From assembly GCA_944327285.1 (NCBI GenBank), contig CALVHG010000003.1, forward strand, positions 29,110-93,109: a stretch of 64,000 bases of DNA. Reading direction: 5' to 3'. The notes under the pieces are model-generated. The model worked only from the letters and a program-made list of their open reading frames with translations. It searched no databases and had not been told where the DNA came from. Shown here one piece after another: positions 1 through 64,000 of the stretch; positions within the stretch are counted from its first letter, which is position 1, and the number at the start of each line of letters is the position of its first letter. This DNA is from an uncultured Desulfovibrio sp. Lineage in GTDB: Bacteria; Desulfobacterota; Desulfovibrionia; Desulfovibrionales; Desulfovibrionaceae. The translations under genes and the position numbers were made by a program.

Positions 1-387
1 AGGACGCTGGCTCAGGAAACGCCGCTGCTGTTGCTGGACGAGCTTTCGGCCGCCCTGGATGCCGCGCGCGCCGTGGCCCTTTTTGATGTGCTGGAACGGC
101 GTCGCCGTCGCGGCGCGGCCATCGTCATGGCCATACATGATTGCAGCCTTGCCGCGCTCTATGCCACGCGCCTTGTGGGGCTTCGGGAGGGCGTTGTTCT
201 TTTTGACGGGCCTGTGACCCGCGTTTTTACGGAGGAAAATCTTGCAGCTCTTTATGGAACGCCTTTGCGCGTGGTTGCCCATCCAGACAATGGGCAGCCG
301 CAGGCCCTTGTGGCGCAGACTTGCGGCCCCCCTGCTGATGGCAGTTTTGCTCCCGTCTCCCGCAGCGGCGGCTGTGTCCGTTCCTGA
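1..387 (+). CDS. ABC transporter ATP-binding protein, C-terminal part (FecE/BtuD type)
   Basis: This is the 3' end of an ATPase gene that begins before the window; the open frame runs from base 1. The fragment shows the Walker B stretch LLLLDE, the D-loop SAALD and the H-loop MAIHD, the usual order at the end of an ABC nucleotide-binding domain. It would power import of an iron-siderophore or corrinoid compound at the inner membrane. The role is inferred from the next gene, a class III substrate-binding protein whose start overlaps this frame. The signature motif and Walker A lie outside the window, so the substrate class rests on context. Confidence 0.85.
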   Translation, partial: RTLAQETPLLLLDELSAALDAARAVALFDVLERRRRRGAAIVMAIHDCSLAALYATRLVGLREGVVLFDGPVTRVFTEENLAALYGTPLRVVAHPDNGQPQALVAQTCGPPADGSFAPVSRSGGCVRS

Positions 388-1180
388 CGACAGGGGGCAT
401 ACTGTTGTGCTGCAACAGCCCGCGCAGCGTATTGTGCCGCTGTACGGGACTTTCAGCGCGCTTGTGTCGGCGCTCGGCGCCGGGGATCGGCTTGTGGCCC
501 GGACCAGCGCCGATAAGGGCAGCCCGCAGACGGCGTTCCTGCCTGTAGTGGGAACGCATATGGCTCCCAATATTGAACTGATCGCCTCGCTGCGGCCGGA
601 TATTGTGCTCCAGCTGGTGGGCCGCAAGGATGCCGCCATACAATCGGATACGCTGCGGGGGCTGGGTTTTCCCGTGCTGGATCTGAACGTGGCTTCTTTT
701 GACGATCTTTTCAGAGTTACACGCCTTCTAGGGCAAATTCTGGATAAAAATACCGAGGCCGAGGCCCTGTGCGCCCAGTGGCAGGCGCGTCTTGACGCTG
801 TCAGGGCCTCTCTTGCCGGGCGAGCGCCCGTGCGTGTCTTTTATGAAGTGCGTTATCCAAATCTGCTGGCGGCAGGGCGCGACAGCATCGTGAATGACAT
901 CATCGAGCATGCCGGGGGCGTCAATGTCGTTTCTCAGGATCGTAAGCTGGTCCGCTTCAATGAGGAAGCGCTGCTTGCGGCTGCGCCCGATGCCTATATC
1001 CTGCAACGTGGTCCTATGAATACCATGCCGGAAGCTCCGGATCGCCGCCCGCATTTTCAATCCCTGAAGGCCGTGCGACAGGGGCGCGTTCTGTGGGTCG
1101 AGGAAGATCGTTTCGCCCGTCCCGGACCCGCCTCCATTGACGCCGTCGAAGAACTGGCCCGCTGGCTGCATGGCAAGTAG
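290..1180 (+). CDS. Periplasmic substrate-binding protein of Fe-siderophore/cobalamin ABC importer
   Basis: The protein has a signal peptide (MGSRRPLWRR, then a hydrophobic stretch ending PSPAAAA) followed by a BtuF/FecB-type fold: an N-lobe beginning VSVPDDRGHTVVL with the typical PQRIVPL-like strand, and a C-lobe with a GGVNVV motif. It is expected to capture an iron chelate or corrinoid in the periplasm for the transporter whose ATPase ends just upstream. The ATG at 290 gives a compact signal peptide; in-frame ATG 254 and TTG 242 are alternatives, and all overlap the ATPase frame. Substrate cannot be told from sequence. Confidence 0.85.
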   Translation: MGSRRPLWRRLAAPLLMAVLLPSPAAAAVSVPDDRGHTVVLQQPAQRIVPLYGTFSALVSALGAGDRLVARTSADKGSPQTAFLPVVGTHMAPNIELIASLRPDIVLQLVGRKDAAIQSDTLRGLGFPVLDLNVASFDDLFRVTRLLGQILDKNTEAEALCAQWQARLDAVRASLAGRAPVRVFYEVRYPNLLAAGRDSIVNDIIEHAGGVNVVSQDRKLVRFNEEALLAAAPDAYILQRGPMNTMPEAPDRRPHFQSLKAVRQGRVLWVEEDRFARPGPASIDAVEELARWLHGK

Positions 1181-1184
1181 GCCT

Positions 1185-1332
1185 TAGAGCGTTTCAACCT
1201 TGAAAAAGGTGAAACGCGGGGCGGCAGCACAGCGCCGCCCGGCCCAAAGTGAGCGGAAAAAACGCGTTTTTTCCGCGAAACGACAGGGCGTATGGTTTGG
1301 AATGCAAAGCATTTCAAACTGAAATTGCTCTA
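1185..1332 (+). repeat. R1 element, full copy A
   Basis: This 148-bp intergenic element runs from TA-GAGCGTTTCA to TGAAATTGCTC-TA. It can fold into four hairpins: GCGTTTCA/TGAAACGC around a smaller stem, a GGCGGC/GCCGCC-type stem, a nearly loopless stem of GCGGAAAAAACG with its complement, and GAAATGC/GCATTTC near the end. Related copies occur at 3712, 6776, 23749, 30095, 33851, 35663, 41349, 41830, 62763 and 63926. It lies directly after the binding-protein stop codon. Confidence 0.9.
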
Positions 1333-1362
1333 ATAGAGCGGCTTTTGGGGAAGATGGGGGAG

Positions 1363-1494
1363 TTTGAGGGGGAAGAAGCTCCTTTTTGCCGCGAGCAGCG
1401 ACCCAACGGGCGGCCAAAGGCCGTGCTCGTCAGGCGACGCAGGAGCCTTACGGGCATCAACAGCAGAGCAAAGGGCTTTCTTCCCCCTCAAAAT
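1363..1494 (+). repeat. R2 element, copy 1
   Basis: This repeat is bounded by TTTGAGGGGGAAGAA and TTCTTCCCCCTCAAA, an inverted repeat at its ends. The interior has the shared block GGCCGTGCYCGTCAGGCGAC and CGGGCATC(A/G)ACAGCAGAGC. A close copy is at 35716-35843 and an inverted, more diverged copy at 23487-23634. It sits between R1 copy A and the hypE 3' end, so it may act as a transcript end for hypE. Confidence 0.8.
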
Positions 1495-1513
1495 ATACGA
1501 TTTTTGCTTGCTC

Positions 1514-2521
1514 TCAGCAAATCCGGGGGAGCTGTGCGCCTTCGAGCATGCCGAGCAGGCGCTGGCCGCCGATGGGGGTCGTAAGGCGGACTTGCGGCTT
1601 GCCTTCTTCCACGCGGCCGATGATGGCGGCCTCTCTGCCGTAGGGGCTTTTGCGCATGGCTTCGAGAGCTGCGTCGGCGTCGGCAGCGGGCAGGATGCAG
1701 ATGCATTTCCCCTCGTTGGCAAGATAGAGGGGGTCCAGTCCAAGAAAAGAGCAGCCGCTGCGCACGGATTCATGCACGGGGATGGCGCTTTCCTCAAGGA
1801 CGATGCTGACCTCGGACTGCTGGGCTATCTCGTTGAGCGTAGTCGCCAGACCGCCGCGCGTGGGATCGCGCAGAACGTGCACTTCTTCGACAGCATGCAG
1901 CACATTCTGCAGCATATTGTTGAGCGGCGCTGAATCGGACTGCACATCGGAAAGGAAGGAGAGTCCCTCGCGGTGCGCCATGATGGTAAGGCCATGATCG
2001 CCCATTGCCCCGCTGACGAGCACCACGTCGCCGGGCTTGGCGTTATGCCCGGAGGGAGCGGGATCGGCCGTGATAACGCCAATGCCGGTGGTATTGATGA
2101 AAATGCGGTCGCATGCGCCGCGCTGCACGACCTTGGTGTCGCCGGTGACAATCTGAACGCCCGCATGCTGCGCGGCTTCGGCCATGTCCTTGACGATGCG
2201 TTCCAGCGTTTCCACGGGCAGACCTTCCTCTATGATGAAGGCGCAGCTCAGGAAGCGGGGGCGGGCTCCCAGCATGGACACGTCGTTGACGGTGCCGTGA
2301 ACGGCCAGCGTGCCGATACTGCCGCCGGGAAAGAAAAGCGGGGTTACGGTATAGGAATCCGTGCTCATGGCAAGCGGCCCCTGCATATCCATTTCCAGCT
2401 GGGCGGCATCATCCATGCGATTCAGAATCGTATTGGAGAAATGACGCTGAAAGCAGTCGGCAATAAGGCGTTGCGATGCGCGGCCGCCGCTGCCCGCATC
2501 CAGCAGAATACAGTCTTCCAT
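1514..2521 (-). CDS. hypE: Hydrogenase maturation protein HypE
   Basis: HypE is an AIR-synthase/ThiL-like ATPase that dehydrates a thiocarbamoyl group on its own C-terminal cysteine to make the cyanide ligand of the [NiFe]-hydrogenase iron. The protein has 335 residues, the normal length, and ends in the diagnostic PRIC tail with the acceptor cysteine last. N-terminal LDAGSGGRASQRLI and the STDSYTVTPLFFPGG segment match the family. It lies 44 bp after hypD on the same strand, the usual hypDE pairing. Other hyp genes are not in the window. Confidence 0.97.
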   Translation of the reverse strand: MEDCILLDAGSGGRASQRLIADCFQRHFSNTILNRMDDAAQLEMDMQGPLAMSTDSYTVTPLFFPGGSIGTLAVHGTVNDVSMLGARPRFLSCAFIIEEGLPVETLERIVKDMAEAAQHAGVQIVTGDTKVVQRGACDRIFINTTGIGVITADPAPSGHNAKPGDVVLVSGAMGDHGLTIMAHREGLSFLSDVQSDSAPLNNMLQNVLHAVEEVHVLRDPTRGGLATTLNEIAQQSEVSIVLEESAIPVHESVRSGCSFLGLDPLYLANEGKCICILPAADADAALEAMRKSPYGREAAIIGRVEEGKPQVRLTTPIGGQRLLGMLEGAQLPRIC

Positions 2522-2565
2522 ATCGGATAAAATCCTTAAAGTGTTTCTTTAAAAAGAAGGATAAA

Positions 2566-3693
2566 TCAGGCAGGTATGCCATACTTGAAATAGGCGGCGC
2601 AACTGCCTTCCGTGGAAACCATACAGGGCCCCACGGGACTTGCCGGAGTGCAGACTTTGCCGAAAAGCGGGCATTGCGGCGGCGTGAGACGTCCACGCAG
2701 AACGTCGCCGCAGCGGCAGCCGGGCAGAGGAGGAACCTCCGGCAGGGTAATATTCAGACGCTGCGCTGCGTCGCGGTGGGTGTAGGCCGGGCGCAGTCCC
2801 AGACCGCTGAGGGGAATACGGCCTATGCCCCGCCAGAGGGCGTCGGCAGGCATGAAATATTCTTCGAGCAGCGAGCGGGCGCGCGGATTGCCCTCGTCGC
2901 CCACGGCGCGGGGATAGGCGTTGACAACGGCGGGCTTTTTGTCGCGAAGCTGCTCGGCCATGAGGCAGAGGGCAAGAAGGATATCGGCCGGTTCAAAGCC
3001 GCCGACAACGGCAGGGACGCCGTATTCTTCGGGCAGGAAAGCGTAGGGGGCCAGTCCCAGAATTGTGGAAACATGGCCGGGCAGGAGAAAGGCGTCTATG
3101 CCGCAGGCTGGAGCGTCGCCTGTCCGGGCGTCGTCCAGCAGGGCGCGCAGGGCAGGGGGAACCAGCTTGTGCAGGGAAAAGATGCAGAAGTTATCCAGCT
3201 TGCGCTGATCGGCCAGCATCAGGGTCGCGGCCACGGTCGGAGCCGTGGTCTCAAAGCCGATGGCAAGAAAGACCACGGTGGCGGACGGATTGGCGGCGGC
3301 CAGCGTCAGAGCATCCAGCGGCGAATAGACAATTTCAATACGCGCGCCCTGCGCCTGCGCATGCTTGAGAGTGTGTCCTCCGGGGCCGGGCACGCGCAGC
3401 AGATCGCCGAATGTGGCCAAAATAACGCCATCCCGGCCGGCCATGTCCAGAAAGGCGGCAACTTCGGCATCATGCGTCACGCAGACGGGACAGCCGGGAC
3501 CGGAAAGATGCTCCACGCCCGCGGGCAGGAGAGAACGCAGACCGCTGCGGAAGATGGAGACAGTATGCGTGCCGCACACTTCCATGAAGCGCATGCGCCT
3601 GCCGGGAATGTCGGAAAGCGCCTGCTCCAGTCGGGTCAGCAGGCGGCGGCAGAGTGCGGGGTCGGCAAAGCCGGCAAAGGGATGTTGACTCAT
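2566..3693 (-). CDS. hypD: Hydrogenase formation protein HypD
   Basis: HypD is the iron-sulfur scaffold on which the Fe(CN)2CO group of [NiFe]-hydrogenases is built, working with HypC and HypE. Seen here are the conserved CGTHT and GPGCPVC motifs in the first third and a cysteine-rich end (CRCGD, then QCPLFGKVC) that binds the 4Fe-4S cluster. The ATG at 3693 (MSQHPF), preceded by an AGGAAAA ribosome site, gives 375 residues, as expected. The open frame continues to 3840, but that extension is only a translation of R1 copy B and should not be annotated. Confidence 0.97.
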   Translation of the reverse strand: MSQHPFAGFADPALCRRLLTRLEQALSDIPGRRMRFMEVCGTHTVSIFRSGLRSLLPAGVEHLSGPGCPVCVTHDAEVAAFLDMAGRDGVILATFGDLLRVPGPGGHTLKHAQAQGARIEIVYSPLDALTLAAANPSATVVFLAIGFETTAPTVAATLMLADQRKLDNFCIFSLHKLVPPALRALLDDARTGDAPACGIDAFLLPGHVSTILGLAPYAFLPEEYGVPAVVGGFEPADILLALCLMAEQLRDKKPAVVNAYPRAVGDEGNPRARSLLEEYFMPADALWRGIGRIPLSGLGLRPAYTHRDAAQRLNITLPEVPPLPGCRCGDVLRGRLTPPQCPLFGKVCTPASPVGPCMVSTEGSCAAYFKYGIPA

Positions 3694-3711
3694 GGACGGA
3701 TTTTCCTGTTC

Positions 3712-3855
3712 TAGAGCAATTTCAGTTTGGAATGCTTCGCAGTTCAAACCACACGGCCTGTCTTTTGCGGAAAACGCTGTTTTTTCGCTCTGTTGGGGAC
3801 GGGCGGCGCTGTGCCGCCGCCTCGCTTTTACCTTTTTCAACGGTAAAACGCTCTA
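3712..3855 (-). repeat. R1 element, full copy B
   Basis: This copy is about 144 bp and is inverted relative to copy A. It begins TAGAGCAATTTCAGTTTG and ends AAAACGCTCTA, so TA again marks both edges. It sits 18 bp upstream of the hypD start codon, between argC and hypD. Its position could affect hypDE expression, either by ending argC transcripts or by supplying structure to the hypD leader. Confidence 0.9.
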
Positions 3856-3930
3856 TGTGCCGGGGAGTGTTTTGCGGAGACGACGCCGGGCGTCTTCTCC
3901 CGTGCTCCCGGAGACAAAGAAAGCGCGGGA

Positions 3931-3964
3931 GGGAAGAGGAAAACGCCGGCGTTTTCTTCTTCCC
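3931..3964 (-). terminator. Palindromic hairpin after argC
   Basis: Two 17-base arms (starting GGGAAGAGG and ending TTCTTCCC) are complementary except for one mismatch and meet without a spacer. The hairpin lies 21 bp past the argC stop. No clear U-tract follows, so it may protect the 3' end or pause transcription rather than act as a classical terminator. Confidence 0.5.
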
Positions 3965-3984
3965 TCTGTCGAAAACAGCGGTTG

Positions 3985-5043
3985 TTACGGCATCAGCGGC
4001 GCGCCTTCGAGCCCCGTTTCCACGGGCAGGCCGCACATGAGGTTGGCGTTGGCCAGCGCCTGCCCGGATGCGCCGCGGCAGAGATTGTCGATAGCCGACA
4101 CGATAATCAGGCGACGCGTCCGGGGATCGACCACAAGGCCGATATCGCAGAACATGGAGCCGCGCACATGGCGGGTTTCCGGCAGCTTGCCCTTGGGCAG
4201 CACGCGCACCCAGCGGCTGTTGCCCCAGGTTTCCATATAGGCTTCGTGGACAGCGTCCAGCGTGGTGTCCGACGCAAGCAGGCGCGTGTAGATGGTGGCC
4301 AGAATGCCGCGATTCATGGGGACAAGGTGCGGATTGAAGGAGACGGTGACATCCCGCCCGGCGACAAGAGAAACTTCCTGTTCGATTTCGGGCGTGTGGC
4401 GATGCTTGCCGAGACCGTAGGCCCGGAAGGTGTCGTTGACTTCGCAATACAGCGAGGTGACGACGGCCTTGCGTCCCGCGCCGGTTGTGCCGGATTTGGC
4501 GTCGATAACAATGCCGTCGGTGTCGATGAGGCCGTGCTTGAGCGCGGGGTACAGACCGAGGATGGACGCCGAGGGATAGCAGCCGGGATTGGCCACAAGC
4601 GAGGCGCGGGCGGCTTCGGCCGCGTAGAGTTCCGGCAGACCGTACACGGCGCGATGCAGGAGATGCTTGCGGGTATGCGGCACATACCATGCCTCATAGG
4701 TGTCGGCGTCGCGCAGGCGGAAGTCGGCGGAAAGGTCTACGACCTTTGTTCCGGCTTCCAGCAGGTCCGCGGCCATTTCCATAGCCTTGCCGTGGGGGAC
4801 GGCAAGAAAGACAACGTCGCAGTCCTGAGCGGCCGTCCGCGCGTTGAATTCGCTGATGACCACATCCGCGCCGGGGAGTTTTTCGAGGAAGGGGTAAAAA
4901 TCGCCGAGACGGCGGCCCGCTTCCGCGCGGGAGCAGGCCACGGTAAGGCGCATGCGGGGATGCGTTGCCAGCAGCCGCGCCAGTTCCATGCCTGTGTAGC
5001 CTGTGATGCCTACGAGGCCTACGTTGATGCTGCGTTCTTCCAT
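3985..5043 (-). CDS. argC: N-acetyl-gamma-glutamyl-phosphate reductase
   Basis: ArgC reduces N-acetylglutamyl-5-phosphate to the semialdehyde with NADPH in arginine synthesis. The N-terminal Rossmann motif GITGYTGMELARLL, the catalytic cysteine motif NPGCYPSA and the HRHTPEI histidine motif are all visible. The start at 5043 (MEERSIN) has an AGGAA site seven bases upstream; an ATG at 5067 is in frame but lacks a good ribosome site. With the chosen start the protein has 352 residues. It follows the DUF1844 gene closely and is probably cotranscribed with it. Confidence 0.96.
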   Translation of the reverse strand: MEERSINVGLVGITGYTGMELARLLATHPRMRLTVACSRAEAGRRLGDFYPFLEKLPGADVVISEFNARTAAQDCDVVFLAVPHGKAMEMAADLLEAGTKVVDLSADFRLRDADTYEAWYVPHTRKHLLHRAVYGLPELYAAEAARASLVANPGCYPSASILGLYPALKHGLIDTDGIVIDAKSGTTGAGRKAVVTSLYCEVNDTFRAYGLGKHRHTPEIEQEVSLVAGRDVTVSFNPHLVPMNRGILATIYTRLLASDTTLDAVHEAYMETWGNSRWVRVLPKGKLPETRHVRGSMFCDIGLVVDPRTRRLIIVSAIDNLCRGASGQALANANLMCGLPVETGLEGAPLMP

Positions 5044-5081
5044 GCGTTCCTTTCCTTTTGTGCTCATGTTCCGAAATCGAA

Positions 5082-5375
5082 CTATTTTTGCGTGCAGCAG
5101 TCGTTATTGCCGCAGCGGATGACGTACTTCATGCGCAGTTCGTACAGGATGCTGTCGAGGAGCTGACTTTCCTGCCGATCCAGATTGTTGCTTGTTTTCT
5201 GACGCAGCATTTCCAGAATGTCGATGCTGTGGCGCGCCATGCAGGGGTCCGTGCCGGTGGCGCCGGTTTCCGGGTTGGGCACTTCGCCCAGTTGCACCAG
5301 CGCGGAGGAGGCCAGCGAGATGATAAAGGTGGAGAAGGTGACTTCCGGCATGCCCGAAGGCTGGCTTTGACTCAT
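5082..5375 (-). CDS. DUF1844 domain protein
   Basis: This 97-residue protein matches the DUF1844 pattern: PEVTFSTFIISLASSALVQLGEVPNP near the start, then a helical part with IDILEMLRQKT and LLDSILYELRMKYV. No enzymatic motif is present and the family's function is unknown. It ends with a cysteine-bearing tail (CGNNDCCTQK). A GGAGA site precedes the ATG. It lies between the aminotransferase and argC; a terminator-like hairpin separates it from the former. Confidence 0.88.
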   Translation of the reverse strand: MSQSQPSGMPEVTFSTFIISLASSALVQLGEVPNPETGATGTDPCMARHSIDILEMLRQKTSNNLDRQESQLLDSILYELRMKYVIRCGNNDCCTQK

Positions 5376-5390
5376 AGCGGTGTTCTCCGT

Positions 5391-5414
5391 AAAAAAGCGC
5401 GGCGGCCGCCGCGC
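5391..5414 (-). terminator. Rho-independent terminator after the aminotransferase gene
   Basis: On the minus strand a nine-base stem, GCGCGGCGG with CCGCCGCGC, is followed by six T. It lies about 45 bp after the aminotransferase stop and only 16 bp before the DUF1844 start codon, leaving no room for a separate promoter. DUF1844-argC would therefore depend on read-through or on a promoter inside the aminotransferase gene. Confidence 0.75.
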
Positions 5415-5459
5415 CGGGGCCGGTTATGGCTTCGGCGCGGGGCCGCCCGCGTTGCAGTC

Positions 5460-6644
5460 TCAGGCGTGCGTCAGGGGCAGGGGCGTGCCGGGAGCGACGG
5501 CAAGCGCGGCATGATAGCCGGCAAGGCCCTGTTCGAGATAGTCGCGCGAGCCGCTGTGTCCGCCCGCTTCCTGAAGCGAGGCGGCCAGCGCGTGCAGGCC
5601 CGCCAGCACATCGGCCCAGTCCACCCAGCCCATGTGGCCGATACGGACAATGCGGCCCTTGAGATGATCCTGCCCTCCCGCCATATAGACGCCGTAGCGC
5701 TCGGCGGCAAGGCGCACAACTTCGTTGCCGTCCACCCCGGCGGGCAGGCGCACGCTGGTAATGCCCCAGGCAAAGTTCTGCGGCGCGAAAAGCTCCAGTC
5801 CCAGCGCCGCCACGCCGGTGCGCGTCAGCATGGTGAGCGCCCATTGCTTGCGGAAGACTGGCTCAAGACCGTTTTCGAGCAGCAGCTTCAGGCTTTCTTC
5901 CAGGCCCACAATAAGGCTGACGGGCGAGGTAAAGAGGGTTTGTCCCTTTTCCACGTTGGCCCGTTCCTTGGGCAGATTAAAGTAGAAGCAGCCGGAAGCG
6001 GTGGCTTCCGCTTTGCTCCAGGCCCGCGGCGAAAGCGCCAGCAGGGCCAGACCGGGCGGCAGCATGAGCCCTTTCTGGGAACCGGTAAGCAGGCAGTCCA
6101 CCCCCCATTCGTCCATGGGACAGGGCGAGAGGCCCACGCCGGAAATGCCGTCCACAACCAGCAGCACGTCTCTGGAACGCGTCAGCTGCGCGAGAGCTTC
6201 CACCGGATGAAGAACGCCGGTTGAGGTTTCGGAAAGTTGAACGAGCACGCCCCGGATGGCCGGATCGGCGTCCAGCGCCTGCCGGACGGCTTCGGGCGTT
6301 ACCGCCTGCCCCCACGGCACTTCGATGGATACGGTCGTCAGACCGCGCTGCTCGGCAATGGCGCGCCAGCGCTGACCAAATTTGCCGCCTTCGATGACAA
6401 GAACTTTTTCTCCCGGCGTAAAGAGACCGTGCACCGCGGCCGTCATGGCTCCCGTTCCCGAACAGGACAGAGGCAGAACCGGGCCCTGAGTGCCGAACAG
6501 GATGCGCAGCTGTTCCTGCACGCGGTGCATGATGGCTTTGAATTCGCTTTTGCGATGATGGATCATGTCATGGGCAAGCGCCAGACGAACACGTTCCGGC
6601 AACGGCGTGGGGCCGGGGGTCAGCAGACGGACTTTATTAAGCAT
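5460..6644 (-). CDS. PLP-dependent class-V aminotransferase (alanine/serine-glyoxylate type)
   Basis: The 394-residue protein belongs to the aminotransferase class-V family that includes alanine-glyoxylate and serine-pyruvate transaminases. It starts with the family motif LTPGPTPLPERV, has a phosphate-binding stretch SCSGTGAMTAA, the cofactor aspartate in VVDGISGVG and the Schiff-base lysine in TGSQKGLMLPPG. Desulfovibrio homologues are often labelled as a soluble hydrogenase subunit, a name that does not reflect the sequence. The amino donor and acceptor cannot be assigned. It is in front of DUF1844-argC but separated by a terminator. Confidence 0.9.
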   Translation of the reverse strand: MLNKVRLLTPGPTPLPERVRLALAHDMIHHRKSEFKAIMHRVQEQLRILFGTQGPVLPLSCSGTGAMTAAVHGLFTPGEKVLVIEGGKFGQRWRAIAEQRGLTTVSIEVPWGQAVTPEAVRQALDADPAIRGVLVQLSETSTGVLHPVEALAQLTRSRDVLLVVDGISGVGLSPCPMDEWGVDCLLTGSQKGLMLPPGLALLALSPRAWSKAEATASGCFYFNLPKERANVEKGQTLFTSPVSLIVGLEESLKLLLENGLEPVFRKQWALTMLTRTGVAALGLELFAPQNFAWGITSVRLPAGVDGNEVVRLAAERYGVYMAGGQDHLKGRIVRIGHMGWVDWADVLAGLHALAASLQEAGGHSGSRDYLEQGLAGYHAALAVAPGTPLPLTHA

Positions 6645-6775
6645 GGGAACTGTCCTTGCAGATAAACGGGAAAGCGGTTGTCTATCCTGATTTTTTTCGG
6701 GCAGGCGAGCCCTGCCCGTATCTCGTCAGCATATTTTTACAGGCCGGGCTCGTCAACAGAAAGGACGCTCCGGCT

Positions 6776-6868
6776 TAGAGCGTTTCGCCTTTGAAAAAGG
6801 TGAAAGGCCAGGCGGCGGCACAGCGCCGCCCGGCTCGAAGCGAGCGGAAAAACCGCGTTTTTCCGCAG
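6776..6868 (+). repeat. R1 element, copy C, 3' part missing
   Basis: The copy starts TTAGAGCGTTTCGCC and follows the R1 consensus through the third hairpin (GCGGAAAAACCGCG), then stops where an R3-type sequence begins. The end hairpin and right terminal repeat are missing. The fusion with R3 suggests a deletion or an insertion of one repeat into another. Confidence 0.8.
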
Positions 6869-6922
6869 AGATGAGGGGTTCCCTTCCCCCAAACAACTTA
6901 CGAATAGCGTTAACAGCCCCTA
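6869..6922. repeat. R3 element fragment ending at the rlmI stop codon
   Basis: Only the right arm (GAGGGGTTCCCTTCCCCCAA) and the right flank (CAACTTACGAATAGCG, then CCCCTAG) of R3 remain. The flank closely matches the one next to hemC at 29060-29089. As there, the terminal CTA is the stop codon of the neighbouring minus-strand gene. Confidence 0.75.
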
Positions 6923-8110
6923 GCTCATGTGGGCGATAAAGCACTTGAGATAGGCCGTTTCGGGCATGGCGCAATGGACGGGATGATCTTCCGGTTGTCC
7001 GCCCGCGTACAGGATGCGTCCCTGCCTGTGATTTTTGGCGGCGGCCAGCGCCACCAGCCCGCGCAGGGTTTCGGCGGGCAGATGATGGGAGCAGGAGCAG
7101 GAAACGAAAATACCGCCGGGCTCCAGCAGGCGCGCGGCAAGGGCGTTCGCCTTGCGATAGGCGGCTTTGCCCTGTTCGGCATCCTTGCGGCGCTTGATGA
7201 AGGCCGGAGGATCGAGACAGACCAGCCCGAAGCGACGACCTTCGTCGTATAACTGTTCCATGCAGGCAAAGGCGTCGCCGCACAGCCCCGCGATGGCGTC
7301 CGCATCGGCAAGACGCGGCGCATTGCGGGCGGCATTGCGCACGGCATAGTCTACGGCCGTCTGCGAGGCGTCGATGAAGGTGACGGAAGAGGCCCCGGCG
7401 CGGGCCGCCGTGCCGCCGAAGCCTCCGGCATAGGAAAAGATGTCGAGCACCTGCACGCCGTTTGCATAGCGCGCGGCTTCGGCCCTGTTGCGACGCTGAT
7501 CATAAAACCAGCCGGTTTTCTGCCCGGTACGACAGGGAGCAAGAAAGCGGCAGTCGTTTTCCGGCACATCCAGTTCTTCCGGCACGTCGCCTTCCATATC
7601 GTTTTCGCGCGCAAGGCCCTCCAGACTACGCGAAGCAAGGTCGTTGTCCCAGAGAATGGACGCGGGGGAGAGCAGGGAACGCAGGGCTTCCCGCAGCATG
7701 TCCTTGCGCGCTTCCATGCCTGCCGTGCCGATCTGTATCGTAAGGTGATCGCCGAAACGATCGACGACAAGACCTGGCAGCATGTCGCCCTCGCCGTGAC
7801 AGAGGCGGTAATAGGGAGCGTCGAAGCAGCGCTCGCGCAGCGCCAGCGCCGTTTCCAGCCGCTCGCGCAGCAGCGCGCCGTCCAGCGCCTGCCCGGCCTT
7901 GCGGCTGTAAATACGGGCGCAGATCAGGGAGTGCGGATTGACAAAGGCGCAACCCAGCGCCTGCCCGCGGGCATCGCGTACCAGCGCTTCCTCGCCCGGA
8001 GCAAAAGCGTTCAGCGGACTCTTGCTGACGTCTACTTCGTTACCGAAGACCCAGAGATGACCGGCGCGTAAGCGGCGATCCTCGCCCTTGCGGAGCCAGA
8101 GTTCTTTCAT
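6920..8110 (-). CDS. rlmI: 23S rRNA (cytosine-C5) methyltransferase, RlmI type
   Basis: RlmI-type enzymes methylate a 23S rRNA cytosine (C1962 in E. coli) using S-adenosylmethionine. The N-terminus is a PUA-like domain (LRKGEDRRLRAGHLWVF), the middle is a ferredoxin-like segment, and the C-terminal Rossmann fold shows motif I VLDIFSYAGGFG and motif IV DPPAFIKRRKD. The SCSCSHH stretch follows as in the family. Start ATG 8110 has an AAGGAA site, giving 396 residues. It is the last gene of the mutS operon, 22 bp after an AsmA-like gene. The exact target is inferred from family. Confidence 0.88.
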   Translation of the reverse strand: MKELWLRKGEDRRLRAGHLWVFGNEVDVSKSPLNAFAPGEEALVRDARGQALGCAFVNPHSLICARIYSRKAGQALDGALLRERLETALALRERCFDAPYYRLCHGEGDMLPGLVVDRFGDHLTIQIGTAGMEARKDMLREALRSLLSPASILWDNDLASRSLEGLARENDMEGDVPEELDVPENDCRFLAPCRTGQKTGWFYDQRRNRAEAARYANGVQVLDIFSYAGGFGGTAARAGASSVTFIDASQTAVDYAVRNAARNAPRLADADAIAGLCGDAFACMEQLYDEGRRFGLVCLDPPAFIKRRKDAEQGKAAYRKANALAARLLEPGGIFVSCSCSHHLPAETLRGLVALAAAKNHRQGRILYAGGQPEDHPVHCAMPETAYLKCFIAHMS

Positions 8111-8132
8111 GAAGTGTTCCTTACAGGTGTTG

Positions 8133-9581
8133 TTACTGCTCAAGCTTGCGGAGGAGCTGATCTTTGACGTTTTCCTTGCCGGGAACGGCTTTGGCCTCGA
8201 TCCAGCGGCCGAGCCGGTCGGTATCCATCAGATCGATGACCCGTATACCTTTATCTTCGCGCAGACGGAGCTCAAGCGTGCCGGGAGTGAGCAGCGTCGT
8301 GCGCAGAGCTTCGGCCAGCTGTTTGTTGCTCTCGCCGGGAAGTGCGGCGGGAATCTGAACCGCCAGCATGTCTACCATCTGGGAGATGGCTTCTTTGTTG
8401 TTAATGAGTATGGTCAGCAGCAGGGCGATACCGCCTTTGTCTTCATACCGCAGGTATGCCTTTTTGAACTGCGCGTCGAGCAGAGTCTGAATATCGTCGC
8501 CTTCAAGAGAGCGTCCGGCGACGTTGATATTGTGTTCCAGATCGATCTCAAGACGCCCTGCGTCGGCAATATCGATGGTGCCCTTATCGCGAAACAGTTC
8601 CCCCTGCTGTACGTGCTCTCCCTCTGAATTGATTCGCAGCCGTTGCAGACCGGGGGCGGAATGTATCGGAATCTCCAGTTGTTCGACACGGCTGATGGTA
8701 TGCAGGGGATTATTGCTGCGCCAGTCGAGGAAGAGACGCCGACACGCGATTGTCGTACCGTTGGAGACGAATGTGCCGTTTTCCAGCGTCATGGTCCGGT
8801 AGAGAGGCGGATTCGTCGTGAACAGGGTTTGTTCAATGTCTTCAGCGGAAATGGTTTGGGCGAACATCTTCCGGGCGAGAGTTGCCGGAACGGCAATATC
8901 CGTCAGCCGCAGCGAGCCGCTTATGCGCTGCTCCGCGTCGTCAATGATGAATTGCTTTGCCTCCATAAGAGCGGCCTGGGTTCCCACGACGCTGTCGTCC
9001 AGCGTGAGGGCTTCCATGCTTATGGGCATCGACATTGTCGACCGCAGACGCAGTTGCGAGATTTCGATGCGCCCGGCTCCGGCTTTTCCCACAAAGTCCG
9101 GCAGGGCTGGGGCGCCCCTGTTTTCCAGCAGTTCGGCAAACAGATCGGCATCCAGATAGGCATTGGAGATGGTCAGCGTTTTCAGCGTGACTTCATCCGT
9201 TGCGAATTGTCCTGAAGGCGCGAGTCCCAGCGTTATGTCCCGCGCGGTAGCGTCGCCCAGAACAACAGGACCGGATGTCGGCAGCAGGAATTGCAGAGAG
9301 GGAACGCCCCCTGCCAGCATCAGGGAAAACGTGGGACGCAGAACCAGTTCGCGGTAGCTTTGTTCGCCCCTGTCCCCGCTGAGGCGCAGGTTGGAGATGC
9401 TGATGGTGCGTTGCAGGAGCGAGACGCGCACGTCGTCGCACTGGACCTGCAATCCTGCGGCAGGTTTGTTGATGCTTTCCCGGATACGGTTTTCGAGCAT
9501 TTGCGAAACGACAAGATTGCCGCCGATGCCGCCGATAGCCAGTATGCCGATGGCAATGCCTGCGATGGCTGCTTTTTTCAT
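8133..9581 (-). CDS. AsmA-like membrane-anchored protein, paralogue 1 of 3
   Basis: The 482-residue protein begins with a membrane anchor (MKKAAIAGIAIGILAIGGIGG) and then a beta-rich exported part. The segment DDVRVSLLQRTISISNLRLSG recalls the first strands of AsmA/TamB-type proteins, and the C-terminal LRYEDKGGIA and TPGTLELRLRE pattern recurs in envelope proteins with that architecture; this is my reading, not a search result. It shares the SLLQRT block, PTSGPVVLGD and the C-terminal VPGKENVKDQLLR with the two following paralogues. A strong GGAGA ribosome site is present. Function is unknown; a role in envelope lipid handling is only a hypothesis. Confidence 0.75.
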   Translation of the reverse strand: MKKAAIAGIAIGILAIGGIGGNLVVSQMLENRIRESINKPAAGLQVQCDDVRVSLLQRTISISNLRLSGDRGEQSYRELVLRPTFSLMLAGGVPSLQFLLPTSGPVVLGDATARDITLGLAPSGQFATDEVTLKTLTISNAYLDADLFAELLENRGAPALPDFVGKAGAGRIEISQLRLRSTMSMPISMEALTLDDSVVGTQAALMEAKQFIIDDAEQRISGSLRLTDIAVPATLARKMFAQTISAEDIEQTLFTTNPPLYRTMTLENGTFVSNGTTIACRRLFLDWRSNNPLHTISRVEQLEIPIHSAPGLQRLRINSEGEHVQQGELFRDKGTIDIADAGRLEIDLEHNINVAGRSLEGDDIQTLLDAQFKKAYLRYEDKGGIALLLTILINNKEAISQMVDMLAVQIPAALPGESNKQLAEALRTTLLTPGTLELRLREDKGIRVIDLMDTDRLGRWIEAKAVPGKENVKDQLLRKLEQ

Positions 9582-9621
9582 GGTGTCTCCTTGAGCGGGG
9601 GAGAGGGATTTGCGCGGCGTT

Positions 9622-11106
9622 TTACTGCGCCTGCACGCGAAGAATCTGATCCTTGACGTTTTCCTTGCCGGGAACGGCGGAAGCCTCGATCTTGCGTCCG
9701 ATATTCTCGATGTCGGTCAGGTCGAGCACCGTCATCCCCATGCCGTCGCGCAGGCGGAGTTCCAGCGTGCCGGGGGTAATCAGCATTGTGTGCAGAGCTT
9801 CGACCAGCGGCCTGTTGGTTTCGCCGGGGAGCGCCGCGGGAATCTGGGCCGCCAGCATGTCCACCTGGGGAAGCGCCTGCTTGTTGGGAATAACCGTGGC
9901 CAGCATCCGGGCGATGCCGCCCTTGTCTTCATAGCGCAGACTGCCCTTCTTGATCTGTGCGCCGAGCAGAGACAGAGCGTTCGTCTCCTCAAGAGACAGC
10001 CGGGAGGCATTAATATTGTGCTCCATATCCATATCGAAGTGACCAATCCCGGCAACGTCAAGGCTGACCTTGTCCCGGAACACGTCAAAGTCAAAGCTGG
10101 CCATGTCGCCCTGCTGCATATGTTCCCCGGTTCCATTGATAAGCAGCCGCTTGAGTCCGGGAATTCTCAGCCGCCCGGTTGCGGGAATATCCAGCTGCTC
10201 GATGCTGACGATGGAATGCAAAGGGGTATTGCTGCGCCAGTCGTGGGAGAGTCGCCGATATTCGACGGTCATGTGGTTGGCGAATATCGTGCCATCTTCC
10301 AGCGTCATGGTCCGGTAGAGAGGCTGCTCCGTTCTCGTAAGGACCTGTTCAAGCTCGTTGGGCGTGAGGGCATTGGACAGGAGGATTCGGGCAAGCCTCG
10401 GAGGAACAGCAATATCCGTCAGACGCAGGAGCGCGCCGCGCACACCTGCGTTTTGCTTCGTATCGATAATCTCAAACTTTTTTACCTCGACAAGGCCGGC
10501 CTTAGTGCCGACGACAATATCCCCCAGCGCGAGGCTTTCCACGGTTACGGGGTCGGACTCTGCCGCCTGCAGCCGCAGCTGCGTGGCCTCAATGCGACTG
10601 GCGCCGGCTTTTTCTATAAGGTCCTGCACAGTCGGCTTGACTTTTTTTTGCAGCAACTCGGCAAACAGAGCGGCATCCAGATAGGCATCGGAGATGGACA
10701 GCGTTTTCAGCGTGCCTTCCGCCGGTGCGGCATCTTTGAAAGGAGCGGAATGCAGGCGCACATCCTGCGCGGTCATATCGCCCAGCGTAAGAGGACCGGA
10801 CGTCGGCAGCAGAGAGTGCAGGGAGGGAATGCTCCCTGCCAGCATCAGGGAAAAGGAGGGGCGCAGCACCAGTTCGCGGCAGCTATGCTCCCCCTCAGGC
10901 CCGTTGAGCCGCAGGTTGGAGAGGCTGACCGTGCGTTGCAGGAGCGAGACGCGCACGTTGTCGCACTGTGCCTGTATCCCGGAAGGAGGATTGGCGAAGC
11001 TGTCCCGGATGCGGTTTTCGAGCATCTGCGAAACAACAAAATTACCGCCGATGCCGCCGATGGCCAGCGCGCCGATAACGATTCCTGTGATGGCTGCCTT
11101 TTTCAT
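9622..11106 (-). CDS. AsmA-like membrane-anchored protein, paralogue 2 of 3
   Basis: This 494-residue paralogue has the same plan: anchor MKKAAITGIVIGALAIGGIGG, then NVRVSLLQRTVSLSNLRLNG, PTSGPLTLGD, LRYEDKGGIARML, TPGTLELRLRD and VPGKENVKDQILR near the end. It is visibly closer to paralogue 1 than to paralogue 3, suggesting the most recent duplication was between 1 and 2. It is 40 bp upstream of paralogue 1 and preceded by a GGAGATACC ribosome site. No catalytic motif was recognised. The conserved blocks lie at both ends with a divergent middle. Confidence 0.75.
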   Translation of the reverse strand: MKKAAITGIVIGALAIGGIGGNFVVSQMLENRIRDSFANPPSGIQAQCDNVRVSLLQRTVSLSNLRLNGPEGEHSCRELVLRPSFSLMLAGSIPSLHSLLPTSGPLTLGDMTAQDVRLHSAPFKDAAPAEGTLKTLSISDAYLDAALFAELLQKKVKPTVQDLIEKAGASRIEATQLRLQAAESDPVTVESLALGDIVVGTKAGLVEVKKFEIIDTKQNAGVRGALLRLTDIAVPPRLARILLSNALTPNELEQVLTRTEQPLYRTMTLEDGTIFANHMTVEYRRLSHDWRSNTPLHSIVSIEQLDIPATGRLRIPGLKRLLINGTGEHMQQGDMASFDFDVFRDKVSLDVAGIGHFDMDMEHNINASRLSLEETNALSLLGAQIKKGSLRYEDKGGIARMLATVIPNKQALPQVDMLAAQIPAALPGETNRPLVEALHTMLITPGTLELRLRDGMGMTVLDLTDIENIGRKIEASAVPGKENVKDQILRVQAQ

Positions 11107-11137
11107 GGTATCTCCTTTTATGATAAGGGGCCGGTTT

Positions 11138-12652
11138 TTATTGAGTCTGCAGACGGCGAATTTGATCCGCGACGGTTTCCTTGCCGGGAACGGCGGAAAC
11201 TTCGATTTTGCGTCCGATCCTGTCGATGTCCGCCAGAAGTTCGGGCACTGTTATTTTCATGCCTTCCCGCAGACGGACGTCCAGGGTGCCGGGGGTGCGC
11301 AGGGTCGTGCGCAGGGCTTCGATCAGCGGTTTATTGGCTTCATCGGGAAGCAGCGCGGAAAGTTGCGCCGTCAGCATGTCGAGCTGGCGGAGAGATTCTG
11401 TCGGGTGTTCTTGTCCGGCCAGTATCCGGGCGATACCGCCTCTGTCTTCGTAGCGCATGCAGGCCTTTTTGAATTGCGCGCCGAGCAGAGTCTGCAGATC
11501 GGCATCCGGAGACAGAATATCCGCGTCCGCAGTATATTCCAGATCGGCTGTTATATGCCCCATGTCGTCGACAGCAAGGGAGACGTTTTCCCTGGACAGG
11601 TTGTTGTTCCGGGTATGCTCCCAGGTGCAATCAAGAAACAGTTTGTCCATGCCCGTGATATTCGGCAGCTCGCCGAACAACAGGAGCGGCGGAATGTACA
11701 GGCGTTCTATTTGCAGAACGCCTTTTCGCATATCCGGGGCAACTTCCGAAAATACGCGTTTGACCCTGCAAGGGGTGGGATCGCCATAGGCAAAGGAGAG
11801 CGTGCCGTTCTCCAGTGCCACATTGCGGTAGAGTGTATGTTTTGCCGCCGCGTTTGCAATTGCCCGTTCCAGACCGGCAGGGAAAAACGGCATGTCGGCA
11901 ATAACTGTTTCCAGAATGTTTGGCGGGATGGCGATATCCGTCAGGCGCAGAAGCGAGCAGCTTTTGTTCATGCCTTCCGACGCGTCCGCAATGCTGAATT
12001 CTTCGGCTTCACAAAGCGCTATGCTGAAGTCCGTGAGGACATCGTTCAGGCGGAGTTTTTTTATTTCCAGACCGCAAAGATTCGGCTGTCGCAGACATAG
12101 GGATGTGGCGGCGATGCGGGCGGCCCCCGCCCGTCCGACAAGGTCCTGAAAGGCGATTTTTTCTCCGTTCAGAAGTTTGCTGAGGAGAGAGGCGTCCAGC
12201 TGCATATCGAGAAAGGACAGCGCCGCCGCGCCGGTTTCGAGACGGGATGTCGGTCCCCCCGGCGTCAGGGGGGCTATTTCCCGAATGACGTGCCCCGTAA
12301 TGTCCTGTGCTTCCACAGCGCCCAGGATGACAGGGCCGGACGTCGGCAGGAGGGAGCGCAGGGGAGGAAGGGCGGTTGCCAGCATCAGGGAAAAGGCAGG
12401 GCGCAGCGTCAGTTCGCGGCAACGCTGCACGCCTTTCCCGCCGCTGAGGCGCAGATTGGAAATGGTAACGGTGCGTTGCAGGAGCGAGATGCGAACGTCG
12501 TCGCATGCCGCCCGGTCATAGCCAGGCAGGGCAAACCGGGCTATCTCGTCGCGGATGCGTTGTTCGGCGCTGTTCAAAAAAGCAAGGCCGCCTCCAATAC
12601 CGCCGAAAGCCAGGATACCGATGACGATACCCGCAACAACGCCTTTTTTCAT
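11138..12652 (-). CDS. AsmA-like membrane-anchored protein, paralogue 3 of 3
   Basis: The most divergent of the three (504 residues) starts MKKGVVAGIVIGILAFGGIGG and retains DDVRISLLQRTVTISNLRLSG, PTSGPVILGA, MRYEDRGGIARIL, TPGTLDVRLRE and VPGKETVADQIRRLQ. It contains extra cysteines in the middle (for example RLTDIA preceded by NKSCSLL) absent from the other two. Its ATG overlaps the TGA of the DUF1992 gene (ATGA), so translation is probably coupled, and a GGAGGAAAGG site precedes it. It opens the triplet in transcription order. Function is unknown. Confidence 0.75.
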   Translation of the reverse strand: MKKGVVAGIVIGILAFGGIGGGLAFLNSAEQRIRDEIARFALPGYDRAACDDVRISLLQRTVTISNLRLSGGKGVQRCRELTLRPAFSLMLATALPPLRSLLPTSGPVILGAVEAQDITGHVIREIAPLTPGGPTSRLETGAAALSFLDMQLDASLLSKLLNGEKIAFQDLVGRAGAARIAATSLCLRQPNLCGLEIKKLRLNDVLTDFSIALCEAEEFSIADASEGMNKSCSLLRLTDIAIPPNILETVIADMPFFPAGLERAIANAAAKHTLYRNVALENGTLSFAYGDPTPCRVKRVFSEVAPDMRKGVLQIERLYIPPLLLFGELPNITGMDKLFLDCTWEHTRNNNLSRENVSLAVDDMGHITADLEYTADADILSPDADLQTLLGAQFKKACMRYEDRGGIARILAGQEHPTESLRQLDMLTAQLSALLPDEANKPLIEALRTTLRTPGTLDVRLREGMKITVPELLADIDRIGRKIEVSAVPGKETVADQIRRLQTQ

Positions 12653-13075
12653 GCCTTTCCTCCTGAGATGCGCTGCGGGGACGGTGTTTCCTCGTGCGCG
12701 GCCTGTAATTTATCCAGAAGGCGATCATAATAAGGATCGTCTTCTTCCAGATGCAGGGGGCGCTGATAGCGCATTTTGGCCCGGACAACCAGAAAGCGGA
12801 GCCGCTGCATGTGGCGGACACGCTCGCGTTCATCCTGACAGTGTTCCAGCAGATCCACAACCGTATTGATTTCTTTGCGATCCGCCAGTTCCGGCGGCAG
12901 ACAGCCGGCATTTTTCAGCACTTTGTAGGCCATGCGCAGTTCTTCGGGCACGGCGCTGTCGTCTTCCAGCTGAAGGGGCCTGCCCATGCCGGGGAGATTA
13001 TCGAAATCGCCGCGGTCCTGCGCTTCGGCAATCCGGCGTTCGGCAATGCTCTGAATGACGGACCAGGGATTGGCT

Positions 13076-13083
<8 letters not shown>
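12649..13083 (-). CDS. DUF1992 (DNAJC28-like conserved region) protein
   Basis: The 144-residue protein matches DUF1992, found alone in bacteria and in eukaryotic DNAJC28: IAERRIAEAQDRGDFDNLPGMGRPLQLEDD followed by VPEELRMAYKVLKNAGCLPPEL. There is no J domain. The start is GTG 13083, overlapping the end of mutS by eight bases, and the stop overlaps paralogue 3 of the AsmA-like genes. The second half is rich in charged residues and probably helical. Function is unknown. Confidence 0.88.
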
Positions 13084-15871
<2,788 letters not shown>

Positions 15872-15907
15872 AGGCTGGGCGTGGGGCAGAGGTTGGAAAA
15901 AGAGGAA

Positions 15908-15959
15908 GGAAAAGCGGCGTCTTTGTGGGGGCGCATGCCCGCCAGCAAAAACGCCGCTT
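15908..15959 (-). terminator. Terminator after the LapA-domain gene
   Basis: On the minus strand AAGCGGCGTTTTTG pairs with a downstream CTTTG-less-one-mismatch arm ending ACGCCGCTT, with an inner GGGCATGCGCCC-type stem, followed by TTTTCC. It separates the HIT-LapA unit from mutS. Confidence 0.55.
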
Positions 15960-15982
15960 GAAAACAGGATGACAGAGCGCTG

Positions 15983-16471
15983 TTAGCGGTTGTCGGGATC
16001 GGGGACCAGTTCTTCGGTAGCCATGGGCGCCGCGGCAGCAGGAGCGGCAGCGGCGGCCTGCCGGGGAGCTTCCGCCGGAGCGGCGACGGCTTCGATAGCG
16101 GGAGCTTCCTTCTTTTCTTCCTTGGCGGCCTTGGCCCGGATAAGGGCTTCCCGCTTGTCCTGGGTGGCGATCGCCTTCTGCGCCTTGAGCAGTTCCTTTT
16201 CAAGGCTGCGCACACGCCACTTACTTGTCATAAGGCGTGTGGACATGGTGACCTTGTTCCACCAGAAGAAACAGGTCGCCAGCACCGCGCCCACCACAAA
16301 GGCGCTTGCCACTACAAAGTAGAGCGGCAGGGAGATGGACGACATGGGCGGAACAAAGAAGAGGTTGAGCGTAAGCACCATCTCCTGGGAAAGGGGCTTC
16401 TGGTTCTGGAAGAAGAAGACCAGTGCCAGGAAGATGAGAAGAACCATCAGCAGCACTTTGATGTAGCGCAT
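15983..16471 (-). CDS. LapA-domain (DUF1049) membrane protein
   Basis: The 162-residue protein has two membrane segments (about residues 4-21 and 47-69) in the arrangement of the LapA/YciS family, with FFFQNQKPLSQEMVLTLNLFF between them. A charged, probably coiled-coil segment follows (LEKELLKAQKAIATQDKREALIRAKAAKEEKK), then an Ala/Pro-rich tail. Family members include an E. coli protein that helps control LPS assembly, but the link here is by family only. A GAGGAGG ribosome site precedes the ATG. It is 15 bp after the HIT gene. Confidence 0.85.
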   Translation of the reverse strand: MRYIKVLLMVLLIFLALVFFFQNQKPLSQEMVLTLNLFFVPPMSSISLPLYFVVASAFVVGAVLATCFFWWNKVTMSTRLMTSKWRVRSLEKELLKAQKAIATQDKREALIRAKAAKEEKKEAPAIEAVAAPAEAPRQAAAAAPAAAAPMATEELVPDPDNR

Positions 16472-16486
16472 GTGAACCTCCTCGCG

Positions 16487-16990
16487 CTAGGAATGGGCGT
16501 TGTGCTTGAAAGCCTCGCGAAACAACGGGGTGAGCGCGTCGTAGGTCTCCAGCAGATGCTGCGGTATGGTGCGCACCTCATCCAGAACCGCCATAAAGGA
16601 GGAATCGCCGTTCCAGCGCGGGACGAGATGAAAGTGCAGATGCTCCCTGATGCCCGCGCCGGCGGCTTCTCCCTGATTGAGACCGACGTTGATGCCTTCG
16701 CAGTGAAAGTGCTCCTGAAGGATCGGCATGCAGGTTTGCATGATGTCCATAACGTCATGCGCTTCTTCCCGGGTCAGATCGGCCAGCGCCATGACGTGCC
16801 TGTAAGGGCAGACAAGGAGATGGCCGTTAGCGTAGGGAAATTTGTTCATGACCACGAATGCGTGGGCCCCCCTGTGCAGGATCAGGCGTTCCCGGTCTTC
16901 CTCTTGTCCCTCAGGAAGGCAGAAAACGCAGCTGTCCGGCTTGGGGCCCAGAATATACTGTATGCGCCACGGCGCCCAAAGTTGTTTCAT
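16487..16990 (-). CDS. HIT-family nucleotide hydrolase/transferase
   Basis: HIT proteins hydrolyse or transfer nucleotides through a catalytic histidine triad, here HLHFHLVPRW near residue 120. The N-terminus MKQLWAPWRIQYI and the CVFCLP zinc-type pair match the subgroup related to AP4A phosphorylases. The start at 16990 gives 167 residues; ATG 17002 is also possible and neither has a good ribosome site. Substrate in vivo is not known. It is transcribed together with the LapA-domain gene. Confidence 0.9.
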   Translation of the reverse strand: MKQLWAPWRIQYILGPKPDSCVFCLPEGQEEDRERLILHRGAHAFVVMNKFPYANGHLLVCPYRHVMALADLTREEAHDVMDIMQTCMPILQEHFHCEGINVGLNQGEAAGAGIREHLHFHLVPRWNGDSSFMAVLDEVRTIPQHLLETYDALTPLFREAFKHNAHS

Positions 16991-17111
16991 GGCATTGACC
17001 ATACACGGGTTCAAAATTGAGGGCAAGGGCAAGAAAGACACTCCGCCTCTTTTGCAGTCCTTGCGGGGAGGCTGTTTGCCCGGACATAATGAAAGGTGCG
17101 TGCCGGGCGGC

Positions 17112-17153
17112 AAAAAGGGGTGAAACCGCCTGCTTTCGGTGATTCCACCCCTT
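17112..17153 (-). terminator. Terminator after glpC
   Basis: AAGGGGTG and CACCCCTT form the outer stem on the minus strand, with an inner ACCG/CGGT pairing, and TTTTTG follows. It lies 19 bp after the glpC stop and closes the glpABC transcript. Confidence 0.65.
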
Positions 17154-17171
17154 GCGATGGCAGATGCCGCG

Positions 17172-18374
17172 TTATGCCGTCTTTTCCAGCGTGCGCCGCA
17201 GCAGCGTAACCGGGTGCACGCTCGGCTTGCGGGTTCCGTGCGTCAGCTGGAGGCGGCAGGTGCCGCATTCCGAGCTGGACAGGTTGGCGCCGCTGCGCCG
17301 GACTTTGTCAAAGAGGGGAGCGCCCACTTCCATGCCGATAGCGTATTTTTCCTTTTTGAAGCCGTAGCTGCCGGAAATGCCGCAGCAGCCCGCGTCGGCA
17401 TTTTCAACATGAATATTGGGGAGCTGTCGCAGCAGCTCGTAACCCGGCAGACCGCCGCCCTGGGCCCGCAGATGGCAGGGAGCATGATAGACGACGCGTT
17501 CGGTAAAGTCGCTTTGCGGATCGAGCGAGAGCTCGCCGCGTTCGACGCAGTCCAGCAGGAAAGCCTGGGCGTCCAGCACATGGGGCGCGCAGGTCTGCGC
17601 AAGGTCCGGGAAGAATTCCGGCACATCCTGGTTGAGCATGAGCACGCAGCTTGGGCAGGAAGAGATGACGGGAATGCCCTGTTCCTGCATGCGCCGCATG
17701 GCACGCAGATTGCGTTTGGCGTTGGCTTTGGCGTCGTTGGCAAAGCCGTTGGCAATCATGGGCAGGCCGCAGCAGGAGAATTCCCTGGGAATAATCACTT
17801 CGTAGCCCGCGCGATTGAGGAGCCAGACAAGGTCAAAGCCGGTCTGCGGATCATAGATGTCTATGAAGCAGCCCGGAAAAAGGGCAACCTTGCGGGGCTG
17901 CATGCCCTGATAGATGCCGGCCAGCCGATCCCGGAAGCGCGCGGGCGCAAAGGCGGGCAGGGGAGCTTCGGCGGCAATGCCGATCTTGTCCAGCACCTTG
18001 CGCGTCAGCGGGTTGAGCATGCCGAAGTTCTTGAGTCCGGCAGGCAGAGGGCGCAGCAGTTTTGCCAGCAGTTCGCCGTGCCCCAGCACCCAGTCGCGCA
18101 GGGCGGGCTTGTGCGTGCGACAGTAGTCGGCGCGGGCCATCATGTTGAAGGTGGAAACCGGCACGCCGTGCGGGCAGGAAATATCGCAGTTCTTGCAGTT
18201 GGAGCAGTAGTGCAGCGATTTTTCCTCGTCCAGCCCCAGCAGGCGGAAACGTTCGTAGGCCGGGCCGATGAGGCGCGGCCCCAGATAGTTGGGCGTTGCC
18301 CGGGCTACGGGGCAGTTGACCACGCAGGTGGTGCAGGCAATGCAGGCATCCGGTGTGGGATGATGTGTGCTCAT
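17172..18374 (-). CDS. glpC: Anaerobic glycerol-3-phosphate dehydrogenase subunit C
   Basis: GlpC is the iron-sulfur subunit that links GlpAB to the membrane quinone pool. The N-terminus has two 4Fe-4S motifs (CIACTTCVVNCP and CSNCKNCDISCP) and the rest carries two CCG domains (SCCGLPMI and GCCGISGSYG), as in GlpC and HdrB-type proteins. The ATG at 18374 is preceded by GGGGA and gives 400 residues; the frame extends to 18401 without support. It follows glpB by 11 bp and is the last gene of the operon. Confidence 0.95.
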   Translation of the reverse strand: MSTHHPTPDACIACTTCVVNCPVARATPNYLGPRLIGPAYERFRLLGLDEEKSLHYCSNCKNCDISCPHGVPVSTFNMMARADYCRTHKPALRDWVLGHGELLAKLLRPLPAGLKNFGMLNPLTRKVLDKIGIAAEAPLPAFAPARFRDRLAGIYQGMQPRKVALFPGCFIDIYDPQTGFDLVWLLNRAGYEVIIPREFSCCGLPMIANGFANDAKANAKRNLRAMRRMQEQGIPVISSCPSCVLMLNQDVPEFFPDLAQTCAPHVLDAQAFLLDCVERGELSLDPQSDFTERVVYHAPCHLRAQGGGLPGYELLRQLPNIHVENADAGCCGISGSYGFKKEKYAIGMEVGAPLFDKVRRSGANLSSSECGTCRLQLTHGTRKPSVHPVTLLRRTLEKTA

Positions 18375-18385
18375 GACAAAGTCCC

Positions 18386-19663
18386 CTAGCATTGGGCGCA
18401 CGCGGACAGGGCGGCGCGCCAGGCGGTGGCGACGGCGACGCCGTTACCGCTTTTTTCCGAAGCGAAATCATAGCCGCCCACAGAGCGGCCGGCGAAAAAG
18501 ACATTGTTCAGCGCGGGCGCGCCGTCGATGCGCAGCGGCGACATGGCCGCGTTGACCATGACCCCGGCCGAGGCAAAGGCGTGGTTGCCGAAGATGTTCT
18601 GATCGGACCAGTCCTCCGGCCGCGCGGGCAGGAGAGAGCCGTCCGCCTGGAGCACAGGCAGGCCGAAAACGGCCTCCCGCGCTTCTCCGGGGGAGGAAAG
18701 GAAGCCGCCGCCCATAAAGCCGCCCGTGGCCATGACAAAGGCTTTGGCGGCAAAGCGACGCCGGCCGCAGGCTGTTTCCGCCACAAGCGCGGCGCAGCGC
18801 TTTCCGTCGCACTCGGCCTCCGTAACAAGGGCGTTTTCCACCATATCCACGTCGCGCGCCTGCAATTCGTTTTTCAGCGCCGTATACAGGCGCAGACCGC
18901 CCACGCCCGGAGGGAGGGTCGGCATTTCTACCAGCGGCACGGGGGCGGCCGCCGCAACGGCTTCCCATGCGGCGTTGCTGAGACCGCAGACAGGAGGAAG
19001 CAGCACCACGTCCGCAGGCGTTGCGCGAAGGGCATTCCGCAGTCCGGCCGCCAGCCAGGCGGTGCCTTCGGGGCTTTCCACATAGCGGGCGATATCCAGC
19101 GGCGAGAGGTTGCGATGCGCGCCGGGAATGGGATTTTCCAGATGCGCCTCGTGCCAGGCGATATTGGCAAGATGCGGATAGCGGCGCAGCTGCGCCGTGA
19201 CCAGCGCCGGATGGCTGTCCTTGAGGCCTTCGACGCTGACGACAAGAGCCGATGCCGCCGTTTCCAGCAGTTCGCCCCGGCAGGAGGGCAGCGTCAGACA
19301 GGTTGGTTTGAGCGTGCCGAGAATGGTCGGCACGCGGCGGTTGCCGTTAGCGGCCGCTTCCAGGGGCGCGCCATGCCGGGCGCAGACAGCGCTCAGCATC
19401 TTGAGAGCCTCTTCCACCCCTTCTCTGCCCACAAGGCGATAGGGGTGCCGTTCCGGCAGGGCATCCAGAGCATCCAGAGGCTGTCCCTCCACTGCCTGAC
19501 CATTGACGTAGCCGAGCACGTCCACGCAGCCGCTGCCGATATTCAGCGAACCGCAGCCGCGGGAAAGCAGCGTGACGCGCTTGCCCTGTTCGCTGGCGAC
19601 GATGGCGGCCATGAGTCCGGCCATGCCGGAGCCGACGACGAGAATATCAGTTGTTCTGCTCAC
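18386..19663 (-). CDS. glpB: Anaerobic glycerol-3-phosphate dehydrogenase subunit B
   Basis: GlpB is the FMN/FAD-type flavoprotein subunit of the anaerobic enzyme. The dinucleotide-binding start TTDILVVGSGMAGLMAAIVASEQG and the C-terminal FVMATGGFMGGG and FAGRSVGGYDF segments match it. I chose GTG 19663, which has GGAG six bases upstream and overlaps glpA by 17 bp; ATG 19675 is the alternative. The overlap implies coupled translation with glpA. The length of 425 residues is normal. Confidence 0.92.
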   Translation of the reverse strand: MSRTTDILVVGSGMAGLMAAIVASEQGKRVTLLSRGCGSLNIGSGCVDVLGYVNGQAVEGQPLDALDALPERHPYRLVGREGVEEALKMLSAVCARHGAPLEAAANGNRRVPTILGTLKPTCLTLPSCRGELLETAASALVVSVEGLKDSHPALVTAQLRRYPHLANIAWHEAHLENPIPGAHRNLSPLDIARYVESPEGTAWLAAGLRNALRATPADVVLLPPVCGLSNAAWEAVAAAAPVPLVEMPTLPPGVGGLRLYTALKNELQARDVDMVENALVTEAECDGKRCAALVAETACGRRRFAAKAFVMATGGFMGGGFLSSPGEAREAVFGLPVLQADGSLLPARPEDWSDQNIFGNHAFASAGVMVNAAMSPLRIDGAPALNNVFFAGRSVGGYDFASEKSGNGVAVATAWRAALSACAQC

Positions 19664-21254
19664 GGCAGGCTCCATCAAGGTTAAGCGTGGCAAGATAGAC
19701 GGCGCGGTTCAGCTCGCTTTCCTTAAGCTGCGTATCCCAGAGGGCGGGACGAAGACCGCGCCAGCGTTCCTGCAGGAAGTTCTGCACGTCGCGCACAGGG
19801 GAAAGAGCAAAATTCACATGGCGTTCCGCCAGAGCCGCCGCAGCCCGCAGAGAGCAGAAAGTGCCCTGGCAGGTTCCCATGCCCAGGCGCGTGCGCAGGC
19901 GCACGTCGTGCAGGGAATGCGTGGCCGGATCTTTAGCCACATATTCGATTTCCGCCGCCGTGACCATTTCGCATTCGCACAGCATGCCGTTATCGGCTTC
20001 CCGCGCGGCGTTTTTGACCACGTCGCCAAAGGCGTCGCCCAGACGATCGGCCACCAGCCGGATGCCGTGCGCGGGGAAGCTGCGCGCCGCGCGTTCCAGA
20101 ACTTCCGGCGCAGGATCGGGAATAATGGCTTCTTCCGCCGTGCGGCAGGGAGTGGTGACGCCCAGACGGCGACAGACAAGATCGCTCATGCGTTCGGCCA
20201 TGAGGCGATACGTGGTCAGCTTGCCGCCAAAGATGCTGGCCATGCCGCGCAGGCCTTCATCCATATGATCCACAATATGGAAGTTGCGGCTTGCCGCCCG
20301 TCCCGCCGCGTTGTTGGGCGTATAAAGAGGACGTGTTCCCGCAAAGGCGCGCAGAATGCGGTAGCTGCGCAGCGCGGGGAACAGCGGCTCGCCGATATCC
20401 AGCAGGCGGGTGACGTCTTCGCTGGTCGGCAGGCTGTCGGCCGGGTCCTTGGACGGGGTGGAGGTGGTGCCGAAAATGGTCACGGAGCCGTGGGGCACGA
20501 AGATGTCGCCGTCCGAGCTCTTGTGCAGACGGTTGACCACGCGGGACGTAAAGCGATGGTTGAAGACGATGAGCGTCCCCTTGTCCGGCGACACGCTGAC
20601 GTCCAGCCCGGCCATGCGGGCGACAGCCCCGGACCAGGACCCCGCCGCATTGACGATATACTCGCAGTCAATGGCAACGGTTTCGCCGGTCACGCGATTT
20701 TTGGCGTCCACGCCGATCACGCGTCCCTGTTCGGTGCGGATGGCCGTCACTTCATGATAGGTCAGCACTTCGCCGCCGTAGCGGCGGGCGCTCAGCGCGT
20801 TGTGCCAGACAAGGCGGAAACCGTCGATACAGGAATCCGGGACGCGATAGACTTCCCGCACGCGCGGGGAAAGGCGCGGCTCCAGACGGCGGGCCTCGTC
20901 GGGGTCCACCGCTTCCGCCGCGATGCCGGCAGCTTTGCAGGCCGTGACCCAGCGCGCGGCAAAATCCGGATCGTCTTCGGGCAGCGCGGCAAAGAAACCC
21001 TCGGTTTCCTCCACGCACTGTTTGCCGATGCGGCGCATGATCATGTTTTCTTCAATACATTCGCGCGCGGATTCGGGATCGCCGACCGCATAGCGTGCGC
21101 CGCTGTGCAGCAGCCCATGAAAGCGCGAACTCGTGCCGTGGGCAAGGCCGCCCATTTCCAAAAGTACGGCGTCAACGCCGCGCATGCTCAGATCGCGCAA
21201 GATGCCGATCCCTGTCGCGCCGCCGCCGATAATGACTACCGAGGTCTGTTTCAC
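19647..21254 (-). CDS. glpA: Anaerobic glycerol-3-phosphate dehydrogenase subunit A
   Basis: GlpA is the FAD subunit that oxidises sn-glycerol-3-phosphate to dihydroxyacetone phosphate. The N-terminus VVIIGGGATGIGILRDLSMRG is the FAD-binding motif, GTSSRFHGLLHSGARYAV is a family signature, and the C-terminal part has the BFD-type 2Fe-2S cysteines (CECEMVTAAEI and GTCQGTFC). The GTG at 21254 with GGAGG five bases upstream gives 535 residues, close to E. coli GlpA (542). The frame continues to 21332 without a better site. It is the first gene of glpABC. Confidence 0.97.
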   Translation of the reverse strand: MKQTSVVIIGGGATGIGILRDLSMRGVDAVLLEMGGLAHGTSSRFHGLLHSGARYAVGDPESARECIEENMIMRRIGKQCVEETEGFFAALPEDDPDFAARWVTACKAAGIAAEAVDPDEARRLEPRLSPRVREVYRVPDSCIDGFRLVWHNALSARRYGGEVLTYHEVTAIRTEQGRVIGVDAKNRVTGETVAIDCEYIVNAAGSWSGAVARMAGLDVSVSPDKGTLIVFNHRFTSRVVNRLHKSSDGDIFVPHGSVTIFGTTSTPSKDPADSLPTSEDVTRLLDIGEPLFPALRSYRILRAFAGTRPLYTPNNAAGRAASRNFHIVDHMDEGLRGMASIFGGKLTTYRLMAERMSDLVCRRLGVTTPCRTAEEAIIPDPAPEVLERAARSFPAHGIRLVADRLGDAFGDVVKNAAREADNGMLCECEMVTAAEIEYVAKDPATHSLHDVRLRTRLGMGTCQGTFCSLRAAAALAERHVNFALSPVRDVQNFLQERWRGLRPALWDTQLKESELNRAVYLATLNLDGACREQNN

Positions 21255-21464
21255 TCTGCCTCCGCAATGCCCGCGCCGTTCAGGCGGCGCGGTTAAAGGG
21301 CATATTTCTTTCTGTCTACTCGTGCCCGTCAAGCGCTGTCAAGACGGACGGAGACGACGCAGGCGGTGCTTGCGTCCCCCTTCTTCCCGTTGTATCAGCA
21401 AGTTGACTGAAATCCTTCCCAAGAGAAAGCGCCGTATCCCGGCGCTATCGCAGGAGCATTACGG

Positions 21465-22256
21465 ATGGGCAAAAAACGCTGCTATGTTCTTGATATGGAC
21501 GGAACCATTTATCTTGGTTCCATTCCCATTCCCGGAGCCGTTGATTTTATACGCCGTCACTGGAACGATGCGGATTTCTACTTTCTCAGCAATAATACTT
21601 CCAAATCGCCTTCCACCTATATTCGCAAGCTGAACGGCATGGGCATTGCCGCGCGGCCCGAACAGCTGTTGTCGCCGGTCACGCCGCTGGTGGCCTTTCT
21701 GCGCAGCGAAGGCATTTCTTCCGCTTATCTTGTCGGCAATACGGAGTTTTGCGGTCAGATGCGCGACGTTATGCCCGAACTGCGTCAGGCGGGCGATGAC
21801 GGACCGGCGGAAGCCGTCATTCTGGCCTATGACACGGAGCTGACCTATGCCAAGCTGGCGCGTTCGGCCCTGCTGCTGCAACAGCCGCAGGTGCGTTTTT
21901 TCGCCACGCATCCCGATCTTGTCTGTCCGTCGCCGGAAGGGCCTCTGCCGGATGTCGGCAGCATGCTGGGACTCTACAAAATCGCCACGGGCAGGGAGCC
22001 GGAACGGATTTTCGGCAAGCCCGATCCCGTGCTGCTGTCTTCTTTGCTGCAACGCTACGACCGGGACGAAATGCTGATGGTCGGGGATCGCCTGTCCACG
22101 GACAAAAAGCTGGCGGAAAATGCGGGCATTGATTTTCTGCTTGTCCTGAGCGGCGAAGCGCAGCGCAAAGACCTTGCCGGGCTGGAGCGTCAGCCAACCT
22201 ATATATGCGACGATCTCGGCGGTTTTGAACGTTATCTTGAGGAGCAGGCCCGTTGA
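21465..22256 (+). CDS. HAD-IIA family phosphatase (NagD/PGP-like)
   Basis: The 263-residue protein shows the HAD motifs of class IIA: motif I LDMDGTIYLG, motif II FLSNNTSKS, the GKPDP motif III lysine and motif IV GDRLSTDKKLA. Members dephosphorylate small sugar phosphates, p-nitrophenylphosphate or glycerol-3-phosphate. It is divergent from glpABC across a 210-bp gap, so glycerol-3-phosphate is a reasonable substrate guess, but this is inference. An AGGAG site precedes the ATG. It overlaps the next HAD gene by one base. Confidence 0.9.
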   Translation: MGKKRCYVLDMDGTIYLGSIPIPGAVDFIRRHWNDADFYFLSNNTSKSPSTYIRKLNGMGIAARPEQLLSPVTPLVAFLRSEGISSAYLVGNTEFCGQMRDVMPELRQAGDDGPAEAVILAYDTELTYAKLARSALLLQQPQVRFFATHPDLVCPSPEGPLPDVGSMLGLYKIATGREPERIFGKPDPVLLSSLLQRYDRDEMLMVGDRLSTDKKLAENAGIDFLLVLSGEAQRKDLAGLERQPTYICDDLGGFERYLEEQAR

Positions 22257-22897
22257 TGAAGCAGCATATTTTTTTTGATCTGGACGGTACGCTTACCGAT
22301 TCCGCGCCGGGCATTCTCAATTCCCTGCGGCATGCTTTCGCCGGATTCGGGCTCGCTCCTTCCGAGGCGATCCTGCGCTCTTATATCGGCCCGCCCCTGC
22401 GCGAGAGCTTCGCCCGTCATTTTTCGTCCCCGGCGGATGTGGAAAAGGCCGTGAAGCTCTATCGGGAGTATTTCAGCGAACGCGGGCTGTTTGAAAATGC
22501 CGTCTATCCCGGCGTCTGCGATATGCTGCGCCGGCTGTCGTCACAGTCCCGGCTCTATTTGGCGACGTCCAAGCCGGAGGTCTTTGCTCTGCGCATCATG
22601 GATCATTTTGATCTGAGCGCCTTCTTTAACGGCATGCACGGTGCGGAGCTGAACGGCCCCCGGCATGACAAGGCCGACGTGCTGCGTCATGCTCTGGCAT
22701 CGCACGACGTACCCATTGCGGATGCCGTCATGGTTGGCGACCGTCGGCACGATGTGGAAGGCGCGCATGCTGTGGGGATGCCCTGCGTGGGCGTCGCCTA
22801 CGGTTACGGCGGCCGCGCCGAACTGGAAGCCGCGGGCGCGGACGCCGTTGCGGAGGACATGACAGCTCTGGAACAGCTGCTTCTTGCGCGCCCCTGA
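22256..22897 (+). CDS. HAD-family hydrolase, phosphoglycolate phosphatase-like
   Basis: This 213-residue HAD protein has motif I FFDLDGTLTDSAPGI, the cap helix region GPPLRESF, the motif II LATSKP and motif IV GDRRHDVEGA with GVAYGYGG, as in Gph/PpaX-type phosphatases. The ATG overlaps the preceding stop (TGATG), so the two phosphatase genes are probably translated together. Likely substrates are phosphoglycolate or pyrophosphate, not distinguishable here. Confidence 0.88.
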   Translation: MKQHIFFDLDGTLTDSAPGILNSLRHAFAGFGLAPSEAILRSYIGPPLRESFARHFSSPADVEKAVKLYREYFSERGLFENAVYPGVCDMLRRLSSQSRLYLATSKPEVFALRIMDHFDLSAFFNGMHGAELNGPRHDKADVLRHALASHDVPIADAVMVGDRRHDVEGAHAVGMPCVGVAYGYGGRAELEAAGADAVAEDMTALEQLLLARP

Positions 22898-22966
22898 CGC
22901 AAATGATTCTCTTTTTGCAGTCCTTTATAAAAATATACGCAAAACCAGCAAGCAGGAGTCGGAATT

Positions 22967-23470
22967 ATGGATGCTCTGGAAACGCTTTTCACCCGTCGCA
23001 GCATTCGCAAGTATACGGATCAGCCTGTTGCCGATGCCGATGTGCAGACCATGCTCAAGGCGGCCATGCTGGCGCCCAGCGCCAACAACAAGCAGCCGTG
23101 GCAATTCATTGTGGTCCGGAAGCCCGAACATCTGAAGGCCGTGGCTGAAATGCACCCGTATGGCAAGATGGCCGCGCAGGCGCCTCTGGCCATCATCGTC
23201 TGCGGCGAAGTTGCGGATCCCGAATACTGGATTCAGGACTGCGCCGCCGCAACGGAAAATCTGATGCTGGCCGCGCGTGCCCTTGGCATTGGCAGCGTCT
23301 GGTGCGGTCTGCATCCCCGCGAAGAGCGTAAGATTCCCTTCAAGGAATACTTTAAGATTCCGGAAGGCGTGGAGCCTTTTGCTCTGATTGTCCTTGGCCA
23401 TCCGGCGCAGCCGTTCAACGAAGCCGACAAGCGCGTGCAGCCCGCCAAGATTCATCAGGAACAGTGGTAA
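22967..23470 (+). CDS. Nitroreductase-family flavoprotein
   Basis: The protein has 167 residues and fits the small FMN-dependent nitroreductase family: LFTRRSIRKYTDQPV at the start, MLAPSANNKQPWQF for flavin binding, and AATENLMLAARALGIGSVW. The usual electron donor is NAD(P)H; the natural substrate is unknown. A CAGGAG site precedes the ATG. It follows the HAD pair by 69 bp and is followed by repeat elements. Confidence 0.9.
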   Translation: MDALETLFTRRSIRKYTDQPVADADVQTMLKAAMLAPSANNKQPWQFIVVRKPEHLKAVAEMHPYGKMAAQAPLAIIVCGEVADPEYWIQDCAAATENLMLAARALGIGSVWCGLHPREERKIPFKEYFKIPEGVEPFALIVLGHPAQPFNEADKRVQPAKIHQEQW

Positions 23471-23486
23471 TTAACATAAGCAGTTT

Positions 23487-23634
23487 GTTTTGGGGGGAAG
23501 GGAAACCCTTCCTCTCTGCTGTCGATGCCTGTAGCTTCCTGCGTCGCAACGGGCACGGCCTGCGGCCGCTGCTGGTGCGAGAGGGCCCAGCCTTTCCGAA
23601 GGAAAGGCGTTCTCGTAATCCTTCCCCCCAAGCC
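23487..23634 (-). repeat. R2 element, inverted diverged copy 2
   Basis: Read on the minus strand this segment carries the R2 core GGCCGCAGGCCGTGCCCGTTG and GGCATCGACAGCAGAG. Its ends are GGGGGGAAGGGAAACCCTTCC and CCTTCCCCCC, forming an inverted repeat. It begins 16 bp after the nitroreductase stop. An additional CCTTTCC/GGAAAGG hairpin is internal and not in the other copies. Confidence 0.7.
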
Positions 23635-23636
23635 TC

Positions 23637-23675
23637 CCATCCCCGGCGCGCTTTTTCAGGGAGACAAGAGCATAT
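23637..23675 (-). repeat. R3 fragment next to R2
   Basis: On the minus strand this reads GCTCTTGTCTCCCTGAAAAAG followed by CGCGCCGGGG, matching the block before the large R3 hairpin near hemC. It abuts R2, forming a composite. The remainder of R3 is missing. Confidence 0.5.
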
Positions 23676-23748
23676 GGCAAGCATTCTTCAGAGAATGAGT
23701 AGATGACATGCTCTGTTAATTTAAAAATCTCTCCAGATTAGGCTCTTT

Positions 23749-23807
23749 TAAAGCGTTTTAGCTTTGAAAAAGAGAAAGCGCGAGGCGGCACAGCGCCGCT
23801 TAGAGCA
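23749..23807 (+). repeat. R1 element, shortened copy D
   Basis: The copy begins TAAAGCGTTTTAGCTTTG and includes the GGCGGC/GCCGC stem, then ends in TTAGAGCA. The third and fourth hairpins are missing. It lies next to the gdhA terminator, in a gap of about 400 bp between convergent genes that also holds R2 and an R3 fragment. Confidence 0.65.
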
Positions 23808-23811
23808 TTAA

Positions 23812-23846
23812 AAAAGGGAGGCTCTCTTTTTGAGAGCCTCCCTTTT
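23812..23846 (-). terminator. Bidirectional terminator after gdhA
   Basis: AAAAGGGAGGCTCTC pairs perfectly over 15 bases with GAGAGCCTCCCTTTT around a five-T loop. A-rich and T-rich edges let it work on both strands. It lies 21 bp past the gdhA stop. Confidence 0.9.
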
Positions 23847-23867
23847 ATGTGTGGAGTCAGATGTGAA

Positions 23868-25873
<2,006 letters not shown>

Positions 25874-25970
25874 GACAACAGCTGATGAGGGGTGACACGG
25901 CAGAATTTTTCCTGTCGAGGAAGCCGTCGGCGGCACAGTGCCGTCGAACCGTCGATAGTCCGTCTATGTT

Positions 25971-25999
25971 TGATTACGCAGTCAGCGTAACCAAGTCAA
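25971..25999 (-). promoter_or_regulatory. Promoter with internal inverted repeat upstream of the TetR gene
   Basis: On the minus strand TTGACT is followed after 17 bases by TAATCA, a good sigma-70 pair. The spacer contains the inverted repeat TTACGC and GCGTAA separated by five bases (25974-25990), well placed for a repressor dimer. The rest of the gap, 26000-26230, shows nothing I can name. Confidence 0.45.
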
Positions 26000-26230
26000 C
26001 AGTATCGTGAAGATTTTCCCGTTAAATTTCATGCTCGAACAGCGCGCGGAGGAAAAGTCCTCCGCAGATATCCCGGCGCCGGGGCGGAGGGTACGCTGCG
26101 GCGTGTCGGAATGGATGGCGGGACGCTCTGAAATCGTGCCGGGGGAGGGGGCTGGGAGAAATCGCGGAAAAGAGAAAAGAAGAATTTTTGCGGCGCTGCA
26201 TCTTCAATTGAAGAGTGCTTGCGGGAATCT

Positions 26231-26326
26231 CCCACACTTGAAAAAAGCGCGCTGGGAGGGGAGGGGGCTTGGGGGAGGGGAACCCTCTCGCGCTAGCAGA
26301 GGGTTCCCCTCCCCCAAACGACACTA
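26231..26326. repeat. R3 element, full hairpin copy at the 3' end of the Lon-family gene
   Basis: The block GAAAAAAGCGCGCTGGG is followed by a perfect 20-bp stem with arms at 26269-26288 and 26298-26317 and loop CGCGCTAGC. The last bases, CACTAG, include the stop codon (CTA on this strand) of the protease gene. The stem differs in sequence from the hemC copy yet stays fully paired. Confidence 0.85.
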
Positions 26327-28786
26327 GCTTTTCCGGCGCTTGCGGCGCTTGGAATCAAAGGCATTCTGCGCGTATTCGCCGAGCTGTTCCAGACGGCGAT
26401 CCACCAGCGCATAGAGGCTGCCGGGGGTAAAGGTGTCGTCCTTGCGCCGCTTGCCTGCGGGCAGGCCGGTGAGCAGGAACAGGGCTTCCTCGATGCTGGT
26501 AATGGGATAGATGGCGAACTTCTTGTCTTCCACTGCCTGAAGGACATCGGGGGCCAGCATGAGATGATCCACGTTGTCGGCAGGGATGAGCACGCCCTGG
26601 GTTCCGGTAAGCCCGTGCCGGGCGCAGACCTTGAAAAAGCCCTCGATTTTGCGGGTGACGCCGCCGACGGCCATGATTTGCCCCGTGTGACTGACAGCTC
26701 CGGTAAAGGCCAGATCAAGGCGCACCGGGACTTCCGCCAGCGCGGAGAGCAGGGCCGCCAGCTCCGCGCCGGAAGCGGAGTCGCCCTCGATGCCCGCGTA
26801 GCTCTGTTCAAAATAGAGCGAGCCAGACAGAATGAGCGGCTTACGGCGGGCGAAGAGATTGGTCAGGCAGCTTTTCAGAATCATCATGGCCTTGGTGTGA
26901 ATGGGGCCGCCGAGTTCGGCCTCGCGCTCCAGGTCAATGATGCCTTCGTGCCCCACGCCGACAGTGCAGGCGATGCGATGAGGCAGACCGAATTCAAAAT
27001 CGCCGTAGCTCATGACGGAGAGCCCGTTGACCTGTCCCACGGCATGGCCGGAAGTCCGAACCTTGATCATCTCCCGGTCATATTCTTCCATGAAGATGCT
27101 TTCCGTGAGGTTCACCCGATAGGCGCGGGCCGCGTAGGCCTCTTCCAGAATTTCCGCGCCGATCATGGTCTGCTTGCGCATGGTGGCCAGCGCGTTTGCC
27201 TCGATCATCATTTCCCGCAGTTGGGTGAACTTGAGCGACAGGCGGCGCTGATCCTCGCAGATATGCGACCCCAGATCCACCAGCCAGGCAAGGGCCGTTC
27301 TGTCAAAGGGCAGCAGCGCCTCGTCGTGGATGATGCGGGCCATGACGGAAAGGTAGTAACGCACGCCCGCGGCATTGCGCTCGGTTACGTCGTCCATCTG
27401 CGCCTTGATACGGAAGAGCTTGCCGAATCGGTCGTCATTGACGAGCAGCGTTTCATACAGATCGTCGCAGCCGATGAGGATCACTTTGAGATTCAGCGGC
27501 AGAGCTTCGGGGGAAATTCCCTTGGTGCGCATGCCGGAATCGGGCGCGTCGCTGTTGTCTTCCATGCGGGCGGAGTTGGAGCGCAGAGCGCGCAGGAGCC
27601 CTTCCCATGCCGCGGGATGTTGCAGCACATCGTCAATGTGCAGAATCAGATAGCCGCCGTTGGCCTTGTGCAGACTGCCGGACTTGATGAGGGTAAAGTC
27701 GGTGACGAGCGCCCCCAGCTCGGATTCCCGTTCGATACAGCCGAGCAGGTTGGTCAGCGTGGGATGATCTTCCACGATGATGGGCGCGCCTTCCGTGGCG
27801 CTGTTGTCCACAAAGACGTTGACATCGTAGCGGTAAAGCGGCGGATCCTGCGGCGGCTGCGCATGAAGCGGATCGGGACCGGGCGCTGCCGGGCCCGGCG
27901 GCGTTTCGCGGGGCAGAAAGGCGTCCGTATTGCGCAGAATATCCTCGTGCAGCGCGTCAAAATATTCGCTGAGGCGGGGACAGTCGCAGGCTTTCAGCAT
28001 CTTCTGGCGCAGGGGCGTCAGCAGGCTGTGCAGCACCTGCGTCATGACATCGCGTTCCAGATCGCGTTCCTCGTCATGGAACGTCTCTTCGACCTTGCTC
28101 AACTGACGCACAAAAACGGAGATAGCGCGCGCCACATCCTCGCCCTGACGCTTGAGCTTGAGGCGCACGGCGGCGTCCAGCTGATCAAATTCCTCGTCCG
28201 CCAGGCGCTTGCCCCCGACCAGCGGATACAGGGTCAGGCTGCCGGCGTCATCCGCTTCCAGATGGAAGCCCTTGTGCGCCGCCACATTATTCATCTTGTG
28301 GAGGAGCCCGGTGCGCGTCTTCTGGTAGCTGTCCATGAGTTTGGCGCGCTGTTTGACAAAGGAACCGGCCTCAAGACGGCGCAAGAGTTCCTTGCTGATG
28401 GCTTCTACAAGAGAGTTCAGCCCCTGCTTGAGCTTTTTCCCCATGCCGGCCGGCAGAGAAAACAGCTGCGGACTGTCCTGATCCGCGAAGTTGTGGACAT
28501 AGACCAGATCCGGCGGCGGCGTCGCCTTGCGCGCCAGAGGCCGCAAATAGTTGAGCAGCATGTGACAGCGCCCAAGATGCGGCTCGCCGGAGAGATAGAC
28601 ATTATAACCGGTGCTGCGGATGTTCAGGGCGAGATCCAGAGCCTGCATGGCGCGCGGCTGGAAGGGATTGCGACCGTTGCCACCATTGCGGGGGAGGGGA
28701 ATGGCGCTGCTGTCGTCCCACGGGATCTTTGCGGGATCAAAGGTGGCATGCAGACGGCTTGAGGGAAGGGGCTGGATTTTGAGCAT
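26324..28786 (-). CDS. Lon-family AAA+ protease with degenerate P-loop
   Basis: The 820-residue protein has the architecture of the Lon-like group with an AAA_32-type ATPase region and a C-terminal Lon proteolytic domain. The Ser-Lys dyad is visible: GDSASG (Ser about 670) and GGVTRKIEGFF (Lys about 713). The expected Walker A is replaced by SGEPHLGRCH (residues 66-75), with Arg and Cys where Lys and Ser/Thr are expected, while a Walker-B-like GGYLILHIDDV is present. Start ATG 28786 has GGGGA upstream. The C-terminus is very basic (KRRKRRKS). Substrates are unknown. Confidence 0.88.
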   Translation of the reverse strand: MLKIQPLPSSRLHATFDPAKIPWDDSSAIPLPRNGGNGRNPFQPRAMQALDLALNIRSTGYNVYLSGEPHLGRCHMLLNYLRPLARKATPPPDLVYVHNFADQDSPQLFSLPAGMGKKLKQGLNSLVEAISKELLRRLEAGSFVKQRAKLMDSYQKTRTGLLHKMNNVAAHKGFHLEADDAGSLTLYPLVGGKRLADEEFDQLDAAVRLKLKRQGEDVARAISVFVRQLSKVEETFHDEERDLERDVMTQVLHSLLTPLRQKMLKACDCPRLSEYFDALHEDILRNTDAFLPRETPPGPAAPGPDPLHAQPPQDPPLYRYDVNVFVDNSATEGAPIIVEDHPTLTNLLGCIERESELGALVTDFTLIKSGSLHKANGGYLILHIDDVLQHPAAWEGLLRALRSNSARMEDNSDAPDSGMRTKGISPEALPLNLKVILIGCDDLYETLLVNDDRFGKLFRIKAQMDDVTERNAAGVRYYLSVMARIIHDEALLPFDRTALAWLVDLGSHICEDQRRLSLKFTQLREMMIEANALATMRKQTMIGAEILEEAYAARAYRVNLTESIFMEEYDREMIKVRTSGHAVGQVNGLSVMSYGDFEFGLPHRIACTVGVGHEGIIDLEREAELGGPIHTKAMMILKSCLTNLFARRKPLILSGSLYFEQSYAGIEGDSASGAELAALLSALAEVPVRLDLAFTGAVSHTGQIMAVGGVTRKIEGFFKVCARHGLTGTQGVLIPADNVDHLMLAPDVLQAVEDKKFAIYPITSIEEALFLLTGLPAGKRRKDDTFTPGSLYALVDRRLEQLGEYAQNAFDSKRRKRRKS

Positions 28787-28932
28787 GGCAATATCCCCGG
28801 CAAGAGTCGAATCTGTGATGTTGCGCCGTCGCGCTCGCGTCAAAAGACGAAAGGATGCGAGCGGAAAAGGAACTTAGGGCGTGCCGACACTGATTTTGTA
28901 GCTATTTCAAATTGATATGGTAATATTAATTT

Positions 28933-29089
28933 GCATGCCCATTGAGGCATGCCTGCCGCATGCTCCCGCATCCCCCTGAAAAAGCGCGCTGGGGAAGGGA
29001 TGGGGGGCAGGGGGAAGGGGAACCCCTCTCGCGCCAGCAGAGGGGTTCCCCTTCCCCCAGACAACTTACGATAGCGTCAACATGCCCTA
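28933..29089. repeat. R3 element, longest copy, at the hemC 3' end
   Basis: This copy starts with a small hairpin GCATGCC/GGCATGC, continues with CATGCTCCCGCAT and CCCTGAAAAAGCGCGCTGGGG, then a perfect 20-bp stem (arms 29010-29029 and 29039-29058, loop CGCGCCAGC), then ACAACTTACGATAGCGTCAAC. The terminal CTA is the hemC stop codon. The preceding part of the gap, 28787-28932, is AT-rich with no gene. Confidence 0.85.
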
Positions 29090-30025
29090 GTCCGCGTGTT
29101 CCGTGTACAGACGGCGGAGAATTTCGTCGGCGCCCTGGGCGAGAATATCCCGCGCCATGCCCAGACCTGTAGCGCGCGCATCTTCGGCAGCGCCGTCCTG
29201 TTGCAGGCGGAGAAGACGGGAGCCGTCCACTTCGCCCACCAGACCTTCCAGATGGAAATGCGTGTCATCACGCATGATCGCATGGGCCGCGATGGGCACC
29301 TGGCAGCCGCCGTCCAGTCCGGCCAGAAAGCCGCGTTCGGCTTCTACACATATTCGGGTGGGGCGGTGTTCCATGCTGGCGAGCAGGGCGCATAGTTCCG
29401 TATCCGCGGCCCGGCATTCAATGCCGATGGCGCCCTGTCCCACCGCGGGGATGAAGCGTTCTTCCGGCAGATGGCTCATATAACGGGCCGAGAGTCCCAG
29501 ACGCTTCATGCCTGCCGACGCCAGCACGATGGCGTCAAATTCGCCCTGCTGCAATTTGCGCAGGCGCGTTTCCACATTGCCGCGCAGGGGCAGAATGCGG
29601 AGATCGGGGCGGGCGTGCAGAAGCTGAGCCTGCCGGCGGAGACTGCACGTGCCGACGCGGGCCCCTTCGGGCAGCTCCTCAAAACTGGCGATGGTTTCGG
29701 AAACAAGGCAGTCGGTGCAGACTTCGCGTTCGGGCACGCAGGCCAGCGTCAGACCTTTGGGCAGCTCCATGGGAACATCCTTGACGCTGTGCACGGCGAG
29801 ATCGGCGCGTCCGTCCAGAAGGGCCTCCTCGATTTCCTTGATGAAGAGCCCCTTGCCGCCAACCTTGGAAAGGGGCACGTCAAGAATGACGTCGCCCTTT
29901 GTTTTGATTTTCAGCAGCTCGACCGAGAGATCGGGCCGCAGGGCAAGCAGGCGGCTTTTGACGTGTTCCGCCTGCCAGAGGGCAAGCTGACTGCCGCGCG
30001 TGGCAATGACCAGCGACGTTTTCAT
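29087..30025 (-). CDS. hemC: Porphobilinogen deaminase (hydroxymethylbilane synthase)
   Basis: HemC polymerises four porphobilinogens into hydroxymethylbilane for haem, sirohaem and cobalamin synthesis. Motifs include [14 protein letters not shown], the active-site region [27 protein letters not shown] and the cysteine that carries the dipyrromethane cofactor in [13 protein letters not shown]. At 312 residues it is normal. The ribosome site AAGGAATATTC precedes the ATG. The stop codon lies at the edge of R3. Confidence 0.97.
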
Positions 30026-30094
30026 GAATATTCCTTAAAGTGATGGTTTAATAGTGCGCTGCCGACAGACGTTTCCGACCGTTGAGCCGACAGG

Positions 30095-30204
30095 AGGGCA
30101 ACGCCGCCACCCGGCCCAAAATGAGCGGAAAAACCGCGTTTTTTTCGCGAAACGACAGGCCGTATAGTTTGAAATGCGAAGCATTTCAAACTGAAAATGC
30201 TCTA
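30095..30204 (+). repeat. R1 element, copy E, 5' part degenerate
   Basis: From about CGCCGCCACCCGGCCCAAAA to the end ACTGAAAATGCTCTA the copy matches R1, including the third and fourth hairpins. The first hairpin is degenerate (30069-30095). The last TA is part of the TAG stop codon of the FmdB-type gene on the minus strand. It fills the hemC-FmdB gap. Confidence 0.8.
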
Positions 30205-30438
30205 GTGTCCGCAGGTGGCGCAGTTGCCGCCGGAGCAGCCAGCGCAGCCGCCACCGCTGCCGGACGAGGAAGGAACGGACATCTCGCCATCCTTGCCGCC
30301 GGCGGCAAAGGCGCAGCGAGACATCAGCTTATGGGTTGCGCTTGCGCCGCAATGGGGGCAGGGAGGGACGGCATCGCCGAAGACCAGTTCTTCAAAGTCC
30401 TTGTTGCAGGCGTCGCAGTGATATTCATAGATAGGCAT
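30202..30438 (-). CDS. FmdB-family zinc-ribbon protein
   Basis: This 78-residue protein starts with the FmdB motif MPIYEYHCDACNKDFEELV and has a second CPHC pair, completing a four-cysteine zinc ribbon. A Gly/Ser-rich tail adds CAGC and CATC pairs, which may bind another metal. FmdB-type proteins are often regulatory, but the role here is unknown. An AAGGAA site precedes the ATG. The stop codon is provided by the end of R1 copy E. Confidence 0.88.
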   Translation of the reverse strand: MPIYEYHCDACNKDFEELVFGDAVPPCPHCGASATHKLMSRCAFAAGGKDGEMSVPSSSGSGGGCAGCSGGNCATCGH

Positions 30439-30464
30439 GATCGCAGTTCCTTGGAAATCGTTGT

Positions 30465-31010
30465 CTAGGCTTCCGTTTCTACCAGAAGCGCGGACGTATT
30501 TTCAAAAAGATGGTATTCCACCAGACGGGCGACAGTATCGGTCAGGGCAAACAGCAGGGTCGCTACGGCAAAGGGCGGGGCATCGGGCAGATCTGTCAGA
30601 CCGCACGGCAGGCAAATGTCGCGCATGCCCGCGCAGCGCGCCGCGCACAGCAGCGGCTCGACATCCTGTTCCGGGCCCTGATGCAGAAGCAGAAGAGCGT
30701 CGCCGTCCATGCCGAGACTTTCCAGACGGCGCGCAAGGCGGGGCATATCGCCATTAAGGCAGAGGACAGGAAGCGCGGGACGTTGCAGCGCATAGCCGTC
30801 GGCAATGGCTTCCGCCAGATGCCAGGCTGCGCGTCCGATGATCTCGCCGCCGCTGCCGCAGACAAAGACCGTGCCCTGCCGGGCCAGCACGCGGGCAAGG
30901 CAGAGCGCGGCAGCATGCAGCTGCGGCGACCGTTCCGCAAGCTGTGTCTCGCATATGTCGCGGCAGGCTGCCCGATGGCGCTCCATGATGGAAAGGGCGG
31001 TATTCGACAT
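30465..31010 (-). CDS. SIS-domain protein (GmhA-like)
   Basis: The protein has 181 residues from ATG 31010. A single SIS fold is suggested by the phosphosugar-binding loop VFVCGSGGEIIGRAAWHLAEAIADGY, followed by strands LLLLHQGPEQDVEPLLCAARCAGM. It resembles sedoheptulose-7-phosphate isomerase GmhA in size and plan, but the typical NGGSAADAQH motif is not kept, so the reaction is open. It is divergent from nadK and 26 bp before the FmdB gene in the same unit. The frame extends upstream to 31151 without a good start. Confidence 0.75.
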   Translation of the reverse strand: MSNTALSIMERHRAACRDICETQLAERSPQLHAAALCLARVLARQGTVFVCGSGGEIIGRAAWHLAEAIADGYALQRPALPVLCLNGDMPRLARRLESLGMDGDALLLLHQGPEQDVEPLLCAARCAGMRDICLPCGLTDLPDAPPFAVATLLFALTDTVARLVEYHLFENTSALLVETEA

Positions 31011-31110
31011 AGCTTTTTTCCAAACATCTCCTTGTATGCCAAAGCGTATCTCCTGACAAGCCGGGGAAACGGGCTTGCGGTTGCGGCGGGGATGTCGTAA
31101 GTATGGCGGT

Positions 31111-31971
31111 ATGGAACAGAGCCAATCTCGCCATATACTGCTGGTATGCAAGGCCCATAATCGCCGGGCCGCCGTCCTTGGACGTGAAATGGCCGCCTGG
31201 CTGGAAGAGCGCGGGCATCGTGCTACCTGTCTGGAGGCGGGGGTGGACAGCCCGGCCTACGCGCTGCCGGACCTTGATTTTGCCGTGGTCCTTGGCGGAG
31301 ACGGAACCATGCTCGGCGTGGCCCGGCGCGTGGCCCGGCGTCGTCTGCCCCTGCTGGGCATCAATTTCGGGCGCGTCGGTTATCTTGCGGATGTGCAGCC
31401 GGAGAACTGGCGTCAGGGGCTTGCGGAGTGCCTTGACGGTCGGGCGCCCATACGCGCGCATATGGCGCTGCACTGGGAGCTGCGCCGTAAGGGCGAGGTC
31501 ATCAGCGAAGGCAGCGCCATCAATGACGTTGTGCTGAGCCGGGCGGCCATGGCGCGTCTGGTGAGCATGGATATTTGCGTGGACAAGCGGCACATGTGCA
31601 CGCTGCGCAGCGACGGCGTGCTCATCTCCACGCCGCTGGGCTCGTCGGGTTACAGCGTTTCCGCCGGAGGGCCGTTGCTGCATCCTTCGCTGGAGGCGCT
31701 GGTTTTCACACCGATTTGTCCTTTCCTCAACACCATTCCGCCCATGGTCTTTCCCTGTGAGCGCCATTTCCGCATGAAGCTGCTGCCCGGCACGACCGAG
31801 AGTTATCTGACGGTAGACGGACAGGAAGGCGAAATGCTGGAAGTGGGCGATTTGCTGGATGTGACAGGCGATGTGGGCGCGGTTCGCTTTCTTGGAAACG
31901 GCACGCCCTTTTTCGAGCGCCTGCGCACGCGCGGCTTTGTTACGCCGGTCGGTACCGGGGGAAAGATGTAG
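31111..31971 (+). CDS. nadK: NAD kinase
   Basis: NadK phosphorylates NAD to NADP. The ATP-binding GGDGTMLGVAR motif, the NDVVLSR motif and the glycine-rich TPLGSSGYSVSAGGPLLHP segment are all present. ATG 31111 gives 286 residues; a TTG at 31075 is in frame but less likely. It is followed after 17 bp by the DUF89-like gene, suggesting cotranscription. Confidence 0.95.
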   Translation: MEQSQSRHILLVCKAHNRRAAVLGREMAAWLEERGHRATCLEAGVDSPAYALPDLDFAVVLGGDGTMLGVARRVARRRLPLLGINFGRVGYLADVQPENWRQGLAECLDGRAPIRAHMALHWELRRKGEVISEGSAINDVVLSRAAMARLVSMDICVDKRHMCTLRSDGVLISTPLGSSGYSVSAGGPLLHPSLEALVFTPICPFLNTIPPMVFPCERHFRMKLLPGTTESYLTVDGQEGEMLEVGDLLDVTGDVGAVRFLGNGTPFFERLRTRGFVTPVGTGGKM

Positions 31972-31988
31972 GCTTCTCCGGGAGGCGT

Positions 31989-33731
31989 ATGCGCGACGAT
32001 ATTCCTCAGGGCATGCCTGTGCGCGTGGCCGATATTCGCCACGGCATGGATGCCGTCTTTGATGCCTGGTTGTACGGTCTGCTGATCGACAACAACCTTG
32101 CCTACCGGATGAACCCGGATATTATTGCCAGCCCAGAACAGCTGGATTTTATTGTGCAGCGTCGGCAGAAAGAGCAGATTTACCTGCCCTGTTCTGACGC
32201 CACTTTTGCCATGCTCTGCGAAGGCGGCGCCGGACTGCGCGCCCAGCAGGGCCGCGTCTGGCGCGTGGTCATGCGGCTGGTGCGGGAGGTTGCGCCGTCG
32301 CGCGCGTTGCGGCAGCGACTGATCGCTTTTTGTCGCAATCGCTTCCGGCACTATCTGCGGCAGGACACCCTTCTGCCGACGCGCCTCATGAAGCGCATGA
32401 CCAATCTGGTGCTGGCGCAGGGTGAGTGGGGCGACCTCTGGCGGGATCGTCGGCGCGCGGCCAATGCGCGACAGAATGCTCTGCTGGAATCCCCCGAAGT
32501 CAGACGACGTCTGGAAGCTATGCCCGAACGTCTGCCTGCGGATATGCCTTCTGCGCGTCGGGAAATGCGTCTGCGCGAGCTTGCGCGCCTGCTGTGTCTG
32601 TCCGCCTTTTCCCGCGCTATCAATGAGCAGGGGCTTCCGCCGGATGAAGAATTTTCGCGGGTGCTGGCGCAGGCCGAGGAGCGTCTCTGCGGCTTGCAGG
32701 ATGTCATGCCGCTGGAAGCGGGAGAGCGGGTCGTCCTGCTGATCTGCGATGCCGACGGCGGCATTGTCTTTGACCTTGCGGCAACGCGCTGTCTGGTCAG
32801 CATGGGCTTCAAGGTTATTGTGGCCCTCAAGGAAGATTTCTATTTTTACGCGCCCACGCTGGACGATGTAGAGGACGATCCCGTTTTGGCGCGCTGGAGC
32901 AAGAAGGCGCGCGTGGAGCGGAATCCGAGGTTGAGTAAAAATGATCTCGTGCGTCTGCTGCGTGAAAATGATGTGCTTTTTATCAGCGACGGCACGCGCG
33001 AGCGGCTGAACTTCTATCGCACGTCCATCACCTTTGCCAGAGCCTGGAAGGAAGCGGATCTGATTCTGAGCAAGGGCTGGCGTAATGCCGACATGCTGCT
33101 GGGCACAAGCCATGAGTTCACGCGGGATATTTTCTGCTTCTGGCATGACGAGGAGGGCTTTCAGGCCCGCTTCCGTCCTCGTGCCGCCGAGGCGCACAAG
33201 TTCAGCGCGCAGGATATTGCCGACCTGGCCGATGTGGTCATTACCCGCATGCGGCAGGCGCATGCCGAAGGCAAGACCGTCATGTTCTACAGCTGTATCA
33301 TCGGCAGCATTCCCGGACAGACGGCAACGGCTGTCGCGCTGGTCAAGGCTTTCCTGGAGTCGTTGCGCGCATCCATGGACAACGTGTTTATCGTCAATCC
33401 GACCGAGTACTTCATTGAAGGTATGGACGGCGACGACCTCATGTTCATGTGGGAGCGCGTGCAGCGCAGCGGTTATATTGACATCTGGCGCTTCCAGACC
33501 GTAGACGACATAGAGCGCAGCTTCGCCCTGCTGGGGCGCAAGGTGCCGCCGGAATGGCTGGGCAAGGACGCCACCTATTCTACGGGATGCACCAAGGAAA
33601 TGCGTATTGCGCAGGATGTGCAGCTCGCCAATCGCGAAATGCAGATCATCGGACCTGCCCCGTCGTTGTTCCGCCGCCGCAGCGAATATGGCGTCGGAAA
33701 GTATTTTGACGCTTCCATAGTCCGGCGCTAG
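31989..33731 (+). CDS. DUF89/ARMT1-like protein with extra N- and C-terminal regions
   Basis: The 580-residue protein has a central region resembling DUF89 (ARMT1-type) metal-dependent phosphatases: CDADGGIVFDL (253-263), FISDGTRE (331-338) and ADLILSKGWRNADML (356-370). Before it lies a basic helical region of about 240 residues that starts with a PCSDATFAMLCEGG segment, and after it a distinct block of about 150 residues (FYSCIIGSIPGQT, NPTEYFIEGMDGDDLMFMWERVQ, YSTGCTKEMRIAQ). Known DUF89 proteins dephosphorylate damaged or overproduced sugar phosphates; whether this one does is not known. A GGGAGG site precedes the ATG. Confidence 0.8.
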   Translation: MRDDIPQGMPVRVADIRHGMDAVFDAWLYGLLIDNNLAYRMNPDIIASPEQLDFIVQRRQKEQIYLPCSDATFAMLCEGGAGLRAQQGRVWRVVMRLVREVAPSRALRQRLIAFCRNRFRHYLRQDTLLPTRLMKRMTNLVLAQGEWGDLWRDRRRAANARQNALLESPEVRRRLEAMPERLPADMPSARREMRLRELARLLCLSAFSRAINEQGLPPDEEFSRVLAQAEERLCGLQDVMPLEAGERVVLLICDADGGIVFDLAATRCLVSMGFKVIVALKEDFYFYAPTLDDVEDDPVLARWSKKARVERNPRLSKNDLVRLLRENDVLFISDGTRERLNFYRTSITFARAWKEADLILSKGWRNADMLLGTSHEFTRDIFCFWHDEEGFQARFRPRAAEAHKFSAQDIADLADVVITRMRQAHAEGKTVMFYSCIIGSIPGQTATAVALVKAFLESLRASMDNVFIVNPTEYFIEGMDGDDLMFMWERVQRSGYIDIWRFQTVDDIERSFALLGRKVPPEWLGKDATYSTGCTKEMRIAQDVQLANREMQIIGPAPSLFRRRSEYGVGKYFDASIVRR

Positions 33732-33850
33732 GCCGGGTTTTCCCTGAAGGAAGTTGTCCGATTCCTGAGCAACTGGCGGCGCAGGTGGCGCTTTTTGCGC
33801 TTGTCCCCCGGAACCATGAAAGACGAAGGAATATATCCTGGCTGGATAGT

Positions 33851-33998
33851 TAGAGCGTTTTACCTTTGAAGAAGGATAAACGTGAGGCGGCGACAGCGCC
33901 GCCCCGGCCCAAAGTGCGCGGAAAAAACGTGTTTTTCCGCGAAACGACAGGCCGTATAGTTTGAAGCGCACACAGCGTTTCAAACTGAAAATGCTCTA
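33851..33998 (+). repeat. R1 element, full copy F
   Basis: This is a 148-bp copy from TA-GAGCGTTTTACC to AAAATGCTC-TA, with all four hairpins. The fourth stem has changed to GTTTGAAGCGC with a GCGTTTCAAAC arm and still pairs almost fully. It follows the DUF89-like gene by 119 bp, in the same direction. Confidence 0.92.
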
Positions 33999-34054
33999 GA
34001 TATATTTTATTTGCATGGTTTGTACTCCGGGACCGGAGCGTTATTTCCGGCAGT

Positions 34055-34103
34055 TTTCTTAAAGCATCACTTGATGTTTTTGGTTTCTTAAAGGACTACT
34101 TGA
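34055..34103 (+). repeat. Direct repeat in the gatB leader
   Basis: Two imperfect copies of TTTCTTAAAGNANNACTTGA, offset by 29 bp, lie just upstream of gatB. They could be an operator or chance. The remainder of the gap from 33732 to 33850 shows no gene. Confidence 0.35.
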
Positions 34104-34129
34104 ATATTGGCAAAACGGAGTACGAGAGA

Positions 34130-35557
34130 ATGCCCGCTTATGAAGCCGTTATCGGCCTGGAAGTGCATGTGCAGCTTTCCACCGCTTCCAAACTGTTCTG
34201 TTCCTGCCCGACAAGTTTCGGGCAACCGCCTAACAGCAATGTGTGCGAAGTCTGCGCGGGCATGCCCGGCGCCCTGCCGGTCGTCAATCGACAGGCCGTG
34301 CATTATGCCGCGCTGGTGGGCCTTGCCACCAACTGCGAAGTGCATCGCCGCTCCGTCTTTGCTCGCAAGAACTACTTCTATCCGGATCTTCCCGCCGGCT
34401 ATCAGATTTCCCAGTTCGATCTGCCTATTTGCGAACACGGCCATCTTGATGTGACTGTGGACGGCAAGACCAAGCGCATTGGCATTACCCGTATCCACAT
34501 GGAAAATGATGCGGGCAAAAACATTCATGCCCAGGGCGAAAACATCAGCTATGTGGACTTGAACCGCGCCGGAACGCCGCTGGTGGAAATTGTTTCTGAA
34601 CCCGACATGCGCTCTTCGCAGGAAGCCGTGGCGTATCTGAAGGCGCTGTACGGCATTGTCACCTATCTGGGCGTCTGCGACGGCAATATGGAGGAAGGCA
34701 GCTTCCGCTGCGATGCCAACGTATCCATCCGCCCTGTGGGCTCAACGACCTTTGGCACGCGCACGGAGCTCAAGAATCTGAACTCCTTCCGTAATGTGCA
34801 GCGCGCTATCGAATACGAGATCGCCCGCCAGCAGGACGCGCTGGCCGATGGCGAGACCATCGTGCAGGAAACGCGCTTGTATGATGCCGTCAAGAACGTG
34901 ACTGCTTCCATGCGCGGCAAGGAAGAGGCGCACGATTACCGCTATTTCCCGGACCCGGATCAGTTGCCTGTGGAGATCTCCGCCGAGGAGATGGAGCAAT
35001 GGCGCGCCGAGCTGCCGGAGCTGCCGCAGCAGCGCATGGCCCGCTTCCTGGAGATGACGGGCCTGCCCGAAGCCGAGGCCGAGGTGCTGGTGCAGAGCCG
35101 TGCCCTGGCAGACTTCTTTGAAACCGCGGCTGCTGCTTCCGATGCCAAAAAGGCCGCCAACTTTATTCTTGGTCCGCTCATGCGGGAACTCAACGCCCGC
35201 GGCGGCGATTTCTCGCAATGCGCCATGACGGCCGAAGGTCTTGCCGAACTGGTGCGACTGGTGGACAAGGGCACTATCAGCGCCAAGATCGCCAACGACA
35301 TTTTCCCCGATCTGTTCGCGAGCGGGGCCATGCCGGAAGCCTATGTCAAGGAGCGCGGTCTGGTGCAGATTTCGGACTCCTCCGCGCTTGAGGCTGCCGT
35401 GGAAAAGGTCATTGCCGACAATCCGGCGGAAGTGGAAGCCTTCAAGGGCGGCAAGACCAAGCTCATCAGTTTCTTTGTGGGGCAGGTCATGCGGGCAACC
35501 AAGGGCAAGGCCAATCCTGCTATGGTGAACGAACTGCTGCAGAAAAAATTGTCGTAA
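34130..35557 (+). CDS. gatB: Asp-tRNA(Asn)/Glu-tRNA(Gln) amidotransferase subunit B
   Basis: GatB activates misacylated Glu-tRNA(Gln) or Asp-tRNA(Asn) for amidation by the GatCAB complex. The N-terminus [13 protein letters not shown] is a family signature, the zinc cysteines CSCPTSF with CEVCAGMPG follow, and the [14 protein letters not shown] and DYRYFPDPD segments are diagnostic; the C-terminal YqeY-like tail domain is present. ATG 34130 gives 475 residues. An upstream TTG at 34100 with AAAGGA would add ten residues not found in the family. Confidence 0.97.
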
Positions 35558-35608
35558 GAAAGAGGGGGAGAGGGGAAACCTTCTTTTCTCTCTCCCTGGC
35601 AGAATGGC

Positions 35609-35651
35609 AAAAGGTCCTTATCCGAAGAGTAATGGATCGGGGCCTTTTTTC
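35609..35651 (+). terminator. Terminator after gatB
   Basis: AAAGGTCCTTATCC pairs with GGATCGGGGCCTTT (some non-pairs) and is followed by T-rich sequence. It lies about 50 bp after the gatB stop. Confidence 0.7.
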
Positions 35652-35662
35652 TTTACTGTATC

Positions 35663-35705
35663 CGAAGCGTTTTTACCTTTGAAAAAAGCGGCGGACAGCC
35701 CGACG
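35663..35705 (+). repeat. R1 element, degenerate 5' fragment
   Basis: The sequence GAAGCGTTTTTACCTTTG then AAAAAGCGGCGGACAG resembles the first third of R1. It is directly followed by R2 copy 3, the same order as at 1185-1494. Confidence 0.5.
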
Positions 35706-35715
35706 GGCAGAAGTG

Positions 35716-35843
35716 TTTGAGGGGGAAGAAACCCCTTTTTGCCACGAGCAGCGACCCAGCGGGCGGCCGCAGGCCGTGCCCGTCAGGCGACAGCCTTACG
35801 GGCATCGACAGCAGAGCAAAGGAATTTCTTCCCCCTCAAAAAA
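35716..35843 (+). repeat. R2 element, copy 3
   Basis: This is the closest relative of R2 copy 1: ends TTTGAGGGGGAAGAAACC and TTTCTTCCCCCTCAAA, core GGCCGCAGGCCGTGCCCGTC and ACGGGCATCGACAGCAGAGC. It lies 17 bp past the lysC stop and could end lysC transcripts. Confidence 0.8.
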
Positions 35844-35860
35844 CGCAGTGAGTTCTGATT

Positions 35861-37087
35861 CTAGCAGCCGATATCCCAGTCGAGGCCGAAGGTATCGTGG
35901 AGGATGCGCACGGCGAGTTCCACGTACTTTTCTTCGATCAGGATGGTAATCTTGATTTCCGACGTGCTGATCATCAGAATGTTGATGCCTTCCTGCGTGA
36001 GAGCGGAGAAGGCGCGGGCGGCCACGCCGGAGTGATTGCGCATGCCTACGCCGATGGCGGACACCTTGGCGACATTGAGGTCATGCACCACTTCCACATC
36101 GCCGAACTTGTCGGCAACCTTGTTCATGAGCTCAAGAGTTTTCTTGAGATCCTTGCGGGAGATGGTGAAGGTGATGTCGGTATGTCCGTCGAGGCTGGTG
36201 TTCTGGACGATCATGTCCACGAGCACGCCGCCCTCGGAAAGAGGACCGAATACGGCGGCTGCCGTGCCGGGCACGTCGGGCAGGTCATGGAGCGTGACGC
36301 GCGCTTGGTCCTTGTCATAGGCAATGCCGGAAACCAGAACAGCTTCCATGCTTGAATCCTCCTGAGTTACAAGCGTGCCGGGATCGTCGCTGAAGGTCGA
36401 GCGCACGCGGACGGGCACCTTGTATTTCTTGGCAAATTCCACCGAGCGGATGTGCAGAACCTTTGCGCCCATGCTGGCCATTTCGAGCATTTCTTCGTAG
36501 GCCACGCGATCCATCTTGCGGGCGGTGGAGCAGATGTTGGGATCGGTCGTATAGACGCCGTCCACGTCGGTATAAATTTCGCATTCCACGGAACCGAGGG
36601 CAGCGGCCAGAGCCACGGCGGAGGTATCGGAGCCGCCACGGCCAAGCGTGGTGATGCGACCGTCTTCCGTGCAGCCCTGGAAACCGGCTACGACAAGCAC
36701 GTCGTATTCTTCCAGATAGCGGCGCAAGGCGGCGCTGTCTATGGAAAGAATGCGGGCGTTGCCGAAGTCGTCATCTGTCCTGATGGGGATTTGCCAGCCC
36801 AGCAGCGAACGGGCGCGGATGCCCGCATCCTTGAGCAGCATGCTGAAAAGACTGATGGAGACTTGTTCCCCGGTGGAGACGAGAGCGTCGCATTCGGCCT
36901 TGTCCGGTTCGGGCGACCATTCGGACGCAAGGGCCAGAAGGTGATTGGTTTCCCCCGCACGGGCGGAAAGGACAACCACGACCTTGTTGCCTTTGGACAA
37001 GCCGGCAAGCACCTTCTCGCGCACCTTTTTCATGCACTCAAGGTTGGCGACGGATGTGCCACCGAATTTTTGTACAAGAATGTTCAT
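35861..37087 (-). CDS. lysC: Aspartate kinase
   Basis: Aspartate kinase makes aspartyl phosphate, the first step to lysine, threonine and methionine. The start VQKFGGTSVANLE, the STGEQVS motif and GRGGSDTSAVALAAAL are typical of the kinase domain; two C-terminal ACT domains (from about residue 265) are present, suggesting feedback control. The ATG at 37087 with GGAAACAGG upstream gives 408 residues. METG at 37099 is the alternative. It is 24 bp after tsaE on the same strand. Confidence 0.97.
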   Translation of the reverse strand: MNILVQKFGGTSVANLECMKKVREKVLAGLSKGNKVVVVLSARAGETNHLLALASEWSPEPDKAECDALVSTGEQVSISLFSMLLKDAGIRARSLLGWQIPIRTDDDFGNARILSIDSAALRRYLEEYDVLVVAGFQGCTEDGRITTLGRGGSDTSAVALAAALGSVECEIYTDVDGVYTTDPNICSTARKMDRVAYEEMLEMASMGAKVLHIRSVEFAKKYKVPVRVRSTFSDDPGTLVTQEDSSMEAVLVSGIAYDKDQARVTLHDLPDVPGTAAAVFGPLSEGGVLVDMIVQNTSLDGHTDITFTISRKDLKKTLELMNKVADKFGDVEVVHDLNVAKVSAIGVGMRNHSGVAARAFSALTQEGINILMISTSEIKITILIEEKYVELAVRILHDTFGLDWDIGC

Positions 37088-37111
37088 GCCTGTTTCCATT
37101 GCAATTGCAGG

Positions 37112-37588
37112 TTATGACGCTCCATCCCATGCAGCCGAGAGACGAGCAAGGGCGTCAGCGGCGGCAGGCCCCGTAGCGGATAGCGTCACAAGTCGTTTAC
37201 TTTCGCACGTCTGCCAGCGGATGTCCAGAAAATCGTGAGGATGATCCGCTTCGGGCAATTGTTCCGCCCATTCCACAAGGACGAGGCTGCGTCCGTCCTC
37301 GATGGCCTCGCAGAGTTCGTCGGGAACGCCTCCCCCTCGATACAGATCGCAGTGCACCACCGGCGGGCGTGTCGGATAGTGGTTGCAGAGCGTGAAAGAT
37401 GGGCTGGAGACTTCCGCAGTGGCCCCTCCGGGAAGCCGGGCCACCAGCGCCCGAACGAGGGTTGTCTTGCCGCTGCCAAGGTCGCCGCGCATGAGGAGAA
37501 CACAGCAGGAGGCGGCGCGCATACTGTCGGCCAGCAACCCTCCCAGCCGTTCTGTAGTCTCTAGTGTCGTCAGAGTCAGATGAAGCAT
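37112..37588 (-). CDS. tsaE: tRNA threonylcarbamoyladenosine biosynthesis ATPase TsaE
   Basis: TsaE is the P-loop ATPase needed with TsaB and TsaD for the t6A modification of ANN-decoding tRNAs. The Walker A MRGDLGSGKTTLVRAL, the switch region SPSFTLCNHY and HCDLYR, and the VEWAEQLPEA motif are clear. ATG 37588 with AGGA upstream gives 158 residues and overlaps the end of the nnr gene by 13 bp, so expression is likely coupled. Confidence 0.95.
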   Translation of the reverse strand: MLHLTLTTLETTERLGGLLADSMRAASCCVLLMRGDLGSGKTTLVRALVARLPGGATAEVSSPSFTLCNHYPTRPPVVHCDLYRGGGVPDELCEAIEDGRSLVLVEWAEQLPEADHPHDFLDIRWQTCESKRLVTLSATGPAAADALARLSAAWDGAS

Positions 37589-39258
37589 GCCATATCCTGA
37601 TCGAAAGTGAGAAAGTCGTCTTCGCGCGGAGCTTCCCATGCTTGAGGGAGGGCTTCAGCCAGCTCCACAGCGCCGTTGCCGCGGCATGGAAAGTCCGTCG
37701 CGCAGGCCAGACCGGCTGCGGCGTGCAGCCGGAGCGCGGCTCCCAGCGTCGCCAGAGCGGACGCGCCGTTGTGTGCTGTACGGGCAAGCAGGGCCGCGGC
37801 GCAGCCTGCCAGCACATCGCCGGATCCGCCGACGGAAAGCTGCGGAATGTCGACAGGGCAGAGCAGTTGCGGGGACTGCCCCTGCGCCGCCAGCGACCCC
37901 GCTCCCTTAAGCACGACGGCGGCGGCGCTCATTTCTGTCAGGCGCGTGAGTGCCTGACGGCGCTGCGTTTGGATTTCATCCGTCGAGCAGCCCAGCAGAG
38001 CCGCGGCTTCTCCGGGGTGCGGCGTCAGAATATCCTGGGAGGTGAGACGTTGTAGAAGAGCAGGTTTTCGTGCCAGCAGAACAAGCGCATCCGCGTCGAG
38101 GACGGCAGGCGGACGTCTTTTTTCTTCAAGTATTTCTTTAAGAATGAGAAGAGCGTCGTCGCCGCGTCCCATACCGGGGCCTATGGCGAGCGCCTGGCAG
38201 CGGCAGATGAATGCGGCAGCTTCTTCTGTCCATGTCCCATGCCAGGGAGCGTCGGTATTCGTGGAAGGCAGAGCAAGCGTCATTATTTCTGCCCGTCCTC
38301 CCTTGACGGCCGGCGCGGAGGGCGCGGGAGTCAGAGCTGTCACCAGTCCCGCGCCGCTGCGCAGGGCAGCCAGCGCAGCCAGATGCGCGGCTCCGGACAG
38401 GCCTCCGGCCCCGCCAATGACGGCGACATGTCCGTAGCTGTTCTTGTAGCCTTGCGGAATGGGGACGGCAAAGCGCGCGGCCGCGGCGGCAGGCAGCAGG
38501 CGCAGGCTGCACGGGCCGTTTTCTCTAATGCTGCGAGGCATACCGATGTCGCAGACATGGAGCCGTCCTGTCCAGCTGCGGGCGCAGGGGAGCGCAAGGC
38601 CCGGTTTGGCAGCGGCAAAGGTCGCTGTGGCATGGGCTTGCACGGCAAGGGGGCAGGGCTGGCCGTTTGTCCCGTCGAGACCCGACGGAATGTCCAGAGC
38701 GAGGATGAAGCTGCGGTCATGCAGGAGATTCAGGGCCGCGACAAGATAGCGTAAATCCTCGCGCAGACTGCCGTGAAAGCCGGTGCCGAGCAGACCGTCA
38801 ATGCAGATATCCGGACAACAGGCCGCTTCATCCGGCGCAAGGCTGCGACACAGGTGGGACAGAAGAGCCTCCGGTCGGGCGGCATCTTTGCGTCGGAGCG
38901 TCGAGGCCAGATTGACAAAAGGAACGCCGACGGCCCGCGCCATACGCACATGCTCGGCCGCAGCGCCCCGAAAGGCGGACAGGGGCTTTACATGGGCGAC
39001 GACAGGCAGGGCGCGCGCATCATGCAGGTGACGCGCGAGCGCGGCGGCGTCGCCGCCGTTATTGCCGCCGCCCATGAATAGCCAGACGCGCTTGCCTTCA
39101 AGACGCGGTTCATGAGCGCGAAGGACGCCGAGCGCGGCCCGCGCCGCATTTTCCATAAGCATGGCGCCGGGCAGGCCCAGCGCGAAGGCCTGCGCATCCC
39201 ATGCGGCCATTTCCTGCGGCAGGGGCAGGGGAGGGCAGGAGCGCAAAAAGTCTTCCAT
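37576..39258 (-). CDS. nnr: Bifunctional NAD(P)HX epimerase/dehydratase
   Basis: The protein repairs hydrated NADH and NADPH. The N-terminal epimerase half (about residues 1-235) has GGGNNGGDAAALARHL and DIPSGLDGTNG; the C-terminal ADP-dependent dehydratase half has AVIGGAGGLSGAAHLAA, LTPHPGEAAALLG and the nucleotide-binding GGSGDVLAGCAAALLA. The 560-residue length is slightly above that of E. coli Nnr. Its ATG overlaps the acpS stop and its end overlaps tsaE, the usual acpS-nnr-tsaE order. Confidence 0.95.
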   Translation of the reverse strand: MEDFLRSCPPLPLPQEMAAWDAQAFALGLPGAMLMENAARAALGVLRAHEPRLEGKRVWLFMGGGNNGGDAAALARHLHDARALPVVAHVKPLSAFRGAAAEHVRMARAVGVPFVNLASTLRRKDAARPEALLSHLCRSLAPDEAACCPDICIDGLLGTGFHGSLREDLRYLVAALNLLHDRSFILALDIPSGLDGTNGQPCPLAVQAHATATFAAAKPGLALPCARSWTGRLHVCDIGMPRSIRENGPCSLRLLPAAAAARFAVPIPQGYKNSYGHVAVIGGAGGLSGAAHLAALAALRSGAGLVTALTPAPSAPAVKGGRAEIMTLALPSTNTDAPWHGTWTEEAAAFICRCQALAIGPGMGRGDDALLILKEILEEKRRPPAVLDADALVLLARKPALLQRLTSQDILTPHPGEAAALLGCSTDEIQTQRRQALTRLTEMSAAAVVLKGAGSLAAQGQSPQLLCPVDIPQLSVGGSGDVLAGCAAALLARTAHNGASALATLGAALRLHAAAGLACATDFPCRGNGAVELAEALPQAWEAPREDDFLTFDQDMACFI

Positions 39259-39632
39259 TATGCGGACTCCAGGATAACCACGGCAGCGGCAACATGGCGG
39301 TCGTGGGTAATGGTGACGTGCTGCTGTTCTACTTCAAGCCGGAGGGCAAGGGCGGCTGTTGGACCGTGGAAGTGCAACAGAGGTTTGCCGGCGGCGCTCG
39401 GCAGAATTTCGATATGCTGCAGGCCGATGCCGCCGCTGAAACCGGAGCCCAGCGCCTTGACCGCGGCTTCCTTGGCAGCGAAGCGTCCGGCAAGGAAGGG
39501 GACGGGGGCTGAAGGGACATGCGCCTGTTCGTTGGGCGTCAGCAGTTTTTTGAGGAAAACATCGCCGTATTTTTCATACATACGCGCAATGCGCGGCAGT
39601 TCTGTCACATCGAGGCCCAGGCCGATAATCAT
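39258..39632 (-). CDS. acpS: Holo-[acyl-carrier-protein] synthase
   Basis: AcpS transfers 4'-phosphopantetheine from CoA to ACP. The motif IIGLGLDVTELPRIARM with the metal aspartate and the FLAGRFAAKEAAVKALG motif are diagnostic. The length of 124 residues is normal. A CGGAGA site precedes the ATG. It is the first gene of the acpS-nnr-tsaE-lysC run; 39633-39891 to the divergent ugd gene must hold promoters for both, none clear enough to mark. Confidence 0.95.
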   Translation of the reverse strand: MIIGLGLDVTELPRIARMYEKYGDVFLKKLLTPNEQAHVPSAPVPFLAGRFAAKEAAVKALGSGFSGGIGLQHIEILPSAAGKPLLHFHGPTAALALRLEVEQQHVTITHDRHVAAAVVILESA

Positions 39633-39891
39633 GAGTTGTCTCCGTCAGAAGGTGGTTCGGCAGCGGGCGCCGAAAAGGACGGCTTGCGTCGCAGGTGGAA
39701 AGCGGCTAAACTGCCTCGAACAAATTCTGTCCTGTGCCTGCCCGTGCGTCAAGTCGGGGAGTCCCGAAGATGCAGAAAGAGCGCGTATCTGTTTCAGGCG
39801 CTCCTGAAAGACGAGGTCCTGCTGGCGCATTGCCCGCCGGCACAGGCCGCACACACGAAATCCAGCTACAGGCAAGAGAGGATTCTTCTCT

Positions 39892-41229
39892 ATGAAGCTT
39901 TGCATTATCGGCACCGGGTATGTCGGCCTTGTGAGCGCGGCATGCTTTGCGGAAATGGGTAACAGCGTGACCTGCGTGGACGTGAATCCCGATGTCGTGA
40001 AGAAATTGAATGCGGGATCCGTGCATATCTTTGAGCCCGGACTGGCTCCCATGGTGCAGCGCAGCCGTGCGGACGGTCGCCTGACCTTTACCACGGAACT
40101 GGCCGACGGACTGAAGGAGGCGGATTGCGCGTTCATTTGCGTGGGGACGCCTCCCGGAGAAGACGGCTCCTGCGACTTGCATTATGTTGAGCAGGTAGCC
40201 TGTCAGATCGGCCGTCTTATGGAAAAGGAGCTGATTGTGGTTGACAAGTCCACTGTGCCCGTGGGCACGGCGGATCGCGTGACTGCCATCATCCGGGAAG
40301 AGCTGCGCGCCCGGAACAAGGATATTCCTTTTGAAGTGGTGTCTAATCCGGAGTTCCTGAAGGAAGGCGACGCTATTTCCGACTTTATGAAGCCCGATCG
40401 CGTCGTTATCGGCACTGCTTCCGAAAAGGCCGCGGGGGTGATGCGCGAGCTGTACGCGCCCTTTGCGCGTACCCGTGACAAGCTGATTGTCATGGGCGTG
40501 CGCAGCGCGGAAATGACCAAGTATGCGGCAAACTGCATGCTGGCCACCAAGATTTCCTTTATCAATGAAATTGCCACGATCTGTGAGCGCGTGGGCGCAG
40601 ATGTGCGCGATGTGCGCACCGGTATCGGTTCGGATTCCCGCATCGGCTATCAGTTCATTTATCCTGGCGTGGGTTATGGCGGTTCCTGCTTCCCCAAGGA
40701 CGTCAAGGCCTTGATTCACACTGCCGAAACGTCCGGCGTGGAGCCCATGCTGCTGAACGCCGTGGAAGCCGTCAATGCCCGCCAGAAGCGGCATATGGCC
40801 GAACGCATTCAGGAATACTTTGCGCCGCAGGGCGGCGTGAAGGGCAAGACGCTTGCCATCTGGGGCCTGGCATTCAAGGCCAATACCGACGACATGCGCG
40901 AAGCCGCCGCTATCAGCATTATTTCCGCGCTGACGGCAGAGGGGATGAAGATCCGCGCCTTTGACCCCATTGCCGCCGACAATGCCCGCCATATCTTTAA
41001 GGACAATCCGCTGGTGGAAATTGTGGATGATCAGTATGCCGTCTGCGACGGTTCGCAGGCCCTGCTGGTCGTGACTGAGTGGAATCAGTTCCGCAACCCT
41101 GATTTTGAACGTATCAAGGGGCTGCTGACAGCTCCCATTTTGTTTGACGGGCGTAATCTCTATTCGCCCGCCGTTATGGCGGAACGGGGCTTTGCTTATT
41201 TCTGCATCGGGCGCAAGAGCTCCATGTAA
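39892..41229 (+). CDS. ugd: UDP-glucose 6-dehydrogenase
   Basis: The enzyme oxidises UDP-glucose twice to UDP-glucuronate with NAD, supplying polysaccharide or LPS sugars. The Rossmann start MKLCIIGTGYVGLVSAACFAEMG, the STVPVGTADRV region and the catalytic cysteine in YPGVGYGGSCFPKD are present; the C-terminal domain has LAFKANTDDMREA. The 445-residue length is normal. A GAGAGGA site precedes the ATG. No other sugar gene is adjacent. Confidence 0.95.
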   Translation: MKLCIIGTGYVGLVSAACFAEMGNSVTCVDVNPDVVKKLNAGSVHIFEPGLAPMVQRSRADGRLTFTTELADGLKEADCAFICVGTPPGEDGSCDLHYVEQVACQIGRLMEKELIVVDKSTVPVGTADRVTAIIREELRARNKDIPFEVVSNPEFLKEGDAISDFMKPDRVVIGTASEKAAGVMRELYAPFARTRDKLIVMGVRSAEMTKYAANCMLATKISFINEIATICERVGADVRDVRTGIGSDSRIGYQFIYPGVGYGGSCFPKDVKALIHTAETSGVEPMLLNAVEAVNARQKRHMAERIQEYFAPQGGVKGKTLAIWGLAFKANTDDMREAAAISIISALTAEGMKIRAFDPIAADNARHIFKDNPLVEIVDDQYAVCDGSQALLVVTEWNQFRNPDFERIKGLLTAPILFDGRNLYSPAVMAERGFAYFCIGRKSSM

Positions 41230-41253
41230 GCGCTTCGTTTCTTGGATTCTGTC

Positions 41254-41286
41254 AAGGGAAAGGAGGGTTTCTCCTTTCCCTTTTTT
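41254..41286 (+). terminator. Terminator after ugd
   Basis: AAGGGAAAGGAG pairs perfectly with CTCCTTTCCCTT around GGTTT, followed by a run of T. It starts 25 bp past the stop. Confidence 0.92.
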
Positions 41287-41348
41287 ATATACGCCAGCAG
41301 AGAGCAGGGGAGCTGTCCGATTGTGGCAGACGCCTTTCTGCGTGCGGC

Positions 41349-41496
41349 TAAAGCGTTTCAACTTTGAAAAAGGTGAAACGCGAGGCGGCGGTACAGCGTC
41401 ACCCGGCCCAAAGTGAGCGGAAAAAATGCGTTTTTTCCGCGAAACGACAGGCCGTATGGTTTGAAATGCGCAGCGTTTCAAACTGAAAATGCTCTA
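41349..41496 (+). repeat. R1 element, full copy G
   Basis: A 148-bp copy from TA-AAGCGTTTCAACTTTG to ACTGAAAATGCTC-TA. The left end has A in place of the first G of GAGC. The palindrome of the third hairpin is intact. It is the left partner of a same-direction pair with copy H. Confidence 0.92.
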
Positions 41497-41829
41497 GAGT
41501 CAATTGTTTTTGCAACGCTGTAATATCATTAATTTTTTATTTTGTTTTGACAGGTAAAAATATATCTCATAATCAAGATTATGACAACTTTATATCTAAA
41601 CACTGCCAAACAAATACACACAAAATAACCGCGACCGGTAACATCACATCCTCGAATCTGTATGGAAAGCAGGGGAGCGGGAGAAATGGGAACGAAGGAG
41701 AACCTTTTCGAGCCTCCTCCCAGAGAAGTAAAAGCTGTTATGCTGTTCAGCCGTCAAGAATAAAAATAGCATCAGGAGCGGGCCTTATCCATATAGCCGG
41801 AATCTGTGGCGATTCCGTTTCCGTCTGCT
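41497..41829. other. AT-rich spacer between two R1 copies
   Basis: This 333-bp segment is clearly more AT-rich than its surroundings and lies between two R1 copies in the same direction. A 100-codon open frame (41547-41849) runs out into copy H, has no ribosome site and no recognisable similarity, and I do not call it. The base composition suggests imported or decayed DNA. Confidence 0.5.
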
Positions 41830-41978
41830 TTAAAGCGTTTCACCTTTGAAAAAGATGCAACACGAGGCGGCAGCACAGCGCCGCCCGGTCAAAATTGAGC
41901 GAAAAAACAACGCTTTTTCTGCGAAACGGCAGGCCGTATAGTTTGAAAGGCAGCGCGTTTCAAACTGAAAATGCTCTA
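41830..41978 (+). repeat. R1 element, full copy H
   Basis: The copy runs from TA-AAGCGTTTCACC to ACTGAAAATGCTC-TA with more substitutions than copy G, for example in the third hairpin (GAGCGAAAAAACAACGC). The right end and TA are intact. It lies 90 bp past the rhomboid stop. Confidence 0.88.
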
Positions 41979-42068
41979 AAGTAACCAGACAGAGAAATAA
42001 ACTAGATTATTTCCTGTTGCGAAAGATGTCGTCCCTTCCACCCCTCAGAAACGCTATGAATATCGCGC

Positions 42069-43058
42069 CTAAAGAAGACCAAAAGCCATGAGCCATCCGC
42101 CAGCGGCGAGGCAGGCGGCAAGAACTCCGGCCGCTGGGCTGGGCAGGCAGGGGAGATGGCGTTTGGTGCGAAAGCGTTCCCACGCTCCCAGCGTAAAACC
42201 GGCCAGAAGGCCGCCCACATGCCCGGCATAGTCCACATGCGCGCCTTCCGTTCCCAGCAGCGCCAGCAGCCCCCCGCCAGCAAGAAGCGGAACGGCCATA
42301 CTCCCGCGCCAGGGGCGGGCAATGCCGCAGAGCAGACCGAGAACGGAGAAAAAAGCGGTGGAAAATCCGACGGCCACATATGGCGGCGTGCGAAAGAACA
42401 TGGCCAGCGCATTGCCGAGCGTTCCGCCAAGCAGGGTCAGCAGCCAAAGGCGGCCCGTCCCCATATTGCGCGCGGCTACAGCCAGAGCAACAGCTGATAG
42501 CATGACATTGCTGTACAGATGCGCCGCGTCGGCATGGAGAAAAAGCGCCGTCAGACAGCGGTACCCCTCGTGATAGATATAGAGACGGGCGCTGTCCAGA
42601 CTTCCCAGCTGATTCCAGAGAGAAGGGGAGGGCAGGGCAGGGACGGCTGGCAACAGTCCTGAACGCCAGGCATGGACGGCAAGCAGGGGCAGCACAGCCA
42701 GCGCGGCCCATTGCCATCCCTTATGAACCGGGAGCTGTGCTGCCGGCTGGCGACTGGCGGCGGTACGCGCGGCTTCTTCCTGCTTGTAAAGACGCAATTC
42801 AGCGCGCGCGACGTCACGCAGCAGGGCCGGAATAAAGCAGTGGGTTTTGCCGCCTGCTTTCCAGAGACTGAAGGGCAGATGACGGGCGGAAAGTAGAAGA
42901 ATCCATTCTTCTTGTTCCCGGTAGGAAGCAAATCCCTGCGGTGCGGAGAGGCGCACCCAGAAAGGAGAAAGGAAATTGGGGCGTCGCCGCAGACGATAGC
43001 GGCGAGTTCGGGAGGGAGTACCGCGACAGAGGGGGCGGCGCGAAGCAGGTTGCTGCAT
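42069..43058 (-). CDS. Rhomboid-family intramembrane serine protease
   Basis: The 329-residue protein has an N-terminal cytosolic part of about 125 residues and then several membrane segments. The catalytic serine is in VGFSTAFFSVLG and the histidine in YAGHVGGLLAGF; the HADAAHLYSNV motif of the second helix is also seen. It would cleave membrane proteins within the bilayer; its targets are unknown. I chose ATG 43058 (MQQPASRR), which lies directly after the rpmB terminator; the frame runs upstream into rpmB sequence and should not be used. No clear ribosome site is present. Confidence 0.85.
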   Translation of the reverse strand: MQQPASRRPLCRGTPSRTRRYRLRRRPNFLSPFWVRLSAPQGFASYREQEEWILLLSARHLPFSLWKAGGKTHCFIPALLRDVARAELRLYKQEEAARTAASRQPAAQLPVHKGWQWAALAVLPLLAVHAWRSGLLPAVPALPSPSLWNQLGSLDSARLYIYHEGYRCLTALFLHADAAHLYSNVMLSAVALAVAARNMGTGRLWLLTLLGGTLGNALAMFFRTPPYVAVGFSTAFFSVLGLLCGIARPWRGSMAVPLLAGGGLLALLGTEGAHVDYAGHVGGLLAGFTLGAWERFRTKRHLPCLPSPAAGVLAACLAAGGWLMAFGLL

Positions 43059-43063
43059 GAGAT

Positions 43064-43096
43064 AAAAAAAGCCCCGGCCGTAAAGGCGGCGGGGCT
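43064..43096 (-). terminator. Terminator after rpmB
   Basis: On the minus strand AGCCCCG, CCGCC and GGC, CGGGGCT form a stem followed by seven T. It ends six bases before the rhomboid start codon. Confidence 0.85.
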
Positions 43097-43119
43097 GTTG
43101 GCTGATCCCTGAGAAGTCG

Positions 43120-43329
43120 TTAGCCGTTGGTACGGGCCACGGGCTTGCGAACCACACCGGAACGCAGGCAACGGGTGCAGACATCCAGCGTGCGGACGGT
43201 GCCGTTGGCGTCCTGATGACGCACGCGCTGCAGGTTGGGGTTGAAGCGACGCTTGGTCTTAATGTTGGAATGGCTCACAAGGTTGCCGACTTGGGGCTTT
43301 TTACCGCAAAAGGCGCATTCTTTGCTCAT
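43120..43329 (-). CDS. rpmB: 50S ribosomal protein L28
   Basis: The 69-residue protein starts [29 protein letters not shown], the L28 signature, and has a CAFC and a CTRC pair, the zinc-binding form. A CGGAGGACAG ribosome site precedes the ATG. It is transcribed alone, with its own promoter and terminator. Confidence 0.97.
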
Positions 43330-43421
43330 GCTGTCCTCCGTTCAAATATCTCTCTATCTAGTAATTCTGCGGCAAAGCCGTTTCCGGCGCCGAGGAATAT
43401 GCAAAATTATTGCACCGAAAA

Positions 43422-43450
43422 TTTCTAGACGAAGTTTCTAGAAATAGCAA
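43422..43450 (-). promoter_or_regulatory. Promoter of rpmB
   Basis: TTGCTA is followed after 17 bases by TAGAAA on the minus strand, in an AT-rich stretch about 95 bp before the ATG. Two copies of TTTCTAGA overlap it (43423-43444), which may be an operator or a coincidence. Confidence 0.45.
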
Positions 43451-43497
43451 GTTTTTTTTTACGATATAACCCAAATTTCTGTCTTATCGGGCTGAAA

Positions 43498-43524
43498 ATA
43501 AAAAGGGGGGATTCGCATCCCCCC
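43498..43524 (-). terminator. Terminator of the chemotaxis operon
   Basis: GGGGGGAT and ATCCCCCC pair around a TCGC loop, followed by TTTTTA on the minus strand, 20 bp past the cheA stop. Confidence 0.85.
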
Positions 43525-43544
43525 GTTACAGACTGTGAGACTGG

Positions 43545-46500
43545 TTATTCCGGACGCTGGGGCTTGCCTTCGATATTGGCGGCCTTGGATGTTGCCATCA
43601 CATAGATTTCATGGGGATCAAGAATCAGGATAACGGAACCGTCGCCCATGATGGTTGCCCCGGAAATCCCCTTGAGATCGCCAAGGTAGGCCCCAAGAGG
43701 CTTGATAACGATTTCCTGGCGTTCCAGCAGACGATCCACAACCAGGCCCAGACGACGATCATTGTCATGGATAACAACGACAGACAGGACTTCCGGCAGA
43801 GGATCAGTACCCGGAAGTTCAAGCATTTCGGAAAGTTCCACGATGCCAAGCACTTCGCCGCGCAGCGTTACCGCCTTGCGTCCCTTGACGTCCGTAAGGC
43901 GTTCCGCTTCGATCTTCGTCGTTTCGGATACGGCGTCAAGAGGTATGGCGTAGGTCTGCCCGGAGACATTGACCATCAGGGCATCGATGATGGCCAGCGT
44001 CAGCGGCAGGCTCAGGGTAAAGCGTGTGCCCTTGCCGACTTCGGTATAGGTATTGACGCTGCCCTTGAGATTTTTGATGTTGGTACGCACCACGTCCATA
44101 CCGACACCGCGACCGGAGATATCCGTAATCTTTTCGGCCGAGGAGAATCCGGGATGGAAGATCAGCTCCACGGCCTCGCGGTCGTCGAGTTGCGCGGCTT
44201 CTTCGCTGCTCATAATCCCCTTGCTGACAGCCACTTCCCGCATCTTGTCGGGGTCAATGCCCTTGCCGTCATCCTCGATTTCAATGGCAACAGAGTTGCC
44301 CTTGTGGAAGGCGCGCAAGGTAACCTTGCCCTTGGGTGGCTTGCCCGCGGCGAGACGCACGGCTTCAGGTTCGATACCGTGGTCCACGGAGTTACGGATC
44401 AGGTGCACCAGCGGGTCGCCGATGGCTTCCACAACGCTCTTGTCAAGTTCCGTTTCTTCCCCTTCCATGATGAGGTCCACTTCCTTGCCGCTTTTGCGGG
44501 AAAGGTCGCGTACCAGTCGGGGGAAGCGGGAAAAGACCGACGACACGGGCACCATGCGCACTTTCATGATGGTGTCCTGCAGATCGTCGGAAATGCGGGC
44601 CATGGCATAGGTGGTTTCGGAAAGGCTCTGCGCCACCTGTGAAATATCTACGTCGTCGCCGCTGTCTTCCAGGGAGCGCGCAATCAGCGAGTAGCGGTTC
44701 CGGTTGATGATGAGCTCGCCGATCAGGTTCATGAGGTGATCGAGACGTTCATGGTCAACGCGGATGGAAGAACTCTTCTGCTGATGCTCGGCAGGGCTGG
44801 GAGCCGCGGCCGGCTTGGCTGCCTGACGCGCGGGAGCCGCCGGTTTGGGGGCAGGAGCCGCCGCAGGCTTGGGAGCCGGTGCGGGCGCGGCCGGAGCTGG
44901 AGCCGGTTTGGGAGCGGCAGGAGCTGCCGCAGGCTTGGGAGTCGGCGCGGGGGCGGCAGCAGCAGGAGCCGGAGTTGCCGGCGCCGCCGGTGCGGGAGCT
45001 GGGGCAGGCTTTGGCGCTTCTGCGGGCTTCGGCTGTGGCGCGGGAGCGGCTTCTGCGCTGGCGGCCGCCGGAGCGGCTTCACCTTCTCCGGAACTGTCCG
45101 CCGAGGCGCGCAGATGTTCGACGGCCGTCTTGAACATGTCCTCAATAATGGACACTTCCTGCCGCAGCAAATCCACCATCAGGCCGAAATCAATACTGTC
45201 GTTTCGTCCCTGGTTAACAATGCCCGCTGTGCGTTCCGCATAAATTTTGAGATCGTTTTCTCCGACAAAGTTGCAGGCATTCTTGATGGCCGTAAGACAG
45301 CGGAAGAGAGCGTCGATGGATTCCTTGTGGCTGCCGTCGGATTCCAGCGTTTTCAGAGCCGCATGGATAATTTCGATCTGCTGCTGTACCGTGAGGCGGA
45401 ACGTTTCAACGTCGTCAGATTCCGCGCCTACCGGAATGATGGTCGGGGCTGCGACCGCAGGACTTTCCGTTGCGGCTTCTTCAGCGGGAGCCGGCGCATT
45501 GCTGCCGCGGCCAAGTTCCTTGGGCAGCGCAAACGGTTCGCCGTTGATGGCGTGCTGCAACTGTTCCACAAGGATACCGGCATCTATGGGCGTCACCTGA
45601 CCCGTGCTGACGTCAATGCGCTGCACCAGTCCTTCCATGACATCGACGACCAGAAGCAGCAGGTCGATAAGATCATGAGAAGGCGTGATTTTTTCCTGAC
45701 GGATATTGTTAAGCAGGGTTTCCGCTTCATGCGTCAGGGCATTGAGATCGTTGTAGCCGATAATGCCGCTATTCCCTTTCATGTTATGGAAATAGCGGAA
45801 CAGGTCATTGACAAGAGCGTCCTGTTCGCTCTTGGGCTTTTCTTCCAGTTCCAGCAGGCCCGTATTGAGGCTGGCGATGATATCGCAGGACTCGTCGATG
45901 AAGTCTTTCAGATGTCCCTCGCCAAAGGCTGTCAGCGCATAGGTCGGCAGAACGGGGAGGGAGGCGATCCATTCCTTGCTGGTCATGGGCGCGGCGCCGT
46001 TCTCCGAAGCGGCCGGAGCCACAACGGCGGGCGCGATCTGCACCGGAGCTTCGGGAGCGGGCTCTGCGGCTGCGGGCTGCTCCTCGACAACGGGAGCAGG
46101 CTCTTCCGCCGGCGCAGCTTCTGCGGGAGTTTCTTCCGCTGCCGGAGCCGGGGCCGGTTCCGCCGGAGCCTCAGTCTTTTCCCCGGCCATAATAGCGTCG
46201 ATCTGATCGATGATGTGGTCGGTCTCCACGTCCCCTTCGGTATTGGAGTCTTCAAGATTCTCGATCATCTGGCGCAGGGCGTCAGTGGACTCAAGAATGA
46301 CGTCCATAATGTCGGGGGTGACAACCATCGCGCCCTTGCGCAGTTCGTCAAGGATATTTTCCGCCTTGTGCGCAAGTCTGTTGATGCGATTAAGACCAAG
46401 GAAGCCCGACGCGCCTTTCAGGGAGTGCATGGGGCGGAAAATGTCATTCAGCAACGCGAGGTTGTCCGGAGTTTTTTCCAGCTCCAGGAGATTGGGCTCG

Positions 46501-46574
46501 ATGGTTTCGAGATGCTCCTTAGCTTCGGCAATAAAATCTGCAAAAAGTTCCGGATCAAAAAAATCTTGGCTCAT
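43545..46574 (-). CDS. cheA: Chemotaxis histidine kinase CheA with three Hpt-type regions
   Basis: The 1009-residue kinase has an N-terminal Hpt domain with phospho-histidine 50 (FRPMHSLKGASGFLG), a second at about 263 (FRYFHNMKGNSGIIG) and a third, degenerate one near 428 where Thr replaces His (FRCLTAIKNACNFVG). An Ala/Pro linker follows (about 497-597), then the dimerisation domain, the ATPase (N-box LIRNSVDHGIEPEAV, GRGVGMDVVRTN) and a C-terminal CheW-like domain. It receives input from chemoreceptors and phosphorylates CheY and CheB. Both Hpt domains with His could be targets. It ends the che operon. Confidence 0.96.
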   Translation of the reverse strand: MSQDFFDPELFADFIAEAKEHLETIEPNLLELEKTPDNLALLNDIFRPMHSLKGASGFLGLNRINRLAHKAENILDELRKGAMVVTPDIMDVILESTDALRQMIENLEDSNTEGDVETDHIIDQIDAIMAGEKTEAPAEPAPAPAAEETPAEAAPAEEPAPVVEEQPAAAEPAPEAPVQIAPAVVAPAASENGAAPMTSKEWIASLPVLPTYALTAFGEGHLKDFIDESCDIIASLNTGLLELEEKPKSEQDALVNDLFRYFHNMKGNSGIIGYNDLNALTHEAETLLNNIRQEKITPSHDLIDLLLLVVDVMEGLVQRIDVSTGQVTPIDAGILVEQLQHAINGEPFALPKELGRGSNAPAPAEEAATESPAVAAPTIIPVGAESDDVETFRLTVQQQIEIIHAALKTLESDGSHKESIDALFRCLTAIKNACNFVGENDLKIYAERTAGIVNQGRNDSIDFGLMVDLLRQEVSIIEDMFKTAVEHLRASADSSGEGEAAPAAASAEAAPAPQPKPAEAPKPAPAPAPAAPATPAPAAAAPAPTPKPAAAPAAPKPAPAPAAPAPAPKPAAAPAPKPAAPARQAAKPAAAPSPAEHQQKSSSIRVDHERLDHLMNLIGELIINRNRYSLIARSLEDSGDDVDISQVAQSLSETTYAMARISDDLQDTIMKVRMVPVSSVFSRFPRLVRDLSRKSGKEVDLIMEGEETELDKSVVEAIGDPLVHLIRNSVDHGIEPEAVRLAAGKPPKGKVTLRAFHKGNSVAIEIEDDGKGIDPDKMREVAVSKGIMSSEEAAQLDDREAVELIFHPGFSSAEKITDISGRGVGMDVVRTNIKNLKGSVNTYTEVGKGTRFTLSLPLTLAIIDALMVNVSGQTYAIPLDAVSETTKIEAERLTDVKGRKAVTLRGEVLGIVELSEMLELPGTDPLPEVLSVVVIHDNDRRLGLVVDRLLERQEIVIKPLGAYLGDLKGISGATIMGDGSVILILDPHEIYVMATSKAANIEGKPQRPE

Positions 46575-46628
46575 ACCATACCTTCGCTTTACTCAAAATC
46601 ACCCCGCCGGGCTAGAAAATCTTATCGG

Positions 46629-46997
46629 TTAGCCCAGAAGCATCTTTATATTCCGCACCATCTTTTCCGGTTGGGCGGGCTTGACCATATAGAGGTTGGC
46701 CCCGATGTTGAGACCCGTCTGAATATCCTTTTCCTGTCCTTCCGTGGAAAGGACAATAATGGGGATATCCTTGTAGGCATCCTGCATGCGAATATTTTTG
46801 ATGAACGTAAAACCGTCCATGCGCGGCATGTTGACGTCCGAGACGATGAGATCGACGGGGTCAAGATTGTACAGCTTTTCCATGGCGTCGAGGCCGTCCT
46901 CTGCCGTGCTGACCTTGAAGCCTTCCGCCTTCAGCACGAAAGCGACAAGGTTGCGAATGGTTTTGGAGTCGTCAACGACCAAGATATGCTTGCCCAT
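46629..46997 (-). CDS. cheY: Chemotaxis response regulator CheY
   Basis: This single receiver domain (122 residues) has the acidic pair VVDD, the phospho-acceptor aspartate in LIVSDVNMPRMDG, the switch threonine in VLSTEG and the lysine in MVKPAQ. It would carry the signal from CheA to the flagellar motor or act as a phosphate sink. It lies 54 bp before cheA. Confidence 0.95.
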   Translation of the reverse strand: MGKHILVVDDSKTIRNLVAFVLKAEGFKVSTAEDGLDAMEKLYNLDPVDLIVSDVNMPRMDGFTFIKNIRMQDAYKDIPIIVLSTEGQEKDIQTGLNIGANLYMVKPAQPEKMVRNIKMLLG

Positions 46998-47081
46998 GAT
47001 GAACCTGCCTGTAGGAAATCTAGATAGTCTTTAGTTTCAATTCGCCCTGTTGGCAAGAGTTTTCCGCGGCCTCTGGCGGCA

Positions 47082-48731
47082 CTAGCCCAGCTTGCGATAG
47101 ACGATGGTTCCCGTATGGTGTTCTGGCTTGAACGCGCGGGAGATATTATGCAGGGATTCGGAGTGTCCGATCAGCAGCATGCCGTTGGGTTCCAGATTGT
47201 CGTAGAAGGCACCAATAACCTTTCGTTTCATCTCATCGTCAAAATAGATGATAACGTTACGGCAAAAAACAATCTGGGATTTTTCCACGCGCCGCAGCTG
47301 ATCCCTGTCGCTCAGGTTAATTTGGCCAAAAGAGACCAGGCGTTTCAGGGGTTGATTGATTTTGTAGGTTGTCCCTTCCTTGGTGAAGTAGTTTCGGATA
47401 ATTTCCGGCGGCGTCGTGCGCAGAGCATACTCGTTGTAGACGCCGCGCCGCGCCGCGGTCAGCACCGCTTCGGAAAGGTCATTGGCCGTAATCTTGATAT
47501 CCCAGGAGGCAATTTCGCTTTTCAGCACTTCATGCAGGATGATTGCCAGGGTGTAGGGTTCTTCTCCAGTGCTGCAGCCGGCGGACCAGATGCGGATACG
47601 CTTTTTCCCGCTCTGACGGCAGGCGGCGATGACTTCGCCGAGCACGTATTCCTGAAAGACCTTGAGCTGGGGAGGGTTACGGAAAAAGCTCGTTTCATTG
47701 GTCGTGACCACTTCAAAGAGCTTGTTCAGTTCCTCGCGGCGGCTGGCATCGAAGCGCAGGAAATTGTAGTACTCTGAATAGGACTTGAGGTTCAAATCCT
47801 TGATGCGGTTCGAAAGTCGGTTTTCCACAAGATACTTGCGATTTTCCGCAATGAAGATGCCGCATTGCTGATAAATAAAATCGCGAAGTTGGAGAAATTC
47901 TTCATCCGTTATCTGCAAGTCCTTGCGAAATGGCGTTGTTGTTGCGGCAGCAGGCGCCGTCGTCTTGGGACGAAAGCTCGACAGCGCGCTTCCTCCGGTT
48001 CCCGCCGCGCCCCCTCCCGATGCAGGGCGGAAGAGCGAACCAAACGATGTCGGTTTGTTGCCGTCGATGGCGCTGTTGGTTGAGCGAAAAGGAGAGGAGG
48101 GCGCTTCGCCGCTGTTGTCTTTTTTCAGGAGCGCTGCCGGGCGGAACGTGGGCTGTTGTCCGAGGCGCGACGACAAGGGAGAGCTCGTTGCTGTCGCGGG
48201 CTTTTGCGTGCCGAAAGCTGTCGTCTGACCGGCTGTTTTCCCGAAAGGCGAACTTCCTGTCGTGGTTCCGCCGATGCCTGTTGCAGGGCTGGTCGCCTTG
48301 CCGAAGGGGCTTGTGCCTGTGCCGAACGCGCTTGTCGCCGGTTTGGAAAAGGGCGAAGTCGGAGTGGGCGCGGCGCCTGGCGTCTTGCTGAAAGAAGAGG
48401 GCGTTGTTGGCTTCGAGCCAAAAGGAGAGTTTGGCGCGGGGGACGTCGCCGTTTTCCCGATAGGGGATGTCGGCGTCGACAATGCCGAAAGAGCGGGTTT
48501 GGAAAAGGGGTTGCCAAGCGCGCCTGATGTCGCTGTTGTCTGCTGGAGTGGGGTTGTGCCGGCAGGCTTGAGCGTCGGTGTCGCAAAGCGGGAAGAGAAC
48601 GAACTTTCCCCTGACTTGTTGCCGAAAGGCGATGACGGTGTTGTGCCGGAAAGCCCTGTTTCGCGAGATGTCGGACTAGTAGAGTCGCCTTGCTTTGGCG
48701 GAAAGAGCGAGCTGTTGGAAGAGGAGCTCAT
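47082..48731 (-). CDS. cheR: Chemotaxis methyltransferase CheR with a 270-residue FG/SPFG-rich N-terminus
   Basis: CheR methylates receptor glutamates with S-adenosylmethionine. The C-terminal 279 residues form a complete CheR: ITDEEFLQLRDFIYQQCGIFI, TNETSFFRNPP, the cofactor loop RIWSAGCSTGEEPYTLA and VFCRNVIIYFD. The first 270 residues are unlike CheR: rich in Ser, Thr, Pro, Gly and Ala, almost without acidic residues, with repeated SPFG/NPFS/SAFG-type motifs (near 34, 74, 102, 126, 135, 141, 161, 172, 213, 229 and 266). This part is predicted to be disordered. Start ATG 48731 has an AGGAG-type site and lies five bases after the HEAT gene. Confidence 0.95.
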   Translation of the reverse strand: MSSSSNSSLFPPKQGDSTSPTSRETGLSGTTPSSPFGNKSGESSFSSRFATPTLKPAGTTPLQQTTATSGALGNPFSKPALSALSTPTSPIGKTATSPAPNSPFGSKPTTPSSFSKTPGAAPTPTSPFSKPATSAFGTGTSPFGKATSPATGIGGTTTGSSPFGKTAGQTTAFGTQKPATATSSPLSSRLGQQPTFRPAALLKKDNSGEAPSSPFRSTNSAIDGNKPTSFGSLFRPASGGGAAGTGGSALSSFRPKTTAPAAATTTPFRKDLQITDEEFLQLRDFIYQQCGIFIAENRKYLVENRLSNRIKDLNLKSYSEYYNFLRFDASRREELNKLFEVVTTNETSFFRNPPQLKVFQEYVLGEVIAACRQSGKKRIRIWSAGCSTGEEPYTLAIILHEVLKSEIASWDIKITANDLSEAVLTAARRGVYNEYALRTTPPEIIRNYFTKEGTTYKINQPLKRLVSFGQINLSDRDQLRRVEKSQIVFCRNVIIYFDDEMKRKVIGAFYDNLEPNGMLLIGHSESLHNISRAFKPEHHTGTIVYRKLG

Positions 48732-48736
48732 GACGC

Positions 48737-50668
48737 CTACTCCTGCTCGGCCTGAATGGTGGCAACGGCTTCGGCTGCGGCATGCTGAATTTCCGGATCT
48801 TCATGATCCATCATTTCCAGCAGGACGCTGAACGCGACGTTCCCGCCGATTTTTCCGAGAACTTCAATGATTTTAAAGGTCAGCATCGGACTGGCGTTTT
48901 CCAGCATGCCGGCGAGAGTCGGCACGGCCTCGGCCACTCGGTTGGCGCCGAGCGCTTCGACGGCGCGAATACGCACCCAGTCGTTTTCATCATGAAGAGC
49001 CGTAAGCAGACGGGGTACGACAGTCGGCGTGCCGATCTGACCAAGCAGGTTGACCAGGGCCACGCGGACATTTTTGTTCTCGTCATACATGCGCGGCAGC
49101 AGCCGGGGCAGATAGCGTTCCGCTTCCACACCCAGATTGAGGAAGGCTTCCACGGCCATCTGGCGGACGTTGGCGCTTTGATCTTCGAGAGCTTCCGTCA
49201 GTTCCGGCAGGTTTTCTTCCACGCTGTAGCGGCCTAGGGCATAGACGGCCATGAGGCGCTGCATATCGTCGTCATTGTGGAAGCGCTCTTTAAAGCGGGC
49301 ATTCAGACGCGGGCTGTGCAGATTTATGCAGGCTTCCAGAGCCATTTCCTTGACATCGACAAGGTGATGATCCAGCTGACTGAAGACCACATCCTCCGCT
49401 TCCGGGCTGCCGTGCTGATTGCCGAAGAAGATAATGGCGCTTTTCAGCATTTCGGAATCTTCGCAGCGCGCGATGACATCCAGGAAGAACTGGGCGTCAT
49501 CCAGAGAGCCCAGCTGCGCGACTTCTGAAACAGCAGCGCGCTGAAGTTCCTCGCCCAGTTCCCAGAAAATGGACTTGATTTCTTCCACAGGGCGGTGATC
49601 GTCCATGAGCTGGCAGGCTTCCATGGCAATCATGATCTGCTGTTCGTCATGGCTGCGCAGCGCATTTCGGATAACATCATTATAGCCGATGGAGGCGAGG
49701 GTACGAATAACAGCCTCATAGAGTTCGGCGTTCTGTTCTGGGTCAAGGCGAGTGGCCAGCATCATGACGGCCTTGGTCGCCTCCTCATGTTCCATGAAGC
49801 TGACGCCCTGCAGGGCGGCCATCAGAATATCTTCATCATTGTCGGTCAGCGCATCAAGCAGGTAAACGCGCAGGCGTTCCTGCATCTTGGGCGCCAGCAG
49901 CGATAGCGATTGCCCCCCAAGAATCTGGACAATGGCTTTGACCGTCTTGTGACGCAGGGCCACGCTGACATTTTCCAGGGATTTGAAGAGCAGGGGAATG
50001 GTCTTGATGTCTCCCATGCTGCCGAGAGCGTCAATGATGGCCGAACAGACCAGCGGCGAGGCCGTGGGAAGCGCCTGCACCAGAGCTGCGACCGTGCGAT
50101 CATCATTGATTTTCGTCAGGGCCTCGACGACGGCAAACTGCACCCACTCCTCGTCGTTCATGGCTTTGCGCAAGCTTTCTACCGTTTCCGGATAGCCGAG
50201 ATTGCCGAGACTGACAGCGGCCTGATAGCGCACATTGACTTCCGGATCTTTCAGCAACGCCTCGCACAGCAGCTGCCCAGCCTCGCGAGAGCTGCTGTGT
50301 CCCAGAATGTCGGAGATGAAAATGCGGATATCCGGATCGGGATCGTGCAGGCTGGTGCGCATGGCCTCCATATTATCGTTGCCGATTTCACGGAGGATAT
50401 CCATAGCCACATTACGGATGGAGGCGTCGTCGCTGCGCAGCAGGGGCAGAACCGCGTCAACGCTTTTGGGGCCGCGAATACGCCTCAGGGCGTACTCCGC
50501 GCCTTCCTGCACGCCGAGATTTTCATTGGAAAGCTGTTGGCTCAGGACAGGGATGGCTTCTTCGATGGTCATATCGCCTGCGGCAAAGGCTGCGCTGCGA
50601 ATCCTCTCATTGTCGGAAGAGTGCAGATCTTCGAGAATCTGATGCGCGTTGTAGCGAGTGTTTTGCAT
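48737..50668 (-). CDS. HEAT-repeat protein of the chemotaxis operon
   Basis: The 643-residue protein consists of HEAT/PBS-lyase-type helical repeats along its whole length, for example DPDPDIRIFISDILG, DPEVNVRYQAAVSLGNLG, DENKNVRVALVNLLGQIG and DENDWVRIRAVEALG. Such solenoids bind proteins; no enzyme motif is seen. Its position between cheB and cheR, with gaps of 19 and 5 bp, suggests a scaffold role for the adaptation enzymes. No signal peptide or membrane segment is present. Confidence 0.92.
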   Translation of the reverse strand: MQNTRYNAHQILEDLHSSDNERIRSAAFAAGDMTIEEAIPVLSQQLSNENLGVQEGAEYALRRIRGPKSVDAVLPLLRSDDASIRNVAMDILREIGNDNMEAMRTSLHDPDPDIRIFISDILGHSSSREAGQLLCEALLKDPEVNVRYQAAVSLGNLGYPETVESLRKAMNDEEWVQFAVVEALTKINDDRTVAALVQALPTASPLVCSAIIDALGSMGDIKTIPLLFKSLENVSVALRHKTVKAIVQILGGQSLSLLAPKMQERLRVYLLDALTDNDEDILMAALQGVSFMEHEEATKAVMMLATRLDPEQNAELYEAVIRTLASIGYNDVIRNALRSHDEQQIMIAMEACQLMDDHRPVEEIKSIFWELGEELQRAAVSEVAQLGSLDDAQFFLDVIARCEDSEMLKSAIIFFGNQHGSPEAEDVVFSQLDHHLVDVKEMALEACINLHSPRLNARFKERFHNDDDMQRLMAVYALGRYSVEENLPELTEALEDQSANVRQMAVEAFLNLGVEAERYLPRLLPRMYDENKNVRVALVNLLGQIGTPTVVPRLLTALHDENDWVRIRAVEALGANRVAEAVPTLAGMLENASPMLTFKIIEVLGKIGGNVAFSVLLEMMDHEDPEIQHAAAEAVATIQAEQE

Positions 50669-50687
50669 GTTTTTTCAGCTCCGCTTG

Positions 50688-51893
50688 TTATCCTTTCACT
50701 GCGGCGATAATTTGCTCGGCGATATCGTCGGCGTCTACCACCTGATCCGCCAATCCGGCATCTACGACAGCCTTGGGCATACCGTAGACAACACAGGTTG
50801 CTTCGCTCTGGGCAATAAGCCAACCGCCCTTTTCCTTGAGCACGCGAGCGCCGTCGACGCCGTCCGAGCCCATCCCTGTCAGCATGACGCCCAGAACGCG
50901 ACGCCCCATGCACTTGCCCGCGGTTTCCATAAGCAAATTGACCGTGGGTTTGTACAAGGCGCTTTTCGGTTCGTCCGTCACCAGCACTTCCGCGAGAGGC
51001 CCTCGCATTTGCACGCCAATATGTCTGCCGCCTGGGCAGATGTAGGCATGGCCGTTAACCAGCTTGTCTCCGTTGGCTGCTTCGGTGACCGAAAGAGCGC
51101 AGACGCCGTCCAGCCTTTTGGCAAAGGGACCGGTAAAGCTGGCCGGCATATGCTGCGCTACAAGAATGCAGGCTGGCAAATTTGCCGGAAGCGCCGACAG
51201 GATTTTCTGAACCACCGGCGGGCCTCCTGTAGAGACGCCTATAACGACAATATCTCGCGGCCCGCGGCATCTTGCCGTGCTGGTGCGCGTCGTCGTCGGC
51301 ATGCCTTGCCCCGAAGAAAAACTTCCACCATGAAGAGCGCCTGTTCCCGCGGGGCGGGAGATGCCGCCTCCGGAACGGGGGGAAGAAGGAGACGCGGGGG
51401 AAGAAAAATGCGAGGTGTGGGGAGCCGTTGAAGCCGGAGAAGTTGACGGCAGGGGAGAGGGCTTCCTGGTTTGCCGCTGCGAGGAATATTTCAGCCGAAT
51501 GAATGCCTTGCGGCGGGCAAGGAGTTTGACCTTGCGGCGTATTTCGTCGCCGAATGCCTCCTTGTCATTGGCCATGGTCTTAGGGATGAAGTCCATGGCC
51601 CCGGCCTCCATAGCCTTGAGTGTCGCTTCTGCGCCGAATTCCGTCAATGAGCTGATCATAATGACGGGCAGCGGGCTAGTGCTCATCAGCTGCTTGAGCG
51701 TTTCAAGGCCATCCATACGCGGCATTTCCAGATCCAGCGTGATGACGTCGGGCTGAAGCTGCTTGACCTTTTCCAGGCAGTCTACGCCATCGCGGGCAGT
51801 GCCGACGACCTCAATACCTGCGTCCTGGGTCAGGTATGAGGAAATGGCGTTACGCATGAACGCTGAATCATCCACAACGAGAACGCGGATCAC
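50688..51893 (-). CDS. cheB: Chemotaxis protein-glutamate methylesterase CheB
   Basis: CheB has an N-terminal receiver domain (VVDDSAFMRNAIS, phospho-Asp in ITLDLEMPRMDG, Lys in FIPKTM) and a C-terminal methylesterase with the Ser-His-Asp triad in IGVSTGGPP, VAQHMPASF and LTGMGSDGVDG. Between them lies a Ser/Thr/Pro/Gly-rich linker of roughly 70 residues, longer than usual. It removes methyl groups from receptors and amidates or deamidates Gln. A GAGGAG site precedes the ATG. It is the first gene of the operon. Confidence 0.97.
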   Translation of the reverse strand: MIRVLVVDDSAFMRNAISSYLTQDAGIEVVGTARDGVDCLEKVKQLQPDVITLDLEMPRMDGLETLKQLMSTSPLPVIMISSLTEFGAEATLKAMEAGAMDFIPKTMANDKEAFGDEIRRKVKLLARRKAFIRLKYSSQRQTRKPSPLPSTSPASTAPHTSHFSSPASPSSPRSGGGISRPAGTGALHGGSFSSGQGMPTTTRTSTARCRGPRDIVVIGVSTGGPPVVQKILSALPANLPACILVAQHMPASFTGPFAKRLDGVCALSVTEAANGDKLVNGHAYICPGGRHIGVQMRGPLAEVLVTDEPKSALYKPTVNLLMETAGKCMGRRVLGVMLTGMGSDGVDGARVLKEKGGWLIAQSEATCVVYGMPKAVVDAGLADQVVDADDIAEQIIAAVKG

Positions 51894-51936
51894 GACCTTG
51901 CTCCTCTCGAATAGACCTTGCGAATAATGCTGACAA

Positions 51937-51965
51937 ATACTAACGGTATCACGGCGTTTTTACAA
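51937..51965 (-). promoter_or_regulatory. Putative promoter of the che operon
   Basis: On the minus strand TTGTAA is followed after 17 bases by TAGTAT, 44 bp before the cheB ATG. Each hexamer matches the sigma-70 consensus in four of six positions, so this is tentative. Confidence 0.35.
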
Positions 51966-51989
51966 ATAGAAAAAATAGAAAAAAAAAGC

Positions 51990-52018
51990 TTGCCAAAGCC
52001 GAGAGAATTCCGTAGAGT
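51990..52018 (+). promoter_or_regulatory. Promoter of the tRNA-Pro gene
   Basis: TTGCCA and TAGAGT are separated by 17 bases, ending 12 bases before the mature tRNA 5' end, an ideal spacing for a short leader. Confidence 0.55.
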
Positions 52019-52030
52019 GCTTTTTGTCAA

Positions 52031-52108
52031 CGGGATGTGGCTCAGTTTGGCTAGAGCGCAGCGTTCGGGACGCTGAGGCCGCGCGTTCAAATCGCGCCAT
52101 CCCGACCA
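52031..52108 (+). tRNA. tRNA-Pro (anticodon CGG)
   Basis: The acceptor stem CGGGATG pairs with CATCCCG, followed by A and an encoded CCA. The anticodon stem CAGCG/CGCTG holds the loop TTCGGGA, giving CGG for CCG codons. The T arm is GCGCG-TTCAAAT-CGCGC. It is divergent from cheB and not near any sign of integration. Confidence 0.95.
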
Positions 52109-52116
52109 GGAAAATC

Positions 52117-52149
52117 AAGGAGTTATGCTTCGGCATGACTCCTTTTTTT
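52117..52149 (+). terminator. Terminator after tRNA-Pro
   Basis: AAGGAGTTATGC pairs with GCATGACTCCTT around a TTCG tetraloop, with one G-U pair, followed by seven T. Confidence 0.92.
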
Positions 52150-52151
52150 AT

Positions 52152-52254
52152 CTGTCGTGGAAGTTGTGCTCGCCGTAGGAGAACTCCAGGTCCCTAAATT
52201 TTTCCTCGACTGAAGGTATGAAGAGGGGAGGGCTTCGTGCTCTTTCCACGACAG
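52152..52254. repeat. Inverted repeat in the tRNA-Pro to pseudouridine synthase gap
   Basis: CTGTCGTGGAA at 52152-52162 is repeated inverted as TTCCACGACAG at 52244-52254. The 81 bp between have no recognised content. From 52255 to 52514 the DNA has only short frames, none with a recognisable protein; the frame 52294-52503 (minus) is AT-rich and unconvincing. The segment may be the remains of a small mobile element. Confidence 0.4.
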
Positions 52255-52514
52255 TTGCCGACGCTTTTCTCTCCCTCTGTCCAGTTCCTTTGGTCAGCAC
52301 TGTCCCAACATAGACCTCCTTGAGACCACGCGCATGGCGTATCTTATGAGATCGCAGGTATATCCCGAATTGGCTTCCCAGTGCTTCCGTAGAGCAGATA
52401 CTCCGGGGATCTCTCTATTGTCCCCATAATGGTAATTATGTAAACTTTTTATAGCCATCTTGACCTGAAGCCCTTTTATTTTCATTTTCTCCTGAAGCCC
52501 CAAGGAGTTTTTTC

Positions 52515-53315
52515 ATGCCGAACTTGAAACGACCGCCCCATGCCAGGCGCGTTCGCAGCATCTCAAAAAGCGCCGTCGAAAAGGAACCGTCCGCCACTAT
52601 GGGCCAGCGTCTCAATAAGGCCATTGCCGCGGCGGGTTTCTGTTCCCGGCGCAAGGCCGACGAGCTTATTTTTGCCGGGCATGTTGTGGTTAATGGACAG
52701 GAAGAAAGAAATCCTGCCCGCCAGGTACAGCCCGAAGATCAAATTTGTGTCGACGGGCATTGTCTGGAGCGGAAACAGCCCTTTTTGTATTACCTGTTCC
52801 ACAAACCTGTGCAGGTTGTCTGTACGCTGCATGACCCGCAGGGGCGGGCCACGGTTCTTTCGCTCCTGCCGGATGAAGCGCGGAAAGCGCGGGTGTATCC
52901 TGTTGGCAGACTTGATTATTTTTCCGAGGGTGCGCTTCTTCTAACAAACGACGGCCAGTGGGCCAACCGGCTCATGCATCCGCGGCATCACGTCCCTAAG
53001 GAATATGAGGTGATTGTGCGGGGGCAGGTAACGGCCTCGTTTCTGGAACAGGTCCGCCGGGGCATGCGTCTTTCAGACGGTACTCCCCTACTCCCTGCGG
53101 AAATCGAAGCCCGCCCCTTGCGGGAGGGTGACAGAAGCCTGCTGCGCATTGTGCTGCATCAGGGCATCAATCGTCAGATCAGACGCATGTGCGCTGACGG
53201 CGGATTGACCATCTTACGCCTGCGGCGTGTACGCATCGGGCATCTGGCTCTGGGGACGCTGCCCAGCGGAAAACTGCGTCCCCTGACGGAACAGGAAATA
53301 GCTCGGTTCGCATAG
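52515..53315 (+). CDS. RsuA/RluB-family pseudouridine synthase
   Basis: The protein has an N-terminal S4 RNA-binding domain (QRLNKAIAAAGFCSRRKADELIFAGHVVVNG) and a catalytic domain with the active aspartate in VGRLDYFSEGALLLTNDG, and ends with the family pattern HQGINRQIRRMCADGG. It should modify a uridine in rRNA (16S or 23S; RluB-like is likeliest). The 266 residues include a basic start of about 30 residues. AAGGAG precedes the ATG. Its 3' end is duplicated directly downstream. Confidence 0.93.
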   Translation: MPNLKRPPHARRVRSISKSAVEKEPSATMGQRLNKAIAAAGFCSRRKADELIFAGHVVVNGQEERNPARQVQPEDQICVDGHCLERKQPFLYYLFHKPVQVVCTLHDPQGRATVLSLLPDEARKARVYPVGRLDYFSEGALLLTNDGQWANRLMHPRHHVPKEYEVIVRGQVTASFLEQVRRGMRLSDGTPLLPAEIEARPLREGDRSLLRIVLHQGINRQIRRMCADGGLTILRLRRVRIGHLALGTLPSGKLRPLTEQEIARFA

Positions 53316-53555
53316 AGATTTTTTCTTGAGGGGAGGGAACTCCCCTCTTTTTCTTTTCCGATTTTGTTTTTCCCATATGAAACGAATTTTTTGCTCCTCA
53401 AATCGTCCATTTTAAGCCTTTAAAAAGAATGTCCGCGAGTGTTTTCCTTTGTGAGAAGGCTTTTTGCGTCTTGGAGCATTTTGAGGCGATTTTTGAGGAT
53501 AGAAAGATTTTTTCTGTTATTTTTAAAATTTTGCTTTAAATAAAAATGAACTGCG
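53083..53555 (+). repeat. Tandem duplication unit, copy 1 (gene 3' end plus downstream DNA)
   Basis: This 473-bp unit includes the last 77 codons of the pseudouridine synthase and 240 bp of AT-rich downstream sequence with the block TTTTAAGCCTTTAAAAAG and GTCCGCGAGTGTTTTCCTT. It is repeated immediately at 53556 with matching order. Confidence 0.9.
53328..53355 (+). terminator. Terminator after the pseudouridine synthase
   Basis: GAGGGGAG pairs with CTCCCCTC around GGAA and is followed by TTTTTCTTTT. Confidence 0.85.
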
Positions 53556-54043
53556 CTCCCCTACTCCCTGCGGAAATCGAAGCCCGCCCCTTGCGGGAGG
53601 GTGACAGAAGCCTGCTGCGCATTGTGCTGCATCAGGGCATCAATCGTCAGATCAGACGCATGTGCGCTGACGGCGGTCTGACCATCCTGCGTCTGCGACG
53701 TGTACGCATCGGGCATCTAGCTCTGGGAACGTTGCCCAGCGGAAAACTGCGTCCCCTGACGGAGTAGGACATTGCCCGGTTCGCATAAAAAATTTTTGTC
53801 TTGAGGGGGAAAGAAATTCCCCTTTTTTTCTTCGTCGATCTTATTCTTCCTATGTGAGGTGAAATTTTTCACTCCTCGAATCGTCCATTTTAAGCCTTTA
53901 AAAAGATCGTCCGCGAGTGTTTTTTCCTTTGTGAGACGGCTTTTTGCGTCTTGGAGCATTTTGAGGCGATTTTGAAAGATGGAAAGATTTTTTTGCTATT
54001 TTTTTTAAGGTATAGCTTTAAAAAATAGTAGAAAAATTAACTC
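53556..54043 (+). pseudogene. Decayed duplicate of the pseudouridine synthase 3' end
   Basis: Copy 2 of the tandem unit starts exactly 473 bp after copy 1 and runs to about 54043. Its coding part (53556-53767 in frame) is nearly identical for about 70 codons but has a TAG in place of a CAG near the end and other changes, and it lacks the S4 domain, catalytic aspartate and a ribosome site. The downstream AT-rich part, including a terminator, is also kept with more differences. It cannot make an active enzyme. Confidence 0.88.
53806..53829 (+). terminator. Terminator in the duplicated unit
   Basis: GGGGAA and TTCCCC pair around AGAAA, followed by seven T. It corresponds in place to the terminator at 53328 although the sequence has changed. 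Confidence 0.7.
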
Positions 54044-54196
54044 GCCGCCAAGGGATAGTTCGAGCTCCCCGCTATGCTCTTCCCCTTTTTACTACGTGCT
54101 TCAATGCGATGATGACACTTCCCCGCTTTAACAAAAACAAAGCTGTTTTATATTTGGATAGTCTCTTTCATCCTTGTCTTTCTTGGAAAAAAGACA

Positions 54197-54233
54197 ATAA
54201 AAAGCGGCGTGCTCCATAGTGGGAGTACGCCGC
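54197..54233 (-). terminator. Terminator of the PEP-synthase-like gene
   Basis: On the minus strand GCGGCGTACTCC pairs with GGAGCACGCCGC (one mismatch) around a short loop and is followed by TTTTTATT. The DNA from 54044 to 54196 and 54234 to 54305 shows nothing else. Confidence 0.88.
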
Positions 54234-54305
54234 ATGTGTTTATCGAGTGTGCGCTGCTGGGAGAATAAATTGTAAGCTTTTTCTTCTTTTGGGAAAAGGC
54301 TGTGT

Positions 54306-54339
54306 AGGTCCTCTCTGCTCGTGTAAGCAGAGAGGACCT
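54306..54339 (-). terminator. Stable hairpin directly after the PEP-synthase-like stop codon
   Basis: AGGTCCTCTCTGCT pairs perfectly over 14 bases with AGCAGAGAGGACCT, six bases past the stop codon on the minus strand. No U-tract follows, so it may protect the mRNA end ahead of the true terminator at 54197. Confidence 0.6.
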
Positions 54340-54344
54340 TTCCT

Positions 54345-57300
54345 TTAGAACTTGATGGTGCGGTATTCTTCCAAAGCCGCGGCCTGCTCTTCAAAGTTGG
54401 CAAAGCCAGCCTGATGCAGAGCATCTTCTACCGTGCTGTTCCAATCCCAGGTCGCATAGATGACGGGCTTGTGGAACGTCGAGCGGAAGGTCTGCAATTC
54501 CGTGCGGTAGAAGCTTTCCTTCGGGGTGTCGAGGTGTTCGCGCAGCTGCTCGTGGCGACGCTGCAACTCCCCTTCGTACCATTCCTGAATATCCTTGGGT
54601 TCCGTGAACTTCTTCAGGATATGGCCATAGCCGCTTTCTTCCATCAGCGCGGCAAGGCGCTTGTGGTGCTGCTCGCCCAGCCAGGTTCCGAGCTTGGCCG
54701 TGGGGATATTTTCCTTTTCCACGGCGGCAATATCCAGAACGGTCTGGAAGTAGGTATCCGGCACGACGGACGCGGAAACAATGCCGGCGATGGCGACAAG
54801 CCCGCGCAGGATCACGCTGTTGGAAACGCCCTGACCGCAGAAGCCGACCTTCTTGCGGTATTTCTGACCGGCAAAGATGCTGACCAGAATGGCCCAGACA
54901 ACGGCGGGGTCTTCTTCGTCATAAATGTGAGACAGGCAGGCGTTATCGCGGTCCGTCGCCAGCACCATCTGCGTCATGTCATTGGAACCGATGGAGAAAC
55001 CGTCGAATTCCGAAATGAACTGCTTGGCAAGGATAGCGTTGGACGGCAGTTCCGACATCTGGATGATCTGGAGACCGTCCTGGCCGCTCTTGAGTTTGTG
55101 CACCTGCTCAAGATAGCTGCGCATGGAGCGGGCTTCTTCCAGCGTGCGGACAAAGGGCAGCATCATCTGCAGGTTGGAGCCGCCGTACATGCCGCGGGCC
55201 AGCTTGAAGGCTTCGATTTCCCAGTCGTGAATATTGCGGGACACGCCGCGGTAGCCCAGCATGGGGTTGGACTCGATATGCTCGAAGAGGGAGCCGCCGA
55301 GGAGGTTCCGGTATTCGTTGCTCTTGAAGTCCGTGGTGCGGTAAATGATGGTCTTGCCGTAGAAGGCCATGGCAAAGAGCGCCAGATTCTGCGCCAGCGT
55401 TTGCACATAGTGTTCCTTCCCGGTACGGAAACCGCGGGACCGGATGAGCTTGTGAATGGTCTCAGGCAGGTTGCGCACCGAGTCCATTTCCTTTTTCAGA
55501 CCGGCGCGGAGACCGACTTCTTCGCGCAGACGGCCGATATTTTCCATCAGTTCCTTGACGGCAGGCAGATCCTTGATGCGTTCGACCTGGGCATCGACCA
55601 CGGACTTGATTTCCGCGGCGCGCTTGGCGGCTTCGGGATCGCCGGGCGGCAACAGAGCCAGTTCGTCATCATAGCCCATGATGATGCGAACATGCTCGGC
55701 CAGATCCTGCGAAGTTTTCAGAACTTCCAGACGGCGGGAGGCCATTTCGAGATGCTGATCGAGCTTGTGATCAAGTTCGCGCATCTTGCGATGCTGCAAC
55801 AGCACCTCTTCGGCGTTCATGCTCTTATCCATGTCCGCCAGCTGGGCCACTTCCTCGGCCAGACCGGTCACTTCGCCTACGTACTGCCGCAGGTTGAAGT
55901 TGAAGACGATCAGACCGGCGGCCATCTGCTCGCGCATGACCTTGGACAGGCGATCATCCAGCTCGTGCAGTTTGTTCTGCACCACATGTTCAAGTTCGCC
56001 GCTGTCGAAGGCTTCCAGCGCCTGCGGGTGAATGCTGATGTTGCCCAGCATGAATTCCGCGCGCAGCAGACCCACTTCAAACTTGGGGAAGTCGCGCAGA
56101 CGGGACAGGAACAGGGCCTGCCCCACGTCGGCAAGCACCAGACCCACCTTGGTCTTGGTCACGGGCAGTTTGGAAATATCCATTTCGCCGCCCACTTCGC
56201 GCAGGGGCAGCAGACCACGATAGACGCGACCGCGCGTGCCGTCCACCGTGACTTCCGCGCCGTCGAGGGCGCGCAGCACGTCCAGACGCTGGATGCCGAT
56301 AACGGCGGCGATGCCGAGTTCGCGGGATGTAATGGCGGCATGGCTGGTATCGCCGCCCACGTCAGCCATGATGGCCGAGGCAACGCGCATGCCGGGCACC
56401 ATATCGGGGTCGGTGCGTTCCGCGGCCAGAACGTCGCCCTTGGAGACCTTGTTCAGCTCAAGAGCGGAGCGCAGGAAGCGGACGGTTCCGTGCCCGGCGC
56501 CGCGGGAAGCGCCGTTGCCTTCCACAATCACTTCCGCCTGCTCGGCCGCCTTGGGATCCACTTCGCGCCGACGCATGAAAATAGTATGCGGATGGCGTTC
56601 CAGCTCTTCATTCCAGCGGGTTTCGGGCCGGGCCTGCACGAACCAGAGCTTGTCGTTGGCGTCGATGCAGAATTCCGTGTCCATGATCATGCCGCCGTAA
56701 GCCTTGCTGACGGCGCGCACGCCGCGCGCGACCAGCTGGGCCTGACTGAGCGACAGGGCCCAGCGCAGGGCCTCAAGTTCGGGCACTTCCACTTCGCGGG
56801 TGCCGCCCCGTTCGTCATAGACAATTTTCATGTCCTTGCAGCCCATCTGACGGATAACGACTTCGTTTCCGTCATCGCGCTGGAAGACATAGAGCTTGTC
56901 CGGCGTCACCTTGCCGCCCACGACGGCTTCGCCCAGACCATAGCTGGCGTCGATGCTGACCAGATCCTTACGGGTCGTTCCGCGACAACCCGTGGCGGTA
57001 TCGGCGGAGAAGGCCGTGCCGGAGATCATAGGATTGATCATCTGCATCATGCAGACAGACAGAGAGGTGTGCTCGATGGCCCATTCTTTCTTGGCGTTTT
57101 CGCCGATGCTTTCGTCGCCGGATTCTTCGGCCAGCAGGATGGCGTCAAGAATGGCCTCGCGGCGATAGGTCATGGAGCGCAGGTTATACGCCGAAGCGCA
57201 GTCCCAGTGGTAGGCTTCCACCACCTTGTCCGCGCCGACCATATTCAGATAGGTATCCTGCAGACCGGCAAAGGCCTTTTTGCGGGAGTCTTCGCCGGCG

Positions 57301-57908
57301 GCCGACGAGCGCACGGCAACAGGCGTCATGTCGTCGCCATTTTCCCGACAGATGGCCGCGTAGGCGCCGCGCACGGCAGCGTCCACTTCGGAAGGCAGAT
57401 CCACGGAAAGGATGGCGGCCTGCACCATGACCGAGCGCTTGCGCAGCTGGTCGATGCCTTCGGGCGAGGTGGCGAAACCTTCCACAACGGTGTTGATGAA
57501 GGTGCGCAGTTTGGCGTGCCCCTGCTCCACTTCCGTACGTGTGGTGTCGTGAATCTGTTTGCCGAGCTGGCGGACAAATTTTTGCAGGAAGTCGGGATCC
57601 TGGTTGATTTCCGGATCATTCCAGTCGATGCGCGCGTATTCGCGATCCACAACCGCGCGCACGATTTTACTGCTGACGCGGGTTTCATCCAGCAGACGAT
57701 GGAAAGCCACGGAAGAAATGGCTCTGAAATGCGGGGCCTGAATTTCCTCAATCTGGCTGATCAGGGCCGTATTGTAGTTCTTGCCCCCCACGAGGAGTTC
57801 GGCTTCTTCACCCAGGCTGACGATATCCGCGCCGGTCAGCACCAGCTGTTTCTTGATGTTTTCGGCTTTCGCCGAAGTCTTGCTGGGTGTGGCGTCTTTG
57901 TTGGACAT
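54345..57908 (-). CDS. PEP-synthase-like PEP/pyruvate-binding enzyme
   Basis: The 1187-residue protein has the plan of PEP synthase and pyruvate phosphate dikinase: an N-terminal ATP-binding domain (VRSSAAGEDSRKKAFAGLQDTYLN), a central phospho-histidine domain (MADVGGDTSHAAITSRELGIAAVIG) and a C-terminal PEP/pyruvate domain (DGFSIGSNDMTQMVLATDRDN and the KVGFCGQG cysteine). It is about 400 residues longer than E. coli PpsA, with a helical insert between the last two parts. ATG 57908 with GGAGG upstream is the clear start. The likely reaction is pyruvate to PEP. It follows pyc on the same strand. Confidence 0.9.
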   Translation of the reverse strand: MSNKDATPSKTSAKAENIKKQLVLTGADIVSLGEEAELLVGGKNYNTALISQIEEIQAPHFRAISSVAFHRLLDETRVSSKIVRAVVDREYARIDWNDPEINQDPDFLQKFVRQLGKQIHDTTRTEVEQGHAKLRTFINTVVEGFATSPEGIDQLRKRSVMVQAAILSVDLPSEVDAAVRGAYAAICRENGDDMTPVAVRSSAAGEDSRKKAFAGLQDTYLNMVGADKVVEAYHWDCASAYNLRSMTYRREAILDAILLAEESGDESIGENAKKEWAIEHTSLSVCMMQMINPMISGTAFSADTATGCRGTTRKDLVSIDASYGLGEAVVGGKVTPDKLYVFQRDDGNEVVIRQMGCKDMKIVYDERGGTREVEVPELEALRWALSLSQAQLVARGVRAVSKAYGGMIMDTEFCIDANDKLWFVQARPETRWNEELERHPHTIFMRRREVDPKAAEQAEVIVEGNGASRGAGHGTVRFLRSALELNKVSKGDVLAAERTDPDMVPGMRVASAIMADVGGDTSHAAITSRELGIAAVIGIQRLDVLRALDGAEVTVDGTRGRVYRGLLPLREVGGEMDISKLPVTKTKVGLVLADVGQALFLSRLRDFPKFEVGLLRAEFMLGNISIHPQALEAFDSGELEHVVQNKLHELDDRLSKVMREQMAAGLIVFNFNLRQYVGEVTGLAEEVAQLADMDKSMNAEEVLLQHRKMRELDHKLDQHLEMASRRLEVLKTSQDLAEHVRIIMGYDDELALLPPGDPEAAKRAAEIKSVVDAQVERIKDLPAVKELMENIGRLREEVGLRAGLKKEMDSVRNLPETIHKLIRSRGFRTGKEHYVQTLAQNLALFAMAFYGKTIIYRTTDFKSNEYRNLLGGSLFEHIESNPMLGYRGVSRNIHDWEIEAFKLARGMYGGSNLQMMLPFVRTLEEARSMRSYLEQVHKLKSGQDGLQIIQMSELPSNAILAKQFISEFDGFSIGSNDMTQMVLATDRDNACLSHIYDEEDPAVVWAILVSIFAGQKYRKKVGFCGQGVSNSVILRGLVAIAGIVSASVVPDTYFQTVLDIAAVEKENIPTAKLGTWLGEQHHKRLAALMEESGYGHILKKFTEPKDIQEWYEGELQRRHEQLREHLDTPKESFYRTELQTFRSTFHKPVIYATWDWNSTVEDALHQAGFANFEEQAAALEEYRTIKF

Positions 57909-57993
57909 GACTTCCTCCGGTAACACGGAAAAGGGAGTAGGTTCTGGTAATCGCATTATGGAGACGAAGAGCCTCGCCTCACGAGCTGCAACA

Positions 57994-58023
57994 ACTATAG
58001 TTGAAAATAGGGCTAAAGGACAA
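57994..58023 (-). promoter_or_regulatory. Promoter and palindrome upstream of the PEP-synthase-like gene
   Basis: TTGTCC and TATAGT are separated by 18 bases on the minus strand, about 85 bp before the ATG. The -10 hexamer lies inside the perfect 12-bp palindrome CAACTATAGTTG (57992-58003), a possible operator. Confidence 0.5.
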
Positions 58024-58032
58024 GCAAAAAGA

Positions 58033-58069
58033 GCAAAGGCCGTTTCCGACCAGCGGAAACGGCCTTTGC
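58033..58069 (-). terminator. Terminator after pyc
   Basis: GCAAAGGCCGTTTCC pairs perfectly over 15 bases with GGAAACGGCCTTTGC around a seven-base loop, followed by CTCTTTTTG on the minus strand, 10 bp past the pyc stop. Confidence 0.88.
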
Positions 58070-58078
58070 GGGAATGTC

Positions 58079-61780
<3,702 letters not shown>

Positions 61781-61846
61781 TCCCTCAGCCCTTTGTAGTC
61801 TCGTTGGCGGGAGATACCCGCCCTGCCCGTTTTCCGGGCCATGCGC

Positions 61847-62650
61847 TCAGCGTGTCTGATCCAGGCGCAGGCTGCCGCCGTGGAGAATGCGCTCGCGTCC
61901 GTCGCAGACAAGACAAAGGCCGCCGTCAGGGGCCAGGCCCTCAAGGCGGCCGCGCGTTTCCTCGCGGCCATCGTCCACGATGACGTTGCAATGTCGCCAC
62001 AACAGCAGCCGTTCGGCTTCCTCACGCCAGTGCGCTGCAAAAAAGCGTTCCTTAGTATATGCGGAAAGCAGATGTTTTACAAGCCGACGCCACAGACTCT
62101 CGGCTGTGGGCACAGCGTTCTTTTCCGCGATCAGACGCGCCAGACACGTTGCGGGCATGGCGGCGTCCCGGCGCATGTCTTCTTCGCCCGGACAGAACAA
62201 TATATTGATGCCGATGCCCGCAAGCAGGCAGTCGCCCCGCTCTTCCAGCAGCAGTCCCGCAAGTTTGAAAACCTGCCCGCCGTGCGACACGACAATGTCG
62301 TTGGGCCATTTCAGCGCCGTGTCCCAACCCAGCGCCCGCAGGCCCAGCGCCAGCAGCAGCCCGCAGACAACGCTGCCCTCGGACCCGCTGAACGGCGCTT
62401 CCTGCGGCAGGCGCAGGGCCGCGTACAAATTGCCGGGCGGCGAATACCAGCGGCGGCGCAGCTGCCCCCTGCCCTGCCGCTGAGCAATGACCTGCACGCT
62501 TTCCCAGGGGGCCAGCCGCCCCTGAGCGGCAAGGCGGATGGCGCTGTCGAGGCAGGAATCCACTTCGCCCAGACGCCAGACAGCAGGGGCGTCCAGAGCC
62601 AGGGCGCTTGGCATCCGGGGGGTACTTGGATAACAATAAGAATCAATCAT
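61847..62650 (-). CDS. birA: Biotin-[acetyl-CoA-carboxylase] ligase (no HTH domain)
   Basis: BirA activates biotin with ATP and attaches it to carrier lysines. Visible are the biotin-binding QGRGQLRRRWYSPPGNLY and KWPND motifs and GIGINI. No N-terminal DNA-binding domain is present, so it is not itself a repressor. ATG 62650 with AGGGA upstream gives 267 residues; the frame extends to 62725 through R3 sequence and should not be used. Pyc in the same unit is the obvious substrate. Confidence 0.93.
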   Translation of the reverse strand: MIDSYCYPSTPRMPSALALDAPAVWRLGEVDSCLDSAIRLAAQGRLAPWESVQVIAQRQGRGQLRRRWYSPPGNLYAALRLPQEAPFSGSEGSVVCGLLLALGLRALGWDTALKWPNDIVVSHGGQVFKLAGLLLEERGDCLLAGIGINILFCPGEEDMRRDAAMPATCLARLIAEKNAVPTAESLWRRLVKHLLSAYTKERFFAAHWREEAERLLLWRHCNVIVDDGREETRGRLEGLAPDGGLCLVCDGRERILHGGSLRLDQTR

Positions 62651-62676
62651 GGTCTTTCCCTTAGGGTTTGGTAACA

Positions 62677-62740
62677 CTTCCCCAGCGCGTTTTTTCAGGG
62701 GGAAGCGGGAGCATGCTGTACGCATGCCTCAATGGGCATG
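62677..62740 (-). repeat. R3 partial copy upstream of birA
   Basis: Read on the minus strand this shows GCATGCGTACAGCATGCTCCC and CCTGAAAAAACGCGCTGGGG, the first half of R3 as near hemC, including the CATGCCCATTGAGGCATG hairpin. The large 20-bp stem is missing. It sits between birA and cca, which are divergent. Confidence 0.7.
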
Positions 62741-62762
62741 AAGGCAAGACACTCTAGAATAC

Positions 62763-62799
62763 TAAAGCGTTTTAGCTTTGAAAAAGGTGCAACGCTCTA
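62763..62799 (+). repeat. R1 mini-element in the cca leader
   Basis: A 37-bp derivative of R1, TA-AAGCGTTTTAGC at the left and GTGCAACGCTC-TA at the right, keeps only the first hairpin and both TA edges. It ends three bases before the ribosome site of cca. Confidence 0.7.
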
Positions 62800-62811
62800 G
62801 CCGGAGAACAA

Positions 62812-63918
62812 ATGAGCATTTATCTTGTGGGCGGCGCGGTGCGGGATCTGCTGCTGGGACGCCGTCCTGGCGATCTGGATTTTGCCTTTTCCGGCAGTCT
62901 GGAGTCCTTTGCGGCGTCGCACGCCGGGGCGCGGGCCGTGGGCGTGAGCGTGAGCGTCTGCCTCTGGCGCGGGCGCGAATATATGCCGCTGCATGACAAT
63001 TCGCTGGAGCGCGATCTTGCCGCGCGCGATCTGACCATTAACGCGCTGGCTCTGGAAGAAAACGGACGTCTGCACTGTCATCCGCAGGCTCTGCGGGATC
63101 TGCGGGACGGCATTTTGCGCCCTGCCTCTCCCTCGGTTTTTCTGGACGATCCCCTTCGGGTTTTTCGCGTCGCCCGCTTTGCGGCCGCGCTGCCCCGCTT
63201 TCAACTTGCCGACGAGTGCGCGGAACTTATGCGCGCCGTGCCGGACGACGCCCTGCGGAGCATCCCCTCGGAGCGTGTGGGCCGTGAGCTGCTCAAGGCG
63301 CTGGCAGCGCCGACGCCCGGTCGTTTTCTTAAAGTATTGGATGAAACTTTTTGTCTGCGTATCTGGTTCCCCGAACTGAGCGCGGCATCCGCCGTGCCTG
63401 CCGGGCCTCTGCCCTGGCATGCGGACAGCGTGCTGGAGCATCTGGCTGCGGTCATGGATGCCGTGCAGGGCGATCCGCTGGCTGTATGGATGGCCTTATG
63501 CCATGATCTCGGCAAGCTGAGCACGCCGACAGAGGAGTTGCCGCATCATTACGGCCATGAAAAACGGGGCATTCTGCCAGCCGTCAAACTCGCGCGGCGG
63601 CTGCGACTGCCGCGTATCTATCAGCAGGCGGGGGCCCTCGCTGCCGAGGAGCACATGCGGGCGGGTCTGCTGTTGTCCATGCGCCCCGGAAGTCAGCGGG
63701 ATGTCCTGTGGCGCGTGCATCGCTCCGGCCTTCACGACTCCTTCTGGCGTATGGTGGACGCTGACGGGGGACGTCCGCTTTCTGCCGAGGCGACGCGCCG
63801 CGTGGCCCTGCTTCAGGAGATACATTTGCCGCCGGAGTGGCGCGACCGGGGGCGCAGTTCGGAAGTCAGACTTCGCGAAATGCACTGCGCCGCCCTGTCC
63901 GCCCTGCGGGAAAAATAA
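62812..63918 (+). CDS. cca: CCA tRNA nucleotidyltransferase / polynucleotide adenylyltransferase family
   Basis: The enzyme adds or repairs the CCA end of tRNAs. The nucleotidyltransferase motif YLVGGAVRDLLLGRRPGDLDF, RDLTINALA and LRVFRVARFAA are present, and an HD domain (LCHDLGKLSTP) follows, as in bacterial Cca with phosphatase activity. Because at least one tRNA here encodes its CCA, a repair role is possible. The protein has 368 residues; GGAG precedes the ATG. It is followed by R1 copy J. Confidence 0.92.
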   Translation: MSIYLVGGAVRDLLLGRRPGDLDFAFSGSLESFAASHAGARAVGVSVSVCLWRGREYMPLHDNSLERDLAARDLTINALALEENGRLHCHPQALRDLRDGILRPASPSVFLDDPLRVFRVARFAAALPRFQLADECAELMRAVPDDALRSIPSERVGRELLKALAAPTPGRFLKVLDETFCLRIWFPELSAASAVPAGPLPWHADSVLEHLAAVMDAVQGDPLAVWMALCHDLGKLSTPTEELPHHYGHEKRGILPAVKLARRLRLPRIYQQAGALAAEEHMRAGLLLSMRPGSQRDVLWRVHRSGLHDSFWRMVDADGGRPLSAEATRRVALLQEIHLPPEWRDRGRSSEVRLREMHCAALSALREK

Positions 63919-63925
63919 CGGACGC

Positions 63926-64000
63926 TAGAGCGTTTCAACTTTGAAAAAGGTGAAACGCGAGGCGGCGGCACAGCGCCGCCCGGCCCAAAGTGAGCGGAAA
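63926..64000 (+). repeat. R1 element, copy J, cut by the window end
   Basis: The copy begins TA-GAGCGTTTCAACTTTG eight bases past the cca stop and matches R1 through the start of the third hairpin, where the window ends. Confidence 0.9.

Follow-up and report, generated by a model that had tools for sequence, protein, structure and literature searches.

R1, a 148-bp repeat of Desulfovibrionaceae, is very probably a non-autonomous IS630-family element with stop-sparing ends and a conserved interior fold

Described TA-ended repeats and their relation to R1

The closest described system is RUP of the pneumococcus, an intergenic element of ~107 bp which, in the excerpts of the cited papers, has ~110 copies, ends in and targets TA, carries inverted repeats resembling those of an IS630 element of the same host (IS630-Spn1), and follows coding bias, with 60.9% on the leading strand (PMC2229807, PMC3049150). 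R1, the repeat found in a 64-kb stretch of DNA from an uncultured Desulfovibrio sp. (hereafter the window), is likewise intergenic, TA-ended and TA-targeted and shares its ends with an IS630 element of its host, a likeness of properties only. Unlike RUP, R1 measures 148 bp, resides in Desulfovibrionaceae and reaches a higher copy number; unlike RUP as those excerpts describe it, its fold covaries across genera and its ends rebuild stop codons (PMC2229807, PMC3049150).

Other families resemble R1 less closely. Correia/NEMIS elements of Neisseria are TA-ended MITEs of ~107 and 155 bp whose folded transcripts are cut by RNase III; compared by description, R1 has an IS630 partner, whereas none is named for Correia/NEMIS in the excerpt of that source (PMC2229807). 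ERIC/IRU are, by the same partial description, small TA-ended repeats like R1, found in different hosts, whose orientation matters for transcript stability (PMC2229807). REP/BIME, which are associated with RAYT transposases, are presented in the excerpt of their source as extragenic palindromes at high copy (PMC2817692), whereas R1 is set apart by its terminal inverted repeats, its duplicated TA and its IS630 partner.

Copies of R1 in the window and beyond

A sequence-only reading of the window had listed a dense family of eleven copies or remnants. BLAST with the family consensus (E 1e-4) recovered ten of the eleven, the exception being the place at 35663, which is below that threshold. TA was claimed at the edges of every complete copy and is indeed present at both ends of all five: 1185..1332 (+ strand; 92.6% to the consensus by BLAST, 107.5 bits with a model of the fold), 3712..3855 (- strand; BLAST, 68.4 bits), 33851..33998 (+; BLAST and fold model), 41349..41496 (+; 110.5 bits), which serves as reference for the anatomy below, and 41831..41978 (+; 83.3 bits), a copy correctly listed except that its start had been placed at 41830. 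The remaining places, all on the + strand, hold a copy without its right end (6776..6866; BLAST, 38.7 bits), a BLAST-matched remnant with H1 and part of H2 (23749..23799), a copy without its left end (30105..30204 by BLAST; fold-model match 30093-30193, 89.3 bits), a 37-bp mini-form made up of hairpin H1 only and bounded by TA on both sides (62763..62799; BLAST) and a copy truncated by the end of the window (63926..64000), which is 100% identical to the consensus across 75 bases.

The R1 family is much larger than the window shows. In the 3.33-Mb draft genome we counted 231 exact occurrences of the 21-mer right end and none of its reversed control, more than chance would give. BLAST gave 333 matches to R1 in 1.08 Mb, 159 of them not near full length, and R1 makes up about 3–4% of the sampled sequence; 148 bp was the length of 200 of 390 candidate entries, which count both strands. 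A search of the order (348 genomes) found the fold in 36, which belong to six genera (one by way of a weak hit) of a single family. G007, G089, G090 and G100 hold copies that have no TAGAGC ends. One pair of R1 copies lies inside a phage tail gene cluster on a phage contig, and searches of plasmid and GenBank phage collections returned no R1 match.

A conserved interior fold

The reference copy (+ strand) is bounded by a left terminal inverted repeat (41349..41369) and a right one that ends in GCTCTA (41476..41496). Between its edges, all four hairpins of the sequence-only reading were confirmed, H1 at 41353..41381, H2 at 41384..41403, H3 at 41417..41440 and H4 at 41459..41483, together with a fifth helix that it had not included: H5 (41404..41454) pairs 41404-41408 with 41450-41454 and encloses H3 and an internal loop with a 2-bp helix. 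The earlier statement that stem changes stay mostly paired also held, most measures placing compensation above both the shuffled and the slid controls. Double-changed cells numbered 71, against 22.6±3.3 in shuffles, and in a structure-free alignment (n=17) double changes occurred at 19 of 34 pairs; family-wide, there were 173 double-changed cells. Two measures did not rise above their controls, namely pairs with change on both sides (17, against up to 19 in slid versions) and, in the alignment with 71 double-changed cells, the count of further pair types. H1 differs as a whole block between subfamilies with its pairing preserved; helix order, the 3' strand of the internal loop and H5, whose arms are ~40 bases apart, are likewise preserved. 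We conclude that the interior of R1 is a conserved fold (H1, H2, H5 around H3, H4) rather than a transposase remnant, and that elements of related genera have the same fold with different hairpin sequences.

Paired changes could also arise by quasi-palindrome correction, that is, by copying between two hairpin arms during replication, with no selection on the fold. Such an origin would suit the en bloc differences between H1 hairpins that are still paired, as well as the mismatches counted across the family, where G·T (38) and A·C (42) were equally common and both few beside the 173 double-changed cells. It leaves unexplained the kept loops, the order of the helices, the conserved 3' strand of the internal loop and an H5 whose arms stand ~40 bases apart, and we consider it unlikely, though worth weighing.

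The same mismatches bear on the molecule that carries the fold. Among 295 R1 copies, G·T mismatches outnumbered A·C (378 vs 238), with a larger G·T excess in sense copies, which hinted at strand-specific selection on RNA; this was not repeated family-wide. The equal family-wide counts leave either RNA or DNA as a possible carrier.

A second alternative takes R1 to be primarily a structured RNA that the host retains, whether as an sRNA, a 3' end or an operon spacer, and that has since dispersed, its mobility being secondary. The conservation of the fold across genera, the G·T excess among the 295 copies and its increase in sense copies would all fit, as would the copies devoid of TAGAGC ends in the four genomes named above and the two sets of neighbouring genes that are common to more than one species. 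So would orientation, R1 following the direction of flanking same-direction genes in 76 cases and opposing it in 36. Alignment with the replication strand was rejected as an account of orientation: the sign of GC skew is matched by 108 of 170 full copies, but between same-direction genes agreement is better with the genes (120 of 167) than with the skew (92 of 167; first gene caller in both cases). Against a host RNA stand the equality of G·T and A·C family-wide and the surroundings of 21 elements examined, which have no common gene neighbourhood and no orientation bias (8 same, 7 opposite). Copy numbers, TA edges and empty sites suit a parasite, and nothing in Rfam came near threshold: there were no matches in the window, and for eight loci with R1 and its relatives the best four scored far below gathering. 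We regard a host RNA as quite improbable.

Mobility, target sites and stop codons

The sequence-only reading had interpreted R1 as a TA-duplicating, IS630-type MITE, an interpretation now borne out by the TA edges, by empty sites with a single TA, and by an IS630 element with the same ends. For at least seven insertions an uninterrupted site carrying a single TA was identified; of the seven clean sites, two lie in other repeats and not at orthologous loci. The underlying list has 44 entries, many of them one element seen on both strands, and entries with diverged or R1-derived flanks were left out of the count. Under stricter criteria 6 of 86 elements remained, with TA in 3. For sites filled in G000 and empty in G022, the orthologous positions show TG or a short deletion and no TA. 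Within the window, alignment of the flanks with relatives showed the copies to be absent there and yielded no exact junctions; the place of the copy at 33851..33998, for instance, is without R1 in G022, G020 and G065, with flanks too diverged for the junction to be exact. Insertions favour YTAR, which was found at 42 of 58 insertions vs 854 of 7014 intergenic TA sites.

Matching ends frame a transposase gene on both sides in two of 30 transposase loci scanned. L057, in the source genome, is a 993-bp IS630 element with one open transposase frame and TAGAGC…GCTCTA ends that match those of R1; its protein scores 193.2 bits with the IS630 model NF033545 (cut-off 100) and 116.2 bits with PF13358 (cut-off 28.6). 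L056, in the relative G022, is a 995-bp copy with a broken frame, whose left end is identical to the R1 consensus across 21 bases while the right ends agree less. The absence of a transposase from the window was upheld for the two families searched, PF13358 and PF01609, whose matches in the whole genome fall on contigs C4, C140, C61 and C64 and none on C3, the contig of the window. R1 is not a simple internal deletion of the IS, the two interiors being unrelated. A true internal-deletion derivative of the same IS, the 138-bp L147, exists alongside R1, so that small relatives do arise from the IS.

Another TA-inserting transposase might move R1 instead, given that, among the 20 genomes in which R1 or its core was matched, 16 lack a transposase relative at E 1e-20, though many are drafts in which IS pieces sit at contig ends. 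An IS630 element with matching ends in the same genome speaks against this, and an IS5-type source (PF01609) was rejected: the matching ends near those loci are neighbouring R1 copies or solitary, and none of the loci has a pair framing the gene. We find a different enzyme very improbable. Vertically inherited, REP/BIME-like intergenic palindromes with no defined edges, which the many remnants counted above might suggest, are contradicted by the sharp TA edges, the single-TA empty sites between G000 and G022 and the copies in a phage contig, and are highly implausible.

Both ends of R1 begin with TAG, so that a stop codon entered at its TA can be re-formed. The element's TAG ends 68 genes. For 11 of them every homologue is filled and for 32 none is usable; 21 of the 25 left end at the same codon as the homologue, and setting aside three whose homologues continue with R1-like sequence leaves 18 of 22 for which the homologue is clearly unfilled. 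By this comparison of homologues, insertion in a TAA or TAG stop restores the stop and leaves protein length unchanged. Stop-codon TAs are hit five times more than intergenic TAs, an enrichment that falls to 1.7x (p 0.09) in YTAR and 0.9x in CTAG, and we therefore reject special targeting of stop codons; the YTAR preference explains most of the enrichment. Overlap of more than 50 bases with called genes was seen for 10 of 174 full copies under a first gene caller; under a second, none of 174 overlapped by more than 60 bases, which may partly reflect genes split at the element.

Taken together, R1 is very probably a non-autonomous IS630-family element (MITE) with stop-sparing ends and a conserved interior fold. 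From the shared ends, TA edges, empty sites and YTAR preference demonstrated above, we infer that the IS630 enzyme found here mobilises it. The transposase, made elsewhere in the cell, would recognise the imperfect TAGAGC...GCTCTA ends and move the 148-bp unit into TA, preferably YTAR, duplicating the TA. TAG-first ends make stop codons harmless landing sites, and insertions inside genes are probably lost; stop restoration and this loss would together account for the hundreds of copies located in gaps and at stop codons. Paired changes maintain the fold in several genera of the family, and our guess is that the fold benefits the element itself, whether by forming hairpins as DNA or by folding within host transcripts so that insertions are tolerable.

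We hold a broader reading tentatively and at somewhat less than even confidence. R1 may represent a lineage of mobile non-coding modules of Desulfovibrionaceae with IS630-type ends and a selected fold, acting either as folded RNA that renders operon insertions tolerable or as single-stranded DNA hairpins used by the element. Hairpins would then be swapped wholesale while the fold persists, some species would keep copies without mobile ends, and R1 would be a mobile structured nucleic acid, not dead transposon scrap. That bacterial MITEs fold is already known; in the portions of the literature consulted, we found no account of a MITE interior fold kept by compensatory change over several genera. 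With its hundreds of copies, R1 is a naturally replicated system in which to ask what selection acts on the interior of a MITE. It also provides a rule by which a gene-dense genome can hold hundreds of transposon copies: a YTAR preference combined with a TAG start makes stop codons safe. At 3–4% of the sampled sequence, R1 will mislead the annotation of intergenic regions, terminators and small RNAs in these bacteria.

Copies of R1 and their distribution

The sequence-only reading had placed R1, the MITE-like repeats of about 148 bp with TA edges and ends TAGAGC...GCTCTA, at eleven places in the window. The R1 consensus matched ten of these (E 1e-4) and missed one, and TA borders both sides of all five complete window copies, as had been claimed. 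The window spans C3:29110-93109 of genome G000, a draft of 3.33 Mb in 179 contigs. The R1 right end TTTCAAACTGAAAWTGCTCTA has 231 exact occurrences in this genome, against 0 for the reversed control, and is found in three of 60 relatives (153, 93 and 1 occurrences). In 1.08 Mb of sampled stretches (0.50 Mb from G000 and 0.58 Mb from a relative, G022, the latter picked partly for carrying copies), 333 matches reached E 1e-4, of which 174 are near full length; R1 occupies 3.1% of bases in the G000 stretches and 3.9% in those of G022.

A DNA search with R1 matched 20 of the 79 genomes of the genus, seven of them (G004, G007, G034, G062, G089, G090, G100) through the inner part alone or the inner part plus the right end. 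In a pattern scan of named genomes, the titles among the matches listed (at least 80) were Desulfovibrio or Desulfovibrionaceae MAGs, including Candidatus Desulfovibrio intestinigallinarum and Ca. D. gallistercoris. The sole match to the R1 21-mer in genome G029 was rejected as a copy, being a short perfect palindrome, AGAGCAATTTCAAACTGAAATTGCTCT (L034:1494-1521), that adjoins another hairpin. Mini-forms of 28, 37 and 51 bp consist of a lone terminal hairpin bordered by TA on either side (window 62763-62799, L166:12715-12751, L170:4457-4507 and L188:3305-3355) and possibly arose by deletion between inverted repeats.

In IMG/VR, one contig matched (L296, 6360 bases), with two R1 copies (1582-1730 and 5983-6130), both in gene direction. 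The four of its proteins that were tested all belong by match to families of tail or baseplate proteins, the pair sitting in a phage tail gene cluster, and the TAG of the first copy is the stop codon of the preceding baseplate-hub gene.

The window also holds a second intergenic repeat family (1362-1493 and 35715-35841; 91–94% identity over 77 and 50 bases), and many R1 copies elsewhere are flanked by G-rich/C-rich stretches resembling it. A 257-base direct repeat of 91% identity (53083-53339 and 53556-53812) is followed by more repeated stretches, and three adjacent paralogous genes of about 1.5 kb each lie on the minus strand at 8131-12652.

A probable IS630 partner and empty sites

Searches for DDE_3 and DDE_Tnp_1 transposases in nine genomes gave 30 loci, which were scanned for R1-like ends. 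At two, the gene is framed by matching ends: an IS630-type element of the kind suggested as a check lies in G000 (L057, 993 bp, with a 326-codon open frame that gives 311 aa from the first ATG) and another in G022 (L056, 995 bp, frame broken). NF033545 identifies the 311-aa protein as an IS630 transposase (193.2 bits, cut-off 100); the protein also passes PF13358 (116.2 bits, cut-off 28.6) and weakly matches the Sleeping Beauty transposase in the PDB (E 8e-8). The left end of L056 is identical to the R1 consensus across 21 bases; the right ends agree less, sharing TAGAGC and diverging further inward. Further pieces of the same IS630 occur in G022, G065 and G020, several of them where a contig ends. 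A tight link between R1 and this element is weakened by the absence of a transposase relative at E 1e-20 from 16 of the 20 genomes matched in the R1 DNA search. A separate 138-bp element in G000 (L147:59-196, contig C159) does derive from the IS630 by internal deletion, joining its left end to about 112 right-end bases that include the start of the transposase gene; related pieces occur in G000, G020 and G097.

Empty sites were sought by joining the flanks of each copy around one TA and comparing them with fetched DNA. At least seven loci have an uninterrupted counterpart with a single TA, as had been predicted. Four are G022 insertions empty in G000 (L107 vs L172, L208 twice vs L125, L211 vs L161), one is empty in G065 (L215 vs L121), and at the other two, in G000, R1 entered copies of other repeats (L024 vs L174, L075 and L187; L175:7990 vs L173, L171 and L163). 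Sites filled in G000 and empty in G022 have TG (L018 vs L197) or a short deletion (L171:9852 vs L194), and a stricter rerun retained six of 86 elements, three with TA. With shared IS630 ends, TA edges and single-TA empty sites, R1 is an IS630-type MITE, as originally proposed.

Orientation and stop codons

Insertions outside stop codons favour YTAR, the preferred target around TA (42 of 58, an odds ratio of 19 against the 854 of 7014 for intergenic TAs), a count restricted to copies aligned at all 148 positions, a selection that itself favours intact TA ends. Overlap with called genes exceeded 60 bases in none of the 174 full copies with one gene caller, and 50 bases in ten with another. Between genes of the same direction, full copies run with the genes 76 times and against them 36 times (p 2e-4), and all R1 matches 131 vs 59 times. 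Same-direction gaps hold 112 full copies, convergent gaps 32 and divergent gaps 12, the last making up 47 kb of the 209 kb that is intergenic; the gene caller behind these counts was home-made (841 genes called, with a coding fraction of 0.77), and neighbouring copies are not independent. The bias is absent in 21 elements of other species or subfamilies (8 same, 7 opposite). Nor is it unique to R1, as passages of PMC3049150 describe pneumococcal RUP repeats as likewise orientated with the coding direction.

The first three bases of the element form the gene's stop at 44 of the 176 gene 3' ends facing full copies. With partial copies included, 68 genes end in this way, 66 of them on TAG. A homologue not scored as filled was available for 25 of the 68, some at only 36–60% identity, and 21 stop at the same codon; setting aside three that run on into R1-like sequence leaves 18 of 22. 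By this comparison, R1 landed in stop codons and restored them. The unfilled homologues of the 18 end in TAA or TAG (13) or TGA (5). Stop-codon TAs are used five times as often as intergenic ones, and this excess falls to 1.7-fold (p 0.09) when the comparison is made among YTAR sites; target preference and harmlessness therefore suffice to account for these insertions.

The interior fold

The 103 diverged R1 copies contain 122 double-changed cells in stems (shuffles 54 ± 10, slid versions 23–42), and the 17 pairs with double changes do not exceed slid versions (10–19). Inner-part matches in other genomes led to elements with an identical order of hairpins and new sequences. Those of G034, G019, G012 and G157 have TAGAGC left ends and different hairpins; those of G007, G089, G090, G100 and G062 lack TAGAGC ends, and in them the hairpin H1 differs by locus and is still paired in all six checked, with no good H1 found in four further elements. 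The helix H5 around hairpin H3 is CGGCC/GGCCG in R1 and CGCGC/GCGCG in other elements. A structure-free alignment of 17 sequences has double changes in 19 of 34 pairs and 71 double-changed cells (shuffles 22.6 ± 3.3, no slid version above 15); further pair types are as numerous in shuffles. Model-aligned, and so biased towards the structure, 59 sequences show double changes in 24 of the 34 pairs, with 173 such cells (shuffles 42.8 ± 6.0).

DNA hairpins or arm-to-arm copying may explain the kept pairing. Among 295 distinct copies, G.T mismatches outnumber A.C (378 vs 238); the ratio is 1.74 for sense copies against 1.02 for antisense ones (p 0.016 by one-sided permutation, 0.029 by Fisher and 0.075 by Mann-Whitney). 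Family-wide they are equal (38 G.T, 42 A.C), and G.T takes 38 of 1989 paired cells vs 30 of 431 in 19 tRNAs, a comparison that covers G.T only, A.C not being countable in it; on these grounds the mismatch counts do not speak for an RNA strand being under long-term selection.

Rfam gave no gathering-level match in the window and none near gathering in eight loci. With at most 11 candidates scored per genome, the model recovered the fold in 36 of the order's 348 genomes and in six of 59 genera, none outside the window's family, including weak matches in G079, G081, G029 and G189 (E 7e-5 to 1e-3), the last being the only genome of genus g32 with a match. In two species (L355 and L362, from G089 and G090), a fold copy that lacks TAGAGC ends supplies, with its edge, the stop codon for the preceding gene, which from the proteins we take to be leuC-like, with a presumably leuD-like gene directly after. 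Among the matches listed in open-access literature on Desulfovibrio repeats, IS630, MITEs and structured RNA, none described R1, which is apparently undescribed as a family; what sets it apart is an interior fold conserved across genera.
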